From Flavobacterium palustre (GTDB lineage Bacteria > Bacteroidota > Bacteroidia > Flavobacteriales > Flavobacteriaceae): DNA of 64,000 bases. Below are positions 1 through 64,000 of this stretch, piece after piece. The notes under the pieces were generated by a model. The model was given only the letters and a program-made list of their open reading frames with translations, had not been told where the DNA came from and ran no database searches. The DNA lies in assembly GCF_014639535.1 (NCBI RefSeq), contig NZ_BMGA01000006.1, positions 124,001 through 188,000 on the forward strand, given 5' to 3'. The first letter of the stretch is position 1. Each line of letters opens with the position of its first letter. Both the position numbers and the translations under genes were made by a program.

Positions 1-426
1 AGCACTTTCTCTAGGCCCGATAACAACAACATAAGGATTTGCAGCCGTTTGCAAAATAGCCAATCCCGAACCCATAATAAATAAAGCCACTAAAAACAAA
101 AGAAAGGTTCTCATTTCAGCCGCTGGATAAAACATAAATGCCCCAATAGCGATTACAATAAGTCCAAGCGAAATACCATTTTTATAACCTACTTTTTCTA
201 TTATCCAAGAAGACGGAATAGCCATTACAAAATAGGCAATGTAAAAAGCAAAAGCTACAAAATAAGCTTGTGAACCACTTAAATCACAGGCTATTTCAAA
301 AAATGGAATTAAAGGCCCATTCAACCAAGTAACAAACCCTAAAATAAAAAACAATAGGGTTAAAATAGCCATCGGAACAAAGACGTTACTTCGGCTCGTT
401 TGTAATACACTTTCAGCTTGCACCAT
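1..426 (-). CDS. FHS-family MFS sugar permease, N-terminal part (cut by window edge)
   Basis: Reading the minus strand from the ATG at 424-426 gives 142 codons with no stop up to the window edge. The product starts MVQAESVLQTSRSNVFVP and continues with hydrophobic helices, including the stretch FILGFVTWLNGPLIPFF that is typical of the L-fucose/glucose/galactose permease (FHS) branch of the major facilitator superfamily. The end LQTAANPYVVVIGP matches the equivalent stretch in the complete FHS permease at 9893-11224 (LLQTASNPYITILGP), so the two are paralogues. It would be an inner-membrane proton-coupled sugar importer. It is the last visible gene of the minus-strand run that starts with the GHMP kinase, 111 bp after the epimerase. 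The substrate cannot be read from the fragment; fucose, galactose, glucose or an amino sugar are all possible. Confidence 0.9.
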   Translation of the reverse strand, partial: MVQAESVLQTSRSNVFVPMAILTLLFFILGFVTWLNGPLIPFFEIACDLSGSQAYFVAFAFYIAYFVMAIPSSWIIEKVGYKNGISLGLIVIAIGAFMFYPAAEMRTFLLFLVALFIMGSGLAILQTAANPYVVVIGPRESA

Positions 427-537
427 GATTTTATCTTGATTAATTAATATTTTTATTGCATTTATTCGTTGAAATATCTTTAGCACTTTTTCTTCTTATT
501 TGGATAAAGGAGCTTAGTAGCCTAAAAATTTTCTTTA

Positions 538-1461
538 CTATTTTAACAACTCCTGATGATAAAAACGAATCGTTTCTTCTAAAGCACTTTCGATAGAATG
601 TCCCGGTTTAAATCCTAAATCATTGAATTTTGATGGATCTGCTTTTGAATGCTTAATATCCCCCGAACGTTCTTCTAAGAATCGTATTTGAGATTTAGAA
701 TTAGTGATTTCAATTATTTTTTCTGCTAATTCTAAAATAGAAGTGCTGTAACCCAAAGCAACATTATAGGTTTCATTCCCAATTTGAGAAGCCAAAATAT
801 TTGCTTTTACCACGTCTTTTACATAAATAAAATCCCTAGTTTGAGAACCATCACCATAAATGGTTATCGGCTGGTTTTGAAGTGCTTTATTAATAAAAAT
901 AGGCACCGCTGCCGCATAAGCTGATTGAGGATTTTGTCTTGGTCCAAAGACATTAAAATATCGCAATGAAGCTGTTGGAACATTCCATTGATCCTGATAC
1001 ATCTTCAAATAGAATTCGCCATCTAATTTTGTGATTGCATAAGGAGTCATTGGTTCGGGAATCATGGTTTCTACTTTAGGCAAAACCGGGTTATTACCAT
1101 AATTAGCAGCCGAAGAAGAAAGCACTACTTTACAACCATTGTTTTTTCTTGCAGCTTCCAGAATATTAATTGTTCCGATGGTGTTGATATCAATACATTC
1201 ATCCAAACGCAATAAGGATTCGGGAACACTAACTAAAGCAGCTAAGTGAAAAATACCGCTCGCATCTTGTACCAGTTCTTCCACAAGATTTTTATCTCTG
1301 ATATCTCCATTAACAAATTGAACATTTAGTCCTTCGAGATTTTTTTCGAATCCGGTTCTTAAGCTATCTAAAACAATGACCTGATGCCCTTCAGCAGATA
1401 AGTGTTCTGCAATATGACTCCCAATAAATCCGGCACCTCCTGTGATTACATATTTTTTCAT
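538..1461 (-). CDS. NAD-dependent nucleotide-sugar epimerase/dehydratase (extended SDR, GalE-like)
   Basis: A 307-residue cytoplasmic extended short-chain dehydrogenase/reductase. The N-terminal Rossmann fingerprint TGGAGFIGSH (residues 7-16) binds NAD. The catalytic residues are visible as a Ser cluster at 115-117 and YAITK at 141-145. RYFNVFGPRQ and the C-terminal region are typical of UDP-sugar 4-epimerases. Length is slightly short of classic GalE (about 335 residues), as in many bacterial GalE-like proteins. It would interconvert the C4 epimers of an NDP-sugar. It lies 19 bp after the nucleotidyltransferase in the same direction, so the two probably act in sequence. The exact sugar (Gal/Glc or GalNAc/GlcNAc) is not decided by the sequence. 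Confidence 0.9.
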   Translation of the reverse strand: MKKYVITGGAGFIGSHIAEHLSAEGHQVIVLDSLRTGFEKNLEGLNVQFVNGDIRDKNLVEELVQDASGIFHLAALVSVPESLLRLDECIDINTIGTINILEAARKNNGCKVVLSSSAANYGNNPVLPKVETMIPEPMTPYAITKLDGEFYLKMYQDQWNVPTASLRYFNVFGPRQNPQSAYAAAVPIFINKALQNQPITIYGDGSQTRDFIYVKDVVKANILASQIGNETYNVALGYSTSILELAEKIIEITNSKSQIRFLEERSGDIKHSKADPSKFNDLGFKPGHSIESALEETIRFYHQELLK

Positions 1462-1480
1462 TTTGCTTTCTTTAAATATT

Positions 1481-2368
1481 TTAAATTAAAACTGGATTAT
1501 TCCAATCCAATACAGGGAAATGTTTTTTCAAATAGGCTTTCACTTCTACAATATCTTCCTTTGCAGTTAAATCAGGAACGTGTTCTGAAAAAGGGATTCC
1601 CAATGCAGTATTAGGGAAATCCTGTAATAAATTCAAAAGCACTGTTGGCAATTCCTTTTCGTCTCTTTCAGGGTGAACAGGACAATTTTTCAGATATGGA
1701 TATAAAGTATCTCCTTTGAACTTAAAGGCATTCATACTTACTCTGATTTTCCCGCTAGCATCCTTAAAAGATTCCACAATGGCGGCCTCTGGTTTTTCGA
1801 TAATATCAAGAAGAAAGTTATCTTCATTTAATTTTGCAACTGCAAAACGTGAGATACGCTCTGAAGGAAACTCCATTGCATCACGGTCGTAACTAATAAA
1901 AGCATTAGGACTATTCGTTTCACGAAGTGCATACAATGCTTCTGATGAATATAAATTATCACTGTTACACACCGAATAAAATTGAGTGTTTAATTCCGGA
2001 TATTGTTCTACTGCCTGAAATAACGCATCGGCAGTTCCAAATGGTTTCACTCTTCCTTCTGGAATATATTGGACAGCAAAAGAAATATTTAGACCATAAA
2101 AATCATTATCCTTGTCTTTATCACCATAAAAAGCCTTAAATAAATCTCCCTGCTCTCCTATGATGATATAGATGTTTTTATATCCAGCCCTTTTAGCATT
2201 TAACAAAAGATAATCCATTAATGGTCTTCCATTAGGCCCTACACCTATTAAGCCTTTACTTCTTTCGTTAGCTTGTGCAATTTCCTCTTTGGTCAAATTT
2301 TCTACTATCGCTTCTTTTTTCATTCTCGAAGAAGCTCCTCCTGCTAAAATTATTAAATTGTCATGCAT
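1481..2368 (-). CDS. Sugar-1-phosphate nucleotidyltransferase
   Basis: A 295-residue NTP-transferase-type protein. The N-terminal LAGGASSRMKK (residues 8-18) is a variant of the GGxGTR pyrophosphorylase loop that binds the nucleotide, and VCNSDNLYS in the middle is the usual metal-binding acidic segment (a DxD-like position is reduced to SDN). It contains PFGTADALFQAV, also characteristic of the fold. It would join a sugar 1-phosphate to an NTP to give an NDP-sugar. It sits between the GHMP kinase (18 bp gap) and the epimerase (19 bp gap), so a kinase, pyrophosphorylase, epimerase order is clear. The base (UTP, GTP or dTTP) cannot be read with confidence. ATG at 2366-2368 is used. Confidence 0.8.
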   Translation of the reverse strand: MHDNLIILAGGASSRMKKEAIVENLTKEEIAQANERSKGLIGVGPNGRPLMDYLLLNAKRAGYKNIYIIIGEQGDLFKAFYGDKDKDNDFYGLNISFAVQYIPEGRVKPFGTADALFQAVEQYPELNTQFYSVCNSDNLYSSEALYALRETNSPNAFISYDRDAMEFPSERISRFAVAKLNEDNFLLDIIEKPEAAIVESFKDASGKIRVSMNAFKFKGDTLYPYLKNCPVHPERDEKELPTVLLNLLQDFPNTALGIPFSEHVPDLTAKEDIVEVKAYLKKHFPVLDWNNPVLI

Positions 2369-2386
2369 ATTTTTTTATTTAAAATT

Positions 2387-3472
2387 TTAAAATGTATTTA
2401 CTATTCTAGCTCCCGGATCCACATTTACGGCATAAGCTGCAACAGCTCCTGCAGCCAACATTGCTTCTACCACCTGAGATTCTTTTCCTGGTTCGGCCAT
2501 AGCAACGATGCTACCTCCTCCTCCTGAACCCACTATTTTAGCTCCATAAGCACCCGCTTTTAGTGCTGCGTCAATCATGGCATCAATTCTTGGAACAGTT
2601 ATTTTTAATAAATCTCTCAAAACCGCATGATGTCCGTTCATTAATTCGCCTATCTTTTTTAAATCAAGAGAAGTTTTTTGAAATTCAATCAGAGCCATTT
2701 TAGTATAATGATGATTTTTAACTGCTGCCTTAAAATAAGGAATCAATCGATCTGGCAAAAAGTCGCAATACTTCTTTAAATCTTCGATTTCAGTCGTATT
2801 CAAATCGAAATCTTTAAAATTTTCTTTTAAAATTTCGATTGCCAATAATGCATTTCCTTTCAATTCCCCTATTAAACCAATGGTCTCTTTTGGTACTCCT
2901 GATACTCCTGTAACAAGACCATCTAGCTGTTTCCCAATCACTGTAAAAGAAAAAGGACTCACGGTATTTATATACACCACGTTACCCACACCAATACTAT
3001 AATGATCCATCATCCCTCCAGGTTCACCGTGTTCCACCACTTCTGACAAGTATCCCATTTTAGAAATAAATTCAGGTGTCACTTCTTCATTTACACCAAA
3101 AGCTGTTACTAAAAAATTAATCCATGCCAACAACAAAGCCGATGAACTTGAGGTACCGGAATTTATCGGAATATCTCCTGTCACAGTAATATCATATCCT
3201 ACATTAGGAATACAACCATATCTTCTAAGAACCCTCAGTGCAGAAGCAAAATAATCACGTGGTTCTAATTCCGAAAAAATTTCATTAATATCAATGATTC
3301 TTATCTGGTCAATATCCACCATACTCAGCTTAAATACTCCTGTACAATTTTGTACAGCAGTAAGCTTTATACTTCTACTAATAGCACAGGCAATAACAGG
3401 TAATCCCAGATAATCCTGATGATCTCCAAACAGACATGTTCTTCCAGGTGCTAATGATATAATTTTTTTCAT
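2387..3472 (-). CDS. GHMP-family sugar kinase (galactokinase/GalNAc-kinase/fucokinase-like)
   Basis: A 361-residue cytoplasmic kinase. The N-terminal LAPGRTCLFGDHQDYLG (residues 7-23) corresponds to the galactokinase-type PGRxNLIGEHxDY motif. The ATP-binding GHMP loop is INSGTSSSSALL (about 103-114), and GSGGGGSIVAM near the C-terminus is motif 3. It would phosphorylate a free sugar at C1. The start is set at the ATG at 3470-3472, where the conserved motif begins immediately; a TTG 30 bp upstream is less likely. It is the first gene of the kinase-nucleotidyltransferase-epimerase-permease run and has two LacI-type operators about 134-170 bp upstream. The family also contains mevalonate and heptose kinases, so the substrate is open. 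Confidence 0.85.
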   Translation of the reverse strand: MKKIISLAPGRTCLFGDHQDYLGLPVIACAISRSIKLTAVQNCTGVFKLSMVDIDQIRIIDINEIFSELEPRDYFASALRVLRRYGCIPNVGYDITVTGDIPINSGTSSSSALLLAWINFLVTAFGVNEEVTPEFISKMGYLSEVVEHGEPGGMMDHYSIGVGNVVYINTVSPFSFTVIGKQLDGLVTGVSGVPKETIGLIGELKGNALLAIEILKENFKDFDLNTTEIEDLKKYCDFLPDRLIPYFKAAVKNHHYTKMALIEFQKTSLDLKKIGELMNGHHAVLRDLLKITVPRIDAMIDAALKAGAYGAKIVGSGGGGSIVAMAEPGKESQVVEAMLAAGAVAAYAVNVDPGARIVNTF

Positions 3473-3538
3473 TTTATCTTTATTTAAAACACTACTAAAC
3501 AACTACTTAAACAACAAACCAACTACTAAAACCAACAT

Positions 3539-3546
3539 CAAAATTA
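3539..3546 (-). promoter_or_regulatory. Candidate -7 promoter element for the GHMP kinase operon
   Basis: The minus strand reads TAATTTTG here, matching the Bacteroidota -7 consensus TAnnTTTG. Transcription would begin near 3532, giving a leader of about 60 nt before the kinase ATG. I see no good -33 TTG, so this is a motif match only. Confidence 0.4.
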
Positions 3547-3605
3547 TATTTCACATTGCGAAACTATAGATTTAATTTTATTAAAACAAGGAAAAAACCA
3601 AAAAA

Positions 3606-3619
3606 TGTGCTCGAACACA
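3606..3619. promoter_or_regulatory. LacI-type operator 1 (TGTGCTCGAACACA)
   Basis: A near-palindrome with the central CG dyad typical of LacI-family operators. It shares 12 of 14 positions with the copy at 5589-5602. It lies between the divergent GHMP kinase and LacI genes and is presumably bound by the LacI protein encoded at 3773-4813. Its position about 60-75 bp upstream of the candidate kinase promoter would suit activation, looping or control of the LacI side. Confidence 0.75.
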
Positions 3620-3628
3620 CTAAAATAA

Positions 3629-3642
3629 TGTTCTCGAGCACA
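3629..3642. promoter_or_regulatory. LacI-type operator 2 (TGTTCTCGAGCACA)
   Basis: This is the exact reverse complement of the 14-mer at 5589-5602 and is centred on the palindrome CTCGAG. Operators 1 and 2 are 23 bp apart centre to centre, about two helical turns, so two dimers could bind on the same DNA face. Confidence 0.78.
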
Positions 3643-3758
3643 CAAATAAAAGAAAAAACAAAAAAAAAAGTGTAATATTGGAATCTGAATTAGACCCTAT
3701 TTCATAATGAAAACACTCATTGCTGGATTCCGTTAATCAGGAAAAGTTCAAACTTTTA

Positions 3759-3766
3759 TATATTTG
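3759..3766 (+). promoter_or_regulatory. Candidate -7 promoter element for the LacI gene
   Basis: TATATTTG matches TAnnTTTG and ends only 6 bp before the ATG at 3773. If used, the transcript would have almost no leader. The same octamer occurs in front of the CBM9-like gene (minus strand, 5580-5587). Confidence 0.4.
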
Positions 3767-3772
3767 TACAAA

Positions 3773-4813
3773 ATGAATAAAAAACTTACGATAAAAGACA
3801 TTGCTCAACTAGCAGGTGTTTCAAAAGGAACTGTTGACAGAGTATTACATAAAAGAGGAAAAGTTTCACAAAAAGCACTAGACAGTATAAATGCTGTGCT
3901 GGAGCAAGCAGACTATGAACCCAATCTAATTGCCCGAAATCTTAAAAACAATAAAATCTACACTGTTTGTGTAGTGCTCCCGGATCCAGCTAGTGATTCT
4001 TTTTGGCTACCTTGTATAAAAGGAATAGAAGAAGCTAAAAAAGAATTTAAAGCCTTTAACTTATCAATCAGTACTTATTATTTTGATCCCGAAAACACGG
4101 AATCATTTATAGCTGTAAATAAAACGGTTTTGGATTTAGCTCCTGATGCGGTTTTATTAGCTCCGATATTTTATAAAGAGGCTCAAAATGCTGTAGAGAA
4201 ATACAACAAACACAATATATTAGTTAACACCTTTAACAACCAGGTAGAATCAGGCGAAGTTAAAAATTTCGTGGGTCAGGATTTACAACAAAGCGGAAGA
4301 ATTGCTGCTAAATTAATGGAAGTCATTGCTCAAAAGGGACAAATTGCCATTATCCATATTGATGAAAAATTCAAGAATGCCATTCACATGCAGGAAAAAG
4401 AAAAAGGATTTAGAAATTATTTTGCACAAAAGGAAAATGCAGATTATAACATAATTACTTTAAATCTAAAAAGAACAAATTACGAAATAAAATTTACAGA
4501 CTTTCTCAAAGAAAACCCTAGCCTTACAGGTTTATTTATTACAACATCAAAAGCATATCAAATAGCCGAAATCATTCAAGAAACAAGCCAAAATAAAATT
4601 TCAATTATTGGATATGATTTATTAGACAAAAATATAAATTATCTAAACCAAGGCACCATTGATTTCTTGATTAATCAAAATCCAAAACAACAAGTTTATC
4701 TGGGGATAAGTTTTTTAGTAGATTATTTCGTTTTTGGAAAAGAAATTAACAATACAACTCTTTTACCTATTGATATTGTTAACTCAGAAAACGCAAGTTA
4801 TTACATGGAATAA
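3773..4813 (+). CDS. LacI-family transcriptional regulator
   Basis: A 346-residue regulator. The N-terminal helix-turn-helix TIKDIAQLAGVSKGTVDRVL is immediately recognisable as LacI/GalR, followed by a hinge (about residues 44-60) and a periplasmic-binding-protein-like sensor domain from VCVVLPDPASDSFW onward. The start is the ATG at 3773; a TTG 9 bp upstream would only add three residues. It probably binds the CTCGA-core operators at 3606-3642 and 5589-5602 and so governs the kinase operon, itself and the CBM9-like gene, with a sugar or sugar phosphate as effector. Its stop is 3 bp from the stop of the convergent CBM9-like gene. Confidence 0.95.
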   Translation: MNKKLTIKDIAQLAGVSKGTVDRVLHKRGKVSQKALDSINAVLEQADYEPNLIARNLKNNKIYTVCVVLPDPASDSFWLPCIKGIEEAKKEFKAFNLSISTYYFDPENTESFIAVNKTVLDLAPDAVLLAPIFYKEAQNAVEKYNKHNILVNTFNNQVESGEVKNFVGQDLQQSGRIAAKLMEVIAQKGQIAIIHIDEKFKNAIHMQEKEKGFRNYFAQKENADYNIITLNLKRTNYEIKFTDFLKENPSLTGLFITTSKAYQIAEIIQETSQNKISIIGYDLLDKNINYLNQGTIDFLINQNPKQQVYLGISFLVDYFVFGKEINNTTLLPIDIVNSENASYYME

Positions 4814-4816
4814 TTT

Positions 4817-5473
4817 TTAAGACATTAAATGTAACACTCCAAAAGAAGATGAAATATGAAAATTAGGAGTCTCTGTATTAGGATTTACCCAGGAAATCCA
4901 AGTTGGCTCAAAATTAATTCCATTTTCCGAATTGTATTTTGCTCTAAAAATTCCAGTTTCAATTTTATTCTCTTTTATTAAATTCAATTTCTTAAGCGAA
5001 TCCAGACTTATCGCTCCTTCTACAGTAAAGCTTTTCTCATTTTTTGAGGATTGAACAGTAATATCTTTTTTTGGCCAATTCCAGTTAAAATCAAATTTTT
5101 TATCTGGATAGGCAATAAAATCCATTATTCTTGCCGAAGTATCAATTTCCAAACAATAATAGGGATTTAACGAATCATCTGGTCTAAAAAAAAGTTCAAC
5201 TCTGTCAGAATTCCCAATACTATCCACACTATTGTCTTTTGTATCAATATGGATATTTGTATCAAATACAGTAAAACAAAAAAAGAAATGTATTCCGTCC
5301 CATAAGGCTCTAAATTCTATTCGTGAAGGCTCTTTTGTGTCCCAAGGTGAAAGAAACTGAGTCAACACCTCCGATCTTCCCCAAGCTTCACTCTCCCCTT
5401 TTCCTGTGATTTTTAATTTAGCACTAGCACTCTCAATCAAATTGACTTTATAAATATTATTCTCTTTTTTCAT
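4817..5473 (-). CDS. CBM9-like carbohydrate-binding protein without signal peptide
   Basis: A 218-residue protein resembling the CBM9-like/DOMON-type sandwich domain found in Bacteroidota glycan loci. Typical features are RIEFRALWDGIHFFFCFTVFD, SDRVELFFRPDD, YYCLEIDTSARIMD and WNWPK. The usual exported forms carry a signal peptide; this one begins MKKENNIYKVNLIES with none, and an in-frame TAA six codons upstream of the ATG rules out an upstream start. It is therefore predicted to be cytoplasmic unless the translation start was lost. It is preceded by a TAnnTTTG element and a LacI-type operator. Its role is unknown; binding of imported oligosaccharide is one guess. Confidence 0.75.
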   Translation of the reverse strand: MKKENNIYKVNLIESASAKLKITGKGESEAWGRSEVLTQFLSPWDTKEPSRIEFRALWDGIHFFFCFTVFDTNIHIDTKDNSVDSIGNSDRVELFFRPDDSLNPYYCLEIDTSARIMDFIAYPDKKFDFNWNWPKKDITVQSSKNEKSFTVEGAISLDSLKKLNLIKENKIETGIFRAKYNSENGINFEPTWISWVNPNTETPNFHISSSFGVLHLMS

Positions 5474-5579
5474 GTTATCAGTTTTAAAAATTTAAAAACA
5501 AATACTATATCATATTATTAATTACAACTTCTTATTTTGATAATTAAATAGTTCAAATAAGCTTTTATTATTTGAAATA

Positions 5580-5587
5580 CAAATATA
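5580..5587 (-). promoter_or_regulatory. Candidate -7 promoter element for the CBM9-like gene
   Basis: The minus strand reads TATATTTG, a TAnnTTTG match, about 107 bp before the ATG at 5473. It touches the operator at 5589-5602, which would place the operator inside the core promoter spacer, a position suited to repression. Confidence 0.5.
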
Positions 5588-5588
5588 G

Positions 5589-5602
5589 TGTGCTCGAGAA
5601 CA
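5589..5602. promoter_or_regulatory. LacI-type operator 3 (TGTGCTCGAGAACA)
   Basis: The exact reverse complement of operator 2 at 3629-3642, 116 bp upstream of the CBM9-like ATG and 1 bp from its candidate -7 element. The conservation across a gene boundary, with no wider sequence similarity, marks it as a binding site rather than a duplicated stretch. Confidence 0.78.
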
Positions 5603-5909
5603 TTTTCAACACGTTTTCTTGTAATATTAATTTCATATCGTTAATTTTGTCCAATAACAAGACTACTTCCGCTACAAAAAACAACAAATAAAAAACTGAT
5701 TTTAAGATAGTTAAACTAAAAAATAGATAAAAAAAACAATTTATTTATTTCTGTTTTTAGTTCCAAAATTATTTCAAAATCTTTCAAAAAAGAAAATCAA
5801 ATATTTCCTTATTGACGAATATCTTTTTGTGTAAATAAAACTATTTAACCAACACCAATTTTGCTTCAAAAAATCTAAAAACAATTAATTTTTAATAAAA
5901 TCAGTAATT
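5603..5909. other. AT-rich spacer upstream of the phosphohexosemutase gene
   Basis: About 300 bp with no credible ORF. It must hold the promoter for the mutase gene, but I see no convincing TAnnTTTG/TTG pair, repeat or RNA structure in it. Confidence 0.5.
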
Positions 5910-7283
5910 ATGACTCTAATAAAATCCATCTCAGGAATAAGAGGAACCATTGGCGGAACAGTCGGAAATGCTTTTACTCCAAATGATATAGTAACTTTTA
6001 CAGCAGCTTTTGCCTATTGGTTAAAATCTAAAGATGCTACGAGAAAAAAAATAGTAATTGGTCGAGATGCCCGCCTTTCGGGTGAAATAGTATCTAAGAT
6101 TGTGAGTGGTACACTACAATCAATGGGATTAGATGTTGTCGATTTAGGCTTATCAACAACGCCAACAGTAGAAATGGCGGTAGTTGCCGAAAAAGCTTTA
6201 GGAGGCATCATTTTAACGGCAAGTCATAATCCTAAAGAATGGAATGCCTTAAAACTACTGAATGAAAAAGGAGAATTTATTTCGGCCAAAGATATAACGG
6301 TTATTTTAGAAAGCATCGAGTCCGAAAATTATCAATATGCCGATGTAAATAATTTAGGCAGTTACACAGTAAATAATGATTATTTTAACTATCATATTGA
6401 AGCAATCAAAGTCTTGCCTTTAATCAACACCGAAGCAATCAGTAAAAGAAAATTCAAGGTAGTCATCGATGCGGTAAATTCTACCGGCGGAATTGCAGTT
6501 CCTTTATTGTTGAACAGCCTGGGAGTAGATCAGGTTGAATTATTGCATTGTGAACCTACAGGCCAATTTGCACATAACCCAGAACCACTTACAGAAAACT
6601 TAACCGAATTAATCGCAAGGATGAAAGAGGGGAACTTTGATATTGGTATTGCTGTAGATCCAGATGTTGACAGATTGGTTGTTATTTGCGAAAATGGTGA
6701 ACCATTTAATGAAGAATATACCTTAGTTGCAATTTCTGATTATATATTATCACATCAAAAAGGAAATACAGTTTCTAACTTATCCTCAACCCGAGCTCTA
6801 AAAGATATTACAGAAGCAAGAGGAGGAAAATATTATACGGCCGCTGTGGGAGAAGTAAATGTGGTCGAAAAAATGAAAGAAGTAAATGCTATAATTGGCG
6901 GAGAAGGAAACGGCGGAGTAATATATCCTGAACTGCATTACGGAAGAGATGCCTTAGTTGGCATTGGATTTTTATTAAGCTATATGGCTGAATCTAATCT
7001 TTCATTATCTGCATTAAAAGGAAGATTGCCATTATATGCCATGTACAAACACAAAATCGATCTTCCTGCCAACTTATCAATGGACAAAATTTTGGAAAAA
7101 ATAAAAGAAAAATTCTCAAATTATCCTATCATCACTATCGATGGAATCAAAATCGAAATAGGCAACAGTTGGGTTCACCTAAGAAAATCAAATACTGAAG
7201 CTATTTTACGAATTTATTCAGAAGCCAATACCTATGAAAAAGCTAAGGCAATTGCGTTAGAGATTAGTGATTTGGTAGTTTAA
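5910..7283 (+). CDS. glmM: Phosphoglucosamine/phosphohexose mutase (GlmM/ManB family)
   Basis: A 457-residue alpha-D-phosphohexomutase. The phosphoserine loop is TASHNP (Ser about 105), the Mg-binding loop is DPDVDRL (about 248-254), the sugar-binding loop is GGEGNGG, and the C-terminal phosphate-binding segment is RKSNTEAILRIY. It would move phosphate between C1 and C6. The N-terminus MTLIKSISGIRGTIGG is typical of the Bacteroidota GlmM group, so it may be the housekeeping enzyme for GlcN-6-P to GlcN-1-P. In this setting it could also convert the Man-1-P released by the GH130 phosphorylase. The symbol is tentative as between glmM and manB. Confidence 0.85.
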   Translation: MTLIKSISGIRGTIGGTVGNAFTPNDIVTFTAAFAYWLKSKDATRKKIVIGRDARLSGEIVSKIVSGTLQSMGLDVVDLGLSTTPTVEMAVVAEKALGGIILTASHNPKEWNALKLLNEKGEFISAKDITVILESIESENYQYADVNNLGSYTVNNDYFNYHIEAIKVLPLINTEAISKRKFKVVIDAVNSTGGIAVPLLLNSLGVDQVELLHCEPTGQFAHNPEPLTENLTELIARMKEGNFDIGIAVDPDVDRLVVICENGEPFNEEYTLVAISDYILSHQKGNTVSNLSSTRALKDITEARGGKYYTAAVGEVNVVEKMKEVNAIIGGEGNGGVIYPELHYGRDALVGIGFLLSYMAESNLSLSALKGRLPLYAMYKHKIDLPANLSMDKILEKIKEKFSNYPIITIDGIKIEIGNSWVHLRKSNTEAILRIYSEANTYEKAKAIALEISDLVV

Positions 7284-7300
7284 ATCTTTAAAACCCAAAA

Positions 7301-7349
7301 AATCCGTTGAATGTATTTAGGTTATTTTCATGATTACATTCAGCGGATT
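7301..7349 (+). terminator. Rho-independent terminator after the mutase gene
   Basis: A 15-bp stem (AATCCGTTGAATGTA paired with TACATTCAGCGGATT, one G-T pair) with a 19-nt loop is followed by AAAATATTTTTTT. It lies 18 bp after the stop and may also serve the convergent peptidase gene. Confidence 0.75.
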
Positions 7350-7450
7350 AAAATATTTTTTTATACACCGGTGACTACAAAAATCTACTTTCTATATCAA
7401 ACCAGCATTCAAAATCTAACTAATAATAAGAAAACTAATCCTATTACAAA

Positions 7451-8431
7451 TTAGTCCTGTTCTATAAAATACAATGGTTGCGAATCATTTGCAATTGCAA
7501 TTAAGGCATTATAAATATACTGAGAAACCAAAGCACCTCCTTCAAAATTAATCCGTTCAATATCATCTTCGGGAGTATGATACTGCGGATGTCCTCCCGT
7601 ATGAAAACCTACTGCTGAAATCCCAGCCTTGTAAAACGAAACATGATCCGAGCCTCCTACTTCACCGGCATGAATCACCGGGTTTAAATCGCTGTTTTTT
7701 GCTATTTTTTTCATCAATGCAACACCTCCCGGAAAAGTTCCTGCTCCGCCCATGTAGAGTTGTTTTTCAGCATTCAATCTTCCTACCATATCCATATTGA
7801 GCATTACTTTGACCGCTTTTTTAAGTATTGGTAAATGATTTACAAAATATTTTGACCCTAATAAACCTTCTTCTTCTCCACTGAAAGAGACAAAAATGAT
7901 GCTCCTTTTCAGTTTTTCTTTAGACTTTGCAACTTTTTCCAAAATACACAACAAAGCTGCAACTCCCGAAGCATTATCATCGGCTCCGTTGTGAATGGCA
8001 ACAGTATCCTTTTTTTTACTGCCTGAACCAACTCCTCCCCAACCCCAATGATCGTAATGAGCGCCGATAACAATATATTCCTTTTTTAATTTTTCATCTG
8101 AACCTTCAATAAAACCTACCACATTTTGAGTCGTTACTGTATCCGATTTCATCTTATTGATTCCTTCTTTTACAAACAACTGAAAAGGCTGATAATAATT
8201 GGCTCCAAATTTTGCTAAACCATATTTCCTGAAATATTTTTTAATATATACGGCTGCATGATTATTCTCTTTTGTTCCCGGAAACCGACCTTCCATTTTA
8301 TCGGATGAAAGGTATTTGTCATGCTTGTAAAATGTTTTTGCCAAACGGTTATTTTGGGCAGCAACACTAAGCGTAAAGCATACTGAAAGTACTAAAAAAA
8401 ACGTAAAACCTGATTTTTTAAAAAACAACAT
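7451..8431 (-). CDS. M28-family zinc aminopeptidase, secreted
   Basis: A 326-residue protein with an N-terminal signal peptide (hydrophobic stretch about 8-24, AQNNR after it). The M28 zinc ligands are all present: AHYDH, GADDNASG, GEEEGLLGS, NMDMVGR and HTPEDD near the C-terminus. Members remove N-terminal residues from peptides outside the cytoplasm. It is the last gene of the CutC-permease-propeller-mutarotase run (28 bp after the mutarotase). In a glycopeptide-degrading locus it could trim the peptide part and expose glycosylated asparagine. Confidence 0.9.
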   Translation of the reverse strand: MLFFKKSGFTFFLVLSVCFTLSVAAQNNRLAKTFYKHDKYLSSDKMEGRFPGTKENNHAAVYIKKYFRKYGLAKFGANYYQPFQLFVKEGINKMKSDTVTTQNVVGFIEGSDEKLKKEYIVIGAHYDHWGWGGVGSGSKKKDTVAIHNGADDNASGVAALLCILEKVAKSKEKLKRSIIFVSFSGEEEGLLGSKYFVNHLPILKKAVKVMLNMDMVGRLNAEKQLYMGGAGTFPGGVALMKKIAKNSDLNPVIHAGEVGGSDHVSFYKAGISAVGFHTGGHPQYHTPEDDIERINFEGGALVSQYIYNALIAIANDSQPLYFIEQD

Positions 8432-8459
8432 CTTTGAATCTTTTAAATGAAAACGAAAA

Positions 8460-8795
8460 TTAGCTGAGTTCGAAAATTTTATCCATCAGCAACCATTTTT
8501 CACCGGGTTGAGCTCCCGGAAGTGCTTTTTGAAATTTCCACATCAATGCTTCCCATTCCTGAACTTTTGGATTTGCAGCATCCAATTTTCCTTTTTCTTC
8601 AAAAGAAAAAGCAGCATCAGCTTCAATAATCATAAACAATCGATTTGCGACAATATAAATTTCCAGATTTCTGATTCCTGATTCCTTTATGCTTTCAATA
8701 ATTTCAGGCCATACATTTTTATGAAAGGCTTTGTATTCCTCAATTAAATTGGGATCGTCTATTAAATCTAATGCGAGACAATATTTTTTCATCAT
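8460..8795 (-). CDS. L-rhamnose mutarotase-family protein (probable L-fucose/L-rhamnose mutarotase)
   Basis: A 111-residue ferredoxin-like-fold protein of the RhaM/YiiL family, with YKAFHKNVWPEIIESIKESG near the N-terminus and the conserved WEALMWKFQ in the second half. Family members interconvert alpha and beta anomers of L-rhamnose or L-fucose. The locus encodes a GH29 fucosidase and an FHS permease but no clear rhamnosidase, so L-fucose is the better guess. It starts MMKK; the second Met could equally be used. Confidence 0.85.
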   Translation of the reverse strand: MMKKYCLALDLIDDPNLIEEYKAFHKNVWPEIIESIKESGIRNLEIYIVANRLFMIIEADAAFSFEEKGKLDAANPKVQEWEALMWKFQKALPGAQPGEKWLLMDKIFELS

Positions 8796-8827
8796 TTATT
8801 CTTATTTATAAAACTATCGTTTCTCTA

Positions 8828-9880
8828 TCATTTGGTTAATTCAAATACCACATGTTTAATATACTTTCTATTATAAGTGTATAAAACATGAATCTTTCCG
8901 TCACTGCTTTGGATTATTGCAGGATAACTGAATTCGCCTTCAGGCTGGTATTCCAAATCAAATAACTTTTTCCAATGGATTCCGTCTTTTGAATGCTCTA
9001 CATCCAACACATTGCGTCCATAAAACCAGTCTTTTCCTTGTGGCAAAGGATTGTTAACCAATAAAAAAGATTTTTTATTCAATGTAAGGGCATCAATACC
9101 TGAATTGGAATTCACAACAGCAATGCTATCGGTATTTTTCCAGCTATTACCATAATCTTCTGACCAGCTCGTTATGAGTTTATTGTGTTTACTTCTAAAC
9201 AACATTTGCACCTTTTTATCCGAATGCACTAAAAAAGTGGGTTGGATAATTTCAAAATGCTGCTTGTTTTCAATGGCTATTTTTGTCCATTTTTCTGTGG
9301 TCTCATTATAAGTTTCCACATGGCTCCGCCATTCATTATTTTCAATACTTTCAGTACTACTTCCGCATAAAATAACACCCGAAGTTATCTCGATTGGTTT
9401 GTTTTTTATAGGACCTAAAATACCTTTGGGCAAATATTTGGGACTACTCCATGTTGTTCCGTTATCTTTCGAAATTAGCATCGCTCCAAACCATTCTCTT
9501 GGATTTTTTCCAATTTTATAAAACAAATACAGCTTTTCACTTTTACTCTTAAATAAAACAGGATTCCAGCAAGGCAAGGTATCTCCCTGTTGAATAAGAG
9601 GTGAAACCAGATTTTGCGGTGCAGACCAGCTTTTATCTTTGTATTTAGAAAAATAAATACCTACATCTTTAGCTCCTTCGTATTTTCCGCCAAACCAGGC
9701 TGCCATGATTTCATTTGGCTTTACTTCTGCTAATGTAACAGCATGACTATTGTTTGTAATAGGCTGATCGGTTATAAAAGTACTGCTGATAGTATTTACT
9801 TTTGGTGACTGCTTTAACGAAGAACAGCCAACGCAAACCAAAAACAATAAAAAAGAGGAATATTTCAATTTTAAAATCAT
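8828..9880 (-). CDS. Sialidase-like BNR beta-propeller lipoprotein
   Basis: A 350-residue protein with a lipoprotein signal (FLLFLVCVGC, Cys about 19). Asp-box repeats are visible: SKDNGTTW, SEDYGNSW and a shortened SKDGIHW, which mark a six-bladed sialidase-type propeller of the COG4409/COG4692 kind. The arginine-bearing FRIP-type motif of classic GH33 sialidases is not obvious, so true sialidase activity is uncertain. Another propeller hydrolase, such as an L-rhamnosidase-type enzyme, is possible. It lies between the permease (12 bp gap) and the mutarotase (32 bp gap), so it probably acts on a terminal sugar of the same substrate. Confidence 0.7.
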   Translation of the reverse strand: MILKLKYSSFLLFLVCVGCSSLKQSPKVNTISSTFITDQPITNNSHAVTLAEVKPNEIMAAWFGGKYEGAKDVGIYFSKYKDKSWSAPQNLVSPLIQQGDTLPCWNPVLFKSKSEKLYLFYKIGKNPREWFGAMLISKDNGTTWSSPKYLPKGILGPIKNKPIEITSGVILCGSSTESIENNEWRSHVETYNETTEKWTKIAIENKQHFEIIQPTFLVHSDKKVQMLFRSKHNKLITSWSEDYGNSWKNTDSIAVVNSNSGIDALTLNKKSFLLVNNPLPQGKDWFYGRNVLDVEHSKDGIHWKKLFDLEYQPEGEFSYPAIIQSSDGKIHVLYTYNRKYIKHVVFELTK

Positions 9881-9892
9881 TAAATTTTTAAT

Positions 9893-11224
9893 TTATTTTT
9901 TTCTTAATCCTAATTGATGTCCTGCTACAGCATAATACAAAATCACAAGATAGCATGGCAGCAAAATCCAATAACCTTTAGTCGAAGCGGTTGCAGTTGC
10001 TAAAGCTTCATTCATTCCTTGTGCCAAATATTCCGCTTTATTTCCATCAACTAATTTTCCGTACAAAGGCGGAATAATTGCACCACCTGAAATTGCCATA
10101 ATCAATAAGGCCGAAGCAGTTTTAGTAAATTTGCCCAAACCTTTTAATGTTAATGGCCAAACCGCAGGCCAAACCAAAGCATTTGCAATACCCAAAGCGG
10201 CAACAAACAACACGGAAACAAGTCCTGAAGAAAATACAATACAAAAAGAAAGCAGAATTCCTAAAACAGCACTCGCTTTTAAGGCAAATGCCTGACTAAT
10301 GTATCTTGGAATTAAAAATGCTCCCAAACCATAAGTAGCCACCATAGCCATTAGGGTAAATGTGGTAAAAAATTTGGCATCAGCAGCCGGAAAACCCAAT
10401 GCAATTCCGTAGGCAATAATGGTATCACCGGCAATAACCTCAACCCCTACATACATAAAAAGGGTGAGCACTCCCAACCATAAATGCGGAAACTGAAAAA
10501 TACTCGTTTTAGTAGTTTCTCCTTCTTTAGATTCGCTTTCTGTTTGAGCTTCAACATCCGGCAAAGGTGCTTTTCTAATTAAAATTCCCAAAACAAACAG
10601 AGCTATTGCCATAATAATATAAGGCATCACCACACTATCGGCCATGGTATTTAATAATTTGGCTTTTTCTATGGCGCTTACTGTATTTAATTTTTCGTTG
10701 ATTTCGTCAATTCCGGATAACAAAATAGCTCCAAAAATAAGAGAACCCAAAGCTCCTGCCACCTTATTAGCAATTCCCATAATAGCAATACGTTTAGCAG
10801 CACTATCAATTGGTCCTAAAATGGTTATATAAGGATTAGAAGCTGTTTGTAACAAAGTCATTCCGGCACCTTGAATAAAAATACCCGTCAAAAACATCCA
10901 ATAGGTTCTTGCCTCGGCAGCGGGTATAAATACCAAAGCACCAATTCCCATTATAAATAAACCTAAGGACATTCCTTTTTTATATCCAACTTTGGATAAA
11001 ATAAAAGATGCCGGTAATGCCATCACTACAAAAGAAATATAAGATGCCGAAGCCACTAAAAGCGACTGAGCCGACGTTAATTCGTTGATGGTTTTCATAA
11101 ATGGAATCAAAGCGCCATTAATCCAGGTTACAAAACCAAAAATAAAGAATAGCCCCGCTATAATTATAACTGGAATTAATGCTGTATTTTTTGTTTGAGA
11201 AGACGATATACTATTACTATTCAT
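9893..11224 (-). CDS. FHS-family MFS sugar permease (L-fucose/glucose/galactose type)
   Basis: A 443-residue inner-membrane transporter with about 12 hydrophobic helices. FIFGFVTWINGALIPFM (about 28-44) and the paired LLQTASNPYITILGP are signatures of the fucose permease branch. Family members carry L-fucose, galactose, glucose or GlcNAc with protons. It sits 25 bp after cutC and 12 bp before the propeller gene, in one direction, and with the mutarotase suggests fucose or another released monosaccharide. A paralogue starts the window at 1-426. Confidence 0.93.
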   Translation of the reverse strand: MNSNSISSSQTKNTALIPVIIIAGLFFIFGFVTWINGALIPFMKTINELTSAQSLLVASASYISFVVMALPASFILSKVGYKKGMSLGLFIMGIGALVFIPAAEARTYWMFLTGIFIQGAGMTLLQTASNPYITILGPIDSAAKRIAIMGIANKVAGALGSLIFGAILLSGIDEINEKLNTVSAIEKAKLLNTMADSVVMPYIIMAIALFVLGILIRKAPLPDVEAQTESESKEGETTKTSIFQFPHLWLGVLTLFMYVGVEVIAGDTIIAYGIALGFPAADAKFFTTFTLMAMVATYGLGAFLIPRYISQAFALKASAVLGILLSFCIVFSSGLVSVLFVAALGIANALVWPAVWPLTLKGLGKFTKTASALLIMAISGGAIIPPLYGKLVDGNKAEYLAQGMNEALATATASTKGYWILLPCYLVILYYAVAGHQLGLRKK

Positions 11225-11249
11225 ATTTAATTTTTTAAAATTTGATTCT

Positions 11250-11975
11250 TCATGAACGAATCAAATCAACTATATTTTTAATTTTATCATAATCGGAATG
11301 AACTATACTATTTTCATTAAAAAAAGTACTACTGTTCATTGGAATTTTTCCTTCATCTTTTAGATGTTCAATTTTGGAAGCCGAACAATGAATTTCCTGA
11401 AATCCCTTATTTTTAAACAAGAGTGCATTCTCTTTATTGATCCCTCCTCCCGGAAGAATTAGTAACTTGTTTTGGGTCTTTTTTGCTAAATTTTGTAACA
11501 ATTGTATGCCTTCCTCGGCTTTAAGCTCCTTTCCAGAAGTCAAAATTCGGTTTGCACCGATAATTACAAGCTGTTCAACTGCTTCTAAAGAATTTTCTAT
11601 CCAGTCAAAAGCTCTGTGAAAGGTAAATGATAAAGGTTTAGACAATTCAATTAATTCTTGCGTTCTGATAACATCAACTGTATTATCGGCTTTCAAAACG
11701 CCTGAAACAATTCCATGACAACCCAATTCTTTACAAAGCTTAATATCTGTTTTTATAATTTCAAACTCTTCTTCTGAATACGTAAAATTTCCACTACGCG
11801 GCCGTATCAAAACATGAACAGGAATTGAAAGATTTTCTATCACTTTTTTTATCAAACCATAAGAAGGTGTAATTCCTCCAACTGCTAGTTCTGAACACAA
11901 TTCGATTCGATGCGCTCCTGCATTTTGCGCATTTATTGCTGATTGATAAGAGGAAGCACAAATTTCAAGAAGCAT
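11250..11975 (-). CDS. cutC: CutC-family protein
   Basis: A 241-residue TIM-barrel protein with the family motifs MLLEICASSYQSAINAQNAG, RIELCSEL, GGITPS, HVLIRPR and LILPGGGIN. CutC was named for copper homeostasis, but the role of the bacterial proteins is unsettled and the gene is often found inside Bacteroidota glycan loci, as here. It begins the five-gene run that leads to the M28 peptidase, after the terminator at 12037-12066. Confidence 0.9.
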   Translation of the reverse strand: MLLEICASSYQSAINAQNAGAHRIELCSELAVGGITPSYGLIKKVIENLSIPVHVLIRPRSGNFTYSEEEFEIIKTDIKLCKELGCHGIVSGVLKADNTVDVIRTQELIELSKPLSFTFHRAFDWIENSLEAVEQLVIIGANRILTSGKELKAEEGIQLLQNLAKKTQNKLLILPGGGINKENALLFKNKGFQEIHCSASKIEHLKDEGKIPMNSSTFFNENSIVHSDYDKIKNIVDLIRS

Positions 11976-12036
11976 AAAATAACTTTTAAAAGAGTTCTAA
12001 TGAATTGCGAAAATTTTATTTCGCACACTTAGAAAA

Positions 12037-12066
12037 AATAAAAGGAGAATTTCTTCTCCTTTTATT
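12037..12066 (-). terminator. Rho-independent terminator after susD
   Basis: Arms AATAAAAGGAGAA and TTCTCCTTTTATT form a 13-bp stem with a 4-nt loop. On the minus strand the stem is followed by a T-rich tract. It separates the susCD unit from cutC. Confidence 0.75.
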
Positions 12067-12111
12067 CTTATTATTAAATGAAAGAGACTAAAAAATTATC
12101 TCAAAAAAGGA

Positions 12112-13680
12112 TTAATTAACGTCCCACCAAAGTTTAGTGCTTCCTTTATCAGCACCTCCTAACAATTGAACTGCTGCATTAACCGCATCACCATTAGTAC
12201 TATATTCATTAGGTAAATAAGTAATACGTTTCATGATTCCTTTTCCAATTGTAGCATCCTCAGTAGTTAATAAAGGATATAAAATATTTGCATCTGTTCT
12301 ACGTAAATCAGACCAAGCTTCCCATGACTCTGGGAAAAGACCTAAATATTTTTGAATTGCAATTTGTTTCTTTTGATTTGCTACAGTTCCTGACCATGCT
12401 ACTGGTACATTCACAGGTGGTGTAGAATCAGTATACAAACTTCCAAATGTAGGTACAGCACCAGTAGTAGTTCCTGCAATATAGGCAGTTATTTGGCTTT
12501 CATCTGTTACACCCCATTGTTGTAGAGACAAACGAATACCATCTTCATATAATGCTTTCGCTGTTCCTCCCATACTCCAACCTTTCAAAACACCTTCAGC
12601 ACGATTGAAATCGGTCTCAGAAGCCATCATTACTTCGATGTCTTTTGTAACATTATCTGAAAATGTAGTTACCTGATTCGTTCCACTAAAGTTTTTACCT
12701 TGATATGGAATTGTTGATCCAATACCATTTGGTAAACCTACATATTGTCCTTTGTACGTAGAAGTATTATCTAATACAGGACTAAACCATTTTGCCATAC
12801 GAGGATCGTTATAACCTTTAAGAATACTTTCCATATCTGCAGTCATATAAAAACCCCAGTATTTCATAATATCCACAAAGTTATTATAAGTATCTTTTGT
12901 TACTTTATAATAAGCATTATCAGTATTTGAAACCATTACTCCGGCAGTAACAGCTGCTTCTGCTTGCGTTTTTGCTTTTGCAGCATCAATATCAGAAATT
13001 CTTAAAGCTAAACGCAATCTTAATGAATTTCCAAACTTTCTCCATTGTTCAATGTTACCGCTATACAAAGCATCATAGTCTTTAAATACACCAACTGTAG
13101 TTGCTGAACTAGCGCTCAAAGTAGCATTAGCAGCCTCTAAAAGTTTGAAGAAATCAGTATACATTGCTTCTTGAGAATCATAAGCTACAGATTTACCTCC
13201 AATACCTGCCTGAGAATAAGGAATTGGTCCCCACTCATCAGTAAATCTGTGAAACATATACACTTTCCAGATATCTAAAACTGCTAAGGCTTCTGCGTTT
13301 CCAGCTGCTGCTTTATAAGTATTTAAAAGAGATGGAACGGCAATTGTATAAAATCGCAACCAACCTCTACTTCTCCATCCATCATTAACACCATTTGCAT
13401 CAGTAGCACCACCAGGATAAGCCATATAATGTGAAAACACCATTGAATGTAGGGCTGTAGCTAATCCATAAGTTCCATAATCATCTCCAGGTAAACTCCA
13501 TGAAGCATTACCAATTCCTTTATATAAAGCATTTGCAAATGATGGTCCTGCCATAGTTGCATCTAACTGATCAGAAGTAAGTGTATTCGGATTTGTATTT
13601 ACTTCATTAAAATCACCTGTACACCCTGTTAACTGAAACAAGAAAGCTACTGCTAAAAATTTAACTATATTGTTTTTCAT
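12112..13680 (-). CDS. SusD/RagB-family outer-membrane glycan-binding lipoprotein
   Basis: A 522-residue lipoprotein (signal ending QLTGC, Cys about 20) followed by DFNEVNTNPNT, the usual SusD start. TPR-like helices make up the bulk, and EAWSDLRRTD near the C-terminus is a SusD family signature. It caps the SusC channel and binds oligosaccharide at the cell surface. It lies 10 bp after the SusC gene and is followed by a strong terminator. It belongs to the SusD-like_2 style with several aromatic-rich stretches. Confidence 0.95.
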   Translation of the reverse strand: MKNNIVKFLAVAFLFQLTGCTGDFNEVNTNPNTLTSDQLDATMAGPSFANALYKGIGNASWSLPGDDYGTYGLATALHSMVFSHYMAYPGGATDANGVNDGWRSRGWLRFYTIAVPSLLNTYKAAAGNAEALAVLDIWKVYMFHRFTDEWGPIPYSQAGIGGKSVAYDSQEAMYTDFFKLLEAANATLSASSATTVGVFKDYDALYSGNIEQWRKFGNSLRLRLALRISDIDAAKAKTQAEAAVTAGVMVSNTDNAYYKVTKDTYNNFVDIMKYWGFYMTADMESILKGYNDPRMAKWFSPVLDNTSTYKGQYVGLPNGIGSTIPYQGKNFSGTNQVTTFSDNVTKDIEVMMASETDFNRAEGVLKGWSMGGTAKALYEDGIRLSLQQWGVTDESQITAYIAGTTTGAVPTFGSLYTDSTPPVNVPVAWSGTVANQKKQIAIQKYLGLFPESWEAWSDLRRTDANILYPLLTTEDATIGKGIMKRITYLPNEYSTNGDAVNAAVQLLGGADKGSTKLWWDVN

Positions 13681-13690
13681 AATTTATTTA

Positions 13691-16600
13691 TTAAAAGTTG
13701 AATTTTACATTAAATCCAAAGTCTCTTGTACTTGGAATGTTATAAGATTCTATTCCTTGAAGGTTACCAACACTTACTCCTTGTTCTGGATCAAAATATT
13801 TCGCTTTATTAACAAAGAAGAATAAATTTCTACCTACTAAAGAGAAATCAACTGCTGTAAATGGTGATCTTTTCAAGAATTTACTTGGAAGTGAATATCC
13901 TAAAACAACTTCTCTTAATCTAATATTCGTAGCGTCAAAAACAAAATCCTCTGCTGATTTTGGATCCCTACTAGCTACTTGTGACCAATAATTTTCTGCA
14001 GTAATAGAAGTTGTATTTGGAGAATAAGTGCCATTACCATTATCATTAACACCATTAACTACAAAACCATCTCTACCAGCTAAAGTGATATCACTAACAC
14101 CTGCTCCAGCCATTCTTGCCTGAGAGTAAGAAATCGTTTTTCCTCCCATACGGAAATCTACCAAGAAACTAAGTCTAAAATCTTTATAAGTAAATGTATT
14201 TTGTAAACCTGCTGTCCAGTCTGGATTAAAACTTCCAGCCAACACATCAAATCCAGAAGTAAATTCAGGTAATCCACTTGTAGCATTAACAATAATTTCT
14301 CCAGCATCATTACGTTTAAATCCTTTAATATACAAATCTCCGTAACCTCCACCTTTTTTAACAATTGTTTGTGCTAACCTTTCGTAACCTGTAGAAAGAT
14401 TTAATTCATCTTGTCCTTCAGAAAGACTTAAAACTTTTGTTCTGTAAGTTGCAAAGTTTGCTGTTGCATCCCAAGTAAATTTTTCATCATCGAAAATTTT
14501 AGCATTCAAGACCATTTCAAAACCTTTATTTTGAATTTTTCCACCGTTAATAACTTGTTTAGAATATCCTGATGACTCTGGTAAGTTAATTGTAAAAATC
14601 TGATCTTTAGTATCTGTTTGGAACCAAGTAAAATCTAAACCAATTCTATTCTTAAATAATCTTGTATTTAAACCAAATTCTGTTGAACTTGAAATTTCCG
14701 GTTTAAGATTTGGGTTGTTTTTTAAAGTTGAAGATTGTACAACACCTCCGTTAAAACCATAAAAATACAATTGATTAGCTAAAAGGTAAGGATCTGTAGC
14801 ATTACCTACCTGAGCAAAAGAACCTCTCACTTTTAAGAAAGACAACACATCAGAATTAATATCTAACATATCCGTAACAATACCTGATAAACCAACAGAA
14901 GGATAAAAGAAAGATCTGTTATCTGCTGGCAATGTTGAATCCCAGTCGTTACGTGCTGTAACATCTAAATACAAATAGTCTTTATATCCTAATTGTGCTG
15001 AACCATACAAAGAATTCACTTTTTTATGACTATATTCAGGAGTCACAGTAGTGCTTTGTAAATTAGTCAATGTAAAATAATTTCTCTTAGTTAAAGTTCC
15101 GCCACTGCTTAAACCTGTACTTTTTTGATTTCTGGCATTTCCTCCAAAATTGGCATTTAATTTAAAATCACCTAATTCTTTTTTGTAAGACAAAAGGAAA
15201 TCTGTATTCATTTCTAAAACATCTCCAATCGACTCTGAATAACTTCCATAATCCTGATTTAAGATAGCAACAGCTGCATAACGTGAACTTTTAGATTTAT
15301 TAGTAGACTGGTCTAAACCGGATCTAACCATTAAACTTAATTCTTTTGTAAAATCATAAGTCAAAGATCCAAAAGCGATAATTCTGCTTCTTTCATCAGT
15401 TCTTAAATTTCTTTTAGCTAACCAAAAAGGGTTTGCTCCCAAAGTACTTAAAGTATTAGCGTCTGGATAATTATATCTGATTTGCCCGGCATCATCAATA
15501 TATTCAAAATCTTTGTATTGACTGTAAGGTAAACTTCTAGGCATTGTGTAAACGGCTTCTCCAATTCCTCCTTCACCAACACCAATAGCATTTTCAATCT
15601 TTTGATTAATGTAATTGGTTTTAACATCCAATTTTAATTTGTCTGTTAAACTACTAGTCAAACGTAAATTCACATTATGTCTCTCAAGTTCATTACCAAC
15701 AACAATTCCCTCAGCTGTAGTATTTGTGTATGAAAAATATCCTTGCGTTTTTTCATTACCCATAGAGGCAGTTAAATTTTTAGACCAGTTATAACCACCT
15801 TTAAAAAAGTCTGAAGAGTTATTAGGCTGTGGTGTAAATGCATAAGTAGAAGAACCATCATAATTAGGATTATGACTTAATTGCCATGCTGCAACGGATT
15901 GACCTTCCATTTTTGGTCCCCAACTAGTTTTGGATAAAGGATTATAAACTCCTCCCGCTCCTTGACCATAAACATTTTGTTGATTCAACAAATTATAAGC
16001 ATTTGATGCCATGAAATTTGAAGAAACTGAAATTTTTGCTTTTCCTTCTTTAGATCCACTTTTAGTTGTTATTACGATTACCCCGTTACTAGCTCGTGAA
16101 CCGTATAAAGCTGCTGCCGAAGGACCTTTCAATACAGTGATACTTTCAATATCTTCAGGGTTGATATTAGAAATCCCATCAAAACTTGTAGTTCCTCCAA
16201 TATCTGTAGCTGGAGAAGTCACACTATTATCCATAGGAACTCCATCAATAACATATAAAGGTTGGTTATTCCCGGTTAGAGAACGATTCCCTCTTAATGT
16301 AATTCTGGAAGAACTTCCTACTCCACTTCCTGTAGTCGAAAAGTTAAGTCCCGCTACTTTTCCTGAAAGTGAATTAGCTACGTTAAGTGATCTGGCTTCC
16401 GAAAGTTCTTTGGTAGAAACTGTCTGTGCCGAATAAGTCAACGATTTTTTCTCCCTTTTAATACCTAAGGCTGTTACAACAACCTCCCCTAGTTGTTCAG
16501 CATCTTCTGCTAATGATACATTTATAATAGTCTGGTTCCCTACAACAACTTCTTTTGGTGCTGATCCTATATAGGAAAAGACTAAAATTGCCGATTGATT

Positions 16601-16798
16601 TGGAACACTAATACTATACTTACCATCCATATCAGATGATATACCGTTTGTTGTCCCCTTAACAACGATGTTTGCTCCTGGCAGTGGAAAACCGCTCTTA
16701 GCATCTGTAACTGTTCCCTTAACTGTGATTTGAGCCTGTGCGTGTTGGAATCCGAACAAGCAAAATACAAACAGTAGTTTTAATACATTTTGAATCAT
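13691..16798 (-). CDS. SusC/RagA-family TonB-linked outer-membrane transporter
   Basis: A 1035-residue outer-membrane protein with a signal peptide (about 1-22). A carboxypeptidase-regulatory-like domain follows (VKGTVTDAKSGFPLPGANI). Next come a TonB-box-like LGEVVVTALGIKRE, a plug with the SusC signature (PLYVIDGVPMDNS, ISNINPEDIESITVLKG, AALYGSRASNGVIVITTK) and a long beta-barrel ending in NVKFNF. It imports oligosaccharides with energy from TonB. It is the only SusC in the window and presumably brings in glycan fragments for the surrounding hydrolases. The start ATG is at 16796-16798, and a roughly 230-bp leader/promoter region precedes it. Confidence 0.96.
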   Translation of the reverse strand: MIQNVLKLLFVFCLFGFQHAQAQITVKGTVTDAKSGFPLPGANIVVKGTTNGISSDMDGKYSISVPNQSAILVFSYIGSAPKEVVVGNQTIINVSLAEDAEQLGEVVVTALGIKREKKSLTYSAQTVSTKELSEARSLNVANSLSGKVAGLNFSTTGSGVGSSSRITLRGNRSLTGNNQPLYVIDGVPMDNSVTSPATDIGGTTSFDGISNINPEDIESITVLKGPSAAALYGSRASNGVIVITTKSGSKEGKAKISVSSNFMASNAYNLLNQQNVYGQGAGGVYNPLSKTSWGPKMEGQSVAAWQLSHNPNYDGSSTYAFTPQPNNSSDFFKGGYNWSKNLTASMGNEKTQGYFSYTNTTAEGIVVGNELERHNVNLRLTSSLTDKLKLDVKTNYINQKIENAIGVGEGGIGEAVYTMPRSLPYSQYKDFEYIDDAGQIRYNYPDANTLSTLGANPFWLAKRNLRTDERSRIIAFGSLTYDFTKELSLMVRSGLDQSTNKSKSSRYAAVAILNQDYGSYSESIGDVLEMNTDFLLSYKKELGDFKLNANFGGNARNQKSTGLSSGGTLTKRNYFTLTNLQSTTVTPEYSHKKVNSLYGSAQLGYKDYLYLDVTARNDWDSTLPADNRSFFYPSVGLSGIVTDMLDINSDVLSFLKVRGSFAQVGNATDPYLLANQLYFYGFNGGVVQSSTLKNNPNLKPEISSSTEFGLNTRLFKNRIGLDFTWFQTDTKDQIFTINLPESSGYSKQVINGGKIQNKGFEMVLNAKIFDDEKFTWDATANFATYRTKVLSLSEGQDELNLSTGYERLAQTIVKKGGGYGDLYIKGFKRNDAGEIIVNATSGLPEFTSGFDVLAGSFNPDWTAGLQNTFTYKDFRLSFLVDFRMGGKTISYSQARMAGAGVSDITLAGRDGFVVNGVNDNGNGTYSPNTTSITAENYWSQVASRDPKSAEDFVFDATNIRLREVVLGYSLPSKFLKRSPFTAVDFSLVGRNLFFFVNKAKYFDPEQGVSVGNLQGIESYNIPSTRDFGFNVKFNF

Positions 16799-16835
16799 AA
16801 TTTGGTGTTTAGTTATTAATTTCTTTTTATCCGAA

Positions 16836-16851
16836 TTAACCCGAGGGTTAA
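16836..16851. promoter_or_regulatory. Palindrome TTAACCCGAGGGTTAA in the susC leader
   Basis: A perfect 16-bp palindrome with 7-bp arms, 38 bp upstream of the susC ATG. It could be a protein-binding site or a small leader hairpin. Only one copy was seen. Confidence 0.45.
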
Positions 16852-17017
16852 TACTTTGTTAAATTTATCACTATAAATCCTTACTGGAATATAATTTCGA
16901 CCAATGACATATTTGCAAAGGTGTTTGTCTATTTTCTTGTTTTTTTTACACAAAAAGCAGCTTTGATAAACAATTAACAACTAATTAAACTTTGACTTGA
17001 TGATTTCTCAACAAAAC

Positions 17018-17025
17018 CAAACTTA
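17018..17025 (-). promoter_or_regulatory. Candidate -7 promoter element for susCD
   Basis: The minus strand reads TAAGTTTG, a TAnnTTTG match about 220 bp upstream of susC and directly after the GH3 terminator. No clear -33 element is visible. If used, susC mRNA would have a leader of about 210 nt. Confidence 0.35.
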
Positions 17026-17034
17026 TAGTAAATA

Positions 17035-17070
17035 AAAAACATTAACCTTTTTTTAAAGATTAATGTTTTT
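17035..17070 (-). terminator. Terminator between GH3 and susC
   Basis: AAAAACATTAA and TTAATGTTTTT form an 11-bp AT-rich stem with a 14-nt loop, followed by T-rich DNA on either strand. It lies about 50 bp after the GH3 stop and would end the long hydrolase operon. Confidence 0.55.
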
Positions 17071-17119
17071 AGTGTTTTTATAAAAAATGAGTTTTAAAAC
17101 TTCTTTAAAACAATGCCAT

Positions 17120-19765
17120 TTACTCCAAAACCTTAAACTTTGTTTTGATTAAATTTACTGAATTTCCTCCTACCATAACTTCAAAATCGCCCGGTTCTAC
17201 CACTTTTTTCATTTCTCGGTTCCAAATGGATAATTCATCAGCTGTCAAAGTAAATTCTACCTTTTTTGTTTCGCCTTTTTCGATGAATAACCTTTTAAAA
17301 CCTTTCAATGTTTTTTCGGGAGTTGTTACTGAACTATACACATCATTAATGTACAATTGTACCACTTCGTCACCATCATAATTTCCCGTATTTTTAACAT
17401 CAATACTTATTTTCAAACTTCCGTCAGCTTTTATTTCGGAAGTACTTAAAGCTAAATTCGAATATTCGAAAGTGGTATAACTCAAGCCATAACCAAAAGT
17501 GTATAAAGGATGTTCGCTTTCGCTAACATATCTGTGAATCGCAGATGGTTTTTGGTTGTAATAAATAGGCAATTGTCCCACTGATTTTGGAACAGTAATT
17601 GGCAATCTTCCCGCTGGATTGTAATTTCCAAACAAAACATCAGCTACTGCTTTTCCTCCCGCTTCTCCCGGAAACCAGCCTTCTACTAGAGCTGGAATAT
17701 TTTCAGCAATCCAGTTGGTAGAAAGTGGGCGACCGTTTAACAACACACAAACTACAGGAGTTCCTGTTTTTTGAATGGCTTCAATCAATTCCTGCTGCAT
17801 TCCGTGCAAGTCTAATGAAGCCACATCTCTGTTTTCTTCTACCAGTTCGTTTGATTCTCCTAAAACCACAATCGCAACATCGGCTTTTTTAGCAATATCA
17901 ATTGCTGGTTGGAAGTTTATCTTATCTAAGTTCCAACGCAAATGTGCTCTTGCTCCCCAGCCACCTTCCCACATTTCAATGCGGACTTTGTATTTTTTTC
18001 CTGCTTCAATATTTTTTGGAGTAGTGACAATACTTGTTGCTCCTTTTGTCCAGTTGTCAATTACCAATTGATCGTCAATCCACATTCTGATTCCGTCATC
18101 AGAACTTAAGCCTAACCAACCGTCAAATGATTTTTCTGATTGAATGTAACCTGTCCAACGAATAGAAAAATCATCATCATTCACCCCTACACCCGGATTC
18201 CAAGGCCAGTCAAATTCTAATTGACTGTCTATTCTTGTCAATGCCGGAGTTCCTTCTACGTTTCGGTTATTAAAATATTCTCCTTTTAATCCGTTTTGAG
18301 ATCCATCCGGTGTGAATAAATATTTAGACGGAATAATTTGTCCTTTTACAATCAAAGGAACACCTTCTTCATAAAGTACATTGCTGTTTTTAGCCACCAC
18401 TTGTTTAATTCCCTCTAAAACAGTTGTGGCTACTTTATTTTTTACCGAATAACCACCCAATCTGGAAGCATCGGCATTAGGACCAATAACCGCAATAGTT
18501 GAAATATCTTTCTTTAAAGGTAAAATGTTGTTTTCATTTTTCAATAAAACAATCGATTTATGTCCGGCCTCTAAAGCAACATCCTGATTTTCTTTAGTAT
18601 GAAAACGCTCTTTAATCAGGTTTTTATCAGTATAAGGATTTTCGAATAAACCTAATAAAAACTTCAATCGTAAAACACCACCAGCCGCACGATCAATTTG
18701 CTCCATACTCAATTTCTTTTCGTTTACCAATTCAATAATGCTCGTTTGCCAAAATTCATTAGTAAAATCATAAAACTGCATATCCACACCGGCTGCAATG
18801 GCTTCTCTGATACTTTCTTTTGGAGAATTAGTCACATAATGTGTCGTTTGAAGGTATTTAATAGCTCCTAAATCAGATACTACAATTCCTTTGAAACCCC
18901 ATTCTTTTCGCAAAACATCCGTCAATAACCACTTATTAGCAGCGCAAGGAATTCCGTCTAATTCAGAATAAGCACACATGGTACCTAATGCTCCTCCCTT
19001 AGTAAACGCTTTTTCAAAAGAAGGCAAATGATCTTCACGAGCCGAACGCTCTCCAACCAAAATTGGAGAAGAATTTCCTCCCGCCTGCGGAATACCGTGA
19101 ACGGCAAAGTGTTTAGGTTCAGCAATAATCGAACGATTCGAAGTCAAATCATCGCCTTGCATTCCTTTGATCATCGCCAGACCAATTTCGCTGTTCAAAT
19201 ACGCATCTTCGCCAAAAGTCTCCGCAACTCTTCCCCAACGTGGTTCACGCCCCAAATCTAAATTTGGTCCAAGACCAAAATGAACTCCGTGCGCTCTGGC
19301 TTCTGTCGCAATTACCTGACCTACTTTGCCCATAACATTGGTATCCCAAGTTGCTCCAAGTCCTATATTCATAGGGAAAGCTGTACTTCCGTCATCTAAA
19401 TAACCATGCAACATCTCGCACATAATCAATGCTGGAATTCCCCAACGATTACCTTTAATTACATTGGTTTGAAGATCGTTAATCATTTTCGCCGAACGCG
19501 GATAAATATCATGAATGGCTCCAATGCCTAATTTTCCAATTTTAGCACTGGCTTTCGATTTAGAAAAATCTTCTTTTTCTTTAAAAAATTCGCCTTTGTA
19601 CATATCCATTTGGCGTACTTTTTCCTCTAAACTCATTCTGCTTAGCAAGTCATTTACCCGCTCCTCAACTCCTAATTTAGCATCCTGATACGGATATTTT
19701 TTCTGAGCAAATCCTTGGTTTATTAAACCAAAAAATACCACCAAAGCAATTGTTATTTTTTTCAT
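17120..19765 (-). CDS. GH3 glycoside hydrolase with inserted PA14 domain
   Basis: An 881-residue secreted enzyme; the start is set at the ATG at 19763-19765, which begins a proper signal peptide (MKKITIALVVFFGLINQGFAQ without the final residue at the cleavage site). The GH3 N-domain carries GIVVSDLGAI with the nucleophile Asp. The second domain follows (SIVLLKNENNILPL), interrupted by a PA14 domain (LKGEYFNNRNVEG to ARAHLRWNLD). A fibronectin-III-like C-terminus closes the protein (DVKNTGNYDGDEVVQLYI). Family activities are beta-glucosidase, beta-xylosidase and related exo-enzymes; PA14 inserts often restrict acceptor length. It is the last gene of the hydrolase run, 250 bp after GH92, separated by a nested inverted repeat. 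Confidence 0.93.
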   Translation of the reverse strand: MKKITIALVVFFGLINQGFAQKKYPYQDAKLGVEERVNDLLSRMSLEEKVRQMDMYKGEFFKEKEDFSKSKASAKIGKLGIGAIHDIYPRSAKMINDLQTNVIKGNRWGIPALIMCEMLHGYLDDGSTAFPMNIGLGATWDTNVMGKVGQVIATEARAHGVHFGLGPNLDLGREPRWGRVAETFGEDAYLNSEIGLAMIKGMQGDDLTSNRSIIAEPKHFAVHGIPQAGGNSSPILVGERSAREDHLPSFEKAFTKGGALGTMCAYSELDGIPCAANKWLLTDVLRKEWGFKGIVVSDLGAIKYLQTTHYVTNSPKESIREAIAAGVDMQFYDFTNEFWQTSIIELVNEKKLSMEQIDRAAGGVLRLKFLLGLFENPYTDKNLIKERFHTKENQDVALEAGHKSIVLLKNENNILPLKKDISTIAVIGPNADASRLGGYSVKNKVATTVLEGIKQVVAKNSNVLYEEGVPLIVKGQIIPSKYLFTPDGSQNGLKGEYFNNRNVEGTPALTRIDSQLEFDWPWNPGVGVNDDDFSIRWTGYIQSEKSFDGWLGLSSDDGIRMWIDDQLVIDNWTKGATSIVTTPKNIEAGKKYKVRIEMWEGGWGARAHLRWNLDKINFQPAIDIAKKADVAIVVLGESNELVEENRDVASLDLHGMQQELIEAIQKTGTPVVCVLLNGRPLSTNWIAENIPALVEGWFPGEAGGKAVADVLFGNYNPAGRLPITVPKSVGQLPIYYNQKPSAIHRYVSESEHPLYTFGYGLSYTTFEYSNLALSTSEIKADGSLKISIDVKNTGNYDGDEVVQLYINDVYSSVTTPEKTLKGFKRLFIEKGETKKVEFTLTADELSIWNREMKKVVEPGDFEVMVGGNSVNLIKTKFKVLE

Positions 19766-19821
19766 TTTATTTTTTTTTATTATCTGCTTTTCATTTTTTA
19801 AGCCGAAAACAGCTTTGATAA

Positions 19822-19837
19822 TTTGGCTAAAGCCAAT
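19822..19837. repeat. Short palindromic repeat TTTGGCTAAAGCCAAT, copy 1
   Basis: The same 16-mer recurs exactly at 39775-39790. Both copies are intergenic. It looks like one unit of an interspersed palindromic repeat family. Confidence 0.6.
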
Positions 19838-19842
19838 ATTTC

Positions 19843-20008
19843 TACCGCAAATTCGCAAATTATGATTACAAAATAGTTTGCTTTTTTAAACCATTAAGAA
19901 ATTAAGTTTAATTAAGTCTTCATAAAACTTAATTTCTTAATGGTTTGATTTTTACAGACCAATTTTATAGTAGTAATTATATCTTTTAAAATTTGCGAAT
20001 TTGCGGTA
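19843..20008. repeat. Nested inverted repeat between GH92 and GH3
   Basis: The outer arms are perfect 19-mers (19843-19861, beginning TACCGCAAATTCGC, and its reverse complement at 19990-20008). Inside them, a second pair of perfect 22-mers (19888-19909, beginning AAACCATTAAGAAAT, and 19925-19946) encloses a 15-nt loop. Together they fill almost the whole 250-bp gap. It may act as a transcription or mRNA-processing signal inside the operon, or be a non-autonomous palindromic element. Confidence 0.8.
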
Positions 20009-20015
20009 AATCTTC

Positions 20016-22259
20016 TTAATTCTGAATCACTTTCAGCCTTGTTCCATTCACAAAATCATCGTGAGATATAAAATAACTTTTATATTCTTTTCCGTTCAAT
20101 TGTATTGTCTTAATTTTTTCATCAGGATTGCCTTCTTTCTCAATTACAATTCTGTCACTTTTATAATATTGAGGATCTAATTTAATCGTTACTTTATCAA
20201 ACATTGGTGTTGTAATCGTATAAATTGGTTCTCCCGGCACGATTGGATAAATTCCCATCATCGAATACACTAACCAGGCCGACATAGTTCCTGTATCGTC
20301 ATTTCCTGGCAATCCTTTTGGTTTATTTTGGAAATATTCACGAACCAATCTTTTTACACTTTCCTGAGCTTTGTATTCTTCACCTTTTACGTAATTGAAC
20401 AAGTACGGATTGGCAATGTCCGGCTCGTTTGCCATATCAAACTGTTTGCTGTCAAATATCTTTTGCAATTGCGCCGAAAAGGCTTTATCACCGCCCATCA
20501 TTTTTTTCAGTCCGTTCATATCGTGTAAAACCATAAAATTATACTGCCAGGCATTTCCTTCGATAAAACCAACATTTTCTTCAAAATTAGCTCCCGAATT
20601 TGGATCGAAAGGTTCGTACCAGTTTCCATTTGCAATTCTTGGACGAAGTAAGTTTAGTTTTTTATCAAATAATTTTCGGTAGGATAAGGAACGATTTTTA
20701 AAACGCTCGGCATCTGATTTTTTCCCTAAAACATCCGCTAAAAGTGAAATAGCATAATCCGAAGCATTGTATTCCTGCGTAGTTGAAACAGGACCTTTTT
20801 CGCTGGTAGTTAGATATCCTTTTTCGATATAATCTTTTAGTCCGTTTCGCAACGGATTATTCTCCATTTGATCGGCTCCTTTCGACATGGCTTTATAGGC
20901 TTTCTGAACATCAAAATCACGGATTCCTTTCAAATACGTATCAGCAATTACAATACTTGCAGGATCGCCCACCATGGTAAAAGTTTCTGTAGAATTCAAT
21001 TCCCATTTGGGTAACCAGCCGTTTTCATCATACATTTCGAGCATACTTTTCACCATATCTGATTGTTGTTTGGGATACACCAAAGACATCAACTGGTGTA
21101 CATTGCGATAGGTGTCCCAAAGTGAAAAAACCGTGTAACGGGTACCTTCGGTTTTACCAATTTTACCTCTTTTTATCTCCGGAAACTCACCATTGACATC
21201 ATTCAAAGTATTAGGATGAATCAAAGTGTGGTACAATGCGGTGTAGAAAATCGTTTTATCGTCTTTAGAACCACCTTCTACTGAAATTTTAGACAATTCC
21301 TCATTCCATTCGTTGTAGGTTTCTTTATAAACGGCATCAAAAGATTTATTTCCAGTCTCTTTTTCTAAGTTTTCACGTGCATTTTCGATGCTTACATACG
21401 AAATTCCGATTTTTACTTCAACGGTTTCTTCTTTGTCGAATTTATAGGTAAAATAACTTCCAATACTATCACCTACAACGGTTTTGATGGTATTTTCCAT
21501 CACCCTTGCTTTTCCATTGTAGCCCATCCATTGTCCTTCAACACCATTGTATTTGGCTGGTTTCTTCCACACACCAAATTTGGCTGCAGGTTTCGAAAAT
21601 TTCGCTACAAAATAAACCGGATACGCATCTTCCGGACTGTTATAACAAAAAGAACCTACGCTGCGCATTCCTTCAATTTCAGTATTCGAAACCACTTTAA
21701 TCATGGCTCCTTCTTCATTGGTTAAACCAACCCCCAGATTTAATAAAACATTCGATTGTCCTTTCGGGAAAGTGAATCGGCTGACTCCCACTCGTTTTGA
21801 AGCTGTAAATTCGCCTTTTACTTTATATTTATTAATGTTTATGCTGTAATATCCGGCTTTTGCAACTTCATTAGAATACGTCGATCCGTATTTTAAGTGA
21901 TTGGTTTCAACAGTTCCTGTTGTTGGCATTAGTAAAATAACACCTAAATCGGGACAACCTACGCCACTTAAATTAACCTGACTGAATCCGGTTAGAAAGG
22001 TATTTTCATTCACATAAGGATTTGATAACCATTGGCTGTCTTTTTCCAAAGGTCGGTTTTGAGGACCTGAAACATTAAACGGACTGATACTGGCCATTCC
22101 TCTAGGAGCAATTGGTCCGGGAAAAGCAGCCCCAAAATTAGAGGTTCCAATAAACGGATTGACAAAATCGGCTGGCTGCTGCGCCAAAATACTTATGCTA
22201 AAAAACAGCCCGCAAAAAAAACAGGCTGTTTGTATTGTTATCCTTTTATATAAAACCAT
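20016..22259 (-). CDS. GH92 alpha-mannosidase, secreted
   Basis: A 747-residue protein with an N-terminal signal peptide (about 1-26). It shows the GH92 hallmarks FVNPFIGTSNFGAAFPGP, FSQVNLSGVGCPDLG, SLWDTYRNVHQL, GNAWQYNF and the C-terminal GNDDTGTMSAWLVYSMMGIYP. GH92 enzymes are calcium-dependent exo-alpha-mannosidases of N-glycans and mannans (alpha-1,2, -1,3, -1,4, -1,6 or mannose-phosphate diesters). A second, rather different GH92 heads the operon at 37763. It lies 11 bp after the GH29 gene. Linkage specificity cannot be read. Confidence 0.95.
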   Translation of the reverse strand: MVLYKRITIQTACFFCGLFFSISILAQQPADFVNPFIGTSNFGAAFPGPIAPRGMASISPFNVSGPQNRPLEKDSQWLSNPYVNENTFLTGFSQVNLSGVGCPDLGVILLMPTTGTVETNHLKYGSTYSNEVAKAGYYSININKYKVKGEFTASKRVGVSRFTFPKGQSNVLLNLGVGLTNEEGAMIKVVSNTEIEGMRSVGSFCYNSPEDAYPVYFVAKFSKPAAKFGVWKKPAKYNGVEGQWMGYNGKARVMENTIKTVVGDSIGSYFTYKFDKEETVEVKIGISYVSIENARENLEKETGNKSFDAVYKETYNEWNEELSKISVEGGSKDDKTIFYTALYHTLIHPNTLNDVNGEFPEIKRGKIGKTEGTRYTVFSLWDTYRNVHQLMSLVYPKQQSDMVKSMLEMYDENGWLPKWELNSTETFTMVGDPASIVIADTYLKGIRDFDVQKAYKAMSKGADQMENNPLRNGLKDYIEKGYLTTSEKGPVSTTQEYNASDYAISLLADVLGKKSDAERFKNRSLSYRKLFDKKLNLLRPRIANGNWYEPFDPNSGANFEENVGFIEGNAWQYNFMVLHDMNGLKKMMGGDKAFSAQLQKIFDSKQFDMANEPDIANPYLFNYVKGEEYKAQESVKRLVREYFQNKPKGLPGNDDTGTMSAWLVYSMMGIYPIVPGEPIYTITTPMFDKVTIKLDPQYYKSDRIVIEKEGNPDEKIKTIQLNGKEYKSYFISHDDFVNGTRLKVIQN

Positions 22260-22270
22260 AATTGAATATT

Positions 22271-23755
22271 CTATCTGTTAATCGCTTCAATTTTTAAAGT
22301 CCAGGCTTCTTTTGCAGGCAAATTATTTCTCAAACTTTCCGGAATTGTAACTGTAAATCCGTTGTCTGATTTAATCCATTTTAAAGATGTTTTAGAACCT
22401 AACATGGTGATTTTTGTTCCTTTTTTTGGACTGATTGATTTCACTGTAACTTCAGCCGGAATTTTATCTTCTCCATCTTTTGCTAAATAAAAAGCGAAAA
22501 CATTCCCGTCTTTATTTTGTGTAAAACAAATATTTTCTTCTTTGTAAGGTTCGATCGGTTTGGTGTTGTAAATTGCTGTGCTGTTTACTTTCATCCAATC
22601 ACCATAAGCTTGTAACAAATCATAAGCGCCTTGTTGCCATTCTCCTTCCGGACTTGGAGCAACGTTTAATAACAAATTCCCTCCTTTAGCCACAATATCA
22701 ATTAACATGTGAATACCTTGCCTGCCAGTCATGTATTGTGCATCCGGGGTGTAAGACCATCCACCACCTGAAGGAATACAAGATTCCCAAGGATAAGGCA
22801 GGGTTTTAGCAGGAACACGTCCTTCCGGAGTTAAGTAGTTTTGGTTTTTACCATGAACGGCTCTGTCCACCACAATTAAACCTGGTTGTTTTGCACGTGC
22901 TTTGGCAACTAATTCGTCCATTTTAGGATCCTGATCAACCACTCTGTGTTTGATGAAACCGTTTTTAGATTCGTTTTCTGTAAATTTCTCGTCGTAGTTT
23001 TCTTTGATGTTTACCTGATCTCTTTTACGAACCCAACCTCCGTCTAACCATAAAATATCTACTTTACCATAATTAGTCAGGATTTCCATGATTTGGTTAT
23101 GCGTAAAATCAACGTATTTTTGCCATTTTTCAGGGTATAAAGCTGGGTCATAATTTACGTTTCTGTCGAATGGAGGAAAATAAGGATCCCAGTAATTCTC
23201 GTTATGCCAATCCGGTTTTGAGAAATACGCTCCGGTTGAGATTTTTTCAGTTCTAAAAGCATTGAAAACTTCTTTCAAAACGTCTGCCTTAGGGTTGGTA
23301 TGAAAAGGAACGTCCTTACTCGTGATTTTATAATCCGAATATTGAGTGTCATACATGTTAAAACCATCATGGTGTTTTGTGGTGAAAACCATGTATTTCA
23401 TTCCCGCATATTTTGCCGCTTTGGCCCATTTTGCAGGGTCAAATTTTACCGGATTAAAAGTCTTTCTCAAACCTTCATAATCTGCAATGTACTGATTGTA
23501 ACTAGCAGGATTACTTCCTTTTTTACGCTCACACCATCCGTAATCTTCAGGGCAAATAGACCATGATTCTACGATTCCCCATTGGCTGTAAGTTCCCCAG
23601 TGCATTAGTAAACCAAACTTTTTACCTTGCCATTCGTCTAAGTTTTTCAATACCAATGGGTCGGTTTCCGGCACATATCTTTCGTCTTCATAAATGGCTT
23701 GAGAAAAGAGTTGTACTGAAAATAATAATGCTATTACTGCTATGCTTTTTTTCAT
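22271..23755 (-). CDS. GH29 alpha-L-fucosidase, secreted
   Basis: A 494-residue enzyme with a signal peptide (MKKSIAVIALLFSVQLFSQ). Family motifs include KFGLLMHWGTYSQWG, TTKHHDGFNMYDT and DILWLDGGW, where the Asp is the expected nucleophile; a C-terminal beta-sandwich follows. It would remove terminal or core L-fucose from glycans. The neighbours on both sides are exo-glycosidases of N-glycan antennae (11 bp to GH92, 30 bp to GH35). The mutarotase and FHS permease downstream in the locus fit the use of fucose. Confidence 0.95.
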   Translation of the reverse strand: MKKSIAVIALLFSVQLFSQAIYEDERYVPETDPLVLKNLDEWQGKKFGLLMHWGTYSQWGIVESWSICPEDYGWCERKKGSNPASYNQYIADYEGLRKTFNPVKFDPAKWAKAAKYAGMKYMVFTTKHHDGFNMYDTQYSDYKITSKDVPFHTNPKADVLKEVFNAFRTEKISTGAYFSKPDWHNENYWDPYFPPFDRNVNYDPALYPEKWQKYVDFTHNQIMEILTNYGKVDILWLDGGWVRKRDQVNIKENYDEKFTENESKNGFIKHRVVDQDPKMDELVAKARAKQPGLIVVDRAVHGKNQNYLTPEGRVPAKTLPYPWESCIPSGGGWSYTPDAQYMTGRQGIHMLIDIVAKGGNLLLNVAPSPEGEWQQGAYDLLQAYGDWMKVNSTAIYNTKPIEPYKEENICFTQNKDGNVFAFYLAKDGEDKIPAEVTVKSISPKKGTKITMLGSKTSLKWIKSDNGFTVTIPESLRNNLPAKEAWTLKIEAINR

Positions 23756-23785
23756 TCTTTCGTATTTTAATTCTTAAATCTTATA

Positions 23786-25648
23786 TTAGTTTGTTTCAAT
23801 ATTTACTTTATCAAGTATTGGTTGGTCAGTAAATGTTAATTGTGTTTGAGTATTTTCATTAAGTTGCTCCAATACAACAATGCTGTTTACACCTTTATTC
23901 AGCCAACAACCCGGTACATAAAGGGTTTGTTGCGGCCCTACTTTCCAATAGCGTCCTAAATTATGTCCGTTTACAAATACAATTCCCTTGCCCCAGGCTG
24001 ACATATCCAAAAAAGTATCAGCAGGTTTATCAATATTTACAATGGATTCATATAAAACAGGTCGACCTGATTTTATCGTTTCATTTTTAACAGGCGGAAC
24101 TTCATTCATTGGCATTTTATACATTTCCCATCCACCACTAATTTCGTATTCATTTATCATTACCGGAGCAATAATTCCTTTGGTATTGTGTACTATTTCT
24201 GCTCCGTAATTGATACGTCCCATATTTTCAACCAAAATTTCTAAAATACCATTAAAAGGAATAGTAACATTTAATTCATATTTATTGAAAACTCTGTTCA
24301 GTTTACCCACCTTTGATCCATTAACATAAACAGTAGCAAAGTCTCTTAATCCCTGTATTTTCAAAGTACCAGAAATAGGCTGTGTGAATCTTTTTCGATA
24401 CAAAACATAGCCATGTCCCTGACCCAGTTTCTCAAAAGTCAACGGTTGATCATTTACAACTGCTTTTTCTTTTTTTATCCAGCTTAAAACATCCATACTG
24501 GATTTAATAAGCTGATTAGGGAATTTTGTAACAGCTATTTTCTCAGGTATAGCTGGCAATTTTGTTTTAGAGTACTTTTGCATGACTTCACGAATAGCCA
24601 TAAACTTTGGTGTTGCCCAACCTGCTTCGCTAATAGGTGCATCGTAATCATAACTTGTAATATCTGGCTGAATATCACTTTCTTCATTATAATTAGCTCC
24701 GGAAGTAAATCCAAAATTAGTCCCTCCATGAGCCATATAATAATTAAAAGACACTCCTGCATCAAGATATTTTTTTGTTTGGTTTGCTATTTCCTCAGCA
24801 CCAATTTTTACAAATGGTTCTGCCCAATGATCCAACCAGCCCGGATAAAACTCAGCTACCATATAAGGTCCTTGACCTTTATGAAATTTATCAACCTGCT
24901 TCTTTAAATTTTCAATATTGGACTCGCCATTTGCAGTGGGTAATACCCCTTCAACTGAACCACCTTCAAACAACCAGGTTCCATCCGAAGTAAAAAAAGG
25001 CTCTTGGAAACCAGTAGATTTCAGCATATTGTAAATCGCTGTTTTGTATGCTGAATGATCGTTAAGATTGATGTCCGTTCTCTGAGAAACATAGGACCCA
25101 AATTCATTTTCAACCTGAACCATAATAATTGGGCCTCCCTGATTAGAAAAAAGTCCTTTTACCTCTGCAGATAAATGTTCCAAATAGCTTTTACAAGCTT
25201 CTAAAAATGCTTTATTGTTAGTACGAATTACTAAATCAGAATTGTTTTGTAACCACCAAGGATAACCTCCAAATTCCCATTCTCCACAGGCATAAGGTCC
25301 CGGTCTCAGAATGACATACAATCCTTCACTTTTAGCCGTGCGTATAAATTCAGCCAAATTTTTATTTCCGGTTTTAAAATCCCATACGCCCGGAGCGACT
25401 TCATGATAATTCCAAAACACATAAGTTGCCACCGTATTCATACCCATAGCTTTGAGCATTTGCAGTCTATGTCTCCAATATTCTTTTGGAATACGTTCGT
25501 AGTGCATTTCTCCTGAATGTATTTTAATAACTTTCCCGTCTTGGTTGAATTCACCATTAGCAATAGAAAATCCTTTTGTTTGCGCCTGATTAAAAATTGG
25601 CATCAAACAAATTAATACTATTCCGAGTTTAAATAATATCTTGTTCAT
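23786..25648 (-). CDS. GH35 beta-galactosidase, secreted
   Basis: A 620-residue enzyme with a signal peptide (hydrophobic about 6-22). IHSGEMHYERIPKEYWRHRL and RPGPYACGEWEFGGYPWWL are classic GH35 motifs. The acid/base Glu is in VQVENEFGSY and the nucleophile Glu in MVAEFYPGWLDHW. The C-terminus has galactose-binding-like sandwich domains (GHNLGRYWKVGPQQTLYVPG). It would cleave terminal beta-galactose, for example from complex N-glycan antennae. It sits in the same run, 20 bp after GH20. Confidence 0.95.
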   Translation of the reverse strand: MNKILFKLGIVLICLMPIFNQAQTKGFSIANGEFNQDGKVIKIHSGEMHYERIPKEYWRHRLQMLKAMGMNTVATYVFWNYHEVAPGVWDFKTGNKNLAEFIRTAKSEGLYVILRPGPYACGEWEFGGYPWWLQNNSDLVIRTNNKAFLEACKSYLEHLSAEVKGLFSNQGGPIIMVQVENEFGSYVSQRTDINLNDHSAYKTAIYNMLKSTGFQEPFFTSDGTWLFEGGSVEGVLPTANGESNIENLKKQVDKFHKGQGPYMVAEFYPGWLDHWAEPFVKIGAEEIANQTKKYLDAGVSFNYYMAHGGTNFGFTSGANYNEESDIQPDITSYDYDAPISEAGWATPKFMAIREVMQKYSKTKLPAIPEKIAVTKFPNQLIKSSMDVLSWIKKEKAVVNDQPLTFEKLGQGHGYVLYRKRFTQPISGTLKIQGLRDFATVYVNGSKVGKLNRVFNKYELNVTIPFNGILEILVENMGRINYGAEIVHNTKGIIAPVMINEYEISGGWEMYKMPMNEVPPVKNETIKSGRPVLYESIVNIDKPADTFLDMSAWGKGIVFVNGHNLGRYWKVGPQQTLYVPGCWLNKGVNSIVVLEQLNENTQTQLTFTDQPILDKVNIETN

Positions 25649-25668
25649 TTTTTTATTCCAGATTATAA

Positions 25669-27975
25669 TTAATCAATTAAAATTTCATCAAAAAACATAA
25701 AAGAACTTTCTCCTTTTGGGCTTTTCTTTAAATTAGTCGCGATTACTTTTACAAATCTCGCATTGGTATTTTCGAAACTAATTTTAAAATCTTTCAATTC
25801 TGAATTGGAATTAATAGCAAACGGACGTATTATTTTTCCAACTTCTTTATACGTTTTTCCATCGGTAGAAATAAAAGCTTTTATTTCTGTTGGAAAATAA
25901 ATCCCCGAACCTTGATTTTCTAAAGCACCTAAAGTTACCTGATGAATCGATTGACTTTTATCTAAATCAATAACTACTTCCATATCATCCACCAACCAGG
26001 CCTGCCATTGTCCGTCATGAAAATTTTTGCTTCCCCGAATAATATTAACTAAGCCCAACGGACCATCTGCTTTGTAATTTTGATGATACGGAGTTTTAAA
26101 AATCAATTGATTCCCTACTGCTTTATGGAATTGAATACTATCGGTAAAAACTTTACCTACTGGTTTATCTTCTTTAAACAAAGAAGCTTTTAGAATAGTT
26201 GTTCCTGTAACAGCTATAGAATCGGTGTATTTTATGGCTTGATTGTCCAAATTTTTATTATCCAAAACATAGCGAATATCAGCATTTGGAAATTCATTTT
26301 TCAAAGCTACTTTTATCTGTTTTTTACCCAAATTTGCCTTTGAAGCTGCCGATACCAAATAAGCACTTTTAGAATAATTGATTCCCAAATAATCAAAACG
26401 TACTAATAAAGAAGGTAATCGAGTAGTAAAGTCATTCCAGTTTCGGGCTGCTTTTGGACTCCATAAAACCTCTGCCATTGCTCCTAATCTTGGAAAAATC
26501 ATGTATTCCGATTCTTGTGTACTCTCAATATATTCAGCCCATAAATTAGCTTGGGCACCTAAAATATGTTTGGCTTGTTCCGGAGTCATTTGGTCCACTA
26601 CAGGATCAAAGTGATACACTTTAGTCAATGGAATAAATCCTCCAAAAGCCAAAGGTTCTTCATTTTGCGGACCCTGATAAATATTAAAATAGCAATGCGA
26701 TTCGGGTGTCATAATTACATCATGCCCTTGTTTAGATGCTTCAATTCCGCCTTCGGTTCCCCGCCAGCTCATTACAGTAGCATCAGGAGCTAATCCGCCT
26801 TCTAAGATTTCGTCCCAACCAATTACTCTTTTACCTTTCGAATTGATGTATTTCTCCATTCGTTTTACAAAGTAACTTTGCAATTCGTGTACATTTTTCA
26901 AACCTTCCTCCTGCATTCTTTTTTTACAATGCGGACAGGTTTCCCAATTGGTTTTAGTAGCCTCATCTCCTCCAATGTGGATGTATTTCGAAGGAAAAAT
27001 AGCAACAACCTCATCGATTACATCTTGTAAAAAGGCAAACGTATTTTCTTTTCCGGCACAATAAATATCGGTAATAGGCCAAACCCCTCCAGATGGCACA
27101 CCAATTCTTTGATTGAAACAGGCTAATTCCGGATAAGCCGCAATAGCACTGCTTACATGTGCCGGCATTTCAATTTCCGGAATGATTTGGATATTTTTAG
27201 TTGCCGCATATTTTACAATTTCTTTTAATTCTTCCTGAGTTAAAAATCCGCCGTAAGTTCCTTTCTCGTCTGGATTTACCGTTAAACGTGCGTTCCAAAT
27301 CACATTTTCCTGATCGACTCTCCAGGCTCCTATTTCAGTTAATTTGGGATATTTTTTAATCTCCATTCGCCATCCCTGATCGTCAACCAAATGCAGGTGT
27401 AAAACATTCATTTTTAACATTGCCAAACGGTCAATGGTAGCTTTAATATACGATTTATCAAAAAAATGACGCGATAAATCCAGCATCAGTCCTCTCCATT
27501 GAAAACGAGGCTCATCAGTTATAGTAACATTTGGAATTGACCAGTTTACATTAGCAATTGTTTTTTTACTTTCAATAGCTGTTGGTAATAATTGTCGAAC
27601 TGTTTCCAAAGCATAAATAAAACCGGCACTTTCCTTAGCTATTATTACAATACTTTTGGAAGAAACATCTAATTTGTATGCTTCTCTGTTTAAGTTTTTA
27701 TCAACTTTAAATTCGATGTAATTATTTTTAGGCTTTTTATTCGTTATTTGAGGTTTCCATCCGGCAGCCATTCCAAATTTAGTAATCAAAGCTGTGGCGA
27801 TATCTTTTTGCGCATCTCCTTTAACTATAAATTTAGTGTTTGAAGAAAATTGAAACTTTCCTTCTTTAACTACTGTATGGGCAGGTTTGGGTATAATAGC
27901 TATTTCTTCCTGAGCCACAACCGAAGTTGTAATCAAAAGTAAAAAAAAGACAATCGTAGTTTTAATTATTTTCAT
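25669..27975 (-). CDS. GH20 beta-N-acetylhexosaminidase with C-terminal F5/8-type domain
   Basis: A 768-residue secreted enzyme (signal about 1-21). An N-terminal GH20b domain (IIPKPAHTVV) precedes the barrel, which holds RGLMLDLSRHF, HLHLVDDQGWR and the catalytic Asp-Glu pair HIGGDEATKTNW. At the C-terminus, from about 630, a galactose-binding-like/F5-8C domain is visible (MEVVIDLDKSQSIHQVTLG). It removes terminal GlcNAc or GalNAc. It is preceded by the glycosylasparaginase (70 bp gap) and followed by GH35. Confidence 0.95.
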   Translation of the reverse strand: MKIIKTTIVFFLLLITTSVVAQEEIAIIPKPAHTVVKEGKFQFSSNTKFIVKGDAQKDIATALITKFGMAAGWKPQITNKKPKNNYIEFKVDKNLNREAYKLDVSSKSIVIIAKESAGFIYALETVRQLLPTAIESKKTIANVNWSIPNVTITDEPRFQWRGLMLDLSRHFFDKSYIKATIDRLAMLKMNVLHLHLVDDQGWRMEIKKYPKLTEIGAWRVDQENVIWNARLTVNPDEKGTYGGFLTQEELKEIVKYAATKNIQIIPEIEMPAHVSSAIAAYPELACFNQRIGVPSGGVWPITDIYCAGKENTFAFLQDVIDEVVAIFPSKYIHIGGDEATKTNWETCPHCKKRMQEEGLKNVHELQSYFVKRMEKYINSKGKRVIGWDEILEGGLAPDATVMSWRGTEGGIEASKQGHDVIMTPESHCYFNIYQGPQNEEPLAFGGFIPLTKVYHFDPVVDQMTPEQAKHILGAQANLWAEYIESTQESEYMIFPRLGAMAEVLWSPKAARNWNDFTTRLPSLLVRFDYLGINYSKSAYLVSAASKANLGKKQIKVALKNEFPNADIRYVLDNKNLDNQAIKYTDSIAVTGTTILKASLFKEDKPVGKVFTDSIQFHKAVGNQLIFKTPYHQNYKADGPLGLVNIIRGSKNFHDGQWQAWLVDDMEVVIDLDKSQSIHQVTLGALENQGSGIYFPTEIKAFISTDGKTYKEVGKIIRPFAINSNSELKDFKISFENTNARFVKVIATNLKKSPKGESSFMFFDEILID

Positions 27976-28045
27976 AAATCATTTATTTAAAGGCTTCTGT
28001 ATATTTTAAATAGCTATTATTTCTGTTTTAATAAATCGAATTAAA

Positions 28046-29065
28046 TTATTTATCCCAGTTCATTTTAAACTTGGCATCTTCCATGCGATTCCCTTTTTCG
28101 TCATCACAAATGGCATAGTTAAAACCAGAGCGCAAACTATACCCAGCGTGCTCACCATTTTTATTCAAAGCGATAAAACCAACCTGCAGATATTCCATGT
28201 CTTTATGGTTTTTATGTTTGTTATAAATACGTTCAGTGATTTCTTTACAAGCTTCATAAGGTGATTTTCCCTGACGCATTAATTCGACCACCATTGCGCT
28301 TCCAGCTGTTCTGATTACGGCTTCTCCTAATCCTGTTGCCGCAGCTGCACCAACTTCATTATCTAAAAAAAGTCCGGCTCCGATAATAGGCGAATCGCCT
28401 ACACGACCGTGCATTTTCCAGGCGGCACCACTTGTGGTACATCCTCCGGAAAGATTTCCGTCTTCATCAATCATCAACATACTAATGGTATCATGATTTT
28501 CAATATTAATTACAGGTTTGTATTTAGATTCCTCCAACCATTTTTTCCAGTCTTTTTCTGATTCGGGAGTTAATAAATTTTCTTCCTTAAATCCTTCTGA
28601 AAGTGCAAATTGCAATGCGCCTTGACCAGATAACATAACGTGCGGCGTATTTTCGAGCACTCTTTTTGCAACCGAAAGCGGATGTTTAATTCCTTGTAAA
28701 AAAGATACCGAACCACAATTGCTGTTGTGATCCATAATACAAGCATCCAGCGTAACTTTTCCTTCACGATCCGGATAACCTCCATAACCTACGCTTCTTA
28801 CTTTTGGATCAGCTTCGGGGATTTTCATTCCGGCTTCAATCGCATCCAGAGCTGATTTTCCGGCTTTTAATTCTTTCCAGGTCTCAGCATTAGCAGGCAA
28901 ACCATGATTCCATGTTGAAATGACAACAGGTTTTTTAGTTTTTTTTACAGCCAAAGTTTCCTTTTGATTTTCTGTATTTTGAGCTACAGCTTCTAATCCA
29001 AAAACAGAGCTAACTGCCAGTGTACCTAAAGTTGTCTTTTTTATAAAATCTCTTCTGTTTGACAT
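28046..29065 (-). CDS. N4-(beta-N-acetylglucosaminyl)-L-asparaginase (glycosylasparaginase), Tat-exported
   Basis: A 339-residue Ntn-hydrolase precursor. The N-terminal MSNRRDFIKKTTLGTLAV carries a twin-arginine motif (RRDFIK), so it is probably exported folded by Tat. The autoprocessing site and nucleophile Thr are in IENHDTISM, followed by GGCTTSGAAWKMHGRVGDSP and TGLGEA, the glycosylasparaginase signatures. The enzyme cleaves the GlcNAc-Asn bond left after N-glycan trimming. Its presence is strong evidence that this locus handles N-linked glycans or glycoasparagine. It lies 13 bp from the GHL10-type gene. Confidence 0.95.
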   Translation of the reverse strand: MSNRRDFIKKTTLGTLAVSSVFGLEAVAQNTENQKETLAVKKTKKPVVISTWNHGLPANAETWKELKAGKSALDAIEAGMKIPEADPKVRSVGYGGYPDREGKVTLDACIMDHNSNCGSVSFLQGIKHPLSVAKRVLENTPHVMLSGQGALQFALSEGFKEENLLTPESEKDWKKWLEESKYKPVINIENHDTISMLMIDEDGNLSGGCTTSGAAWKMHGRVGDSPIIGAGLFLDNEVGAAAATGLGEAVIRTAGSAMVVELMRQGKSPYEACKEITERIYNKHKNHKDMEYLQVGFIALNKNGEHAGYSLRSGFNYAICDDEKGNRMEDAKFKMNWDK

Positions 29066-29078
29066 GACTATGATTTTT

Positions 29079-30176
29079 TTATTTTAAACTTTCTTTAGTT
29101 GCTGCAATCACTTTTAAATAAGCATCAGAAATAGCTGGTCCATCAAAAAAAGTAACTCCTGAAGCACCATTTTCTTTAGCCAAAAGAATCGTTTTTCTCA
29201 ATTCATCTTCTGTTTCTACTCCCGGAACATAAATCCCTGTATTCAGTTTAGTGTTTTTCCCTTTCAAATCGGTTACACCTTGTTGGGTTGCAAAACCAAT
29301 CCAATTCATTCTTTCATTATAAAAATTATGATAAATCATGGGATACACTTCATCGATATTCCATTTGTCCCAACGTTGGCGCACCATGTGGTCAGCCATT
29401 TCCGGATAAGGAAATACCGCTGCCGTTAATTTTTTTCCGTGTTTGTGTGCAATTTCATAAGCATGATTGACCACATTTTTAATTTGGTTCAAACGAAATT
29501 GCTTCCATTCCATATCAATTTCAGGATGTTCGATTTTTCTTGGGTCTCTACCAAATTCCTTTATAAATGCATTGACACTGGCATCTGAATAATCAAAATC
29601 ATAATCTGGTAATTCAGTATTTTGAACCAAATTATATTTTGGCAACAAACCAATTGGTAAAAACACATCAGGGTAACGGATATAATCCAAGTGGACACTT
29701 TCTACTCCTTCTACTTTAGCCAGTCCTTCTAATAAATCATAAATATGCTGGCGAGCTTCCGGATGACTTGGTGACAACCACTGATAATAATCTACATACG
29801 GACGATCATCAAAACAGGATTTACCGCTGCGGCTCACCATATACCAATCCGGATGTTGTAAGGCAACTTGATCTCCTGGTCGGTTCATCGTCATAATCCA
29901 GGCATGAACTCGTAATCCTTCATTTTTAGCCAATGGAACTAATCTTTTTAACAACTCAGGACTTGTACCTGTATTAATTAAAACTTCGTCAATTCCGGCC
30001 TCATGGTATTTTTTAAATTCAACACTATAAGATTCGTCACTACGTTTAGCATCGGCCGAAATCCAAACTCCAAATTCAAAATCTTTTGCTTTATGTTTCA
30101 CTTCTGAATTTTGGATTATTTTATTCGAACAAGCCGTGATGATTAATCCTAAAAATAATAGTTGAATATATTTCAT
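29079..30176 (-). CDS. GHL10-type putative glycoside hydrolase lipoprotein
   Basis: A 365-residue lipoprotein (signal ending LIITAC, Cys about 16). The (beta/alpha)8 domain resembles GHL10/DUF187 proteins: FGVWISADAKRSDESY, VHAWIMTMNRPGD, VESVHLDYIRYPD with candidate catalytic Asp, and YPMIYHNFY. The activity of the family in N-glycan loci is not well established from what I can recall. Its position between GH18 (30 bp gap) and the glycosylasparaginase (13 bp gap) suggests action near the GlcNAc-Asn core. Confidence 0.78.
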   Translation of the reverse strand: MKYIQLLFLGLIITACSNKIIQNSEVKHKAKDFEFGVWISADAKRSDESYSVEFKKYHEAGIDEVLINTGTSPELLKRLVPLAKNEGLRVHAWIMTMNRPGDQVALQHPDWYMVSRSGKSCFDDRPYVDYYQWLSPSHPEARQHIYDLLEGLAKVEGVESVHLDYIRYPDVFLPIGLLPKYNLVQNTELPDYDFDYSDASVNAFIKEFGRDPRKIEHPEIDMEWKQFRLNQIKNVVNHAYEIAHKHGKKLTAAVFPYPEMADHMVRQRWDKWNIDEVYPMIYHNFYNERMNWIGFATQQGVTDLKGKNTKLNTGIYVPGVETEDELRKTILLAKENGASGVTFFDGPAISDAYLKVIAATKESLK

Positions 30177-30206
30177 AATTAATTTTTCTGTATGTTAGTC
30201 TTAAAA

Positions 30207-31331
30207 CTATTTTTTCATGTTTTCAAAAAGCGTGTTCAGTAATTCCTGCTTATTATCCAGACTATATTCCCAAAACATGGCTCCACCTAAACCTTTAGTT
30301 TTAATAAAATTTGCTTTCAATTCAATCTCATTTGGTGTTTCATAAGATATAAAAATGCCCTCTTTTTCATTCCACAAATAAGAAGCTTTTGCCGACTCAT
30401 CATAAAGCTGTTTGTATTTTCCGGTAGCTATTTCTTCTTTAATTTTCCAATAAGCAATAATCTCAGCACCCGTTTGCGCCGATTGATACAAACCGTTATT
30501 TTGTGGATTTACTTTAGACCATTTTCTTCCGTAAAAAGGAATCCCAACAACGATTTTATCGGCAGTTATTCCTGTCTTCAAATAGGCATCAACTGTTTTA
30601 GTTAAATTATCTCCACCGAATTTTTCAAATTTTGAAACATTTAAATTAGCATGATGACCGGTTTGATACATCCAACCGTTATAAAAATCATAGCCCATGA
30701 TATTAATGTAATCCAGGTATTTTTGAGCCGCTTTTAAATCGGTGTGATCCAAATAATTTTGGTCAGCTCCCGAAGCAATACTTAATAAATAATGAACTTT
30801 ATCTAAAGTGGTTTGTATTTCTAATTGCTTTCTTAATTCAGCAAGTAACAGCGTGAAATTTTCTTTATCGGATGGTCTGAACACATTATCCTCCGCCCTT
30901 TGTCCCGGAAATTCCCAATCAATATCAATTCCGTCAAAACCGTATTTTTTCATCAATTGCACTGCACTTTTTGCAAATTGTTCTCTCGAATTTTGATAAG
31001 CAGCAACATTAGAAAACTGATCAGACCAAACCCATCCACCGATTGAAAATAAAACTTTCAAAGAAGGATTCTGCTTTTTAAGTCCCATCAATGCTTTGAT
31101 TTTAGCATCATCAGTAGCTAATTCAAATTGAACGTTGCCATTTACAATATTTGCAAAAGCATAATTAACATGAGTTAATTTAGTTGCATCAACCTTGGCT
31201 GGATCAAAATCCTCATAACCTGCCACGTACCCAATAATTTTAGTATCCTCTGCTTTGCTCTTCTTTTTAGTTTCTAAAGTAGAACAAGCAAAAAAACAAC
31301 TGATAATCACTATGTAAAGACTTAATTTCAT
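30207..31331 (-). CDS. GH18 hydrolase lipoprotein (chitinase/endo-beta-N-acetylglucosaminidase-like)
   Basis: A 374-residue lipoprotein (signal ending SCFFAC, Cys about 16). The GH18 active-site motif DxxDxDxE appears as DGIDIDWEFPG (about 145-155), with VLFSIGGW, INIMGYDFYNGW and GGAMFWEYSLD. Hydrolysis uses the substrate acetamido group. The motif style is chitinase-like; in this context it may cut between the two core GlcNAc residues of N-glycans or act on chito-oligosaccharides. Cell-surface or periplasmic location is likely. Confidence 0.92.
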   Translation of the reverse strand: MKLSLYIVIISCFFACSTLETKKKSKAEDTKIIGYVAGYEDFDPAKVDATKLTHVNYAFANIVNGNVQFELATDDAKIKALMGLKKQNPSLKVLFSIGGWVWSDQFSNVAAYQNSREQFAKSAVQLMKKYGFDGIDIDWEFPGQRAEDNVFRPSDKENFTLLLAELRKQLEIQTTLDKVHYLLSIASGADQNYLDHTDLKAAQKYLDYINIMGYDFYNGWMYQTGHHANLNVSKFEKFGGDNLTKTVDAYLKTGITADKIVVGIPFYGRKWSKVNPQNNGLYQSAQTGAEIIAYWKIKEEIATGKYKQLYDESAKASYLWNEKEGIFISYETPNEIELKANFIKTKGLGGAMFWEYSLDNKQELLNTLFENMKK

Positions 31332-31364
31332 TCTTTTATTATGCTTTAATTTTCATTAACGATA

Positions 31365-32435
31365 TCATTTTTCAATAAACTGACCATCTTCTTTGATGAT
31401 AAAAGTTTTACTTGAAAAAGGACTTTTTACTGATATATTCCAACCAAAACTATGGTTCTCTAATTTAGGAGTTATAACATTTGTACCAACTTTAATCTCA
31501 CTTTTTGTTAATTGATTAATTGTTACTGCCCATTTTTTATTTTTGGCTAAATATTGTTTTTGAGCTCTATACAACTGAAACAATTCCCATTTAATTTTCT
31601 CATCCTGAGGGATTATAAAACTTACTTTGTTTCCAATTTCTTGAGAAGTAAAATATACATAACCCCATTTTTCAGGTTCGTGCATGTTAATAACTCCCTG
31701 TGGTGACCAAACCCAATTGTATTCCGGTAAATATTTACCTGAAGCATCTTTTTTACGTTCGTACTTCCCGTTTACAATATCGTGTTGCCAATTGACTCTG
31801 GAAAAATTAACTCTCCAAAATTTATCTCTTGGAACATTATCTTCTCCAAAAGATTTTTGATATGAAGCCCATGGAATTGCAATTTCTAAAGTCCAACCTT
31901 CGTCAGTATCAGCAGGATTATTTAAGGTTCCCTGAATTTTTACCGCCGATTGTAATCCTGTATTATTCCAATCATTTAGAACGACATTTTTTTCACGATA
32001 AGGCTTGGTTAAAAACAAATCCCAAGCCGTATTTAAAGCATTGATTTCTAATTCGTAATAGTTAAAAGTATCACCATCAGGATCAATAAAAACTTCAAAA
32101 TCATTGTTGTAAAAAATAATAGTATCGCGCTGTTTTAAAGTTGCCCAAACATGTGGTTCTTCCATTTTAGCTAAGATGTAATAATTGGTTTCGTCCCAAA
32201 GCATTTTTACCTGAGTATTGTACTTTGGTTTTTCAACTCCTTCGATATCAATAAAAGGTTCTGACCAATCTACTTTTGACCAGGAAGCATCCGAATCGTC
32301 GCCATCGATTGTAATTTTTTCTGTAGTTTTATAAGCCACATAGTTTTTTGGCACAATTCCTTTTTTGGATTGGGCAAAACCAATTACAGAAATTAATCCG
32401 AATACAAGTGCTAAGTATTTCATTTTTACAACCAT
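31365..32435 (-). CDS. Secreted CBM9-like carbohydrate-binding protein
   Basis: A 356-residue protein with a signal peptide (MKYLALVFGLISVIGFAQ after a possible four-residue extension; the ATG at 32423 is an equally good start). CBM9-like features are ITIDGDDSDASWSKVDWSEPF, VKMLWDETNYYILAKMEEPHVWA, NDFEVFIDPDGD, YYELEINALNTAWDLFL, WNNTG and WTLEIAIPW. This domain binds sugars at chain ends in xylanases, and stand-alone forms recur in Bacteroidota loci with unknown function. It starts 6 bp after the GH130 stop, so the two genes are probably coupled. Confidence 0.85.
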   Translation of the reverse strand: MVVKMKYLALVFGLISVIGFAQSKKGIVPKNYVAYKTTEKITIDGDDSDASWSKVDWSEPFIDIEGVEKPKYNTQVKMLWDETNYYILAKMEEPHVWATLKQRDTIIFYNNDFEVFIDPDGDTFNYYELEINALNTAWDLFLTKPYREKNVVLNDWNNTGLQSAVKIQGTLNNPADTDEGWTLEIAIPWASYQKSFGEDNVPRDKFWRVNFSRVNWQHDIVNGKYERKKDASGKYLPEYNWVWSPQGVINMHEPEKWGYVYFTSQEIGNKVSFIIPQDEKIKWELFQLYRAQKQYLAKNKKWAVTINQLTKSEIKVGTNVITPKLENHSFGWNISVKSPFSSKTFIIKEDGQFIEK

Positions 32436-32441
32436 ACTTTT

Positions 32442-33407
32442 CTATAAACTGTTATCTTTTGTAAATTGGATTACTTCACTTAATTTCCCAAAAGCAATTG
32501 CTACTGCTGTATCTGCTGCACCGTAATATACGGCTAATTTATCTTCTTTTGTATCATGCAAAGCGGCACATGGAAAAACTACATTAGGAACATCTCCAAC
32601 CATTTCATAAATTTCTGCTGGTCCTAATAAATACGGCTGTGTTCTGTATTTAACCTGATCTGGCGAATCAACATCTAAAAGTGCTGAACCCATGGCATAA
32701 CGGAAACCATTACAAGTATTAATTACACCGTGGTAAATCATTAACCAACCTTCATCGGTAAGAATTGGAATAGGTCCTGCTCCTACTTTGGTACACTGCC
32801 AGGCACTTTGTTCAAAAGGACTTGGTTTCATAACCAAACGATGTTCTCCCCAATACTTCATATCCGGACTGTAACTAATCCAAATGTCTCCAAAAGGTGT
32901 ATGTCCATTATCACTTGGACGACTCAACATCGCATATTTTCCATTTATTTTTTGTGGAAACAAAACACCATTTCTATTGAAAGGTAAAAAGGCATTTTCG
33001 CATTGAAAAAATTCTACGAAATCAAATGTGTATCCAATTCCAATTGTTGGTCCGTTATAGCCGTTACACCAGGTAATCCAATAGCGATCTTCAATAAAAA
33101 CCACACGAGGATCATATTTATAAGCTGATTCGATCATTTCAGTATTTCCAGATTGCATTACAATGGGTTCATGATTGATCTCCCAATTGATACCATCTTT
33201 ACTAAAACCAGCAAAAATATTCATTTGGACTGCTTTGTTATCGCATCTAAAAACACCAGCAAATCCGTCTTCAAAAGGAACAACTGCACTATTAAAAATA
33301 CTATTTGATGATGGTATAGCGTATCTGTCAATAATTGGATTTTCAGAATATCTCCACATTACATCATTACTGTTTTCGGGTCTGTCTTGCCAAGGAATAC
33401 TGCTCAT
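32442..33407 (-). CDS. GH130 phosphorylase (probable beta-1,4-mannosyl-N-acetylglucosamine phosphorylase)
   Basis: A 321-residue five-bladed propeller without a signal peptide, so cytoplasmic. Family features include [49 protein letters not shown] with the catalytic Asp, and [10 protein letters not shown]130 enzymes split beta-mannosides with phosphate. The N-glycan-type members act on Man-beta-1,4-GlcNAc to give Man-1-P and GlcNAc. The N-glycan gene set around it favours that activity over mannobiose phosphorolysis. The start ATG at 33405-33407 follows the repeat at 33456-33556. Confidence 0.88.
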
Positions 33408-33455
33408 TTTATTTGTTTTTTGTTTATTGTTTTTTTGTTATATTTTCTTAACCTG

Positions 33456-33556
33456 GTCATCCTGACGAAGGAAGGATCTTCACAAGTAACTCCTCCTAGA
33501 AATTCGCCAATCTTTGTCGAGTTTCTGGATGAGATTGCTTCGTTCCTCGCAATGAC
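33456..33556. repeat. Interspersed palindromic repeat (GTCATnnCGA type)
   Basis: A 101-bp imperfect inverted repeat. The left end GTCATCCTGACGAAGGAAG and the right end TTCGTTCCTCGCAATGAC are partly complementary. A smaller inner inverted repeat lies at 33498-33526 (AGAAATTCG...CGAGTTTCT). Its ends resemble the GTCATTGCGAGGAACGAAG repeats scattered through many Bacteroidota genomes. It fills the gap between the GH130 and symporter genes in the operon. Confidence 0.75.
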
Positions 33557-33566
33557 AAATTGCTGT

Positions 33567-35444
33567 TTAATCTTCAATTCTTCTCACCTTGTCTAACCAG
33601 GTAAATTTTAATATTGTAGTGGTGACTAAAAACACTGTTAAGGCTGCAATTGCTTTTGGATAATCTCGGATGATGAAAAATATTGGAAGCAAGATCATAC
33701 TGGACTGCCACACAATTCCGATTACACAATTCAACATATCTTTCCAGAAATCATTATTTTTTTCGAAAGACTGATCTTCAATTTTTAATGTTTTGTAAAC
33801 CGGATTCCACCAACCCCAAGGTCTTACATTAGTGTAGAAAGATTTTAGTACCTCTATATCTGTTGGTTTGCTTAAAAAAGTGCCTAAAAGACACCCCAAA
33901 ATAGAGAAACCAAATATTATTGGAAATAGATAAATAGCTTGTACTTGTGCTAAATCATATAAAAATGATCCTTCGGATAAACTTCCTTTGGCCTGACCTA
34001 AAGCAAATTGTAAAGAAGCTACAATTAATCCGGCGAACATTCCCCAGAAATAACCCCAGCCGTTAAAACGCCACCAAATCCATTTTAGGAAATTAGCTGC
34101 TACATAACCGCCGTATAAGGCACTCGTAATCCAAAGTGTTAAGGAATTAATAGAATCAGCAAAGAATCCCATAAAAACTCCCAAACCAACTACAAGGAAA
34201 GATGAAATCTGACTTACTTTAATGTAATGCTCGTTTGTAGCAACTGGTTTGAAATATTTTTTATAAATATCATTTACAATATAAGCGGGTCCTGCATTTA
34301 CGAAAGCTGAAAATCCGGACATAAAAGCTGCTAATAAACCAGCTAATAGAATTCCTTTTATTCCAACTGGAATATATAGATTCACCACTTTTGGCATTAA
34401 CAATTCTAAATCGGCTCCGGTTAAAGCCGCATTAGCGTTTAATTCCGGTGCTAAATTTACCAATGCAATTACCACAATTCCAGTAATCAATAAATATCTT
34501 GGAATGAATAAAATCAGATTGGTAAAACCGCTCATGTAAGCCGCTTCTTTTACTGATTTAGTAGAAAGTACCCTTTGTAAATCATAACTCGGTGTTGGTC
34601 CTGCGATACTGGCAAAGAAACCTTTGAATAAGGTCATTCCAATAAAAGCACCAAACATTTTATAACCTTCAGAATCTATCAAATTATTGAAAGTTTGAAA
34701 CTTATCACTCCACTGGGTTTCAAATTGCCATCCGAAGAAAACATTTTTCCACTCTTCGGTTATAACCGAGTTGATTTGAACATCCGTATAATTGATAAAA
34801 GCGTAACCCGCAATTAAAACTCCTGCTACAATCATAATTAAATATTGAACAACCTCTGTAGCTACAACAGAAAACATTCCGCCTTTTACAGTATAAATGG
34901 TAGTTAAAAGAATAATGATTAAAGCATAAGAACGCTCAGAGGTCAGTAAAATTAAATCGCCGGAATAAAGCGTTAAATCCCACGGAAGAATAATAGTTAC
35001 AAACTTTCCGATTCCTTCAAAAAAGTAAGCGATGAAACCAATAGTCGAAATAATAGCAAAAATAGCCACGATAATATGCGATGCTTTTCCGGCTCTGTCA
35101 CTTCCAAAACGGGTTAAAATCCACTCTGAACCGGTCATTACTTTTGATCTTCTGATCCAGACAGCCAGAAACATCATCACGAAAATCTGATTCCATATTG
35201 GCCAAAGCCACATAAACATGAAACTTTTTACTCCGTATAAAAATAATACCCCAATCATCCATGAAGTTCCCGAAACATCAAACATTCCTGATCCGTTACT
35301 CAAACCTAAGAAATACCATTTGATTGTTTTTCCACCAAGGAAATAATCATCAAGTCCTTTTGATGCTTTTCTGGAAATCCAGATTCCTATTCCTACCGAG
35401 AGGAAAATATAGGCTACGATTATTGATACGTCAATGATGTTCAT
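33567..35444 (-). CDS. Sodium:solute symporter (SSS/SGLT family)
   Basis: A 625-residue inner-membrane protein with about 13-14 hydrophobic segments. It begins IIDVSIIVAYIFLSVGIGIWISRKASKGLDDYFLGGK, of which the GLDDYFLGGK segment is an SSS family hallmark. It also shows NGSGMFDVSGTSWMIG and GLLAAFMSGFSAFVNAGPAYIVNDIY. It would import a sugar or oligosaccharide with sodium. Placed directly upstream of the cytoplasmic GH130, it is a candidate importer of the disaccharide that GH130 splits. The C-terminus overlaps the edge of the repeat region only by proximity (11 bp). Confidence 0.92.
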   Translation of the reverse strand: MNIIDVSIIVAYIFLSVGIGIWISRKASKGLDDYFLGGKTIKWYFLGLSNGSGMFDVSGTSWMIGVLFLYGVKSFMFMWLWPIWNQIFVMMFLAVWIRRSKVMTGSEWILTRFGSDRAGKASHIIVAIFAIISTIGFIAYFFEGIGKFVTIILPWDLTLYSGDLILLTSERSYALIIILLTTIYTVKGGMFSVVATEVVQYLIMIVAGVLIAGYAFINYTDVQINSVITEEWKNVFFGWQFETQWSDKFQTFNNLIDSEGYKMFGAFIGMTLFKGFFASIAGPTPSYDLQRVLSTKSVKEAAYMSGFTNLILFIPRYLLITGIVVIALVNLAPELNANAALTGADLELLMPKVVNLYIPVGIKGILLAGLLAAFMSGFSAFVNAGPAYIVNDIYKKYFKPVATNEHYIKVSQISSFLVVGLGVFMGFFADSINSLTLWITSALYGGYVAANFLKWIWWRFNGWGYFWGMFAGLIVASLQFALGQAKGSLSEGSFLYDLAQVQAIYLFPIIFGFSILGCLLGTFLSKPTDIEVLKSFYTNVRPWGWWNPVYKTLKIEDQSFEKNNDFWKDMLNCVIGIVWQSSMILLPIFFIIRDYPKAIAALTVFLVTTTILKFTWLDKVRRIED

Positions 35445-35476
35445 TAATTTTAGTTTTTATTAGTTAGTTTTAGTGC

Positions 35477-35501
35477 TTAGTCCTTAGCTGTTAGTCCTTA
35501 G
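35477..35501. repeat. Short direct repeat TTAGTCCTTAG x2
   Basis: Two copies of the 11-mer, 14 bp apart, in the 75-bp gap between the symporter and GH92. Probably simple-sequence drift; no function seen. Confidence 0.4.
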
Positions 35502-35519
35502 TTTTTTAATGCTTTCTGT

Positions 35520-37763
35520 TTACTTTTTTAATCCCCAACTTTTATTAGGTTCTGATCCCATTACAAAATGTAAAATTCCGCCTTGTATTATTTGTTGGTG
35601 TGAGATTGCTGTTTTATTAAATGGAACACCATTAAGTGTTGCTGACTGGATATAAAAGTTTTTATCAGAAACATTTTCTGCTTCAATTACAAATGATTTT
35701 CCTCCTTCAAGATTGATTTTTGCTTTTTCGAAAATTGGGCTTCCTATTTCATACTCGCCGGAAGCAGGATTCATCGGATATAATCCCATAGAACTGAAAA
35801 CATACCAGGCTGACATTTGTCCGCAATCTTCATTTCCGCTTAAACCGTTGGGCGTTGTATTGTATTGCGTATCTAAAATATGACGTACCCAATATTGCGT
35901 TCTCCAAGGCTGACCGGCATGATTAAACATATAAGCAATATGATGACTCGGTTCGTTTCCGTGAGCATATTGACCAATTAATCCTGAAATATCTGCCGAA
36001 ACATTATTTCCTGTAATTTCTGAACTTTCTGTAAACAGCTGTTCTAAACGTTTTGAGAACAACTCATTACTTCCGTGCAATGCAATAAATTCATCTACAT
36101 TATGAGGTACAAACCAGCTGTGCTGCCAGGCATTTCCTTCGGTATAATCGGTATGTTCTCTATGATTGGAATGTTTAGGATCGAAAGGTTCATTCCAGGA
36201 TTTTCCATCTGCTGCTTTTCCTCTCATAAATCCTGTTTTAGAATCAAATAAATGCTGATACGCTTTAGAACGATTTGTAAAAAACTGATAATCTTCATTT
36301 TTACCTAAGGCTTTTGCCATTTGCGCTACACACCAGTCATCATAAGCATATTCTAAAGTAATTGTTACTGATTCGTCTAATAAATTATAAGGAATGAAGC
36401 CGTATTTTTTGTAGAAATTCAATCCGCGTTCGTCCTGCATCATGGTCGTTTTCATAGCTTCGAATGCTTTTTCGGCATCAAAACCTTTTATTCCTTTTAA
36501 GTAAGCATCGACAATTACAGGTATCGAATGATAACCTGTCATAGTATTGGTTTCGTTAGCATATAATGTCCAAACAGGTAATATTTTTTTGGTATCGTAA
36601 TACGCTAACATAGAGTTTACAATGTCTGAAGCTTTGTCCGGAGCCAGCAAAGTCAATAAAGGATTTTCGGCTCTAAAAGTATCCCAAAGTGATAAAGTAG
36701 AATAAGCCGTATAATCTTTTGCTGTAGCTATCTCATCATTTTCTTTTCTGAATTGTCCATTTTTATCGCTGTAAGTAACCGGTGCAACTTGTGCATGATA
36801 CATAGCTGTATAAAAAATAGTTTTAAGAGAATCAATTGGTGTTTCGACTTCAATTTTGTTTAAAGCTGAATTCCAAATGCTAGCTGCATCCGATTTTGTG
36901 TTGTCGAAAGTCAATTTTTCAGCATCTAAATTATCTTTGGCATTAGCCACACTTACCGATGATAAAGCGACTTTTATCAATAATTCTTCTGAATTTTTCG
37001 CGTCAAAAAATAATTGGGCTGATGTATTTTCGCCTTCCGTTTTATTTGCTGTAACAATTTGCTTATTGGCTAATAAAACAGTTTCTGAAATTGGTTTTGA
37101 AAACTTAGCCACAAAAAATACTTTCTGATTTTTTGCCCAACCCGTGCTAAAACGATATCCGCTTATAGTGTATTGGTCTTCAATTGTAATTCCGGTTTTT
37201 AAGGCTTTATCCCAATTGATAGCAAAACCAAGATCAATAACTACGGATTGTTTGTCATTTTTTGCAAATGTATATTTATGAAAAGCGGTGCGTTGTGAAG
37301 CCGTTAATTCGACATTAATTTTAGGATCTTCAAGAAAAACCTGGTAATATCCCGGACTTGCTTTTTCGTTAGTATGGCTATAAGATGATTTATAAGGGAA
37401 TTGATCTCTTGAAGTTGTTTTTGTAGTGAGATCTAATTTTTTATTGGTTGGCATAAAAAGAATATCAGCTAAATCGCCAATACCTGTTCCGCTTAAATGC
37501 AAATGACTAAAACCGGCAACAACAGCATCCGAATAATGATATCCGGAACACCAGTCCCAGCTGGAAATTCCGTTGTCAGGACTCAGCTGAATCATTCCAA
37601 ACGGAACCGTCGCGCCCGGATAAGTATGTCCATGGCCTCCTGTTCCTATAAATGGATCAACAAAATTTATTAAATCTTCATTGTTACTGTTAATTTTCTC
37701 ACTTTTTGTTTTACAATTCGAGAGCAAAACTGCAGTTAAAACAACCAAAGCAATATTCTTCAT
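35520..37763 (-). CDS. GH92 alpha-mannosidase lipoprotein
   Basis: A 747-residue protein starting at the ATG at 37761-37763, which gives a lipoprotein signal (MKNIALVVLTAVLLSNC); a Met 24 bp upstream is less likely. GH92 features are FVDPFIGTGGHGHTYPGA, GFSHLHLSGTGIGDLADI, YSTLSLWDTFRAENPL, GNAWQHSWFVPH and GNEDCGQMSAWYVFSSMGLYP. It is an exo-alpha-mannosidase, probably on high-mannose N-glycans. It heads the 20-kb hydrolase run and is divergent from the sensor kinase gene, so the promoter between them controls the locus. It differs enough from the GH92 at 20016 to suggest another linkage specificity. Confidence 0.95.
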   Translation of the reverse strand: MKNIALVVLTAVLLSNCKTKSEKINSNNEDLINFVDPFIGTGGHGHTYPGATVPFGMIQLSPDNGISSWDWCSGYHYSDAVVAGFSHLHLSGTGIGDLADILFMPTNKKLDLTTKTTSRDQFPYKSSYSHTNEKASPGYYQVFLEDPKINVELTASQRTAFHKYTFAKNDKQSVVIDLGFAINWDKALKTGITIEDQYTISGYRFSTGWAKNQKVFFVAKFSKPISETVLLANKQIVTANKTEGENTSAQLFFDAKNSEELLIKVALSSVSVANAKDNLDAEKLTFDNTKSDAASIWNSALNKIEVETPIDSLKTIFYTAMYHAQVAPVTYSDKNGQFRKENDEIATAKDYTAYSTLSLWDTFRAENPLLTLLAPDKASDIVNSMLAYYDTKKILPVWTLYANETNTMTGYHSIPVIVDAYLKGIKGFDAEKAFEAMKTTMMQDERGLNFYKKYGFIPYNLLDESVTITLEYAYDDWCVAQMAKALGKNEDYQFFTNRSKAYQHLFDSKTGFMRGKAADGKSWNEPFDPKHSNHREHTDYTEGNAWQHSWFVPHNVDEFIALHGSNELFSKRLEQLFTESSEITGNNVSADISGLIGQYAHGNEPSHHIAYMFNHAGQPWRTQYWVRHILDTQYNTTPNGLSGNEDCGQMSAWYVFSSMGLYPMNPASGEYEIGSPIFEKAKINLEGGKSFVIEAENVSDKNFYIQSATLNGVPFNKTAISHQQIIQGGILHFVMGSEPNKSWGLKK

Positions 37764-37797
37764 AAACGATATTCTTAAATTTAACATTAAATTTATA

Positions 37798-37805
37798 TAA
37801 ATTTG
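37798..37805 (+). promoter_or_regulatory. Candidate -7 element for the sensor kinase gene
   Basis: TAAATTTG matches TAnnTTTG, 86 bp before the kinase ATG. No clear -33 element was found. Confidence 0.35.
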
Positions 37806-37811
37806 ACCGCA

Positions 37812-37829
37812 GTCTAAATATTTTTAGAC
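37812..37829. promoter_or_regulatory. Palindrome between the divergent GH92 and sensor kinase genes
   Basis: Arms GTCTAAA and TTTAGAC with a 4-nt spacer, set between the two divergent candidate -7 elements at 37798 and 37844. A likely regulator-binding site for the locus, although LytTR proteins usually prefer direct repeats. Confidence 0.5.
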
Positions 37830-37843
37830 GGACAACAAAAAAA

Positions 37844-37851
37844 CAAAGCTA
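37844..37851 (-). promoter_or_regulatory. Candidate -7 element for the hydrolase operon
   Basis: The minus strand reads TAGCTTTG, a TAnnTTTG match about 80 bp upstream of the GH92 ATG at 37763. Transcription would start near 37837, just ahead of the palindrome. Confidence 0.4.
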
Positions 37852-37891
37852 AACACCACAAAAAGGTACTAGAAACCTAAAAATCCAAACA

Positions 37892-38950
37892 ATGATTTTC
37901 AATTCAAGCAAGTTTCATAAAATCCCGCTGCATTACCATGTTATCTTTTGGTTAAGCTACTTTGTATTTAACACGTTTAGATGGGGAAGTTATTTTAATG
38001 ACTATCTGTATTCATTAAAATCTAATTTACTCGGTTTTCCTATTCACATGACATTGTGTTATTTGAATATTTTAGTGCTCATGCCTAATTTAGTCTATAA
38101 AAAAAAGTATATTTCTTATGTAATTATTTTATTGATTGCCTTGTTTAGCATGGTGCTAATAAAATTCAATCTTACCTATTTATTAATTAGTCACAATGTA
38201 TGGCCGGAAGGTCCTGAAAATATAAAAGAACTATCACTAAACTATACCGTGGACATGATGATAGGCGAACTTTATGTAATTACTTTTGTAACTGCTATTA
38301 AAATCACTTTAGACTTTATAAAAGAACATAAAAGAGTTACGGATTTAGAAAAATCCAATTTGGAAACCGAATTATTATTTTTAAAATCCCAAATTTCCCC
38401 GCACTTTTTCTTTAACACATTGAATAATATCTATTCGTTATCGGTCGAAAAATCGAATAAAACACCTAAAATTATCCTGAAATTATCGGAGTTAATGCGC
38501 TACATGCTTTATGAAACGCAGAGTAAAAAACAAACCTTAGAAAATGAAATTCTCTGCATTCAAAACTACTTAGACTTAGAACGAATCAGACATGATGAAA
38601 GACTGGAAGTCAATATGTACATTTCAGGTGATATACAGGATAAAGAAATTTCACCAATGTTATTACTCACATTTATTGAAAATTCTTTCAAGCACGGTGT
38701 CAATAAAAATGTCGGACATGTAAAAATAGACATCAATTTCAAAATCAAAGGAGATTTTCTCTATTTCTCGGTTTCAAACCCCATGCCTGCCATAACTATA
38801 CATGTAGATAATTTTAACAAGTCAAGTGGTATAGGAATTGAAAATGTAAAAAAAAGACTCGAATTAGGGTACAACAAAAACGATTATAAGCTATCAATTA
38901 AAAATAAAAACAATATTTTTGTGATTAAGCTTAAAATTAGAGTTTCTTAA
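37892..38950 (+). CDS. LytS-type membrane sensor histidine kinase
   Basis: A 352-residue protein with four hydrophobic segments in the first 145 residues (for example VIFWLSYFVFNTF, YVIILLIALFSMVL), no separate sensor domain, and a His_kinase domain (LKSQISPHFFFNTLNNIYSL with the phospho-accepting His). The ATP-binding N box is LLTFIENSFKHG. It is paired with the LytTR regulator 61 bp downstream. It is divergent from the hydrolase operon. The signal it senses is unknown; glycan loci more often use hybrid two-component or sigma/anti-sigma systems. Confidence 0.92.
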   Translation: MIFNSSKFHKIPLHYHVIFWLSYFVFNTFRWGSYFNDYLYSLKSNLLGFPIHMTLCYLNILVLMPNLVYKKKYISYVIILLIALFSMVLIKFNLTYLLISHNVWPEGPENIKELSLNYTVDMMIGELYVITFVTAIKITLDFIKEHKRVTDLEKSNLETELLFLKSQISPHFFFNTLNNIYSLSVEKSNKTPKIILKLSELMRYMLYETQSKKQTLENEILCIQNYLDLERIRHDERLEVNMYISGDIQDKEISPMLLLTFIENSFKHGVNKNVGHVKIDINFKIKGDFLYFSVSNPMPAITIHVDNFNKSSGIGIENVKKRLELGYNKNDYKLSIKNKNNIFVIKLKIRVS

Positions 38951-39011
38951 ATAATTTTATTCCCCTTCCCTCTTTTTTGAATTGTTTTGACTCTTATAAA
39001 ATTATAATAAA

Positions 39012-39725
39012 ATGAAAATTAAATGTCTGATAATAGATGATGAGCCATTAGCAATTAATGTAATTAAAAACTATATCGAACAAATTGAAGATTTAGAATT
39101 AGTTAATTCATTCAGCAATTCCATAGAAGGATTGAATTTTTTAAAAAACAATACTGTCGATGCTATATTTTTGGACATCAATATGCCGGTTTTGGATGGT
39201 ATTAATTTTATAAAAAGTCTGGAAAATCCGCCGTTGCTTATCATCACAAGTGCTTATGATGAATTTGCGATAGAAACTTACGAATTGGACGTTTTGGATT
39301 ACTTAGTAAAACCCATCGAGTTTCCAAGGCTGATGAAAGCAGTCAACAAAATCAACAAAAGACTCGATACAAGCCATAAAACACCTCAGGATAACAGTAA
39401 AGAACATCCGTTTATTTTTGTCAAAATTGACAAAAAGAAAATGAAAAAGATTTTTCTGGATGAAATTTTAGTTATCGAAAGTTTGAAAGATTATTTAAAA
39501 ATCAACACCCTTTCCGGTAAATACATCATCCACAGCACCTTATCTGATTTCACTAATCTATTACCCGAAAGAGATTTTATCAGAATCCATCGTTCTTACA
39601 CTGTAGCTATTGATAAAATTGACGCTGTAGAAGGAAATAGCATCGAAATTGAAGGTTTAAGATACGTTATAGGAAGATCGTATATTGATGAAGTAAAACA
39701 ACGAATATTAAATTCGGCAATTTAA
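39012..39725 (+). CDS. LytTR-family response regulator
   Basis: A 237-residue regulator. The receiver domain has the acidic pair IIDDEP, the phospho-acceptor in AIFLDINMPVLDG and the Lys in YLVKP. The C-terminal LytTR DNA-binding domain (about 135-235) shows IFVKIDKKKMKKI, ILVIESLKDYLKINT and FIRIHRSYTV. It is the partner of the LytS-type kinase just upstream and probably controls the glycan operon or its own promoter region. Confidence 0.95.
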   Translation: MKIKCLIIDDEPLAINVIKNYIEQIEDLELVNSFSNSIEGLNFLKNNTVDAIFLDINMPVLDGINFIKSLENPPLLIITSAYDEFAIETYELDVLDYLVKPIEFPRLMKAVNKINKRLDTSHKTPQDNSKEHPFIFVKIDKKKMKKIFLDEILVIESLKDYLKINTLSGKYIIHSTLSDFTNLLPERDFIRIHRSYTVAIDKIDAVEGNSIEIEGLRYVIGRSYIDEVKQRILNSAI

Positions 39726-39748
39726 TACTGCTTTTATAAATTCCATTT

Positions 39749-39828
39749 ATTGGCTTTAACCAAATAACATCACTTTTGGCTAAAGCCAATTCAATAGTAA
39801 ACATAAATTCCGTTGATTAAAGTCAACG
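39749..39828. repeat. Palindromic repeats containing TTTGGCTAAAGCCAAT, copy 2
   Basis: A hairpin at 39749-39790 (ATTGGCTTTAACCAAA against TTTGGCTAAAGCCAAT, one mismatch) is followed by a smaller palindrome CGTTGATTAAAGTCAACG at 39811-39828. The 16-mer is identical to the one at 19822-19837. This looks like an interspersed repeat family; the DNA lies between convergent genes. Confidence 0.65.
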
Positions 39829-39840
39829 ACTATTAAAAAC

Positions 39841-39873
39841 AAAAAATGCAACCAAAAAAGGTTGCATTTTTTT
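39841..39873. terminator. Bidirectional terminator between the LytTR regulator and nagB
   Basis: AAAAAATGCAACC pairs with GGTTGCATTTTTT around an AAAAAA loop, giving a T tract on each strand. It serves the convergent regulator and nagB genes. Confidence 0.8.
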
Positions 39874-39931
39874 CAGGGTAACTTAGTAAATAACCAAAAA
39901 TAAACTAATTTACTCAACCATCAACTTAATC

Positions 39932-41857
39932 TTAAAAATGATAACGCTTGAATGCTTCAATTGCAGCATATTCAGCTAATCCTAAATCATTGTATTTTTT
40001 TGCGGTGGCTCTGTTTCTATCTTCGGCTCGAACCCAAAATTCTCTGCTGTCATCGCCTTGAAACATTACACCGTCTTTTTGAGACTGGTGGTAAAAAATA
40101 GCATGACGCTTTTTAAGTACCTGATCCGGACTCATAGGAACTGCCATTTCAATTTGGTAGGTTTCCCATTCGTGCCAGGCACCACGGTACAACCAAACCC
40201 AGCAATCATCCATGTAGCTATTGTGTTTTAATTGTTTTAAAGCTTCAAACAAACTGTCCAAACACACCTTATGTGTTCCGTGCGGATCGGCTAAATCTCC
40301 TGCGGCATAAATTTGGTGCGGCTTGATTTCATCAATAAGATCACACATAATTTTAATATCGGCTTCGGTAAGATTGCCTTTTTTTACCGTTCCGGTTTCA
40401 TAGAATGGTAAATTTAAAAAGTGTACATTAGAATCATGAACCCCTAAATAACGTGTAGCCGCTAATGATTCGCTTCTTCTGATTAATCCTTTTAACTGTC
40501 TCACTTCGATAGAATCTATATCATTCTTTCCCTTGTTTTTCAAGAAATTGATAATACTATTGGACTCATTTGATGCTGAATTTAAAACTGATGAAACTTC
40601 AGCAAATTTCAACGCTTCTTCATTAGAAACAGCAATATTTCCTGAGGTTTGATAAGCAATATGTACCTCATGCCCCTGTTCTACCAATCGGTCAAAAGTT
40701 CCTCCCATCGAAATCACATCGTCATCAGGATGCGGACTAAAAATAATCACTCTCTTTTTTGAAGGATTGGAACGTTCCGGCCTGTAAGTATCATCGGCAT
40801 CCGGTTTTCCTCCCGGCCAACCCGTAATGGTATGCTGCAATTGGTTGAACATTTTGATGTTCAAATTATATGCTGTTCCTTCTTCTGCTAATAAACCCGA
40901 CATTCCGTTGTCGTTATAATCTTTGTCGGTTAATTTCAAAATTGGTTTTTTAGTCAATTCGCTCAACCAGACAACCGCTTTTAACTTCAATTCGTCAGTC
41001 CAAACACAAGGTTTTACTAACCAAGGTGTTTTTACACGGGTTAATTCAGACGAAGCTTCGGTATCTAAAACAAAAGTGGTATTGTTATGTTCTTGCAAAT
41101 AAGTAGCCGGAACCTGAGATGACATTTCGCCCTCAATAGTACTTTTTAAAATATCGGCCTTACTGATTCCCCAGGCCAACAGAACGATTCTTTTAGCGGC
41201 TCTTACGGTACCAATACCCATGGTAATGGCTTTTCTGGGAACATTATCAATTCCTAAAAATGCCGGAGCAGCATCCACACGTGTTAAATGATCTAGTGTA
41301 ATGCTTCGGGTACCTGAATTAATATGCGAACCCGGTTCATTAAATCCAATGTGTCCTGTTCTGCCAATTCCTAACAATTGAAAATCCAATCCTCCATACG
41401 ATTTAATCTTCATTTCATAATCAATACAGTATTGTTGCAATTCTTCACTGCTTACATTACCGTCGGGAATATTAATATTTTCCGGAAGAATATTGACATG
41501 ATTAAAAAGATGCTCGTGCATAAAATAATGGTAACTCTGAATATTACTTTTATCCATTGGATAATATTCATCTAAGTTAAAAGTAACCACATTGGCAAAA
41601 CTCAAGCCTTCCTCTTTGTGTAGTCTAACCAATTCCTCATATACTTTTATGGGAGAAGATCCTGTTGCTAATCCCAAAATACAAGGTTCGCCTAATTCTT
41701 CTTTTCGCTGAATTAAGTTGGCAATTTCATGTGCTACTAATACGGAAGCTTCTTTAGAGGAATCAAAAATTACATTGTGAATTTTCTCAAAACGTGTTTC
41801 TTCAAACTTTCCCGCTTCTCTATAACTTATACCTTCTTTTATCATTTTAACAGTCAT
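39932..41857 (-). CDS. nagB: Glucosamine-6-phosphate deaminase fused to a PIG-L/LmbE-type deacetylase domain
   Basis: A 641-residue cytoplasmic protein, more than twice the length of plain NagB (about 265). Residues about 1-275 are NagB: LGLATGSSPIKVYEELV, VTFNLDEYYPM with the catalytic Asp, and GIGRTGHIGFNEPGS with the active His. From about 370 a PIG-L domain follows, with the metal motif SPHPDDDVISMGG and DLADPHGTH. NagB turns GlcN-6-P into Fru-6-P and ammonia. The C-terminal domain could deacetylate GlcNAc or GlcNAc-6-P, which would couple two catabolic steps; that is an inference. This fusion occurs in other Bacteroidota. It is the natural sink for GlcNAc from the adjacent glycan locus. 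Confidence 0.93.
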   Translation of the reverse strand: MTVKMIKEGISYREAGKFEETRFEKIHNVIFDSSKEASVLVAHEIANLIQRKEELGEPCILGLATGSSPIKVYEELVRLHKEEGLSFANVVTFNLDEYYPMDKSNIQSYHYFMHEHLFNHVNILPENINIPDGNVSSEELQQYCIDYEMKIKSYGGLDFQLLGIGRTGHIGFNEPGSHINSGTRSITLDHLTRVDAAPAFLGIDNVPRKAITMGIGTVRAAKRIVLLAWGISKADILKSTIEGEMSSQVPATYLQEHNNTTFVLDTEASSELTRVKTPWLVKPCVWTDELKLKAVVWLSELTKKPILKLTDKDYNDNGMSGLLAEEGTAYNLNIKMFNQLQHTITGWPGGKPDADDTYRPERSNPSKKRVIIFSPHPDDDVISMGGTFDRLVEQGHEVHIAYQTSGNIAVSNEEALKFAEVSSVLNSASNESNSIINFLKNKGKNDIDSIEVRQLKGLIRRSESLAATRYLGVHDSNVHFLNLPFYETGTVKKGNLTEADIKIMCDLIDEIKPHQIYAAGDLADPHGTHKVCLDSLFEALKQLKHNSYMDDCWVWLYRGAWHEWETYQIEMAVPMSPDQVLKKRHAIFYHQSQKDGVMFQGDDSREFWVRAEDRNRATAKKYNDLGLAEYAAIEAFKRYHF

Positions 41858-42016
41858 TGGTTTATTATTATAGGATAAAATTAAAACTTTAGTATTCGTT
41901 AGAATTAAAAATTCGACTAATAACTATTGGTCTTCGCCAAAAGACATAATTATAAACTTAAAGTTGTGTTGAAAACCATAATTACACACTGAACTGTATT
42001 ATTACATCGATTAATA

Positions 42017-42046
42017 CTATTGTTTTTCTGAAGAGAAAAACAATAG
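42017..42046. other. Hairpin overlapping the nnrD terminator
   Basis: CTATTGTTTTTCT pairs with AGAAAAACAATAG around a GAAG loop (13-bp stem). Its right arm shares AATAG with the left arm of the stem at 42042-42090, so the two structures exclude each other at their ends. Confidence 0.55.
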
Positions 42047-42090
42047 GGATTGACACAGATTAAAATTTAAAATCTGTGTCAATCCCTATT
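42042..42090 (-). terminator. Strong terminator hairpin after the NAD(P)HX dehydratase gene
   Basis: A perfect 20-bp stem (AATAGGGATTGACACAG... and its complement) with a 9-nt loop. On the minus strand it is followed by GTTTTTCT. It lies 47 bp after the dehydratase stop. Confidence 0.75.
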
Positions 42091-42136
42091 ATCGGTATGG
42101 TATTTTATAATTTGGTCTGCTTAGCTAACAGTCCTA

Positions 42137-42988
42137 TTATTTTGATTCCAAACTCAAAAAAGCTTCACCAATATGATTAATAATATCGGAAGCGATAAAC
42201 GATTGAAATCCGGTTTTAGGAACAGCAATATCAGCCGTTAGTCCGTGCAGATAAACCCCTAAAACAGCTGCTTCAATTGCATCATACAATTGTGCCAGTA
42301 AACTGCTAATGATTCCGGTTAATACATCGCCGCTTCCGGCAGTTGCCAGAGCCTGATTTCCGGTAGTGTTTTTATAAATAGTTTCACCATCAATAATATG
42401 CGTAGGTGCGCCTTTCATTACTATAATTACTTTATACTGTAAAGAAAAAGAAATCGTCTTTTCAAACTTCTCCTGCTCCGAATCCCATTTCCCTATCAAT
42501 CGTTCCAGTTCTTTAGGGTGAGGTGTAAGTATGCTTCCGGACGGTAAAAGAAGAAACCATGCTTTATTATTAGATAAAATATTCAAAGCATCCGCATCGA
42601 TAACCAAAGGTATTTTATTGCTTTTTAAAAATTTCAAAAAAGCCTTTTGAGTCGCTTCGTTCTGCCCTATTCCGGGACCAATTCCAATAGCGTTGGGCTG
42701 AAAATCAAAATTGATATTGGAGATACATTTTTTCTTTACATCAGTCAGAATCATTACTTCGGGAATGCCTATTTGAAGAATTTCATAACCACATTTAGGA
42801 ACAAAAGCCGTCACTAATCCGCAGCCTGTTTTCAAAGCAGATTTAGATGATAAACAAACAGCCCCTATTTTGCCATAACTTCCGCCAATAATCAACGCAT
42901 GTCCCTGAATCCCTTTGTGTGTATCGACAGCAATGGGTTTGTAATACTTTAGGATTTCTTTTCGATCAACAGCAATAAACTTTTCCAT
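42137..42988 (-). CDS. nnrD: ADP/ATP-dependent NAD(P)H-hydrate dehydratase
   Basis: A 283-residue ribokinase-like protein. Key motifs are [45 protein letters not shown] and the catalytic [17 protein letters not shown]. It repairs the damaged S-epimer of hydrated NADH or NADPH. Only the dehydratase half is present; the epimerase domain found in fused forms is missing here. Gene neighbours are unrelated housekeeping genes, and it is divergent from gcvT. Confidence 0.92.
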
Positions 42989-43160
42989 AACTTTTGCTTT
43001 TGAATAGTTCCCTCTAATTTAGTCTTATTTTAGAAATAGAAAATGGCTTTTATCGATTATTTTCTTAAAAACAAACTCCTTTTTATTCACTAAAAACTTC
43101 CTTTGCTACTCAAAATAAAAGCAATAAATTAGCGCCATCAAAATTTACACAACAATCGTA

Positions 43161-44243
43161 ATGAAAAATACTGCGCTAACGCACATACACGAAGCCCTGG
43201 GAGCAAAAATGCTACCGTTTGCAGGATACAATATGCCTATAACTTATGAAGGAATAAACGCTGAACACGAAACCGTGCGAACGGCTGTTGGTGTTTTTGA
43301 TGTCTCGCACATGGGGGAATTTTTACTTTCCGGTCCAAATGCTTTAGCGTTAATCCAAAAAGTAACTTCTAATGATGCCGCTACTTTGACAATAGGAAGA
43401 GTGCAATATTCCTGCCTACCTAACAATGAAGGCGGAATTGTAGATGATTTATTGGTTTACAAAATGAAAGAAGAGCAGTATTTATTGGTCGTGAATGCTT
43501 CCAATATTGAAAAAGACTGGAACTGGATTTCGTCTCATAACGATTTAGGAGTTGAAATGAAAAATCTTTCCGATGACTATTCATTATTGGCTATACAAGG
43601 TCCTAAAGCTGTAGAAGCCTTACAATCTTTGACTTCAGTAGATTTATCTTCGATACAATATTATCATTTTGAAGTTGGAGATTTTGCAGGAATTGACAAT
43701 GTGATTATTTCGGCTACAGGATATACCGGTGCCGGAGGTTTTGAGATTTACTGCAAAAATGAAGAAGTAGAACAAATTTGGAACAAGGTTTTCGAAGCGG
43801 GAGCTCCTTTTGGTATTCAGCCAATTGGTTTAGCGGCTCGTGATACTTTACGTTTAGAAATGGGATTCTGTCTTTACGGAAATGATATCAACGACACTAC
43901 TTCGCCAATAGAAGCCGGATTGGGTTGGATTACAAAATTCAATAAAGAGTTTACAAACTCAGATACTTTAGCAAAACAAAAAGAATCTGGTGTAAGCAAA
44001 AAATTGATCGGTTTTGAAATGCAGGAACGCGCTGTACCAAGACACGATTACGAGATTGTTGACGCCAATGGAAATCCTATTGGAATTGTTACTTCGGGAA
44101 CCATGTCGCCTTCATTGAACAAAGGAATTGGAATGGGATATGTAACTGTTGACAATAGTACTGTGGACAGTGAGATCTTTATTCGAATCAGAAAAAAAGA
44201 CGTTCCGGCTAAAGTGGTAAAAATGCCATTTTATAAAAACTAA
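43161..44243 (+). CDS. gcvT: Glycine cleavage system T protein (aminomethyltransferase)
   Basis: A 360-residue protein of usual length. [18 protein letters not shown] at the start, [61 protein letters not shown] and the C-terminal [12 protein letters not shown] are T-protein signatures. With tetrahydrofolate it releases ammonia and forms methylene-THF from the aminomethyl group carried on H protein. It is followed 57 bp later by the YebC gene. Confidence 0.97.
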
Positions 44244-44300
44244 AACTTAAATAAATACAGAATAATTATATTTTTGCACTGTTAAAAAAAAGAATCAGAA

Positions 44301-45020
44301 ATGGGAAGAGCATTCGAATTTAGAAAAGGAAGAAAAATGAAACGTTGGGCTGCTATGGCCAAAACATTTACCAGAATTGGTAAAGATATTGTAATGGCCG
44401 TAAAAGAAGGAGGACCAAATCCTGAAACCAACTCCAGACTTAGAGCCGTAATTCAAAATGCTAAGGCGGCTAATATGCCTAAGGACAACGTAGAACGTGC
44501 CATTAAAAATGCTTCTAACAAGGATACGGCTAACTATAAAGAGATTTTATTTGAAGGATACGCTCCTCACGGAATTGCTATCCTGATTGAAACGGCTTCT
44601 GATAACAACAACAGAACCGTAGCTAACATTCGTAGTTATTTCAACAAATGCAACGGAACAATGGGAACTCAGGGTTCGGTAGAATTCATGTTTGATCACA
44701 CTTGTAACTTCCGAATTCCAAAAGAAGGTTTAGATGCCGAAGAATTAGAATTAGAATTCATTGATTTTGGTGCCGAAGAAGTTTTTGAAGACGAAGACGG
44801 AATCTTAATCTACGCTCCTTTCAACAGCTTTGGAACTATCCAAAAAGAATTAGAAAACCGAAATATTGAAATCCTTTCTTCAGGTTTTGAAAGAATTCCT
44901 CAGATTACTAAAAAACTAAATGCAGAACAAATTGCAGATGTTGAAAAATTAATCGAGAAAATCGAAGAGGATGATGACGTAATGAACGTTTATCACACCA
45001 TGGAAGAAAACGAAGAATAA
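44301..45020 (+). CDS. YebC/PmpR-family protein
   Basis: A 239-residue protein of the YebC/TACO1 family: MGRAFEFRKGRKMKRWAAMA, GGPNPETNSRLRAVIQNAKAANMPKDNVERAI, GYAPHGIAI, and a basic N-terminal with an acidic C-terminal domain. Family members were first described as transcription regulators, and more recent work implicates some in translation. It is followed by a clear terminator. Confidence 0.95.
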   Translation: MGRAFEFRKGRKMKRWAAMAKTFTRIGKDIVMAVKEGGPNPETNSRLRAVIQNAKAANMPKDNVERAIKNASNKDTANYKEILFEGYAPHGIAILIETASDNNNRTVANIRSYFNKCNGTMGTQGSVEFMFDHTCNFRIPKEGLDAEELELEFIDFGAEEVFEDEDGILIYAPFNSFGTIQKELENRNIEILSSGFERIPQITKKLNAEQIADVEKLIEKIEEDDDVMNVYHTMEENEE

Positions 45021-45043
45021 ATTCTTCAACAAAATATTTTATC

Positions 45044-45076
45044 AAAGAGAGTTTAGCATTACGTTAAACTCTCTTT
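45044..45076 (+). terminator. Rho-independent terminator after the yebC-type gene
   Basis: AAAGAGAGTTTA and TAAACTCTCTTT form a 12-bp stem with a 9-nt loop, followed by TTTT. It begins 24 bp after the stop. Confidence 0.85.
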
Positions 45077-45105
45077 TTTTTGGATCTAAAATTTGTTTCT
45101 GCGTA

Positions 45106-45123
45106 TCCCGAAAATTTTCGGGA
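45106..45123. repeat. 18-bp perfect palindrome TCCCGAAAATTTTCGGGA
   Basis: A self-complementary sequence 20 bp after the msrA stop on the minus strand. It could assist termination for msrA or be one of the short palindromes scattered through such genomes. Confidence 0.5.
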
Positions 45124-45143
45124 GCACTTTTTAATAATTGGAA

Positions 45144-45689
45144 TTATTTTAATTTTTCTTCAAAATATTTCCTTACTTTTTCAATTTTAGGAGTGATTAC
45201 AAAGGCGCAATAGCCTTGACTTTTATTTTGATTGTAATAATTCTGATGATAATCTTCGGCAGGATAAAAAATAGTTGCAGCAGAAACTTTAGTAACAATT
45301 GGTCTTTCAAAAACCGCTTCCTGAGTCAAAAACCGTATAAAATCCTCCGCTATCAATTGTTGCTCTTCATTATGATAAAAAATCTCGCTCCGATATTGCG
45401 TTCCTACGTCATTTCCCTGACGATTTAAAGTAGTAGGATCATGAGTGGCAAAAAACAATTCCAATAACTCTCCAAACGAAATCACATTGGCATCAAAATT
45501 TATCCGGATTGCCTCGGCATGTTCGGTATCTCCCTGACAAATTTCTTTATATGTTGGATTTACTGTTTTGCCTCCAATATAACCCGAAACCACGGCCTCC
45601 ACTCCTTTTAACTCCAAAAAAACTGCCTCAGTACACCAGAAACAACCACCGGCAAAAGTTGCCATTTCCATTTTCACTTCTTTTTCCAT
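45144..45689 (-). CDS. msrA: Peptide-methionine (S)-S-oxide reductase
   Basis: A 181-residue protein; the start is placed at the ATG at 45687-45689 rather than at a TTG 24 bp upstream. The catalytic motif is GGCFWCTEAVF, with GYIGGKTVNPTYKEICQGDTEHAEA and YHQNYYNQN, all typical of MsrA. It repairs methionine-S-sulfoxide in proteins. There is no signal peptide, so it is cytoplasmic. It is divergent from the lolD-like gene. Confidence 0.96.
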   Translation of the reverse strand: MEKEVKMEMATFAGGCFWCTEAVFLELKGVEAVVSGYIGGKTVNPTYKEICQGDTEHAEAIRINFDANVISFGELLELFFATHDPTTLNRQGNDVGTQYRSEIFYHNEEQQLIAEDFIRFLTQEAVFERPIVTKVSAATIFYPAEDYHQNYYNQNKSQGYCAFVITPKIEKVRKYFEEKLK

Positions 45690-45839
45690 AATCGCGTTTT
45701 CTAAGTTAAACAACTAAATTCAGCTGCAAAAAATGGCAGCCATTTTATTAACCCAAATTTATGATTTTTACGCTAAAAAAACAGTCTTAGCCATTTTATA
45801 ATCATTAAAATCTTTGTTTCTTTGTACAAACTGCAAACC

Positions 45840-46532
45840 ATGATACAAGCCCGAAACTTACATAAATATTACGACCAACTCCATGTTTTAAAAGGTGTTG
45901 ATTTACATATTCAAAAAGGAGAAATCGTTTCGATTGTAGGCGCTTCGGGAGCAGGAAAAACAACACTTTTACAAATTTTAGGTACACTCGACAGACCTAA
46001 TACCTCCGCCTCTAAAGGGGAGGTAAATCCTAATAACGAAATTGAGCTTCGAATCAACAATGAAAATATTTTGTCTATGAATGACAAAAATTTATCGCGA
46101 TTCAGAAATTTAAACTTGGGGTTTATTTTTCAGTTTCACCAATTATTACCTGAATTTACGGCTCTTGAGAATGTTTGTATCCCGGCTTATATTGCTAAAA
46201 AATCTAAAAAAGAAACCGAAGAAGAAGCCATAAAACTACTTACTTATTTAGGACTTTCGCATCGAATTAATCACAAACCAAGCGAACTTTCGGGTGGTGA
46301 GCAACAACGTGTGGCTGTAGCCAGAGCACTAATCAATAAACCTGCAGTAATTTTTGCCGATGAACCTTCCGGGAATTTAGACACTCATTCGGCTGAAAAT
46401 TTACACCAACTATTCTTCAAATTAAGAGATGAATTTGGTCAAACCTTTGTTATTGTTACTCATAATGAAGAACTCGCCAATATGGCCGACCGAAAATTAG
46501 TGATGGTGGACGGAATGATTAGCGACCATTAA
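45840..46532 (+). CDS. lolD: LolD-like ABC transporter ATP-binding protein
   Basis: A 230-residue ATPase; the ATG at 45840 gives [19 protein letters not shown] (a TTG 18 bp earlier is less likely). Walker A is [11 protein letters not shown], the signature is [15 protein letters not shown], Walker B is [12 protein letters not shown], and the switch His is in VTHNEE. This matches the lipoprotein-release/FtsE/MacB group. No permease partner is next to it. The stretch [14 protein letters not shown] after the Walker A helix is encoded by a palindrome and looks like an insertion. Confidence 0.85.
46002..46024. repeat. Small palindrome inserted in the lolD-like coding sequence
   Basis: ACCTCC...GGAGGT arms with a CCTCT/AGGGG core lie in frame and encode TSASKGE. 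Surrounding residues align with normal LolD sequences on either side, so this appears to be a mini-palindrome that entered the gene without breaking it. Confidence 0.45.
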
Positions 46533-46546
46533 TCATCTGTGTTTAT

Positions 46547-47311
46547 ATGAATTTTAACGAACTCAAAGATTTTCTGGACGAAAAAGTACTCCAATACAAC
46601 ACCTTAGATTTTATCGAAAGTGATCCTGTGCAAATCCCGCATTTGTTTAGTCAAAAAGAAGATATTGAAATTGCAGGATTTCTTAGCGCAACCATTGCCT
46701 GGGGCAATCGAAAAATGATTATCAAAAATTCCCATAAAATGATGGAATTGATGGGCAATACTCCTTATGATTTTGTGATGTCCCACAGTGAAACGGATTT
46801 AGAAAGATTAGAATCATTTGTACATCGCACATTTAATGGTCAGGATTTCGTTGGTTTCATTAAAAGTTTGCAAAACATTTACAAAAACCACGGTGGTTTA
46901 GAAACTGTTTTTTCAAAAAATCAGGAAGACCATTCGATGCAAAAAAGCATCTCCGAATTTAAAAAAATCTTTTTCGAAATCCCTCATTTAGCCCGAACCC
47001 AAAAACATATTTCGGATCCTTTGAATAATTCGGCAGCCAAACGTATTAACATGTATTTGCGCTGGATGTGTCGCCAGGACAACAAAGGAGTCGATTTAGG
47101 CATTTGGAAATCCATTTCTCCATCAAAACTTTCCTGCCCTTTAGACGTTCACTCAGGAAACGTCGCCAGAAAACTGGAATTACTAAATCGTAAACAAAAT
47201 GATGGGAAAGCACTTTTAGAACTGGACACAAAACTTAGGGAATTAGATGCCAATGATCCGGTTAAATACGATTTCGCACTTTTTGGACTTGGTGTTTTTG
47301 AAGGTTTTTAG
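46547..47311 (+). CDS. TIGR02757-family (DUF2400) protein
   Basis: A 254-residue protein that starts 15 bp after the ABC gene. ESDPVQIPHLFSQKEDIEIAGFLSATIAWGNRKMII near the start, KRINMYLRWMCRQDNKGVDLGIW in the middle and LDVHSGNVARKL later are conserved in this family of unknown function. It is widespread in Bacteroidota and has no signal or membrane segment. The helical pattern recalls HhH-type DNA glycosylases, but no activity can be assigned. Confidence 0.8.
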   Translation: MNFNELKDFLDEKVLQYNTLDFIESDPVQIPHLFSQKEDIEIAGFLSATIAWGNRKMIIKNSHKMMELMGNTPYDFVMSHSETDLERLESFVHRTFNGQDFVGFIKSLQNIYKNHGGLETVFSKNQEDHSMQKSISEFKKIFFEIPHLARTQKHISDPLNNSAAKRINMYLRWMCRQDNKGVDLGIWKSISPSKLSCPLDVHSGNVARKLELLNRKQNDGKALLELDTKLRELDANDPVKYDFALFGLGVFEGF

Positions 47312-47570
47312 ACAGAATTTACTATGCACCATCGTTAGTCACAATTTAAAGTAAATTAAAAGTATAGCACCAGCCAATAAGTTTTTTTTCTCAATTTAGT
47401 ACTGTTTTAGCATCGAATTGCGATTTGACCCTGTTTTAAAAGCAATTTTTACCCCCTATTTTTTTTTTGTATATCTAATTTTATACCCGAACAAAAATAA
47501 AATCTTTTAAAGTATCTTAGCTATTTAACATTGATTAGGAAATAATAACTTAGAAAAGCATGTTAAAAAA

Positions 47571-47584
47571 TGTAAACGTTTACA
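47571..47584. promoter_or_regulatory. LacI/CcpA-type operator TGTAAACGTTTACA
   Basis: A perfect 14-bp palindrome with central CG, 133 bp upstream of the pectate-lyase-like gene. It differs from the CTCGA-core operators of the local LacI gene, so another LacI-family regulator outside this window probably uses it. The rest of the 405-bp intergenic stretch 47312-47716 is AT-rich and shows nothing else convincing. Confidence 0.65.
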
Positions 47585-47716
47585 CTCTGAAATGTTAATC
47601 ACAATATACTCTAATAAAGACTTAAAAAACAATTAATTTTTAACCAAAAGTAACCTATGCGTAAAACATAACATTTAAATAAATATGTCTATTAAATAAC
47701 TTAAAACCAACCATTA

Positions 47717-50503
47717 ATGCTAAAAAATTACTTAAAACCATCATTGGTCAAGGCAGTAGCCTGTCTTACAATGACAACCGGCGCAATGTTTGCGCAAAAT
47801 CCAGTAGTAAAAATTGATTTTGATCAATCAGGACGAAGTGCTGCTGAAGTAAATGAATCCGGATACACTCCGTGGGTAGTCACCACAAATACAGCCTCTA
47901 AAACCGAAAAAGGAGTTACATTTACAGTAACCAGAGTTGGCGACAAAGGAGATATTTTAGGTACCAATTGGTATAAAGCCGGAATACAGGCTCCCAGTTA
48001 TGCCCGATTAGTCAGCGACGGACTTACTGTAAAAAATGGAACCGCAAATCAAGGCGGGCAAATAGAATTACGAATCAGCGGATTAGAAACAGGTACACAT
48101 ACGCTGCTTGCTTTTTTAAATGCAGTTGATAGTCCAGTTTTTACTTTTAGTCCAATTGACATATCTATAGATGGGAATTTAGTAGTCAACAATTTGATTC
48201 CAAGTATAAGAGCACTGAAAACAGCTGATGCAAAATCTGCTTATTTAAGTTTTCAGGCCACAACCGGAAACGATGTGGTTATTCTTTTTGCTGCCGAAAG
48301 ATCAGGCAATGAAACTTATAAAAATGTGATGATAAACGGATTCGAATTAAATACGCCTAATATTTTTAATCAGGCTACTAATCCGAAACCGAGCCACAAT
48401 GACGAACACGTAGAATTAAATTCAGGAGGTACTGTTTTAAGCTGGACATCTGCCATAAATGCTGTATCCCATAATATTTATTTTGGAAGTGATTTGGCAT
48501 CGATTGAAACAGCAAACACATCTTCTTCATTATATAAAGGAAATCAACCAAAAGCAAATACCTCTTATCCGGTAAGCGGACTATACACTGGAGCAACCTA
48601 TTATTGGAGAATTGATGAAGTTTTAGCAAATGGTGAAGTAGTAAAAGGAAATATTTGGCGTTTGCGACCGGCTCAGCTTGCTTTCCCGGGAGCTGAAGGA
48701 TATGGTCGTTTTGCCCGTGGAGGAAGAGGCGGAAAAGTAGTTGCAGTAACCAATTTAAATGACAGTGGTCCCGGAAGTTTACGAGAAGCTGTTACTAATG
48801 ATATTGGCCCAAGAACGATTGTTTTTAACACTTCGGGAATTATCCAATTGAACTCCCGTTTAGTTTTAAGCCAGCCTTATGTAACCGTTGCGGGGCAAAC
48901 TGCTCCTGGAAAAGGAATCTGTATTCGCTCTGCTCCTTTTGGTATTACAGGAAACGATGCTATCGTTCAGAATATAAGAGTTCGATTAGGTGCAGGTCCT
49001 ACTTATGATGGAATGGGATTAACCGGTGCTAATTATAGTATTATAGACCACTGCTCTATCAGTTGGACAATAGATGAAGCATTTAGTTCACGCTCAGGTA
49101 AAAACATTACATTACAAAGAACATTAATTTCAGAAGCATTAAACGCGGCAGGACATCAAAATTATCCGGCAGGAACTGAACATGGTTATGCAGGAACAAT
49201 TAGTGGAGATATTGGAAGTTTTCACCATAATTTATTAGCACACAATTATGGACGTAACTGGAGTCTTGGAGGTGGTTTAGATGGTAGCGGAGCTTATTCC
49301 GGCAGAATGGATATTACTAACAATGTAGTATACAATTGGGGTGGCAGAACAACTGACGGAGGAACGAAAGAAGTCAATTTTGTCAATAATTATTATAAAC
49401 CGGGAGCAGGTTCTAAAATTTTTGTTGCTTTTAGTGCTGATAACGAAAATGTTGGAACAGGAATGCAAAGATGTTATTTTAACGGAAATGTGATGCCTGG
49501 TCGTTTTGATGAATCAAATCAAATTATTGGTAGAAGAGCTACCTTTAGAAATGGAGCTACTTATCAATACGACAACTTTGTTAACGCACCATTTTTCCCG
49601 TCTTATGTAACAACACAAACAGCTGGTCATGCTTACAAAATTGTGCTTTCTGACGTTGGTTGTGTTCAGCCTGAATTTGACGAACACGATCAAAGAATTA
49701 TTACTGAAACACTGGATGGAACCTATACCTACACAGGAAGTGTAACCGGCAAACCTGGATTCCCTGATAATGAATCAGATGTGGGAGGTTATGAAGAATA
49801 TCCGGTTGTGAACAGAGATATTGATTGGGATACTGATCAGGATGGTTTACCTAACTGGTGGGAAGCCATCAAAGGAACCAATCTAAATTCTGCAATTGGA
49901 GATTTTTCAGATGCTAATGAAGATGCAAATTCTGATGGTTACACTAATCTGGATGAATATTTACAATGGATGTCTCTACCTCATTATGAATCTCCTAAAG
50001 GACATAAAGTAAATATTGACATCAAAAAACTTTCGAGAGGATTTACCGATGGAGTTAGTTATTCCTTATCTAATGTAGAAAAAGGAAATGCTACTTTAGT
50101 TGCGAACATAGTAGAATACAGACCAACAGCCAACGGATTAGGTTCATTCGATTTTACCGTTACTGATAGTACCGGAGCAACAATGACCCGCAGGGTAAAT
50201 ATAGTTAACGGATATTCTTTGTCAGCAACAAAAAAGAATCCGGAAATCACTACTCAGGTTAATGTTTGGCCTATCCCAAATAATGGTTCTTTTTCGATAT
50301 TAATGACCAATGATGACGCCGAAGACAAAAGTATTGCTGAATATAAAATCTATGATATTTTTGGAAAAGAAGTCAAAAAAGGAATTCTTAAATCAGATCG
50401 TCTGGAAAACGTTAATTTACAGGCAAAAGGAATTTTCGTTCTAAATGTTTCAGATATTTCAAGTAAAAAAATAATACATTCACAAAAAATCATTTTAGAA
50501 TAA
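47717..50503 (+). CDS. Secreted pectate-lyase-like protein with T9SS sorting domain
   Basis: A 928-residue protein. Signal peptide about 1-26 (AMFAQ). An N-terminal carbohydrate-binding-like domain and a fibronectin-like domain (VLSWTSAINAVSHNIYFG) precede a right-handed beta-helix from about 320: FPGAEGYGRFARGGRGGKVVAVTNLND, then SGPGSLREAV, which resembles PL1/PL9-type pectate lyases. A calcium-type DTDQDGLPNWWEAI follows, then a cadherin-like region. A type A T9SS sorting domain ends the protein (WPIPNNGSFSI, YDIFGKEV, KIIHSQKIILE). It is probably exported to the cell surface by T9SS and acts on pectin or a related polyuronate. It stands alone, with its own operator and terminator. Confidence 0.85.
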   Translation: MLKNYLKPSLVKAVACLTMTTGAMFAQNPVVKIDFDQSGRSAAEVNESGYTPWVVTTNTASKTEKGVTFTVTRVGDKGDILGTNWYKAGIQAPSYARLVSDGLTVKNGTANQGGQIELRISGLETGTHTLLAFLNAVDSPVFTFSPIDISIDGNLVVNNLIPSIRALKTADAKSAYLSFQATTGNDVVILFAAERSGNETYKNVMINGFELNTPNIFNQATNPKPSHNDEHVELNSGGTVLSWTSAINAVSHNIYFGSDLASIETANTSSSLYKGNQPKANTSYPVSGLYTGATYYWRIDEVLANGEVVKGNIWRLRPAQLAFPGAEGYGRFARGGRGGKVVAVTNLNDSGPGSLREAVTNDIGPRTIVFNTSGIIQLNSRLVLSQPYVTVAGQTAPGKGICIRSAPFGITGNDAIVQNIRVRLGAGPTYDGMGLTGANYSIIDHCSISWTIDEAFSSRSGKNITLQRTLISEALNAAGHQNYPAGTEHGYAGTISGDIGSFHHNLLAHNYGRNWSLGGGLDGSGAYSGRMDITNNVVYNWGGRTTDGGTKEVNFVNNYYKPGAGSKIFVAFSADNENVGTGMQRCYFNGNVMPGRFDESNQIIGRRATFRNGATYQYDNFVNAPFFPSYVTTQTAGHAYKIVLSDVGCVQPEFDEHDQRIITETLDGTYTYTGSVTGKPGFPDNESDVGGYEEYPVVNRDIDWDTDQDGLPNWWEAIKGTNLNSAIGDFSDANEDANSDGYTNLDEYLQWMSLPHYESPKGHKVNIDIKKLSRGFTDGVSYSLSNVEKGNATLVANIVEYRPTANGLGSFDFTVTDSTGATMTRRVNIVNGYSLSATKKNPEITTQVNVWPIPNNGSFSILMTNDDAEDKSIAEYKIYDIFGKEVKKGILKSDRLENVNLQAKGIFVLNVSDISSKKIIHSQKIILE

Positions 50504-50524
50504 TTTTTTTTTATTTACATCTTC

Positions 50525-50557
50525 AAATGGCAACTTTTTTAAGTTGCCATTTTTTTT
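50525..50557 (+). terminator. Rho-independent terminator after the pectate-lyase-like gene
   Basis: AAATGGCAACTT pairs with AAGTTGCCATTT around a TTTT loop and is followed by TTTTT. It begins 22 bp after the stop. Confidence 0.85.
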
Positions 50558-50749
50558 AGAATCTAACAATCCTAAATTTTCTAACTGCATTACTAAGTCC
50601 CAAACAATCCCATAAAATATGATTTTGCTCTGTTGAGCTTGGTATTTTTAAAGGTTTCTGATTAGTCAACAATTACCAAAGTATAAAAAAGTACTGCCAA
50701 ATTTCAATATTATAAATAAAAACCTATAAAAAACACAAAAAGTGCTTTT

Positions 50750-50778
50750 TATCGATATTTTTATACACTTTATCGATA
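50750..50778. promoter_or_regulatory. Paired TATCGATA motifs upstream of the HEAT-GT-YaiO operon
   Basis: TATCGATA occurs at 50750-50757 and again at 50771-50778, 21 bp apart, each followed by T-rich DNA (TTTTAT and TTGTTAT). The pair ends 70 bp upstream of the HEAT gene. A similar pair stands in front of the receiver gene at 54658-54685. The spacing of two helical turns suggests binding of a regulator to tandem half-sites. The remainder of 50558-50848 shows nothing else. Confidence 0.55.
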
Positions 50779-50848
50779 TTGTTATGATTTATTTATTACA
50801 TTTATACCGTAAAATCGCTCCAACTACAAAACTAATAACCTACGCAAA

Positions 50849-51904
50849 ATGAATCTTACTTACACTTTGACTCATATTATTTTACCCATTTTAGGACTTG
50901 CATTTTTAGTTTTAACCATATTATTAATCCTAAACAGATTCTTCATCAATTTACGTGAACCAAAGATCAATGCTGTAAAGACTAAAATTGATGATTTTTT
51001 AACCACTCTGGTATTTTCATCTTATGATGATACTGAGCTGGCATCAGAAATTGAAAATTTCAAAAAAGAAATTCCTTTTGATAAAAGGTGGTGTAAAAAA
51101 ATAGTCCTAAATAAAATCATTTTTCTCAAACGAAATTTAAAAGGAGATATAGTCAAAATTTCGCACTTCATTTACGAGCAATTTGACTTGTTTAACTATA
51201 GTATTTCTTTATTAAAAAGCAAAAAAAAGTATTTGAATTGCCTTGGAATGTATCATTTAAAAGCCTTAGAATACCATAAAGGAAAAAACTATGTAACTCC
51301 ATTTTTAAATCATAAAAACAGAATTTTAAACTCTAGTGCCTATCTAACAATAATCTCACTAGAACCAGAAAATTTAGGCCTTTTATACAACTATCAAAAG
51401 CCAATTTATTTAGCCGGAGAGATTAATATAATGAATATTGTCCATCAAAAAAAACCTCCTGTTCCGTCTAACCTAAAAGACTGGATACATTCTCCCAATC
51501 CTTCCGTTGTCAGACTGGGAATAAAACTGATGGCTTTTTACAATTATACCAATGAAAATCAGTCTATCGCAGCACATTTAAAATCAGACGATGAAAAAAT
51601 AAGGTTTGCAGTTATTGGTGCCATAAGACAACTGTTCCTATTTGATACGGAAAAAAATCTAATAGAACTTTTTAGTTCAGAAACTAAGACAAACCAAATT
51701 GAAATTCTAAAAACATTAGCTGTAATTGGCGGAGAAGATGCCGAAGAATTTATCAATAGTTTATTAAAAGAATCCATTGATTCTGACATAAAATTAAGAG
51801 CCGTTAAAAGCCTATCCAAAATGAATTCGACTTATATTGAAAACATTATCGGTAATCATGAAATTATAAAAATGATTCAACATGTAAAAATCCCTTCTAT
51901 ATGA
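50849..51904 (+). CDS. Membrane-anchored HEAT-repeat protein
   Basis: A 351-residue protein. One transmembrane helix is visible near the N-terminus (HIILPILGLAFLVLTILLIL), followed by a soluble region rich in helical repeats; HEAT-like units appear between about 225 and 345 (SDDEKIRFAVIGAIRQLF, NQIEILKTLAVIGGEDAEEFI, SDIKLRAVKSLSKM). No catalytic motif is seen. Its last bases overlap the start of the glycosyltransferase gene (ATGA overlap), so the two are translationally coupled. It may act as a scaffold for the synthase. I do not recognise a named family beyond HEAT. Confidence 0.75.
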   Translation: MNLTYTLTHIILPILGLAFLVLTILLILNRFFINLREPKINAVKTKIDDFLTTLVFSSYDDTELASEIENFKKEIPFDKRWCKKIVLNKIIFLKRNLKGDIVKISHFIYEQFDLFNYSISLLKSKKKYLNCLGMYHLKALEYHKGKNYVTPFLNHKNRILNSSAYLTIISLEPENLGLLYNYQKPIYLAGEINIMNIVHQKKPPVPSNLKDWIHSPNPSVVRLGIKLMAFYNYTNENQSIAAHLKSDDEKIRFAVIGAIRQLFLFDTEKNLIELFSSETKTNQIEILKTLAVIGGEDAEEFINSLLKESIDSDIKLRAVKSLSKMNSTYIENIIGNHEIIKMIQHVKIPSI

Positions 51905-53328
51905 TACTAAAAAACTTTATCGAATATTATGAAATATTTGTAGCTGTTTTTTCTTCTACTTATATTCTTTTTTACATGCTTTTAGCAGGATTATCCTATT
52001 ATGCTATTAAAAAACACATTAATGCAAAATATTTTATTCATGATGATGTATTATTAAAATCAAACTATATTCCCGGAGTTTCTGTTGTGGCTCCTGCATT
52101 TAATGAAGGGGCTAACGTAGTTTACAACGTAAAATCTTTGCTGTCTTTGAATTATCCAAAATACGAAGTGGTATTAGTAAATGACGGTAGTTCGGATGAT
52201 ACATTAGAAAAACTTATCAAAGAATTTGAATTAGTTAAAATTGATTTTTATTATCAGGAAAAAATACCAACAAAAACTGTAAGAGGACATTACAAATCAA
52301 CCAATCCTGTTTATTCTAAATTGTTAGTTGTAGATAAAGAAAACGGAAAGAGTAAAGCCGATGCGTCTAATGCAGGAATAAATTCATCAAAATACCCCTT
52401 ATTTCTTTGCACCGATGTTGACTGTATATTAAAAAATGATACTATCATAAAACTAGCAAAGCCATTCATTGAAAGTAAAAAAAGAGTAATCGCCACGGGT
52501 GCAGGAATTCGAATTTCAAATTCATGTGAAGTAAAAGAGGGATTTTTAGTAAAAATAAGATTCCCTAAAGGCTGGTATCCACGATTTCAGGAATTAGAAT
52601 ATGTACGGGCATTTCTTTTTGGAAGAATGGCCTGGAGTCAATTAAACAGCCTGTTATTAGTTTCAGGAGGACTGGGAATGTTTGACAAAGAAATTGCTGT
52701 CAAAGCCGGTGGATATTGGCACAAATCTTTAGGTGAAGATATGGAACTCATCACCAGAATGCGAAAATACATGTATGAAAACAAACTTGATTTTTCGGTT
52801 AAATACATTCCGGAATCTTTATGCTGGACAGAAGTACCGGGAAATCGAGAAATATTAATTCGTCAGCGTGTACGCTGGGCAAGAGGTTTAATTCAAACAC
52901 TCAATTTACATAAAGATATCTTCTTTAATCCCAAATATGGAAGAACTGGTTTTTTGATTTTTCCTTATTTTTTCGCATTCGAATTTCTGGTTCCTATTTT
53001 AGAAGTAATAGGCCTTATTGTTTTAATCATCTCATTTTTTTATTTGAATATAAACTATGAGAGTTTTTTCTACCTAACCATTGCAGTGTATTTATTCTAT
53101 TTAAATCTCACAATAATATCGATTTTATTAGATGAAATATTATACAAACACTACTCCAGCGTAAAAGAAATATTAATTCTAATTTTGACGGCAATTATAG
53201 AACCTATTTTTTATCATCCTATAAATGTTTATGCGTCTCTAAAAGGATACTATCATTTTTTCAGACAAAAAGAACAAGCTTGGGGAAACATGCAAAGACA
53301 AGGATTTAACACTCAAAATAATAATTAA
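51901..53328 (+). CDS. Processive GT2 membrane glycosyltransferase
   Basis: A 475-residue inner-membrane synthase of the BcsA/IcaA/PgaC kind. One helix near the N-terminus (STYILFYMLLAGLSYYAI) precedes the catalytic domain: VVAPAFNEGANVV, VLVNDGSSDDT, DKENGKSKADASNAGI, TDVDCIL (DxD), SLGEDMELITR and RQRVRWARG (QxxRW). At least three further helices follow. It would polymerise a hexose or HexNAc from an NDP-sugar and may also pass it through the membrane. It is coupled to the HEAT gene upstream and is 4 bp from the YaiO-type gene downstream. Confidence 0.9.
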   Translation: MILKNFIEYYEIFVAVFSSTYILFYMLLAGLSYYAIKKHINAKYFIHDDVLLKSNYIPGVSVVAPAFNEGANVVYNVKSLLSLNYPKYEVVLVNDGSSDDTLEKLIKEFELVKIDFYYQEKIPTKTVRGHYKSTNPVYSKLLVVDKENGKSKADASNAGINSSKYPLFLCTDVDCILKNDTIIKLAKPFIESKKRVIATGAGIRISNSCEVKEGFLVKIRFPKGWYPRFQELEYVRAFLFGRMAWSQLNSLLLVSGGLGMFDKEIAVKAGGYWHKSLGEDMELITRMRKYMYENKLDFSVKYIPESLCWTEVPGNREILIRQRVRWARGLIQTLNLHKDIFFNPKYGRTGFLIFPYFFAFEFLVPILEVIGLIVLIISFFYLNINYESFFYLTIAVYLFYLNLTIISILLDEILYKHYSSVKEILILILTAIIEPIFYHPINVYASLKGYYHFFRQKEQAWGNMQRQGFNTQNNN

Positions 53329-53332
53329 CCTT

Positions 53333-54601
53333 ATGAAATACAATAATATCAAAAAAATATTAATCGCATTCATTTACTTGCTTCCTCTATTTAATTATAG
53401 TGCTTTTGCACAAAAAATCGATACTGATAATTTATTAAAAGAAGCACTTCACGAAGCTAATGTAGAAAGAAACTACCCTTTGGCTTTAAAAAAATCGCAA
53501 TTAGGTATCCAACTTGCTCCGGATTATTTAGACTTTTATTTATTGTCCGGAAGAATTTACCAATTAACTCAAAAAAAAGACAGTGCCCGCTACTATTACA
53601 ATTATGTAATTGATAAAAATCCGAAATACGAGGAAGCTTTTTCATATTTAATCAATTTGGATTTAGAAGACAAAAAATACTCTGAAGCCGAAAATACCGT
53701 AAACAAAGCCTTGCTGGGCCATCCTGAAAATAAAAATTTTCGTTACAAAAAATTACTTATTTACCAATTAGAAAATAACGAACAAAAAGAATACGACTAT
53801 TTAAAAACTCTGGAATTACAATATCCAAATGATGCCGAATTAAAACAACGCATTTTTATTTTAGAAACAAAAAACAATTCTGAACGAATTGGGGTTAATT
53901 ACAGTCACACTTCTTTTGACAGAAGAAATTATGGACCATGGCATTTAGGAAGCATGCAATATATCCGCCAACGTAAATGGGGATCATTAATTGGTCGGCT
54001 AAGTTACGCTAACAGATTCGCTTCCGGTGAGAGTGTTATTGATGGTGTGCAATATGAAGCTGAATCTTATTTCTTTACCGGAAAAAAGAGCTATTCTTAT
54101 CTGAATGCGGCCTACAGTGAAAAAGCTGTTTTTCCAAAATTAAAATTGGGATATTCTTATTTTCAAAATTTTTCAAATGGATGGGAAGCCGATTTAGGAA
54201 TACGTTATGTCAAAACTCTTGACTCTGATTTTACAACTGCTGTTGTTGGAATCGGAAAATACGTTGGTTCATACTGGATTAACCTAAAATCTTACATTCA
54301 AAATGACAGCGGTACCATTTATCCGGCATTTACCCTTACTACCCGATATTATTTTGACACACAGTTTGATTACCTAAGCTTAATTGCGGGTTATGGCTCA
54401 TCTCCAGACGAGAGATCAACTTTGGGACAATATGAAAATAGAGTTTCATTAAATTCTTATCGAATTGGAGGCGGATATTTTAAATTAATCAACAAGCATT
54501 ACCTAACAGGTTTACAATTAACACTCAATAATCAAGAGTACGCACCAGATTTAAAACAAAATGAAATAGAAATAGCATTAATGTTTCAATATAAATTTTA
54601 A
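53333..54601 (+). CDS. TPR plus YaiO-type outer-membrane beta-barrel protein
   Basis: A 422-residue protein with a signal peptide (about 1-26, FNYSAFAQ). TPR-like helices follow (APDYLDFYLLSGRIYQLTQKKDSARYY within about 50-150). The C-terminal half from about 185 is a beta-barrel of the YaiO family (WGSLIGRLSYANRFASGES, SYFFTGKKSYSYLNAAYSEKA), ending in MFQYKF with a terminal aromatic. This arrangement resembles the PgaA/BcsC outer-membrane export step of synthase-dependent exopolysaccharide systems. It starts 4 bp after the glycosyltransferase stop. Confidence 0.85.
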   Translation: MKYNNIKKILIAFIYLLPLFNYSAFAQKIDTDNLLKEALHEANVERNYPLALKKSQLGIQLAPDYLDFYLLSGRIYQLTQKKDSARYYYNYVIDKNPKYEEAFSYLINLDLEDKKYSEAENTVNKALLGHPENKNFRYKKLLIYQLENNEQKEYDYLKTLELQYPNDAELKQRIFILETKNNSERIGVNYSHTSFDRRNYGPWHLGSMQYIRQRKWGSLIGRLSYANRFASGESVIDGVQYEAESYFFTGKKSYSYLNAAYSEKAVFPKLKLGYSYFQNFSNGWEADLGIRYVKTLDSDFTTAVVGIGKYVGSYWINLKSYIQNDSGTIYPAFTLTTRYYFDTQFDYLSLIAGYGSSPDERSTLGQYENRVSLNSYRIGGGYFKLINKHYLTGLQLTLNNQEYAPDLKQNEIEIALMFQYKF

Positions 54602-54657
54602 ACAGCCTAACAAATAAACAAACCTAAACCTACAAAAAACAAACATGATATGTATTT

Positions 54658-54685
54658 TGTCGATTATTTTTACTTTTTATCGATA
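54658..54685. promoter_or_regulatory. Paired TGTCGATT/TATCGATA motifs upstream of the receiver gene
   Basis: TGTCGATT (54658-54665) and TATCGATA (54678-54685) are 20 bp apart, matching the pair at 50750-50778 in core and spacing. The pair is 94 bp upstream of the response-regulator ATG. Confidence 0.5.
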
Positions 54686-54778
54686 AATTTAATATTTACA
54701 TCTATATTTGTTTGTATAATTTTTGGAAAACAATTCAAGAGGCAGTAATTAAATGATTACTTAAAAAACATCATACAA

Positions 54779-55195
54779 ATGGAAAATAGCGCAAAAAAAA
54801 TTTTAGTAATTGAAGACGATATTTTAATGGTGAAAATTTTAGAATTCGTACTTCGAAAAGAAGGATACGAGATAGTAGTTGCAAAAGATGGTATTGAAGG
54901 TCTTGAAAAATTAAAGACTGTAAATCCTGCAATGATTATTACTGACATTATACTTCCTTTTAAATCAGGATTAGAAATAATAAGTTTTGCAAAAGAAAAT
55001 TACTTACATACCCCTGTAATCGTTGTATCAGCAATGGGAGAGGAAGAAGGAACTGTAATGGAAGCATTCAACCTAGGTGCTGATGATTTTGTCTCAAAAC
55101 CATTTAATCCAAACGAATTAAAACTGAGAGTAAAAAGATTATTTGCTAAAAACCAATTTTTTGAAAATTCTATCAAAAATGCCATAAGCGCATAA
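54779..55195 (+). CDS. Single-domain response regulator (receiver only)
   Basis: A 138-residue CheY-like protein. It has the acidic pair IEDDIL, the phospho-acceptor Asp in AMIITDIILPFKSG, the Thr/Ser position VVSAMGE and the Lys in DDFVSKPFNP. There is no output domain, so it acts through a protein partner. It follows the exopolysaccharide-like operon and shares its upstream motif, so it may report on or control that system. No kinase gene is adjacent. Confidence 0.9.
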   Translation: MENSAKKILVIEDDILMVKILEFVLRKEGYEIVVAKDGIEGLEKLKTVNPAMIITDIILPFKSGLEIISFAKENYLHTPVIVVSAMGEEEGTVMEAFNLGADDFVSKPFNPNELKLRVKRLFAKNQFFENSIKNAISA

Positions 55196-55215
55196 CTTCA
55201 ACTCAAAATAAATAC

Positions 55216-55250
55216 AAACGAGCAGGATTAAAATTCTGCTCGTTTTTTTT
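55216..55250 (+). terminator. Rho-independent terminator after the receiver gene
   Basis: AAACGAGCAG and CTGCTCGTTT form a 10-bp stem with a 10-nt loop, followed by a run of Ts. It begins 20 bp after the stop. Confidence 0.9.
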
Positions 55251-55338
55251 TTATAAATGAATTTATAAAAAAACGATTAGCTTAGGCAATTATCTCATTC
55301 TTTTCAAAAAGACTATCTTTGCAGAAAATATACGTTTT

Positions 55339-56688
55339 ATGGCTACTTTCGAGCAATTCAATCTTCCTAAATCATTACAAAAAGCAATTGATGAATTAGG
55401 ATTTACAACTCCTACTCCTATTCAGGAGAAATCTTTCTCTGTAATTATGTCGGGAAGGGATATGATGGGAATTGCACAAACCGGTACTGGTAAAACCTTT
55501 GCCTACTTATTACCGTTACTAAAACAGTACAAGTTTAGCACCACACATACCCCTAAAATTGTCATTTTAGTCCCTACCAGAGAACTTGTGGTTCAGGTTG
55601 TCGAAGAAATTGAAAAGTTAACCCAGTTTATGTCAATCAGAACCATCGGAATTTTTGGTGGTGTCAATATCAATACTCAAAAGAAAACGGTTTACGAAGG
55701 TTCGGATATTTTGGTGGGAACTCCCGGCAGAACGATGGATTTGGCGCTAGATAACGTAGTCCGTTTTGAAGATACGCAAAAATTGGTGATTGACGAATTT
55801 GACGAAATGTTGAATTTAGGTTTCCGCACCCAACTTACCGCACTATTGGCTATGATGCCCAAAAAACGTCAAAACATATTATTTTCAGCAACAATGACTG
55901 ATGAAGTTGATGCAGTTTTGAACGATTATTTTGATTATCCTGAAGAAGTCACTTTATCAGCATCGGGAACACCATTAGAGAACATCACACAGATTACGTA
56001 TAACGTTCCAAATTTTAATACCAAAGTTAATTTACTGAAACATTTACTAAATACAGACGAAGACATGAGTCGCGTTTTGATTTTTGTAAATAACAAAAAA
56101 ATTTCCGACATGCTTCACGAACGCATTGAAGAAGATTTTGAAGGTCAATTTGGTGTCATTCACTCTAATAAATCTCAAAATTACCGTTTGAATACGATGG
56201 CTTCTTTTCAGGAAGGCGAACTTCGCGGATTAATCACTACCGATATTATGGCGAGAGGTTTGGATATTTCAAATATTACCCATGTAATCAATTTTGAAAT
56301 GCCTGAATTTGCCGAATTGTACATGCACCGTATTGGTCGTACCGGTCGTGCCGATGCTACAGGAACAGCAATTAGTTTCATTTCACCTCGCGAAGAAGAA
56401 GCAAAGGTAGAAGCCGAAGTCTTAATGGATATGGAACTGGAAATTGAAGATTTTCCTGAAGATGTTGAAATTTCCGAAAAGTTAATTGGTCCTGAAAAAG
56501 ACAGACAGCCTATTAAATTCTTAATGAAAAAACCTAAGATTGAAGGCGGAGCGGCTTTTCATGATAAAGCCAAAAAGAATACTAAAGTTAATCTTGGTGG
56601 TCCGTCAAAAACAAAGAAAAAAACACATGGTTCTGTTAATAGAAATATGCTGAAAAACCAAGCTGCTAAAAAGAAGAAAAAGAAATAA
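55339..56688 (+). CDS. DEAD-box ATP-dependent RNA helicase (motif II DEFD)
   Basis: A 449-residue RNA helicase. It has the Q motif FTTPTPIQ, motif I AQTGTGKT, PTRELVVQV, GTPGR, motif II VIDEFDEM (DEFD instead of DEAD), SAT, ARGLDI and HRIGRTGR. The C-terminus is a basic tail ending in six lysines. It remodels RNA, for example in ribosome assembly or at low temperature. The DEFD form appears in other Bacteroidota helicases. Its last 17 codons and terminator are repeated at 59427-59595. Confidence 0.95.
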   Translation: MATFEQFNLPKSLQKAIDELGFTTPTPIQEKSFSVIMSGRDMMGIAQTGTGKTFAYLLPLLKQYKFSTTHTPKIVILVPTRELVVQVVEEIEKLTQFMSIRTIGIFGGVNINTQKKTVYEGSDILVGTPGRTMDLALDNVVRFEDTQKLVIDEFDEMLNLGFRTQLTALLAMMPKKRQNILFSATMTDEVDAVLNDYFDYPEEVTLSASGTPLENITQITYNVPNFNTKVNLLKHLLNTDEDMSRVLIFVNNKKISDMLHERIEEDFEGQFGVIHSNKSQNYRLNTMASFQEGELRGLITTDIMARGLDISNITHVINFEMPEFAELYMHRIGRTGRADATGTAISFISPREEEAKVEAEVLMDMELEIEDFPEDVEISEKLIGPEKDRQPIKFLMKKPKIEGGAAFHDKAKKNTKVNLGGPSKTKKKTHGSVNRNMLKNQAAKKKKKK

Positions 56689-56803
56689 ACTGTAGGTTTT
56701 AGAAAGCAGTTTTACAGAAAGCAAAAAACAGATTTCAGATTAGATGTTTATACTCTTAACCTGCAATCTGTTTTTTTATGCCTTTTATTTTTATAAAAAT
56801 CTG
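56638..56803. repeat. Direct repeat copy 1: helicase 3' end plus terminator
   Basis: About 166 bp beginning at AATAGAAATATG and running past the stop to TTTTTATAAAAATCTG. It matches 59427-59595 over its whole length with scattered changes. The coding part (NRNMLKNQAAK plus lysines) is identical in protein but differs at synonymous sites. The remaining DNA to 57061 shows nothing recognisable. Confidence 0.85.
56727..56777 (+). terminator. Helicase terminator, weakened copy
   Basis: AACAGATT and AATCTGTT pair at the base, but the upper stem has mismatches against TCAG/CTGC; a T7 run follows. It corresponds to the perfect hairpin in copy 2. Confidence 0.6.
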
Positions 56804-57061
56804 GGAGATAATTTTACTTTAAACTTTCAAAAGATATTTGCTGATATTTTCTAGAGATATTTTGTGCTGTATAGCTAAAATTACGATTTTATAATGTTTT
56901 TGAAACTTATGCTAACAATTTAATTCCTTATTTAATGATTACATTTGCTAAGATATGTATCGGTAAACTTAACGTAGTAATTATTTTCAACAAAACTTCG
57001 GGAATAGCTAGAAGATAAGTTACTAGCTTTTTTCTCCTTGTAAAAATTATTTAATGCTTTT

Positions 57062-57736
57062 TTATTCATCTGTTGGAAAAGGTATCTCTTTTATATTAAC
57101 AATATTTCCACTTACCCCGTCTATTTGAATATTTTTGTAAACTTGTTTTTCATAATTAGGATACTGAATAAACCAATAATTTTTATTATCTAAAGGAGAT
57201 TTATATTTAGATATAGTTGTTCTATAGCCACTATCTTTTTTCTCTAATGAAATTCCATTTTTTTGACAAAATGAAAAAATATCATCCATATCATAAAAAA
57301 AACCATTATCAAAATTTTCTACTGAGATTAAATTTCCACCATCGGAATAATTATACCATTTACCTATTTTAAATCCAAACCAACAATAAACACCTTTAGT
57401 TTTTATATTATTGCTAGGATAAAATTCTTTATAAACTCCAACTAATGGATTTAAAGTATAATCATACCCTGAAAAGGCACTACCTTTCTCCATACCTTTA
57501 GAATAGTATAAAAGATTTTTACCTTCTATATCGCGAATTTCATATGAATAATCCGTTTTAGTTATGTAAATATCTTCTCCCTTTGTTTTATTTATTTCTC
57601 TTTTATTTGAAAGTTTTGAAATTTCAAATTTTTCAAATGTATTATTTATTTCTGGTTTTATCATTTTAATATTTTTTTGTACGTCACATCCTTGTAAAAC
57701 TAATAGGATGATGATTATTTTAATTAAGCGTTTCAT
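57062..57736 (-). CDS. Hypothetical lipoprotein with MORN-like segment
   Basis: A 224-residue protein with a short lipoprotein signal (MKRLIKIIIILLVLQGC). A segment resembling MORN_2 repeats is visible (VGVYKEFYPSNNIKTKGVY, FGFKIGKWYNYSDGGN). I do not recognise a function. Such small AT-rich lipoproteins are common in accessory DNA of flavobacteria, sometimes next to toxin genes, but no toxin domain is seen beside it. It lies inside the repeat-flanked islet. Confidence 0.7.
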   Translation of the reverse strand: MKRLIKIIIILLVLQGCDVQKNIKMIKPEINNTFEKFEISKLSNKREINKTKGEDIYITKTDYSYEIRDIEGKNLLYYSKGMEKGSAFSGYDYTLNPLVGVYKEFYPSNNIKTKGVYCWFGFKIGKWYNYSDGGNLISVENFDNGFFYDMDDIFSFCQKNGISLEKKDSGYRTTISKYKSPLDNKNYWFIQYPNYEKQVYKNIQIDGVSGNIVNIKEIPFPTDE

Positions 57737-58018
57737 ATAATTAAGATTAAGTTTCTATTTTTGAGGCTTCTTTTGCTATTTTTTCTTACCAATTCCGTAA
57801 TGATTTTTTCTCTATGTTATATCATTATATTATCAATGGATCATTAGTGATCATTATTTTCACCTACAGATAATGAATTATTCATTACAAACTATATCAT
57901 TAAACCTACATATAGATTAGAATTTTCTAGTTGATTTATACCTTTTTGGGAGTATAAATGTTCTTGCTTTATCTAATTTAATTACTTTTGTATGCCAATT
58001 TCTCATAATCTTTTTAAT

Positions 58019-59314
58019 TTATTCAAATAAGAACCTGTAACCTATATTTCTTTGAAGATTACATTGTGTTTTGTTATTAATATTTGCACTTTGTTTGGAG
58101 TAGGGAGATTTTTCATCAAGTAAAAAGGAATGTTTCCATTTAGCCTGACTCCAATGAACCATTTGTATATCAAAATCTCTAGGTGCATTTAAACCGTCTT
58201 TATTTAAATATAAATCTCTGATATCAAAATCCATAAGCATGAGTCTTGTAAAATCATTATCATATTCTTTTAGAAACCTGTAGTTCATTATTTGAGAATC
58301 TAATTCGTCTAATATTTTAGAATCCAATTGTTGAGTAATGTCTTTATTCTCTTCATAATTGTCTTGAGATGGATATGTAGTTATTTGAAACTTATCGTAT
58401 ATGATTTTCCCAAATTCAAGTTGGTTTGTATGTTTCTTAATTCTATTTATAATTTGATCATTTTCTAATCTAAATGAAGTTTTATTTTTCTTCCTATAAG
58501 GCAAAACATAGCAATTCTTTTTCCAGTCATAGACATTATTATAAAATTCTTTATTCTCGCTGAAAAAATCAGTAGCAGTATATTCATCTTCTCCCATAGG
58601 GTGGTTTTCAATAAAATTTATTCTATCCGGATTTTCTTTGAAAAAATCTTTTACAGATTTTTTTTCATCAATGCTACAAATTATAGAATTTTCACCAGCA
58701 AAAGTTCCATGAAATTCTAAACCATAAAACTGTATAAAATATATTTCAGGAACAAGATCATCAATATATTCTAATCCGTAAGGCTCTACTAATGAATCTA
58801 TTTTAGCTTTAATTTCTAAATAAGTTAAACTACTGGAATTTTCTAACTTAATCAATACTTTATGATGATCTAACGTTGATATTTCTTTGTTTATATAGGA
58901 AGTTGTAGAATCTTCTTTGACAAAATCCCCTTCCCTTGTACTATTCATTACAGGAGATTTATTGTAATATGTATCAATTTTTACAATAGTCCCTTTTTTA
59001 TATAATTTGAAATTAAGTTCAGAAGGAAAATATTTTGCTTTCTTAAATACTTGTGGCTCCTTCTTTTTGGAATCGATGTATATCAGATCGTACTGACTGT
59101 AATTTATATTACTAAAATAAAAACACCTATTCTTTTTATCATACTTCCCTGTTATAGCAGGTATTTCATATCCTTCTAAAGTAACTTTCGCATCACTAAT
59201 ATTTTTTCCAGTTTCGGCATCTTCCAGATAAATTTTTATAGCTGGAGTTACTTCTTTTTGCGCATAAATAAAAAGTGATAAGAAAACAAAATATAGTGTA
59301 AATAGATTTTTCAT
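58019..59314 (-). CDS. Hypothetical secreted protein
   Basis: A 431-residue protein with a signal peptide (MKNLFTLYFVFLSLFIYAQ). The first 100 residues could be a small beta-sandwich of the carboxypeptidase-regulatory type (IKIYLEDAETGKNISDAKVTLEG). The rest is rich in Lys, Asp, Asn and Tyr, with no motif that I recognise. It is more AT-rich in codon choice than the flanking helicase and lactonase genes. It is 282 bp from the lipoprotein gene in the same direction, within the islet; the gap holds only an imperfect GATCA palindrome at 57835-57855. Confidence 0.65.
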   Translation of the reverse strand: MKNLFTLYFVFLSLFIYAQKEVTPAIKIYLEDAETGKNISDAKVTLEGYEIPAITGKYDKKNRCFYFSNINYSQYDLIYIDSKKKEPQVFKKAKYFPSELNFKLYKKGTIVKIDTYYNKSPVMNSTREGDFVKEDSTTSYINKEISTLDHHKVLIKLENSSSLTYLEIKAKIDSLVEPYGLEYIDDLVPEIYFIQFYGLEFHGTFAGENSIICSIDEKKSVKDFFKENPDRINFIENHPMGEDEYTATDFFSENKEFYNNVYDWKKNCYVLPYRKKNKTSFRLENDQIINRIKKHTNQLEFGKIIYDKFQITTYPSQDNYEENKDITQQLDSKILDELDSQIMNYRFLKEYDNDFTRLMLMDFDIRDLYLNKDGLNAPRDFDIQMVHWSQAKWKHSFLLDEKSPYSKQSANINNKTQCNLQRNIGYRFLFE

Positions 59315-59426
59315 AGATTATGTGTAATTATGTTAAATTGCATAACATTAATAATGCCAATTTAATAATCTTAGCATTACAATTTTAATGTTTTTAAAAA
59401 TCCTCATATTATAACATAATTTTCTC

Positions 59427-59595
59427 AATAGAAACATGTTGAAAAACCAAGCTGCTAAAAAGAAAAAGAAGAAATAAACTTTTGCTTTCAAAAAGCAGTC
59501 TTCAATTTGCAGAAAGCAAAAAACAGATTTCAGATTAAGGATTAACCTCTCATCTGAAATCTGTTTTTTTATGCCTTTTATTTTTATAAAATCTG
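59427..59595. repeat. Direct repeat copy 2: helicase 3' end plus terminator
   Basis: About 169 bp, beginning AATAGAAACATG. Its first 51 bp would encode the same C-terminal residues and stop codon as the helicase, but no start or upstream helicase sequence is present. It ends just before the lactonase stop. The coding remnant uses other synonymous codons than copy 1. Confidence 0.85.
59521..59570. terminator. Bidirectional terminator at the lactonase 3' end
   Basis: AAACAGATTTCAGAT and ATCTGAAATCTGTTT form a perfect 15-bp stem with a 16-nt loop and T runs on both strands. It serves the lactonase on the minus strand and was probably the original shared terminator with the helicase. Confidence 0.85.
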
Positions 59596-59597
59596 CT

Positions 59598-60704
59598 TTA
59601 CTTTGTAAAAATCAAACAAACCGGAGCACACAATTCGATTCTTTTTCCGGTATCAGTCAATGCTCCTGTTTCTTTATTACGTTTAAAAACAACCACATTA
59701 TTAGTATACTGATGTCCCACTAACAAGAAATTACCCGTTGGGTCAATCGCAAAATTACGAGGACCATCGCCCAAAGTACTTATTCTGGAAGCCAATGCTA
59801 ATTTGCCGTCTTTCAAAATTTTGAAACAGCTGATGGTATTGGCTTCTTTTCTGTTGGTAGCATACAGAAAACGTTGGTCTGGTGAAATATGAATATCAGC
59901 TGCTGTAGAAGTTCCCTTAAAATCCGGGGCAAGCACAGTGGTTTCCTGAAGCAATTGTAATTTTCCTTTTTTATAATTATAAACCGTCAAAGTTCCATCT
60001 AATTCCTGTAACAAATACATTTGTTGCCCATCTTTGCTAAAAGCAAAATGTCTTGGACCACTCCCCGCTTTTACCTTGATACTGTCTTTAAGTTCCAGTG
60101 GTTTAGCTACTTTAGGATTATATTGATACAAATACATTTTATCAGTTCCTAAATCAGTCGCTAAAACAAACTGATGATCTGGAGAGAACTGTACCGAATG
60201 CACATGCGATTTTTCCTGACGGGCAGGATTTACTCCTTTTCCTGAATGCTTTATAAGCTGCTTTAATTCCGTAAGACCTCCGTTTTTATTTTTTCCAAAA
60301 ACCGCCACACTTCCTCCTGTATAATTAGCCGTTATGACATTTTTATCATCATTGATTATATAACAAGGCCCGGGATTATGAATTTCCTGTTTATTTACAA
60401 ATTCAATTTTAGCATTTGAAGCGTCATATTTAAAAGCGCTCACAGTGCTTTTAGGCCCGTCTTCATTAACAGAATAAATAAAATCGTTGTTTTTTGAAAC
60501 ACTTACAAAACTAGGGTTGATTATATTTTCAGTGGAAGATTTAAATTGAAAATCCCCGGTTTCAGCATTAAAATCATAAACATAAATCCCTTTGCTTTCA
60601 CAACTTTTTGTATAAGTTCCAATAATCAGGTTAAACTTTTTCCCTTGTGCCTGAATGCAAATACAGGATAATAATAGTAATGTAATGAAGATGTTTTTTT
60701 TCAT
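59598..60704 (-). CDS. Lactonase/6-phosphogluconolactonase-like seven-bladed propeller, secreted
   Basis: A 368-residue protein; the ATG at 60702-60704 gives a signal peptide (MKKNIFITLLLLSCICIQAQ), while a GTG 54 bp upstream is less likely. LIIGTYTKSCESKGIYVYDF, NPSFVSVSKNNDFIYSVNE, NPGPCYIINDDKNVITANYTGGSVAVF, GSGPRHFAF and LGDGPRNFAIDPTGNFLLVGHQ are typical of the YbhE/lactonase (PF10282) family. The exported form is common in Bacteroidota; the actual lactone is unknown. It converges on the helicase across the islet. Confidence 0.9.
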   Translation of the reverse strand: MKKNIFITLLLLSCICIQAQGKKFNLIIGTYTKSCESKGIYVYDFNAETGDFQFKSSTENIINPSFVSVSKNNDFIYSVNEDGPKSTVSAFKYDASNAKIEFVNKQEIHNPGPCYIINDDKNVITANYTGGSVAVFGKNKNGGLTELKQLIKHSGKGVNPARQEKSHVHSVQFSPDHQFVLATDLGTDKMYLYQYNPKVAKPLELKDSIKVKAGSGPRHFAFSKDGQQMYLLQELDGTLTVYNYKKGKLQLLQETTVLAPDFKGTSTAADIHISPDQRFLYATNRKEANTISCFKILKDGKLALASRISTLGDGPRNFAIDPTGNFLLVGHQYTNNVVVFKRNKETGALTDTGKRIELCAPVCLIFTK

Positions 60705-60836
60705 TTCTTTTGTTTTTTGAGCCTTGCTAAAATACATATTAAAATCATACCATTTCACATTGAAAAAACATGCTTATCTACATCGTTAGTAGGTACAAAT
60801 TTGTATTTTTGAGTACTAAATTAACCCAAAACAAGA

Positions 60837-62765
60837 ATGCAATTCAAACATCCTGAAATTTTATACTTTCTCTTTTTATTGATTGTACCTGTTTTGGTTC
60901 ATTTGTTTCAGTTTCGTCGGTTTAAAAAAGAATATTTCACCAATGTTCAATTCTTAAAATCGATTTCCATACAAACCCGAAAAAGCTCCCAACTTAAAAA
61001 ATGGTTATTGCTTTGCTGCCGTTCATTGTTGTTCATTACCATTATTCTTGCTTTCGCCCAACCCTTTTTCGAAGCCAAAGACAACAAGAATAGTTCGAAC
61101 GAAATGTATATAATTCTGGATAATTCTTTTAGTATGCAGGCCAAAGGAAAACAAGGCGAATTACTAAAAAGGGCTATTCAGGAATTACTGGAAGAAACAC
61201 CCGAAAACACTAATTTTTCATTACTTACCAATACCGAAACCTATTGGAACACTGATATTAAATCAATTAGAAGTACACTGCAAAATTTAAAATACAGTGC
61301 CATTCCGTTTGAATTAGATCATTTGTTAGCCAAAATAAATGCACATCCAACTACTGCAAAAAAGGACATTATCATTATTACAGACGGAATAGGAATTGAA
61401 CCAAAACAACTGAAAAGCATTCCTAAAGAGGATGTGAGTTATTTTATAATTCCAAAATCGGAGCAAAAAAACAATGTAGCTGTTGACAGTGTTTTTATCA
61501 ATGAAACCACTACCGATTTCTATGATATTAGTGTCCAATTATCAAGCTATGGCGATGATACGAAGCCTGTTTCGGTTGCTATTTACAACCAAAATAAATT
61601 GATTGCTAAAACAGTTTCTAATTTGGAAACTCCTAAAAAAACATTGCAATTTAGCATTCCAAAACAAGCTTTTCATGGATATGTTTCCATTAGCGATAAT
61701 GGTTTGACTTATGACAATAACTATTATTTTAGTATTTCTAAAGTTCGAAAAACAAATGCAATCAGTATTGGCGAAGCAGCAAAAAGTAACTTTTTAGCAC
61801 GCATTTACACCAATGACGAATTCAGTTACAGCAATTCCGAATTGGCTGAACTCAACTATAACAATATTGAAAAACAAGACGTTGTAATCCTGAACGAATT
61901 AGACGAAATCCCGCAGGCTTTGCAAACTACCTTAAAAGCGTTTAGTGAAAAAGGAGGCAATTTAATTATCATTCCATCGGCTAAGAATTCGATTGCAACA
62001 CTAAATTCTTTTTTAGCAAATTTTGGAAAAATCCAATTCAAATCATTTGATAATACAGAAAAGCTAATTAGCAAGATTAACTTCAATCACCCTTTATTTT
62101 CGGGAGTTTTTGAAAACAAAATTTCTAATTTCCAATACCCGTCAACCAAAGCTTCTTTTACAGTTTCAGACTCCAGTCCGGCAGCTTTATTGTATAATGA
62201 CCAAAGTACTTTTTTAACTGCTTTGCAATCTGCTGTTTCTTCCGTTTGTATTTTTTCGGCACCTATCAATACCGAAAACTCTAACTTTCAACAATCGCCA
62301 TTAATTGTTCCTGTTTTTTACAAAATGGCTCAATTCAACCAAAATAATGGTGTAACTGCACTGACAATTGGAAATCAAAATCCTTTTATTGTAGATGCTT
62401 CGCTGTCAAAAGACGGAATTTTGGAAGTTAAAAATGCCAACGAACATTTTATTCCTATTCAGCAAATTAGAAACACAAAAGTCAAAATGACTTTTAATGA
62501 TTTGCCACAGGAAGCAGGCAATTTTGAAATTTACAATCAAAAACAATGGATAGAAAATATTAGCTTTAATTACAATCGAAAAGAAAGCAATCTAAACGCA
62601 TCGGATAGCAACATCCTATCCGACTACAATACCGCCGAGTCTATTAAAAGTGTTTTTCAAAGCCTACAAACCGACCGAATGGACAATCAACTTTGGAAAT
62701 GGTTTATTATCTTTGCACTGCTCTTTTTGCTATGCGAAATGGCAATTATAAAATTCCTGAAATAA
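60837..62765 (+). CDS. BatA/VWA-domain membrane protein
   Basis: A 642-residue protein with the BatA N-terminal segment HPEILYFLFLLIVPVLVHLFQFRRF, then a second helix (LLLCCRSLLFITIILAFAQPFF). A von Willebrand A-like domain follows, with the MIDAS motif as ILDNSFSMQ. A final helix stands at the C-terminus (WFIIFALLFLLCEMAIIKFL). It belongs to the Bat/aerotolerance-like proteins of Bacteroidota, whose function is not firmly known. A TATTTTTG promoter element is seen at 60804-60811. It lies 12 bp from the dihydroorotase-like gene. Confidence 0.88.
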   Translation: MQFKHPEILYFLFLLIVPVLVHLFQFRRFKKEYFTNVQFLKSISIQTRKSSQLKKWLLLCCRSLLFITIILAFAQPFFEAKDNKNSSNEMYIILDNSFSMQAKGKQGELLKRAIQELLEETPENTNFSLLTNTETYWNTDIKSIRSTLQNLKYSAIPFELDHLLAKINAHPTTAKKDIIIITDGIGIEPKQLKSIPKEDVSYFIIPKSEQKNNVAVDSVFINETTTDFYDISVQLSSYGDDTKPVSVAIYNQNKLIAKTVSNLETPKKTLQFSIPKQAFHGYVSISDNGLTYDNNYYFSISKVRKTNAISIGEAAKSNFLARIYTNDEFSYSNSELAELNYNNIEKQDVVILNELDEIPQALQTTLKAFSEKGGNLIIIPSAKNSIATLNSFLANFGKIQFKSFDNTEKLISKINFNHPLFSGVFENKISNFQYPSTKASFTVSDSSPAALLYNDQSTFLTALQSAVSSVCIFSAPINTENSNFQQSPLIVPVFYKMAQFNQNNGVTALTIGNQNPFIVDASLSKDGILEVKNANEHFIPIQQIRNTKVKMTFNDLPQEAGNFEIYNQKQWIENISFNYNRKESNLNASDSNILSDYNTAESIKSVFQSLQTDRMDNQLWKWFIIFALLFLLCEMAIIKFLK

Positions 62766-62777
62766 AACATTCTCTAT

Positions 62778-64000
62778 ATGAAACTAATTATCCGAAACGC
62801 AAAAATTATCGATCCTCAAAGTTCTTTTCACAATCAAACGGTAGATATTTTAATTGTAGATGGATTAATTGAAAAAATTGGGACTAATTTACCTAATACT
62901 CACAATGCCGAAGAACTAAAACTGGATAATCTTCACGTTTCACAAGGTTGGTTTGACAGCAGTGTTTCTCTTGGCGAACCTGGTTTTGAAGACCGCGAAA
63001 CCATTGCAAACGGATTGCTGGTTGCTGCAAAAAGTGGTTTTACGGGAATTGCTTTACAACCCAATTCATTACCCATAATTGACAACCAATCTCAAATTAA
63101 TTTTGTAAAAACTAAAGCCATTGGTCATGCCACAACACTTTATCCTATTGGTGCTTTAACCAAAAATTCCGAAGGAAAAGACATGGCTGAATTGTACGAT
63201 ATGCAACAAGCTGGCGCAATTGCTTTTGGCGATTACAACCGAAGTTTTGAAAATGCCAATTTGCTGAAAATTGCTTTACAATACACCCAGGATTTTGACG
63301 GATTGGTGATTGCTTATTCTCAGGATTCCAATATAAAAGGACATGGAGTTGTAAATGAAGGCATCGTTTCTACCCGCTTGGGACTAAAAGGCATTCCTAA
63401 TCTTGCCGAAGAGTTACAAGTAGCCCGAAATTTATTCTTACTCGAATATACCGGCGGAAAATTACATATTCCGACCGTTTCTACAGCCAAATCGGTAGCT
63501 TTAATCAGAGAAGCCAAAGCCAAAGGATTAAATGTAAGTTGCAGCGTAACCGTTCATCATCTTACCATGACTGATGAGAAATTAGATGGTTTTGACACTC
63601 GATATAAAGTGACACCTCCTCTAAGAACCGAAGAAGACCGACAAGCATTATTAGCCGGAATTCTGGACAACACCATCGACATGATAACTTCTGACCATAA
63701 TCCAATTGACATTGAGCATAAAAAGATGGAATTTGATATGGCAAAAAACGGAACTATTGGTTTAGAAAGTGCTTTTGGTTCTTTGACAAAAGTTTTGCCT
63801 TTAGAAAAAGTAATCGAAAAATTAACTGCCGGAAAATCAGTTTTTGGAATCGAAAATTCTGCTATTAATGAAGGTGCTGTAGCTAATTTGAGTTTATTTA
63901 ATCCTGAAGGAGAAAGTACTTTTACCAAAGAATCCATTTTATCAAAATCTAAAAACTCCGCTTTTTTAGGAATGGAAACAAAAGGTAAAGCATACGGGAT
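62778..64000 (+). CDS. Dihydroorotase-like amidohydrolase lacking the HxH motif (cut by window edge)
   Basis: About 407 codons are visible from ATG 62778 without a stop. It is homologous to type I dihydroorotase: MKLIIRNAKIIDPQSSFHN, GEPGFEDRETIANGLLVAAKSGFTGIALQPN, YPIGALTKNSEG, and YKVTPPLRTEEDRQALLAGI. The metal-binding HxH that should stand before LREPG is replaced by FDSSVSLGEPG (residues about 60-70). VTVHHL and ITSDHNP are still present. It may be a non-catalytic dihydroorotase homologue that supports aspartate transcarbamoylase, or have another role. It is 12 bp after the BatA gene. Confidence 0.88.
   Translation, partial: MKLIIRNAKIIDPQSSFHNQTVDILIVDGLIEKIGTNLPNTHNAEELKLDNLHVSQGWFDSSVSLGEPGFEDRETIANGLLVAAKSGFTGIALQPNSLPIIDNQSQINFVKTKAIGHATTLYPIGALTKNSEGKDMAELYDMQQAGAIAFGDYNRSFENANLLKIALQYTQDFDGLVIAYSQDSNIKGHGVVNEGIVSTRLGLKGIPNLAEELQVARNLFLLEYTGGKLHIPTVSTAKSVALIREAKAKGLNVSCSVTVHHLTMTDEKLDGFDTRYKVTPPLRTEEDRQALLAGILDNTIDMITSDHNPIDIEHKKMEFDMAKNGTIGLESAFGSLTKVLPLEKVIEKLTAGKSVFGIENSAINEGAVANLSLFNPEGESTFTKESILSKSKNSAFLGMETKGKAYG

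Follow-up and report, generated by a model that had tools for sequence, protein, structure and literature searches.

Gene content and identity of the locus

The CutC family, named for copper homeostasis, spans bacteria to humans and its function is unsettled; the present locus raises the question of what a member of this family does in an amino-sugar setting, among enzymes for N-glycan degradation. The window analysed comprises 64,000 nucleotides of Flavobacterium palustre. Pfam searches identified 19 genes in one run on the minus strand (7451 to 37787), beyond which the plus strand carries a histidine kinase and a LytTR regulator (37892-39725) and the minus strand a NagB-PIG-L gene (39932-41857), as listed below.

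7451..8431, minus: M28 metallopeptidase (PF04389 2.9e-44), signal-peptide-like N-terminus by reading
8460..8795, minus: RhaM-type mutarotase (PF05336 6.1e-32)
8828..9880, minus: BNR_2 beta-propeller (PF13088 2e-78), lipoprotein by reading
9893..11224, minus: MFS sugar importer, NagP/GluP/FucP-like (NF046060, TIGR01272)
11250..11975, minus: CutC-family protein (PF03932 2.5e-68), no signal peptide seen
12112..13680, minus: SusD-like lipoprotein (PF12741 3.1e-109)
13691..16798, minus: SusC TonB-dependent transporter (TIGR04056 714.9 bits)
17120..19858, minus: GH3 with PA14 (PF00933, PF01915, PF07691), candidate beta-xylosidase
20016..22259, minus: GH92 alpha-mannosidase (b) (PF07971 1.6e-160)
22271..23755, minus: GH29 alpha-L-fucosidase (PF01120 2.6e-85)
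23786..25648, minus: GH35 beta-galactosidase (PF01301 3.3e-103)
25669..27975, minus: GH20 beta-hexosaminidase (PF00728 4.3e-125)
28046..29065, minus: Tat-type glycosylasparaginase (AGA; Asparaginase_2; PDB glycosylasparaginase 5.8e-126)
29079..30176, minus: GHL10-type TIM-barrel lipoprotein (PF02638 1.2e-10)
30207..31331, minus: GH18 lipoprotein, chitinase-like (PF00704 2e-87)
31365..32435, minus: CBM9-like exported protein (PF06452 5e-11)
32442..33407, minus: GH130 phosphorylase, UhgbMP-like (4udg 1.4e-151), no signal peptide seen
33567..35444, minus: SSS-family symporter (SSF; PF00474 1.6e-26)
35520..37787, minus: GH92 alpha-mannosidase lipoprotein (a) (PF07971 3.5e-179; lipobox scan)
37892..38950, plus: histidine kinase (PF06580 2.4e-24)
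39012..39725, plus: LytTR response regulator (PF00072, PF04397)
39932..41857, minus: NagB-PIG-L fusion (NF002557 1070 bits, cut-off 384)

Every family named in the original prediction was recovered in its place by Pfam, PDB and NCBIfam profile searches; the CutC-family protein, the CBM9-like protein and the two-component pair did not appear in that prediction. With these genes the cluster qualifies as a Flavobacterium locus for N-glycan/glycosylasparagine utilisation, of a kind already known: it combines a SusC/SusD pair, linked CAZymes and a regulator, as Bacteroidota PULs do (F. glycines having the SusCD half on a separate contig), and GH92 enzymes with the core-specific UhgbMP-type GH130 and AGA, as N-glycan loci do.

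The Asparaginase_2 gene product is, by its sequence, a glycosylasparaginase, a predicted Ntn-hydrolase cleaved before its catalytic Thr. Its top PDB matches were glycosylasparaginase entries (3ljq, E 5.8e-126; 1ayy) and its Thr193 aligned with the residue that opens the mature beta chain (1ayy_B), which bore out the earlier call, and the N-terminus MSNRRDFIKK proved, by reading, compatible with the Tat signal that had been proposed. The GH130 protein, nearest to UhgbMP (4udg, E 1.4e-151) and devoid of a signal peptide by reading, is a putative cytosolic Man-GlcNAc phosphorylase, and the adjacent SSS symporter is, from its place, a candidate Man-GlcNAc importer. The supposed FHS transporter is, by NCBIfam scores, a NagP/GluP/FucP-like MFS protein (TIGR01272, 280.5 bits, above the cut-off of 202.55; NF046060, 404 bits, below 625). 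The M28 metallopeptidase, a 52% homologue of which adjoins AGA-CutC in genome G145, has a probable role in glycopeptide trimming; the RhaM-type mutarotase (30.2 bits against TIGR02625, under the cut-off of 99.6) probably acts on L-fucose or L-rhamnose; and the NagB-PIG-L fusion is a candidate deaminase plus deacetylase.

Two modules of the locus

Relatives were chosen by AGA as named, syntenic loci, namely the best 80 of 132 AGA matches. AGA, GH130 and CBM9 were co-located in all 80 (AGA by selection), GHL10 and GH20 in 78 each and the SSS symporter in 77, and the gene order of this AGA half was conserved. With AGA, GH130 and CBM9 at 80/80 and GHL10 and GH20 at 78/80, the AGA half is thus no chance assembly. 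PNGase F lay within the cluster in 7 of these best 80 relatives.

The SusCD half was tied to the AGA half less firmly than the AGA-half genes were to one another. SusC was only 31-66% identical in six of the eight relatives viewed, yet the neighbouring genes were retained; F. glycines has the SusCD-CutC-M28 half on a different contig from the AGA half, adjoining a NagB gene. The two halves are therefore separable, and together these observations give the locus its two-module look. The same divergence weakened the earlier remark that a single SusCD pair for such an enzyme set is notable. A lipobox scan placed two acidic residues of SusD no more than seven positions from the lipobox Cys (CTGDFNE), and PDB relatives of the protein include BT3984 (8uwv) and the chitin-binding AqSusD (8j0p).

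Reach and substrate of the locus

The prediction that N-glycans are degraded as far as the GlcNAc-Asn bond was well supported by sequence, namely by AGA, the UhgbMP-like GH130, two GH92 enzymes and PNGase F in 7/80 relatives (best 80 of 132). Calling the catabolic logic nearly complete, however, overlooked four points: the PNGase search, made with the F-type profile PF09113, gave no match in this genome; NagA was not found above its cut-off in the profile search; a second GH92 pair lies on another contig; and the GH18 protein of the locus, the one examined for endoglycosidase character, appears chitinase-like rather than a recognised endoglycosidase, scoring 174.8 bits where NCBIfam sets 750 for ChiD and 34.4 where it sets 300 for Endo H. 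The GHL10 lipoprotein is a candidate for cleavage of the GlcNAc-GlcNAc core: Foldseek neighbours of its AF2 model (pLDDT 74) included Cwp19 and PgaB with GlcNAc, whose folds are suggestive, with beta-amylase and GH164 ranked among them (TM about 0.5-0.6). As for the sialidase-like propeller, the propeller stood, and the sialidase part goes back to the BNR_2 fold family only: neither the PDB sequences (at E 0.01) nor NCBIfam yielded a match to the protein. It is a possible sialidase-like exo-glycosidase, and in genome G065 its orthologue adjoins a PNGase F gene. Among the best 80 of 132 AGA matches, the cluster contained GH35 in 35, a LacZ-type GH2 in 30 and neither in 15, and the two never occurred together in the same cluster.

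It is plausible from this enzyme set that the locus handles both high-mannose and complex N-glycans, as predicted, or plant-type ones. It is a serious possibility, though somewhat short of an even chance, that the target is instead complex N-glycans of plant (or invertebrate/algal) type, carrying core xylose and core alpha-1,3-fucose, and not those of animals; GH3-PA14 would then be a beta-1,2-xylosidase, GH29 a fucosidase and GH35 a Lewis-a galactosidase. In line with this, the plant N-glycan system of B. massiliensis described by Crouch 2022 employs a GH3 beta-1,2-xylosidase, GH29, GH92 and a beta-1,3-galactosidase (PMC9522356), a set with which GH3-PA14, GH29, GH35 and GH20 here also appear compatible, and a GH92 of Xanthomonas campestris is, according to a review, active on plant N-glycans (PMC10154615). 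The best PDB sequence for GH3-PA14 was likewise a beta-xylosidase (7zb3, 8.8e-174), but the protein scored under the NCBIfam xylosidase cut-offs (585.6 of 1350 and 556.8 of 1250 bits) and slightly higher against BglX (592.7 of 666 bits). Moreover, core fucose on the GlcNAc blocks AGA of the Elizabethkingia type, which counts against a plant-type target.

GH92 and GH130 are found in mannan systems too, GH92 acting on yeast mannan according to PMC10154615, and another GH92 pair lies elsewhere in the genome. A locus for yeast/fungal mannan or for mannosides in general, with AGA incidental, is nevertheless very improbable in view of the UhgbMP-like GH130 and of AGA (80/80, by selection), GH20 (78/80) and PNGase F (7/80) in the best 80 of 132 AGA matches.

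Linkage of CutC to AGA

In a survey of 295 Bacteroidia genomes, AGA was present in 128 and CutC in 105; both occurred in 98, CutC only in 7, AGA only in 30 and neither in 160 (odds ratio 74.7, Fisher 7.9e-42, ignoring shared descent). CutC lay no more than 400 bp from AGA in 42 genomes, downstream and on the same strand in all 42, against a rough chance expectation of about 0.06 genomes. On the AGA tree of 60 loci, the CutC label required 9 changes, 7 of them forced by supported branches, where shuffled labels averaged 20.4; the linkage is therefore partly inherited and partly repeated. CutC was also the most frequent neighbour within five ORFs of AGA (32/58 loci), ahead of GH20 (22), GH2 mannosidase (22), GH92 (14), ROK (13) and MFS (12). 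Where CutC stood away from AGA, the neighbours in 8 of the 12 genomes viewed matched neither the locus nor its common neighbours (G101, G065, G040, G292, G035, G269, G166 and G256, the last with a more distant GH92 homologue), and no sugar context was seen for CutC of Parabacteroides distasonis. CutC was in the locus in only two of six congeners chosen by the BNR gene.

Function of CutC

The company of AGA, which cuts the last sugar from asparagine, suggests that CutC is a sugar enzyme, and we propose that it is a cytosolic amino-sugar enzyme. Family membership was clear (PF03932, 230 bits, cut-off 23.3; human 3iwp, 1.2e-53); against the NCBIfam copper homeostasis CutC equivalog NF008603 the protein scored 219.6 bits, under the cut-off of 311. 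Homology to the human (3iwp) and bacterial (1twd, 4r9x, 2bdq) structures, with common residues, extended over about 195-232 residues.

The alternative that fares best is a service in general GlcNAc or MurNAc catabolism (e.g. anomer conversion or GlcNAc phosphate isomerisation), of which the AGA link is just one instance; it is a serious possibility, though somewhat short of an even chance. Of 13 CutC regions viewed outside Bacteroidota, five had explicit amino-sugar genes close by and another five a ROK or BadF kinase, in support of an amino-sugar role in either form. In Novosphingobium CutC sits beside an SIS protein and an amidohydrolase of the NagA type, in Qingshengfaniella beside ROK and MurQ, and in Kozakia near NagA, NagB and GH20. 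No sugar context was seen in the regions viewed for E. coli, E. faecalis and Cetobacterium. Within Bacteroidia, CutC stood beside GH20 and/or a GH2 mannosidase without AGA in four genomes (G222, G230, G173, G154), and its glycine-rich motifs seem to resemble phosphate sites. Against this, the link of AGA to CutC (98/105 CutC genomes) was far stronger than that to NagA (17/24 NagA genomes).

More specifically, CutC might be a glycosylamine hydrolase, or perform a closely equivalent step: at neutral pH it would split the 1-amino-GlcNAc released by AGA (and PNGase) into GlcNAc and ammonia. We advance this reading tentatively and regard it as less probable than the general role. The AGA product has been called not metabolizable (PMC6960285), in a text where CutC has 0 occurrences, and none of the papers searched mentions CutC together with glycosylasparaginase.

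That CutC is instead a copper protein, placed beside AGA by copper need or chance, is improbable. Database annotation favours it, as do Cys27, conserved in 29 of 30 aligned CutCs, and the higher copper sensitivity after CUTC RNAi or siRNA in animals; a review holds to an involvement in copper homeostasis while judging a chaperone or trafficking role unlikely (PMC11083455). However, chance would hardly yield the 42 adjacent genomes; no copper gene was among the nameable recurrent AGA neighbours, several being left unnamed; Cys6 varied (14 C, 14 A of 30), the invariant residues including E4, R23, E25, R58, H120, D124 and H196; and PMC6338753, citing the MicL paper, attributes to the sigma-E response the copper tolerance that cutC overexpression brings in E. 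coli.

Proposed pathway

Altogether, the Flavobacterium locus probably serves the use of N-glycans on asparagine or short peptides, with CutC as a working member of the pathway. SusCD would take up glycopeptides or glyco-asparagine, which M28 and other peptidases would trim to a single Asn. Antennae would be removed in the periplasm by GH29, GH35, GH20, GH3, GH92 and perhaps the BNR protein, the roles of GH3, GH18 and BNR being candidate specificities, and the chitobiose core would be cut by GH18 and/or the GHL10 lipoprotein. AGA would convert GlcNAc-Asn to aspartate and 1-amino-GlcNAc. As AGA is predicted to be exported and CutC to be cytosolic, the AGA product must be carried in, and GlcNAc or its 1-amine may enter via the MFS carrier; the SSS carrier would import Man-GlcNAc for phosphorolysis by GH130 in the cytosol. 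There the substrate of CutC would be an amino sugar, with the 1-amine as first candidate, and NagB-PIG-L would route the product to fructose-6-phosphate.

Comparison with known systems

Dupoiron 2015 reportedly describes the Xanthomonas campestris N-glycan cluster as an exo-enzyme toolbox for plant N-glycans, similar in this to our locus, and that cluster is said to have a hydrolytic beta-mannosidase where GH130 and AGA stand here. Phylum and transporter also differ. The N-glycan PULs of B. massiliensis (PMC9522356) and B. thetaiotaomicron (PMC10154615), as described there, share with this locus periplasmic exo-trimming and SusCD, GH92, GH29, GH3, a galactosidase, GH20 and GH130. In contrast to them, this cluster carries AGA and CutC, chitinase-like GH18 and GHL10 lipoproteins and a histidine kinase/LytTR pair as regulator, and no PNGase F or recognised endoglycosidase was found in this genome with the profiles searched; the word 'asparaginase' is absent from the main text of both papers. 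The Lactobacillus casei alf-2 pathway for fucosyl-GlcNAc-Asn likewise employs a fucosidase and a glycosylasparaginase to give 1-amino-GlcNAc and Asp, as set out in PMC6960285, whereas its AsnA2, 28% identical to the Elizabethkingia enzyme, has no signal peptide and AGA here is of the Tat type.

Implications

As an N-glycan locus, this is the Flavobacterium version of a known system. Through the link with AGA, a single enzyme assay and a single deletion could put the long-open function of CutC to the test. Should the glycosylamine reading prove true, CutC would supply the step that in L. casei has been ascribed solely to a proposed spontaneous acid breakdown of the 1-amine (PMC6960285), and the CutC family, human CUTC included, would gain a catalytic function in N-glycan breakdown.

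Gene content and architecture of the locus

A Pfam search of the window delineated a run of nineteen minus-strand genes, flanked by a regulator pair, with the following layout.

Features of the locus
7451-37787, minus strand: nineteen-gene run
11250-11975, minus strand: CutC
13691-16798: SusC
28046-29065, minus strand: glycosylasparaginase (AGA)
29079-30176: GHL10 lipoprotein
Adjoining the nineteen-gene run, plus strand: histidine kinase and LytTR regulator
39932-41857, beyond the regulator pair: NagB-PIG-L fusion

Each enzyme and transporter family that the original prediction had seen in 7451-37787 was also named by Pfam, and its interpretation as an N-glycan locus was partly supported overall. 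This locus belongs to a known kind and varies in its gene set; CutC is the lead of interest. No description of this Flavobacterium locus appeared in the portions available of the literature searched on Flavobacterium or on GH92/GH130 with N-glycans, subscription papers being mostly outside the search.

The window asparaginase matched glycosylasparaginase structures over its mature length, with the catalytic Thr in register. The closest structure to the GH130 protein in the PDB comparison was UhgbMP, and the GH18 protein was chitinase-like in the sequence comparison. The closest solved structure to the GH3 protein was a beta-xylosidase, yet it scored below every xylosidase cut-off, and a PDB search gave no match for the BNR_2 propeller (BNR).

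A scan detected lipoprotein-like N-termini in SusD, GHL10, GH18 (with an uncertain Cys) and GH92a, and the N-terminus of BNR also read as lipoprotein-like. Within seven residues of the lipobox Cys, two acidic residues were found in SusD, one each in GH18 and GH92a, and none in GHL10 or BNR; in F. johnsoniae, SusD homologues yield the consensus SDDFE for surface export, according to the part of the source consulted (PMC5080379). This pattern weakly suggests that the locus enzymes would be directed towards the periplasm and that a small substrate, glycopeptide or glyco-asparagine, would be imported.

As for the surroundings, genes for sugar-nucleotide epimerase-like, nucleotidyltransferase-like and GHMP-kinase proteins and a LacI regulator (538-4813) adjoin the locus, a CBM9-like gene lies nearby (4817-5473), and a 928-aa protein (47717-50503) matched a type IX secretion tail weakly, at 24.3 bits against a cut-off of 27. 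Elsewhere in the genome (3.97 Mb, 36 contigs), at 57001-95000 of contig C7 (stretches L085 and L086), two GH92 genes form a further cluster with a SusC-like gene and an adjoining gene that reads as SusD-like; a NagB paralogue (61%) lies near this cluster.

Conservation of the AGA half

The AGA half, running from GH3 to the regulators, was compared in the best 80 of 132 relative loci by AGA identity. Since each locus ended at about 21 kb, the counts of GH3, GH29, PNGase F, the histidine kinase, the response regulator and NagB are lower bounds. GH130, CBM9 and AGA were each present in all 80, followed by GHL10 and GH20 (78 each), SSS (77), GH92b (76), GH92a (75) and GH18 (20). All 80 loci carried GHL10 and/or GH18 (60 GHL10 only, 18 both, 2 GH18 only); a proven replacement of GH18 by GHL10 was rejected, the exclusivity not being significant (p 0.06). 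A strong swap was observed between the galactosidases, with GH35 in 35 loci, a LacZ-type GH2 (named by Pfam on locus L012) in 30, neither in 15 and both in none (p 3.9e-11, among loci related by descent). The window gene (GH35, 23786-25648) stands on one side of this alternation. PNGase F was found in at least 7 of the 80 loci (L068, L070, L075, L076, L078, L080 and L081), named by Pfam in L068 alone and recognised in the other six by 64-78% identity to the L068 gene, and the genes of L075, L078 and L081 run off the locus end.

An AlphaFold2 model of GHL10 built from 31 sequences (mean pLDDT 74, poor stretch at 256-299) gave as its first Foldseek match Cwp19 of C. difficile (5oq3, 6.6e-10), and the next matches included beta-amylases, a GH164 beta-mannosidase and PgaB bound to GlcNAc (4p7q, 4.5e-8), at TM 0.5-0.6. 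From its place and predicted fold, our guess is that the lipoprotein is a candidate chitobiose-core enzyme. NagA scored below its cut-off in the window's genome (24.3 of 225.65 bits), and just 24 of the 295 Bacteroidia genomes had it at E 1e-40; the PIG-L half of the NagB fusion may be the missing GlcNAc-6-P deacetylase.

The SusCD half and a two-module structure

In the SusCD half, M28, rhaM, BNR, MFS and CutC are separated by gaps of 12 to 32 bases, and CutC and SusD by 136 bases. These short gaps suggest co-transcription of CutC with the carrier and peptidase genes.

This half was read in eight relatives, six chosen by a BNR match and two by a CutC match, so that the presence of BNR in all eight, and of CutC in two of them, is by selection; in the genus, BNR occurs in 12 of 61 genomes. 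Identity to the window ranged over 31-88% for SusC (66% or less in six of the eight) and 26-94% for SusD. M28 was present in seven and CutC in four, or in two of the six not chosen by CutC. In genome G065, PNGase F occupies the position of CutC and MFS in the window; this congener locus (L207, C5:18000-37000) has PNGase F directly adjoining the BNR gene and a divergent SusCD.

In F. glycines (G301), a 248,950-base contig carries the SusC-to-M28 half adjoining NagB (96%), which directly follows SusC (L206), and a separate contig, 136,709 bases long, carries the AGA locus (L061). The window's AGA half lies between SusC and NagB and looks like a cassette able to be elsewhere. The window thus joins two modules able to stand apart: the single broad N-glycan/glycopeptide locus originally proposed at 7451-41857 is real in this genome but is not a fixed unit.

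Association of CutC with AGA in Bacteroidia

CutC repeatedly adjoined AGA among sixty AGA loci drawn from the 128 AGA genomes of the class sample. Across all 295 genomes, AGA (called at E 1e-50) was found in 128 and CutC (E 1e-20) in 105: 98 genomes had both, 7 had CutC without AGA, 30 had AGA without CutC, and 160 lacked both (odds ratio 74.7; Fisher 7.9e-42, a test that ignores descent). Two genomes called as CutC-only (G229 and G254) have an AGA homologue of 48-49% identity adjoining CutC, giving a corrected co-occurrence of 100 of 105, one-sided because only CutC-bearing genomes were rechecked. As a yardstick, 17 of the 24 NagA genomes have AGA.

Distances cover the genomes in which a single contig carried both genes (64 of 98). 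In 42 of these, CutC stood no more than 400 bp from AGA, always downstream on the same strand, against a rough chance expectation of 0.06 genomes; with a limit of 1.5 kb, same-strand pairs occurred in 14 of the 36 families having AGA. Among the sixty fetched genomes, CutC was present in at least 32 and adjacent in at least 26, a count that misses at least L107 and L121, adjacent by the distance analysis. On the AGA tree of these sixty, 30 carried the label "CutC within two ORFs, same strand", likewise a lower bound; its distribution required 9 changes, of which well-supported branches forced at least 7, versus a shuffled mean of 20.4; the adjacency pattern is thus inherited in part. CutC was the commonest neighbour within five ORFs of AGA, ahead of GH20, GH2 mannosidase, GH92, ROK kinase and MFS carrier (58 loci, G065 and G101 being left out; GH2 mannosidase and ROK each Pfam-named on one member).

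PNGase F was discarded as a second correlate of CutC because PF09113 hits too widely, in 148 of 295 genomes at E 1e-8, and mostly weakly among the matches listed. Above 150 bits, a line set after the scores were known, CutC accompanied it in 7 of 7 genomes and AGA in 6 of 7, too few to lean on.

No paper describing a link between CutC and glycosylasparaginase was found in the literature searched, which mostly excluded subscription papers. The titles and abstract openings matched stated no CutC-GlcNAc link, and what was available on CutC with MicL, structure/function or N-glycan themes gave no AGA link.

Neighbourhoods of CutC away from AGA

Thirteen further AGA genomes were viewed around CutC, which was adjacent to AGA in G145 and away from it in twelve. 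The neighbours were named by BLAST against the window proteins and a small set of representatives, and some also by Pfam. In four of the twelve (G222, G230, G173 and G154), CutC adjoins GH20 and/or a GH2 mannosidase. In the other eight, the neighbours did not match the locus or its common neighbours.

CutC away from AGA, no locus-type neighbours
G101
G065
G040
G292
G035
G269
G166
G256 (a GH92 homologue further from CutC)

Among CutC-only genomes, G139 has ROK and NagB genes near CutC and G085 an M81 protein after it, and the surroundings gave no clear context in G032, G107 and G236; in G107, a weak melibiase match adjoins CutC and a strong PNGase F is on a different contig.

Of 67 plasmid-collection records with CutC, 30 were listed and 14 of the listed ones, mainly annotated, were examined: 13 outside Bacteroidota and Parabacteroides distasonis, whose CutC region has no amino-sugar or kinase context. 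Five of the 13 lie near explicit amino-sugar genes, five near a ROK/BadF kinase only or with weaker signs, and three (Cetobacterium, E. faecalis and E. coli) near neither; H21 and H23 were chosen for an asparaginase in the same record, and the 10 of 13 comes from a non-random sample.

CutC neighbourhoods beyond Bacteroidota
Novosphingobium: SIS protein, NagA-type amidohydrolase, PTS proteins; GH92 and AGA (50% identical) divergent
Qingshengfaniella: MurQ, ROK
Peteryoungia: GH20, M81
Kozakia: NagA, ROK, GH20, NagB
Loktanella: GH20, M81, NagB
Hyphomicrobiales UR115: ROK, Asparaginase_2 protein (35% identity)
Asticcacaulis: BadF
Pseudoalteromonas: BadF
Alkalihalophilus: aminopeptidase, alpha-L-fucosidase, ROK
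Palleronia: ROK, M81, oligopeptide ABC

We infer that the ROK/BadF kinases near CutC take amino sugars. Two further records were opened as AGA matches: Hymenobacter (H33) has AGA-CutC with ROK, NagB, MFS, GH18 and GH92, and CutC was absent from the stretch examined of Sphingomonas (H37). A search found no CutC in viral contigs. An M81/MlrC-type protein (L160:9092-10657; L152:3252-4688) adjoins or lies near CutC in G085, where no AGA was called, and on the Peteryoungia, Loktanella and Palleronia plasmids; it is perhaps an alternative amidase for glyco-asparagine.

Possible function of CutC

Twenty residues were invariant in 24 CutCs (E4, R23, E25, G33, G34, R58, G62, F64, G88, V90, G92, L94, H120, A122, D124, G140, L145, G148, G176 and H196), which together resemble an active site; Cys27 was nearly invariant and Cys6 variable. 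According to the part of a review consulted (PMC11083455), human CUTC1 binds copper weakly and a chaperone or trafficking role is unlikely; the review adds that its exact mode needs defining and regards it as involved in copper homeostasis.

The products of AGA are 1-amino-GlcNAc and Asp, and the authors of the L. casei work regarded 1-amino-GlcNAc as not metabolizable and invoked acid breakdown, as stated in the part consulted (PMC6960285). A cytosolic CutC, made beside AGA, could break down 1-amino-GlcNAc at neutral pH, an attractive but not unique explanation. The MurQ and NagA neighbourhoods point to a more general amino-sugar role, broader than 1-amino-GlcNAc. Replacement of NagA by CutC was rejected, because CutC co-occurs in 19 of the 24 NagA genomes and adjoins the NagA-type amidohydrolase in Novosphingobium. 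With our confidence lowered by the separate contigs of the F. glycines halves and by the presence of CutC in only two of the six relatives not chosen by CutC, we consider it quite probable that this is a Flavobacterium locus for N-glycans on asparagine or short peptides, in which CutC would be a working member of the pathway.
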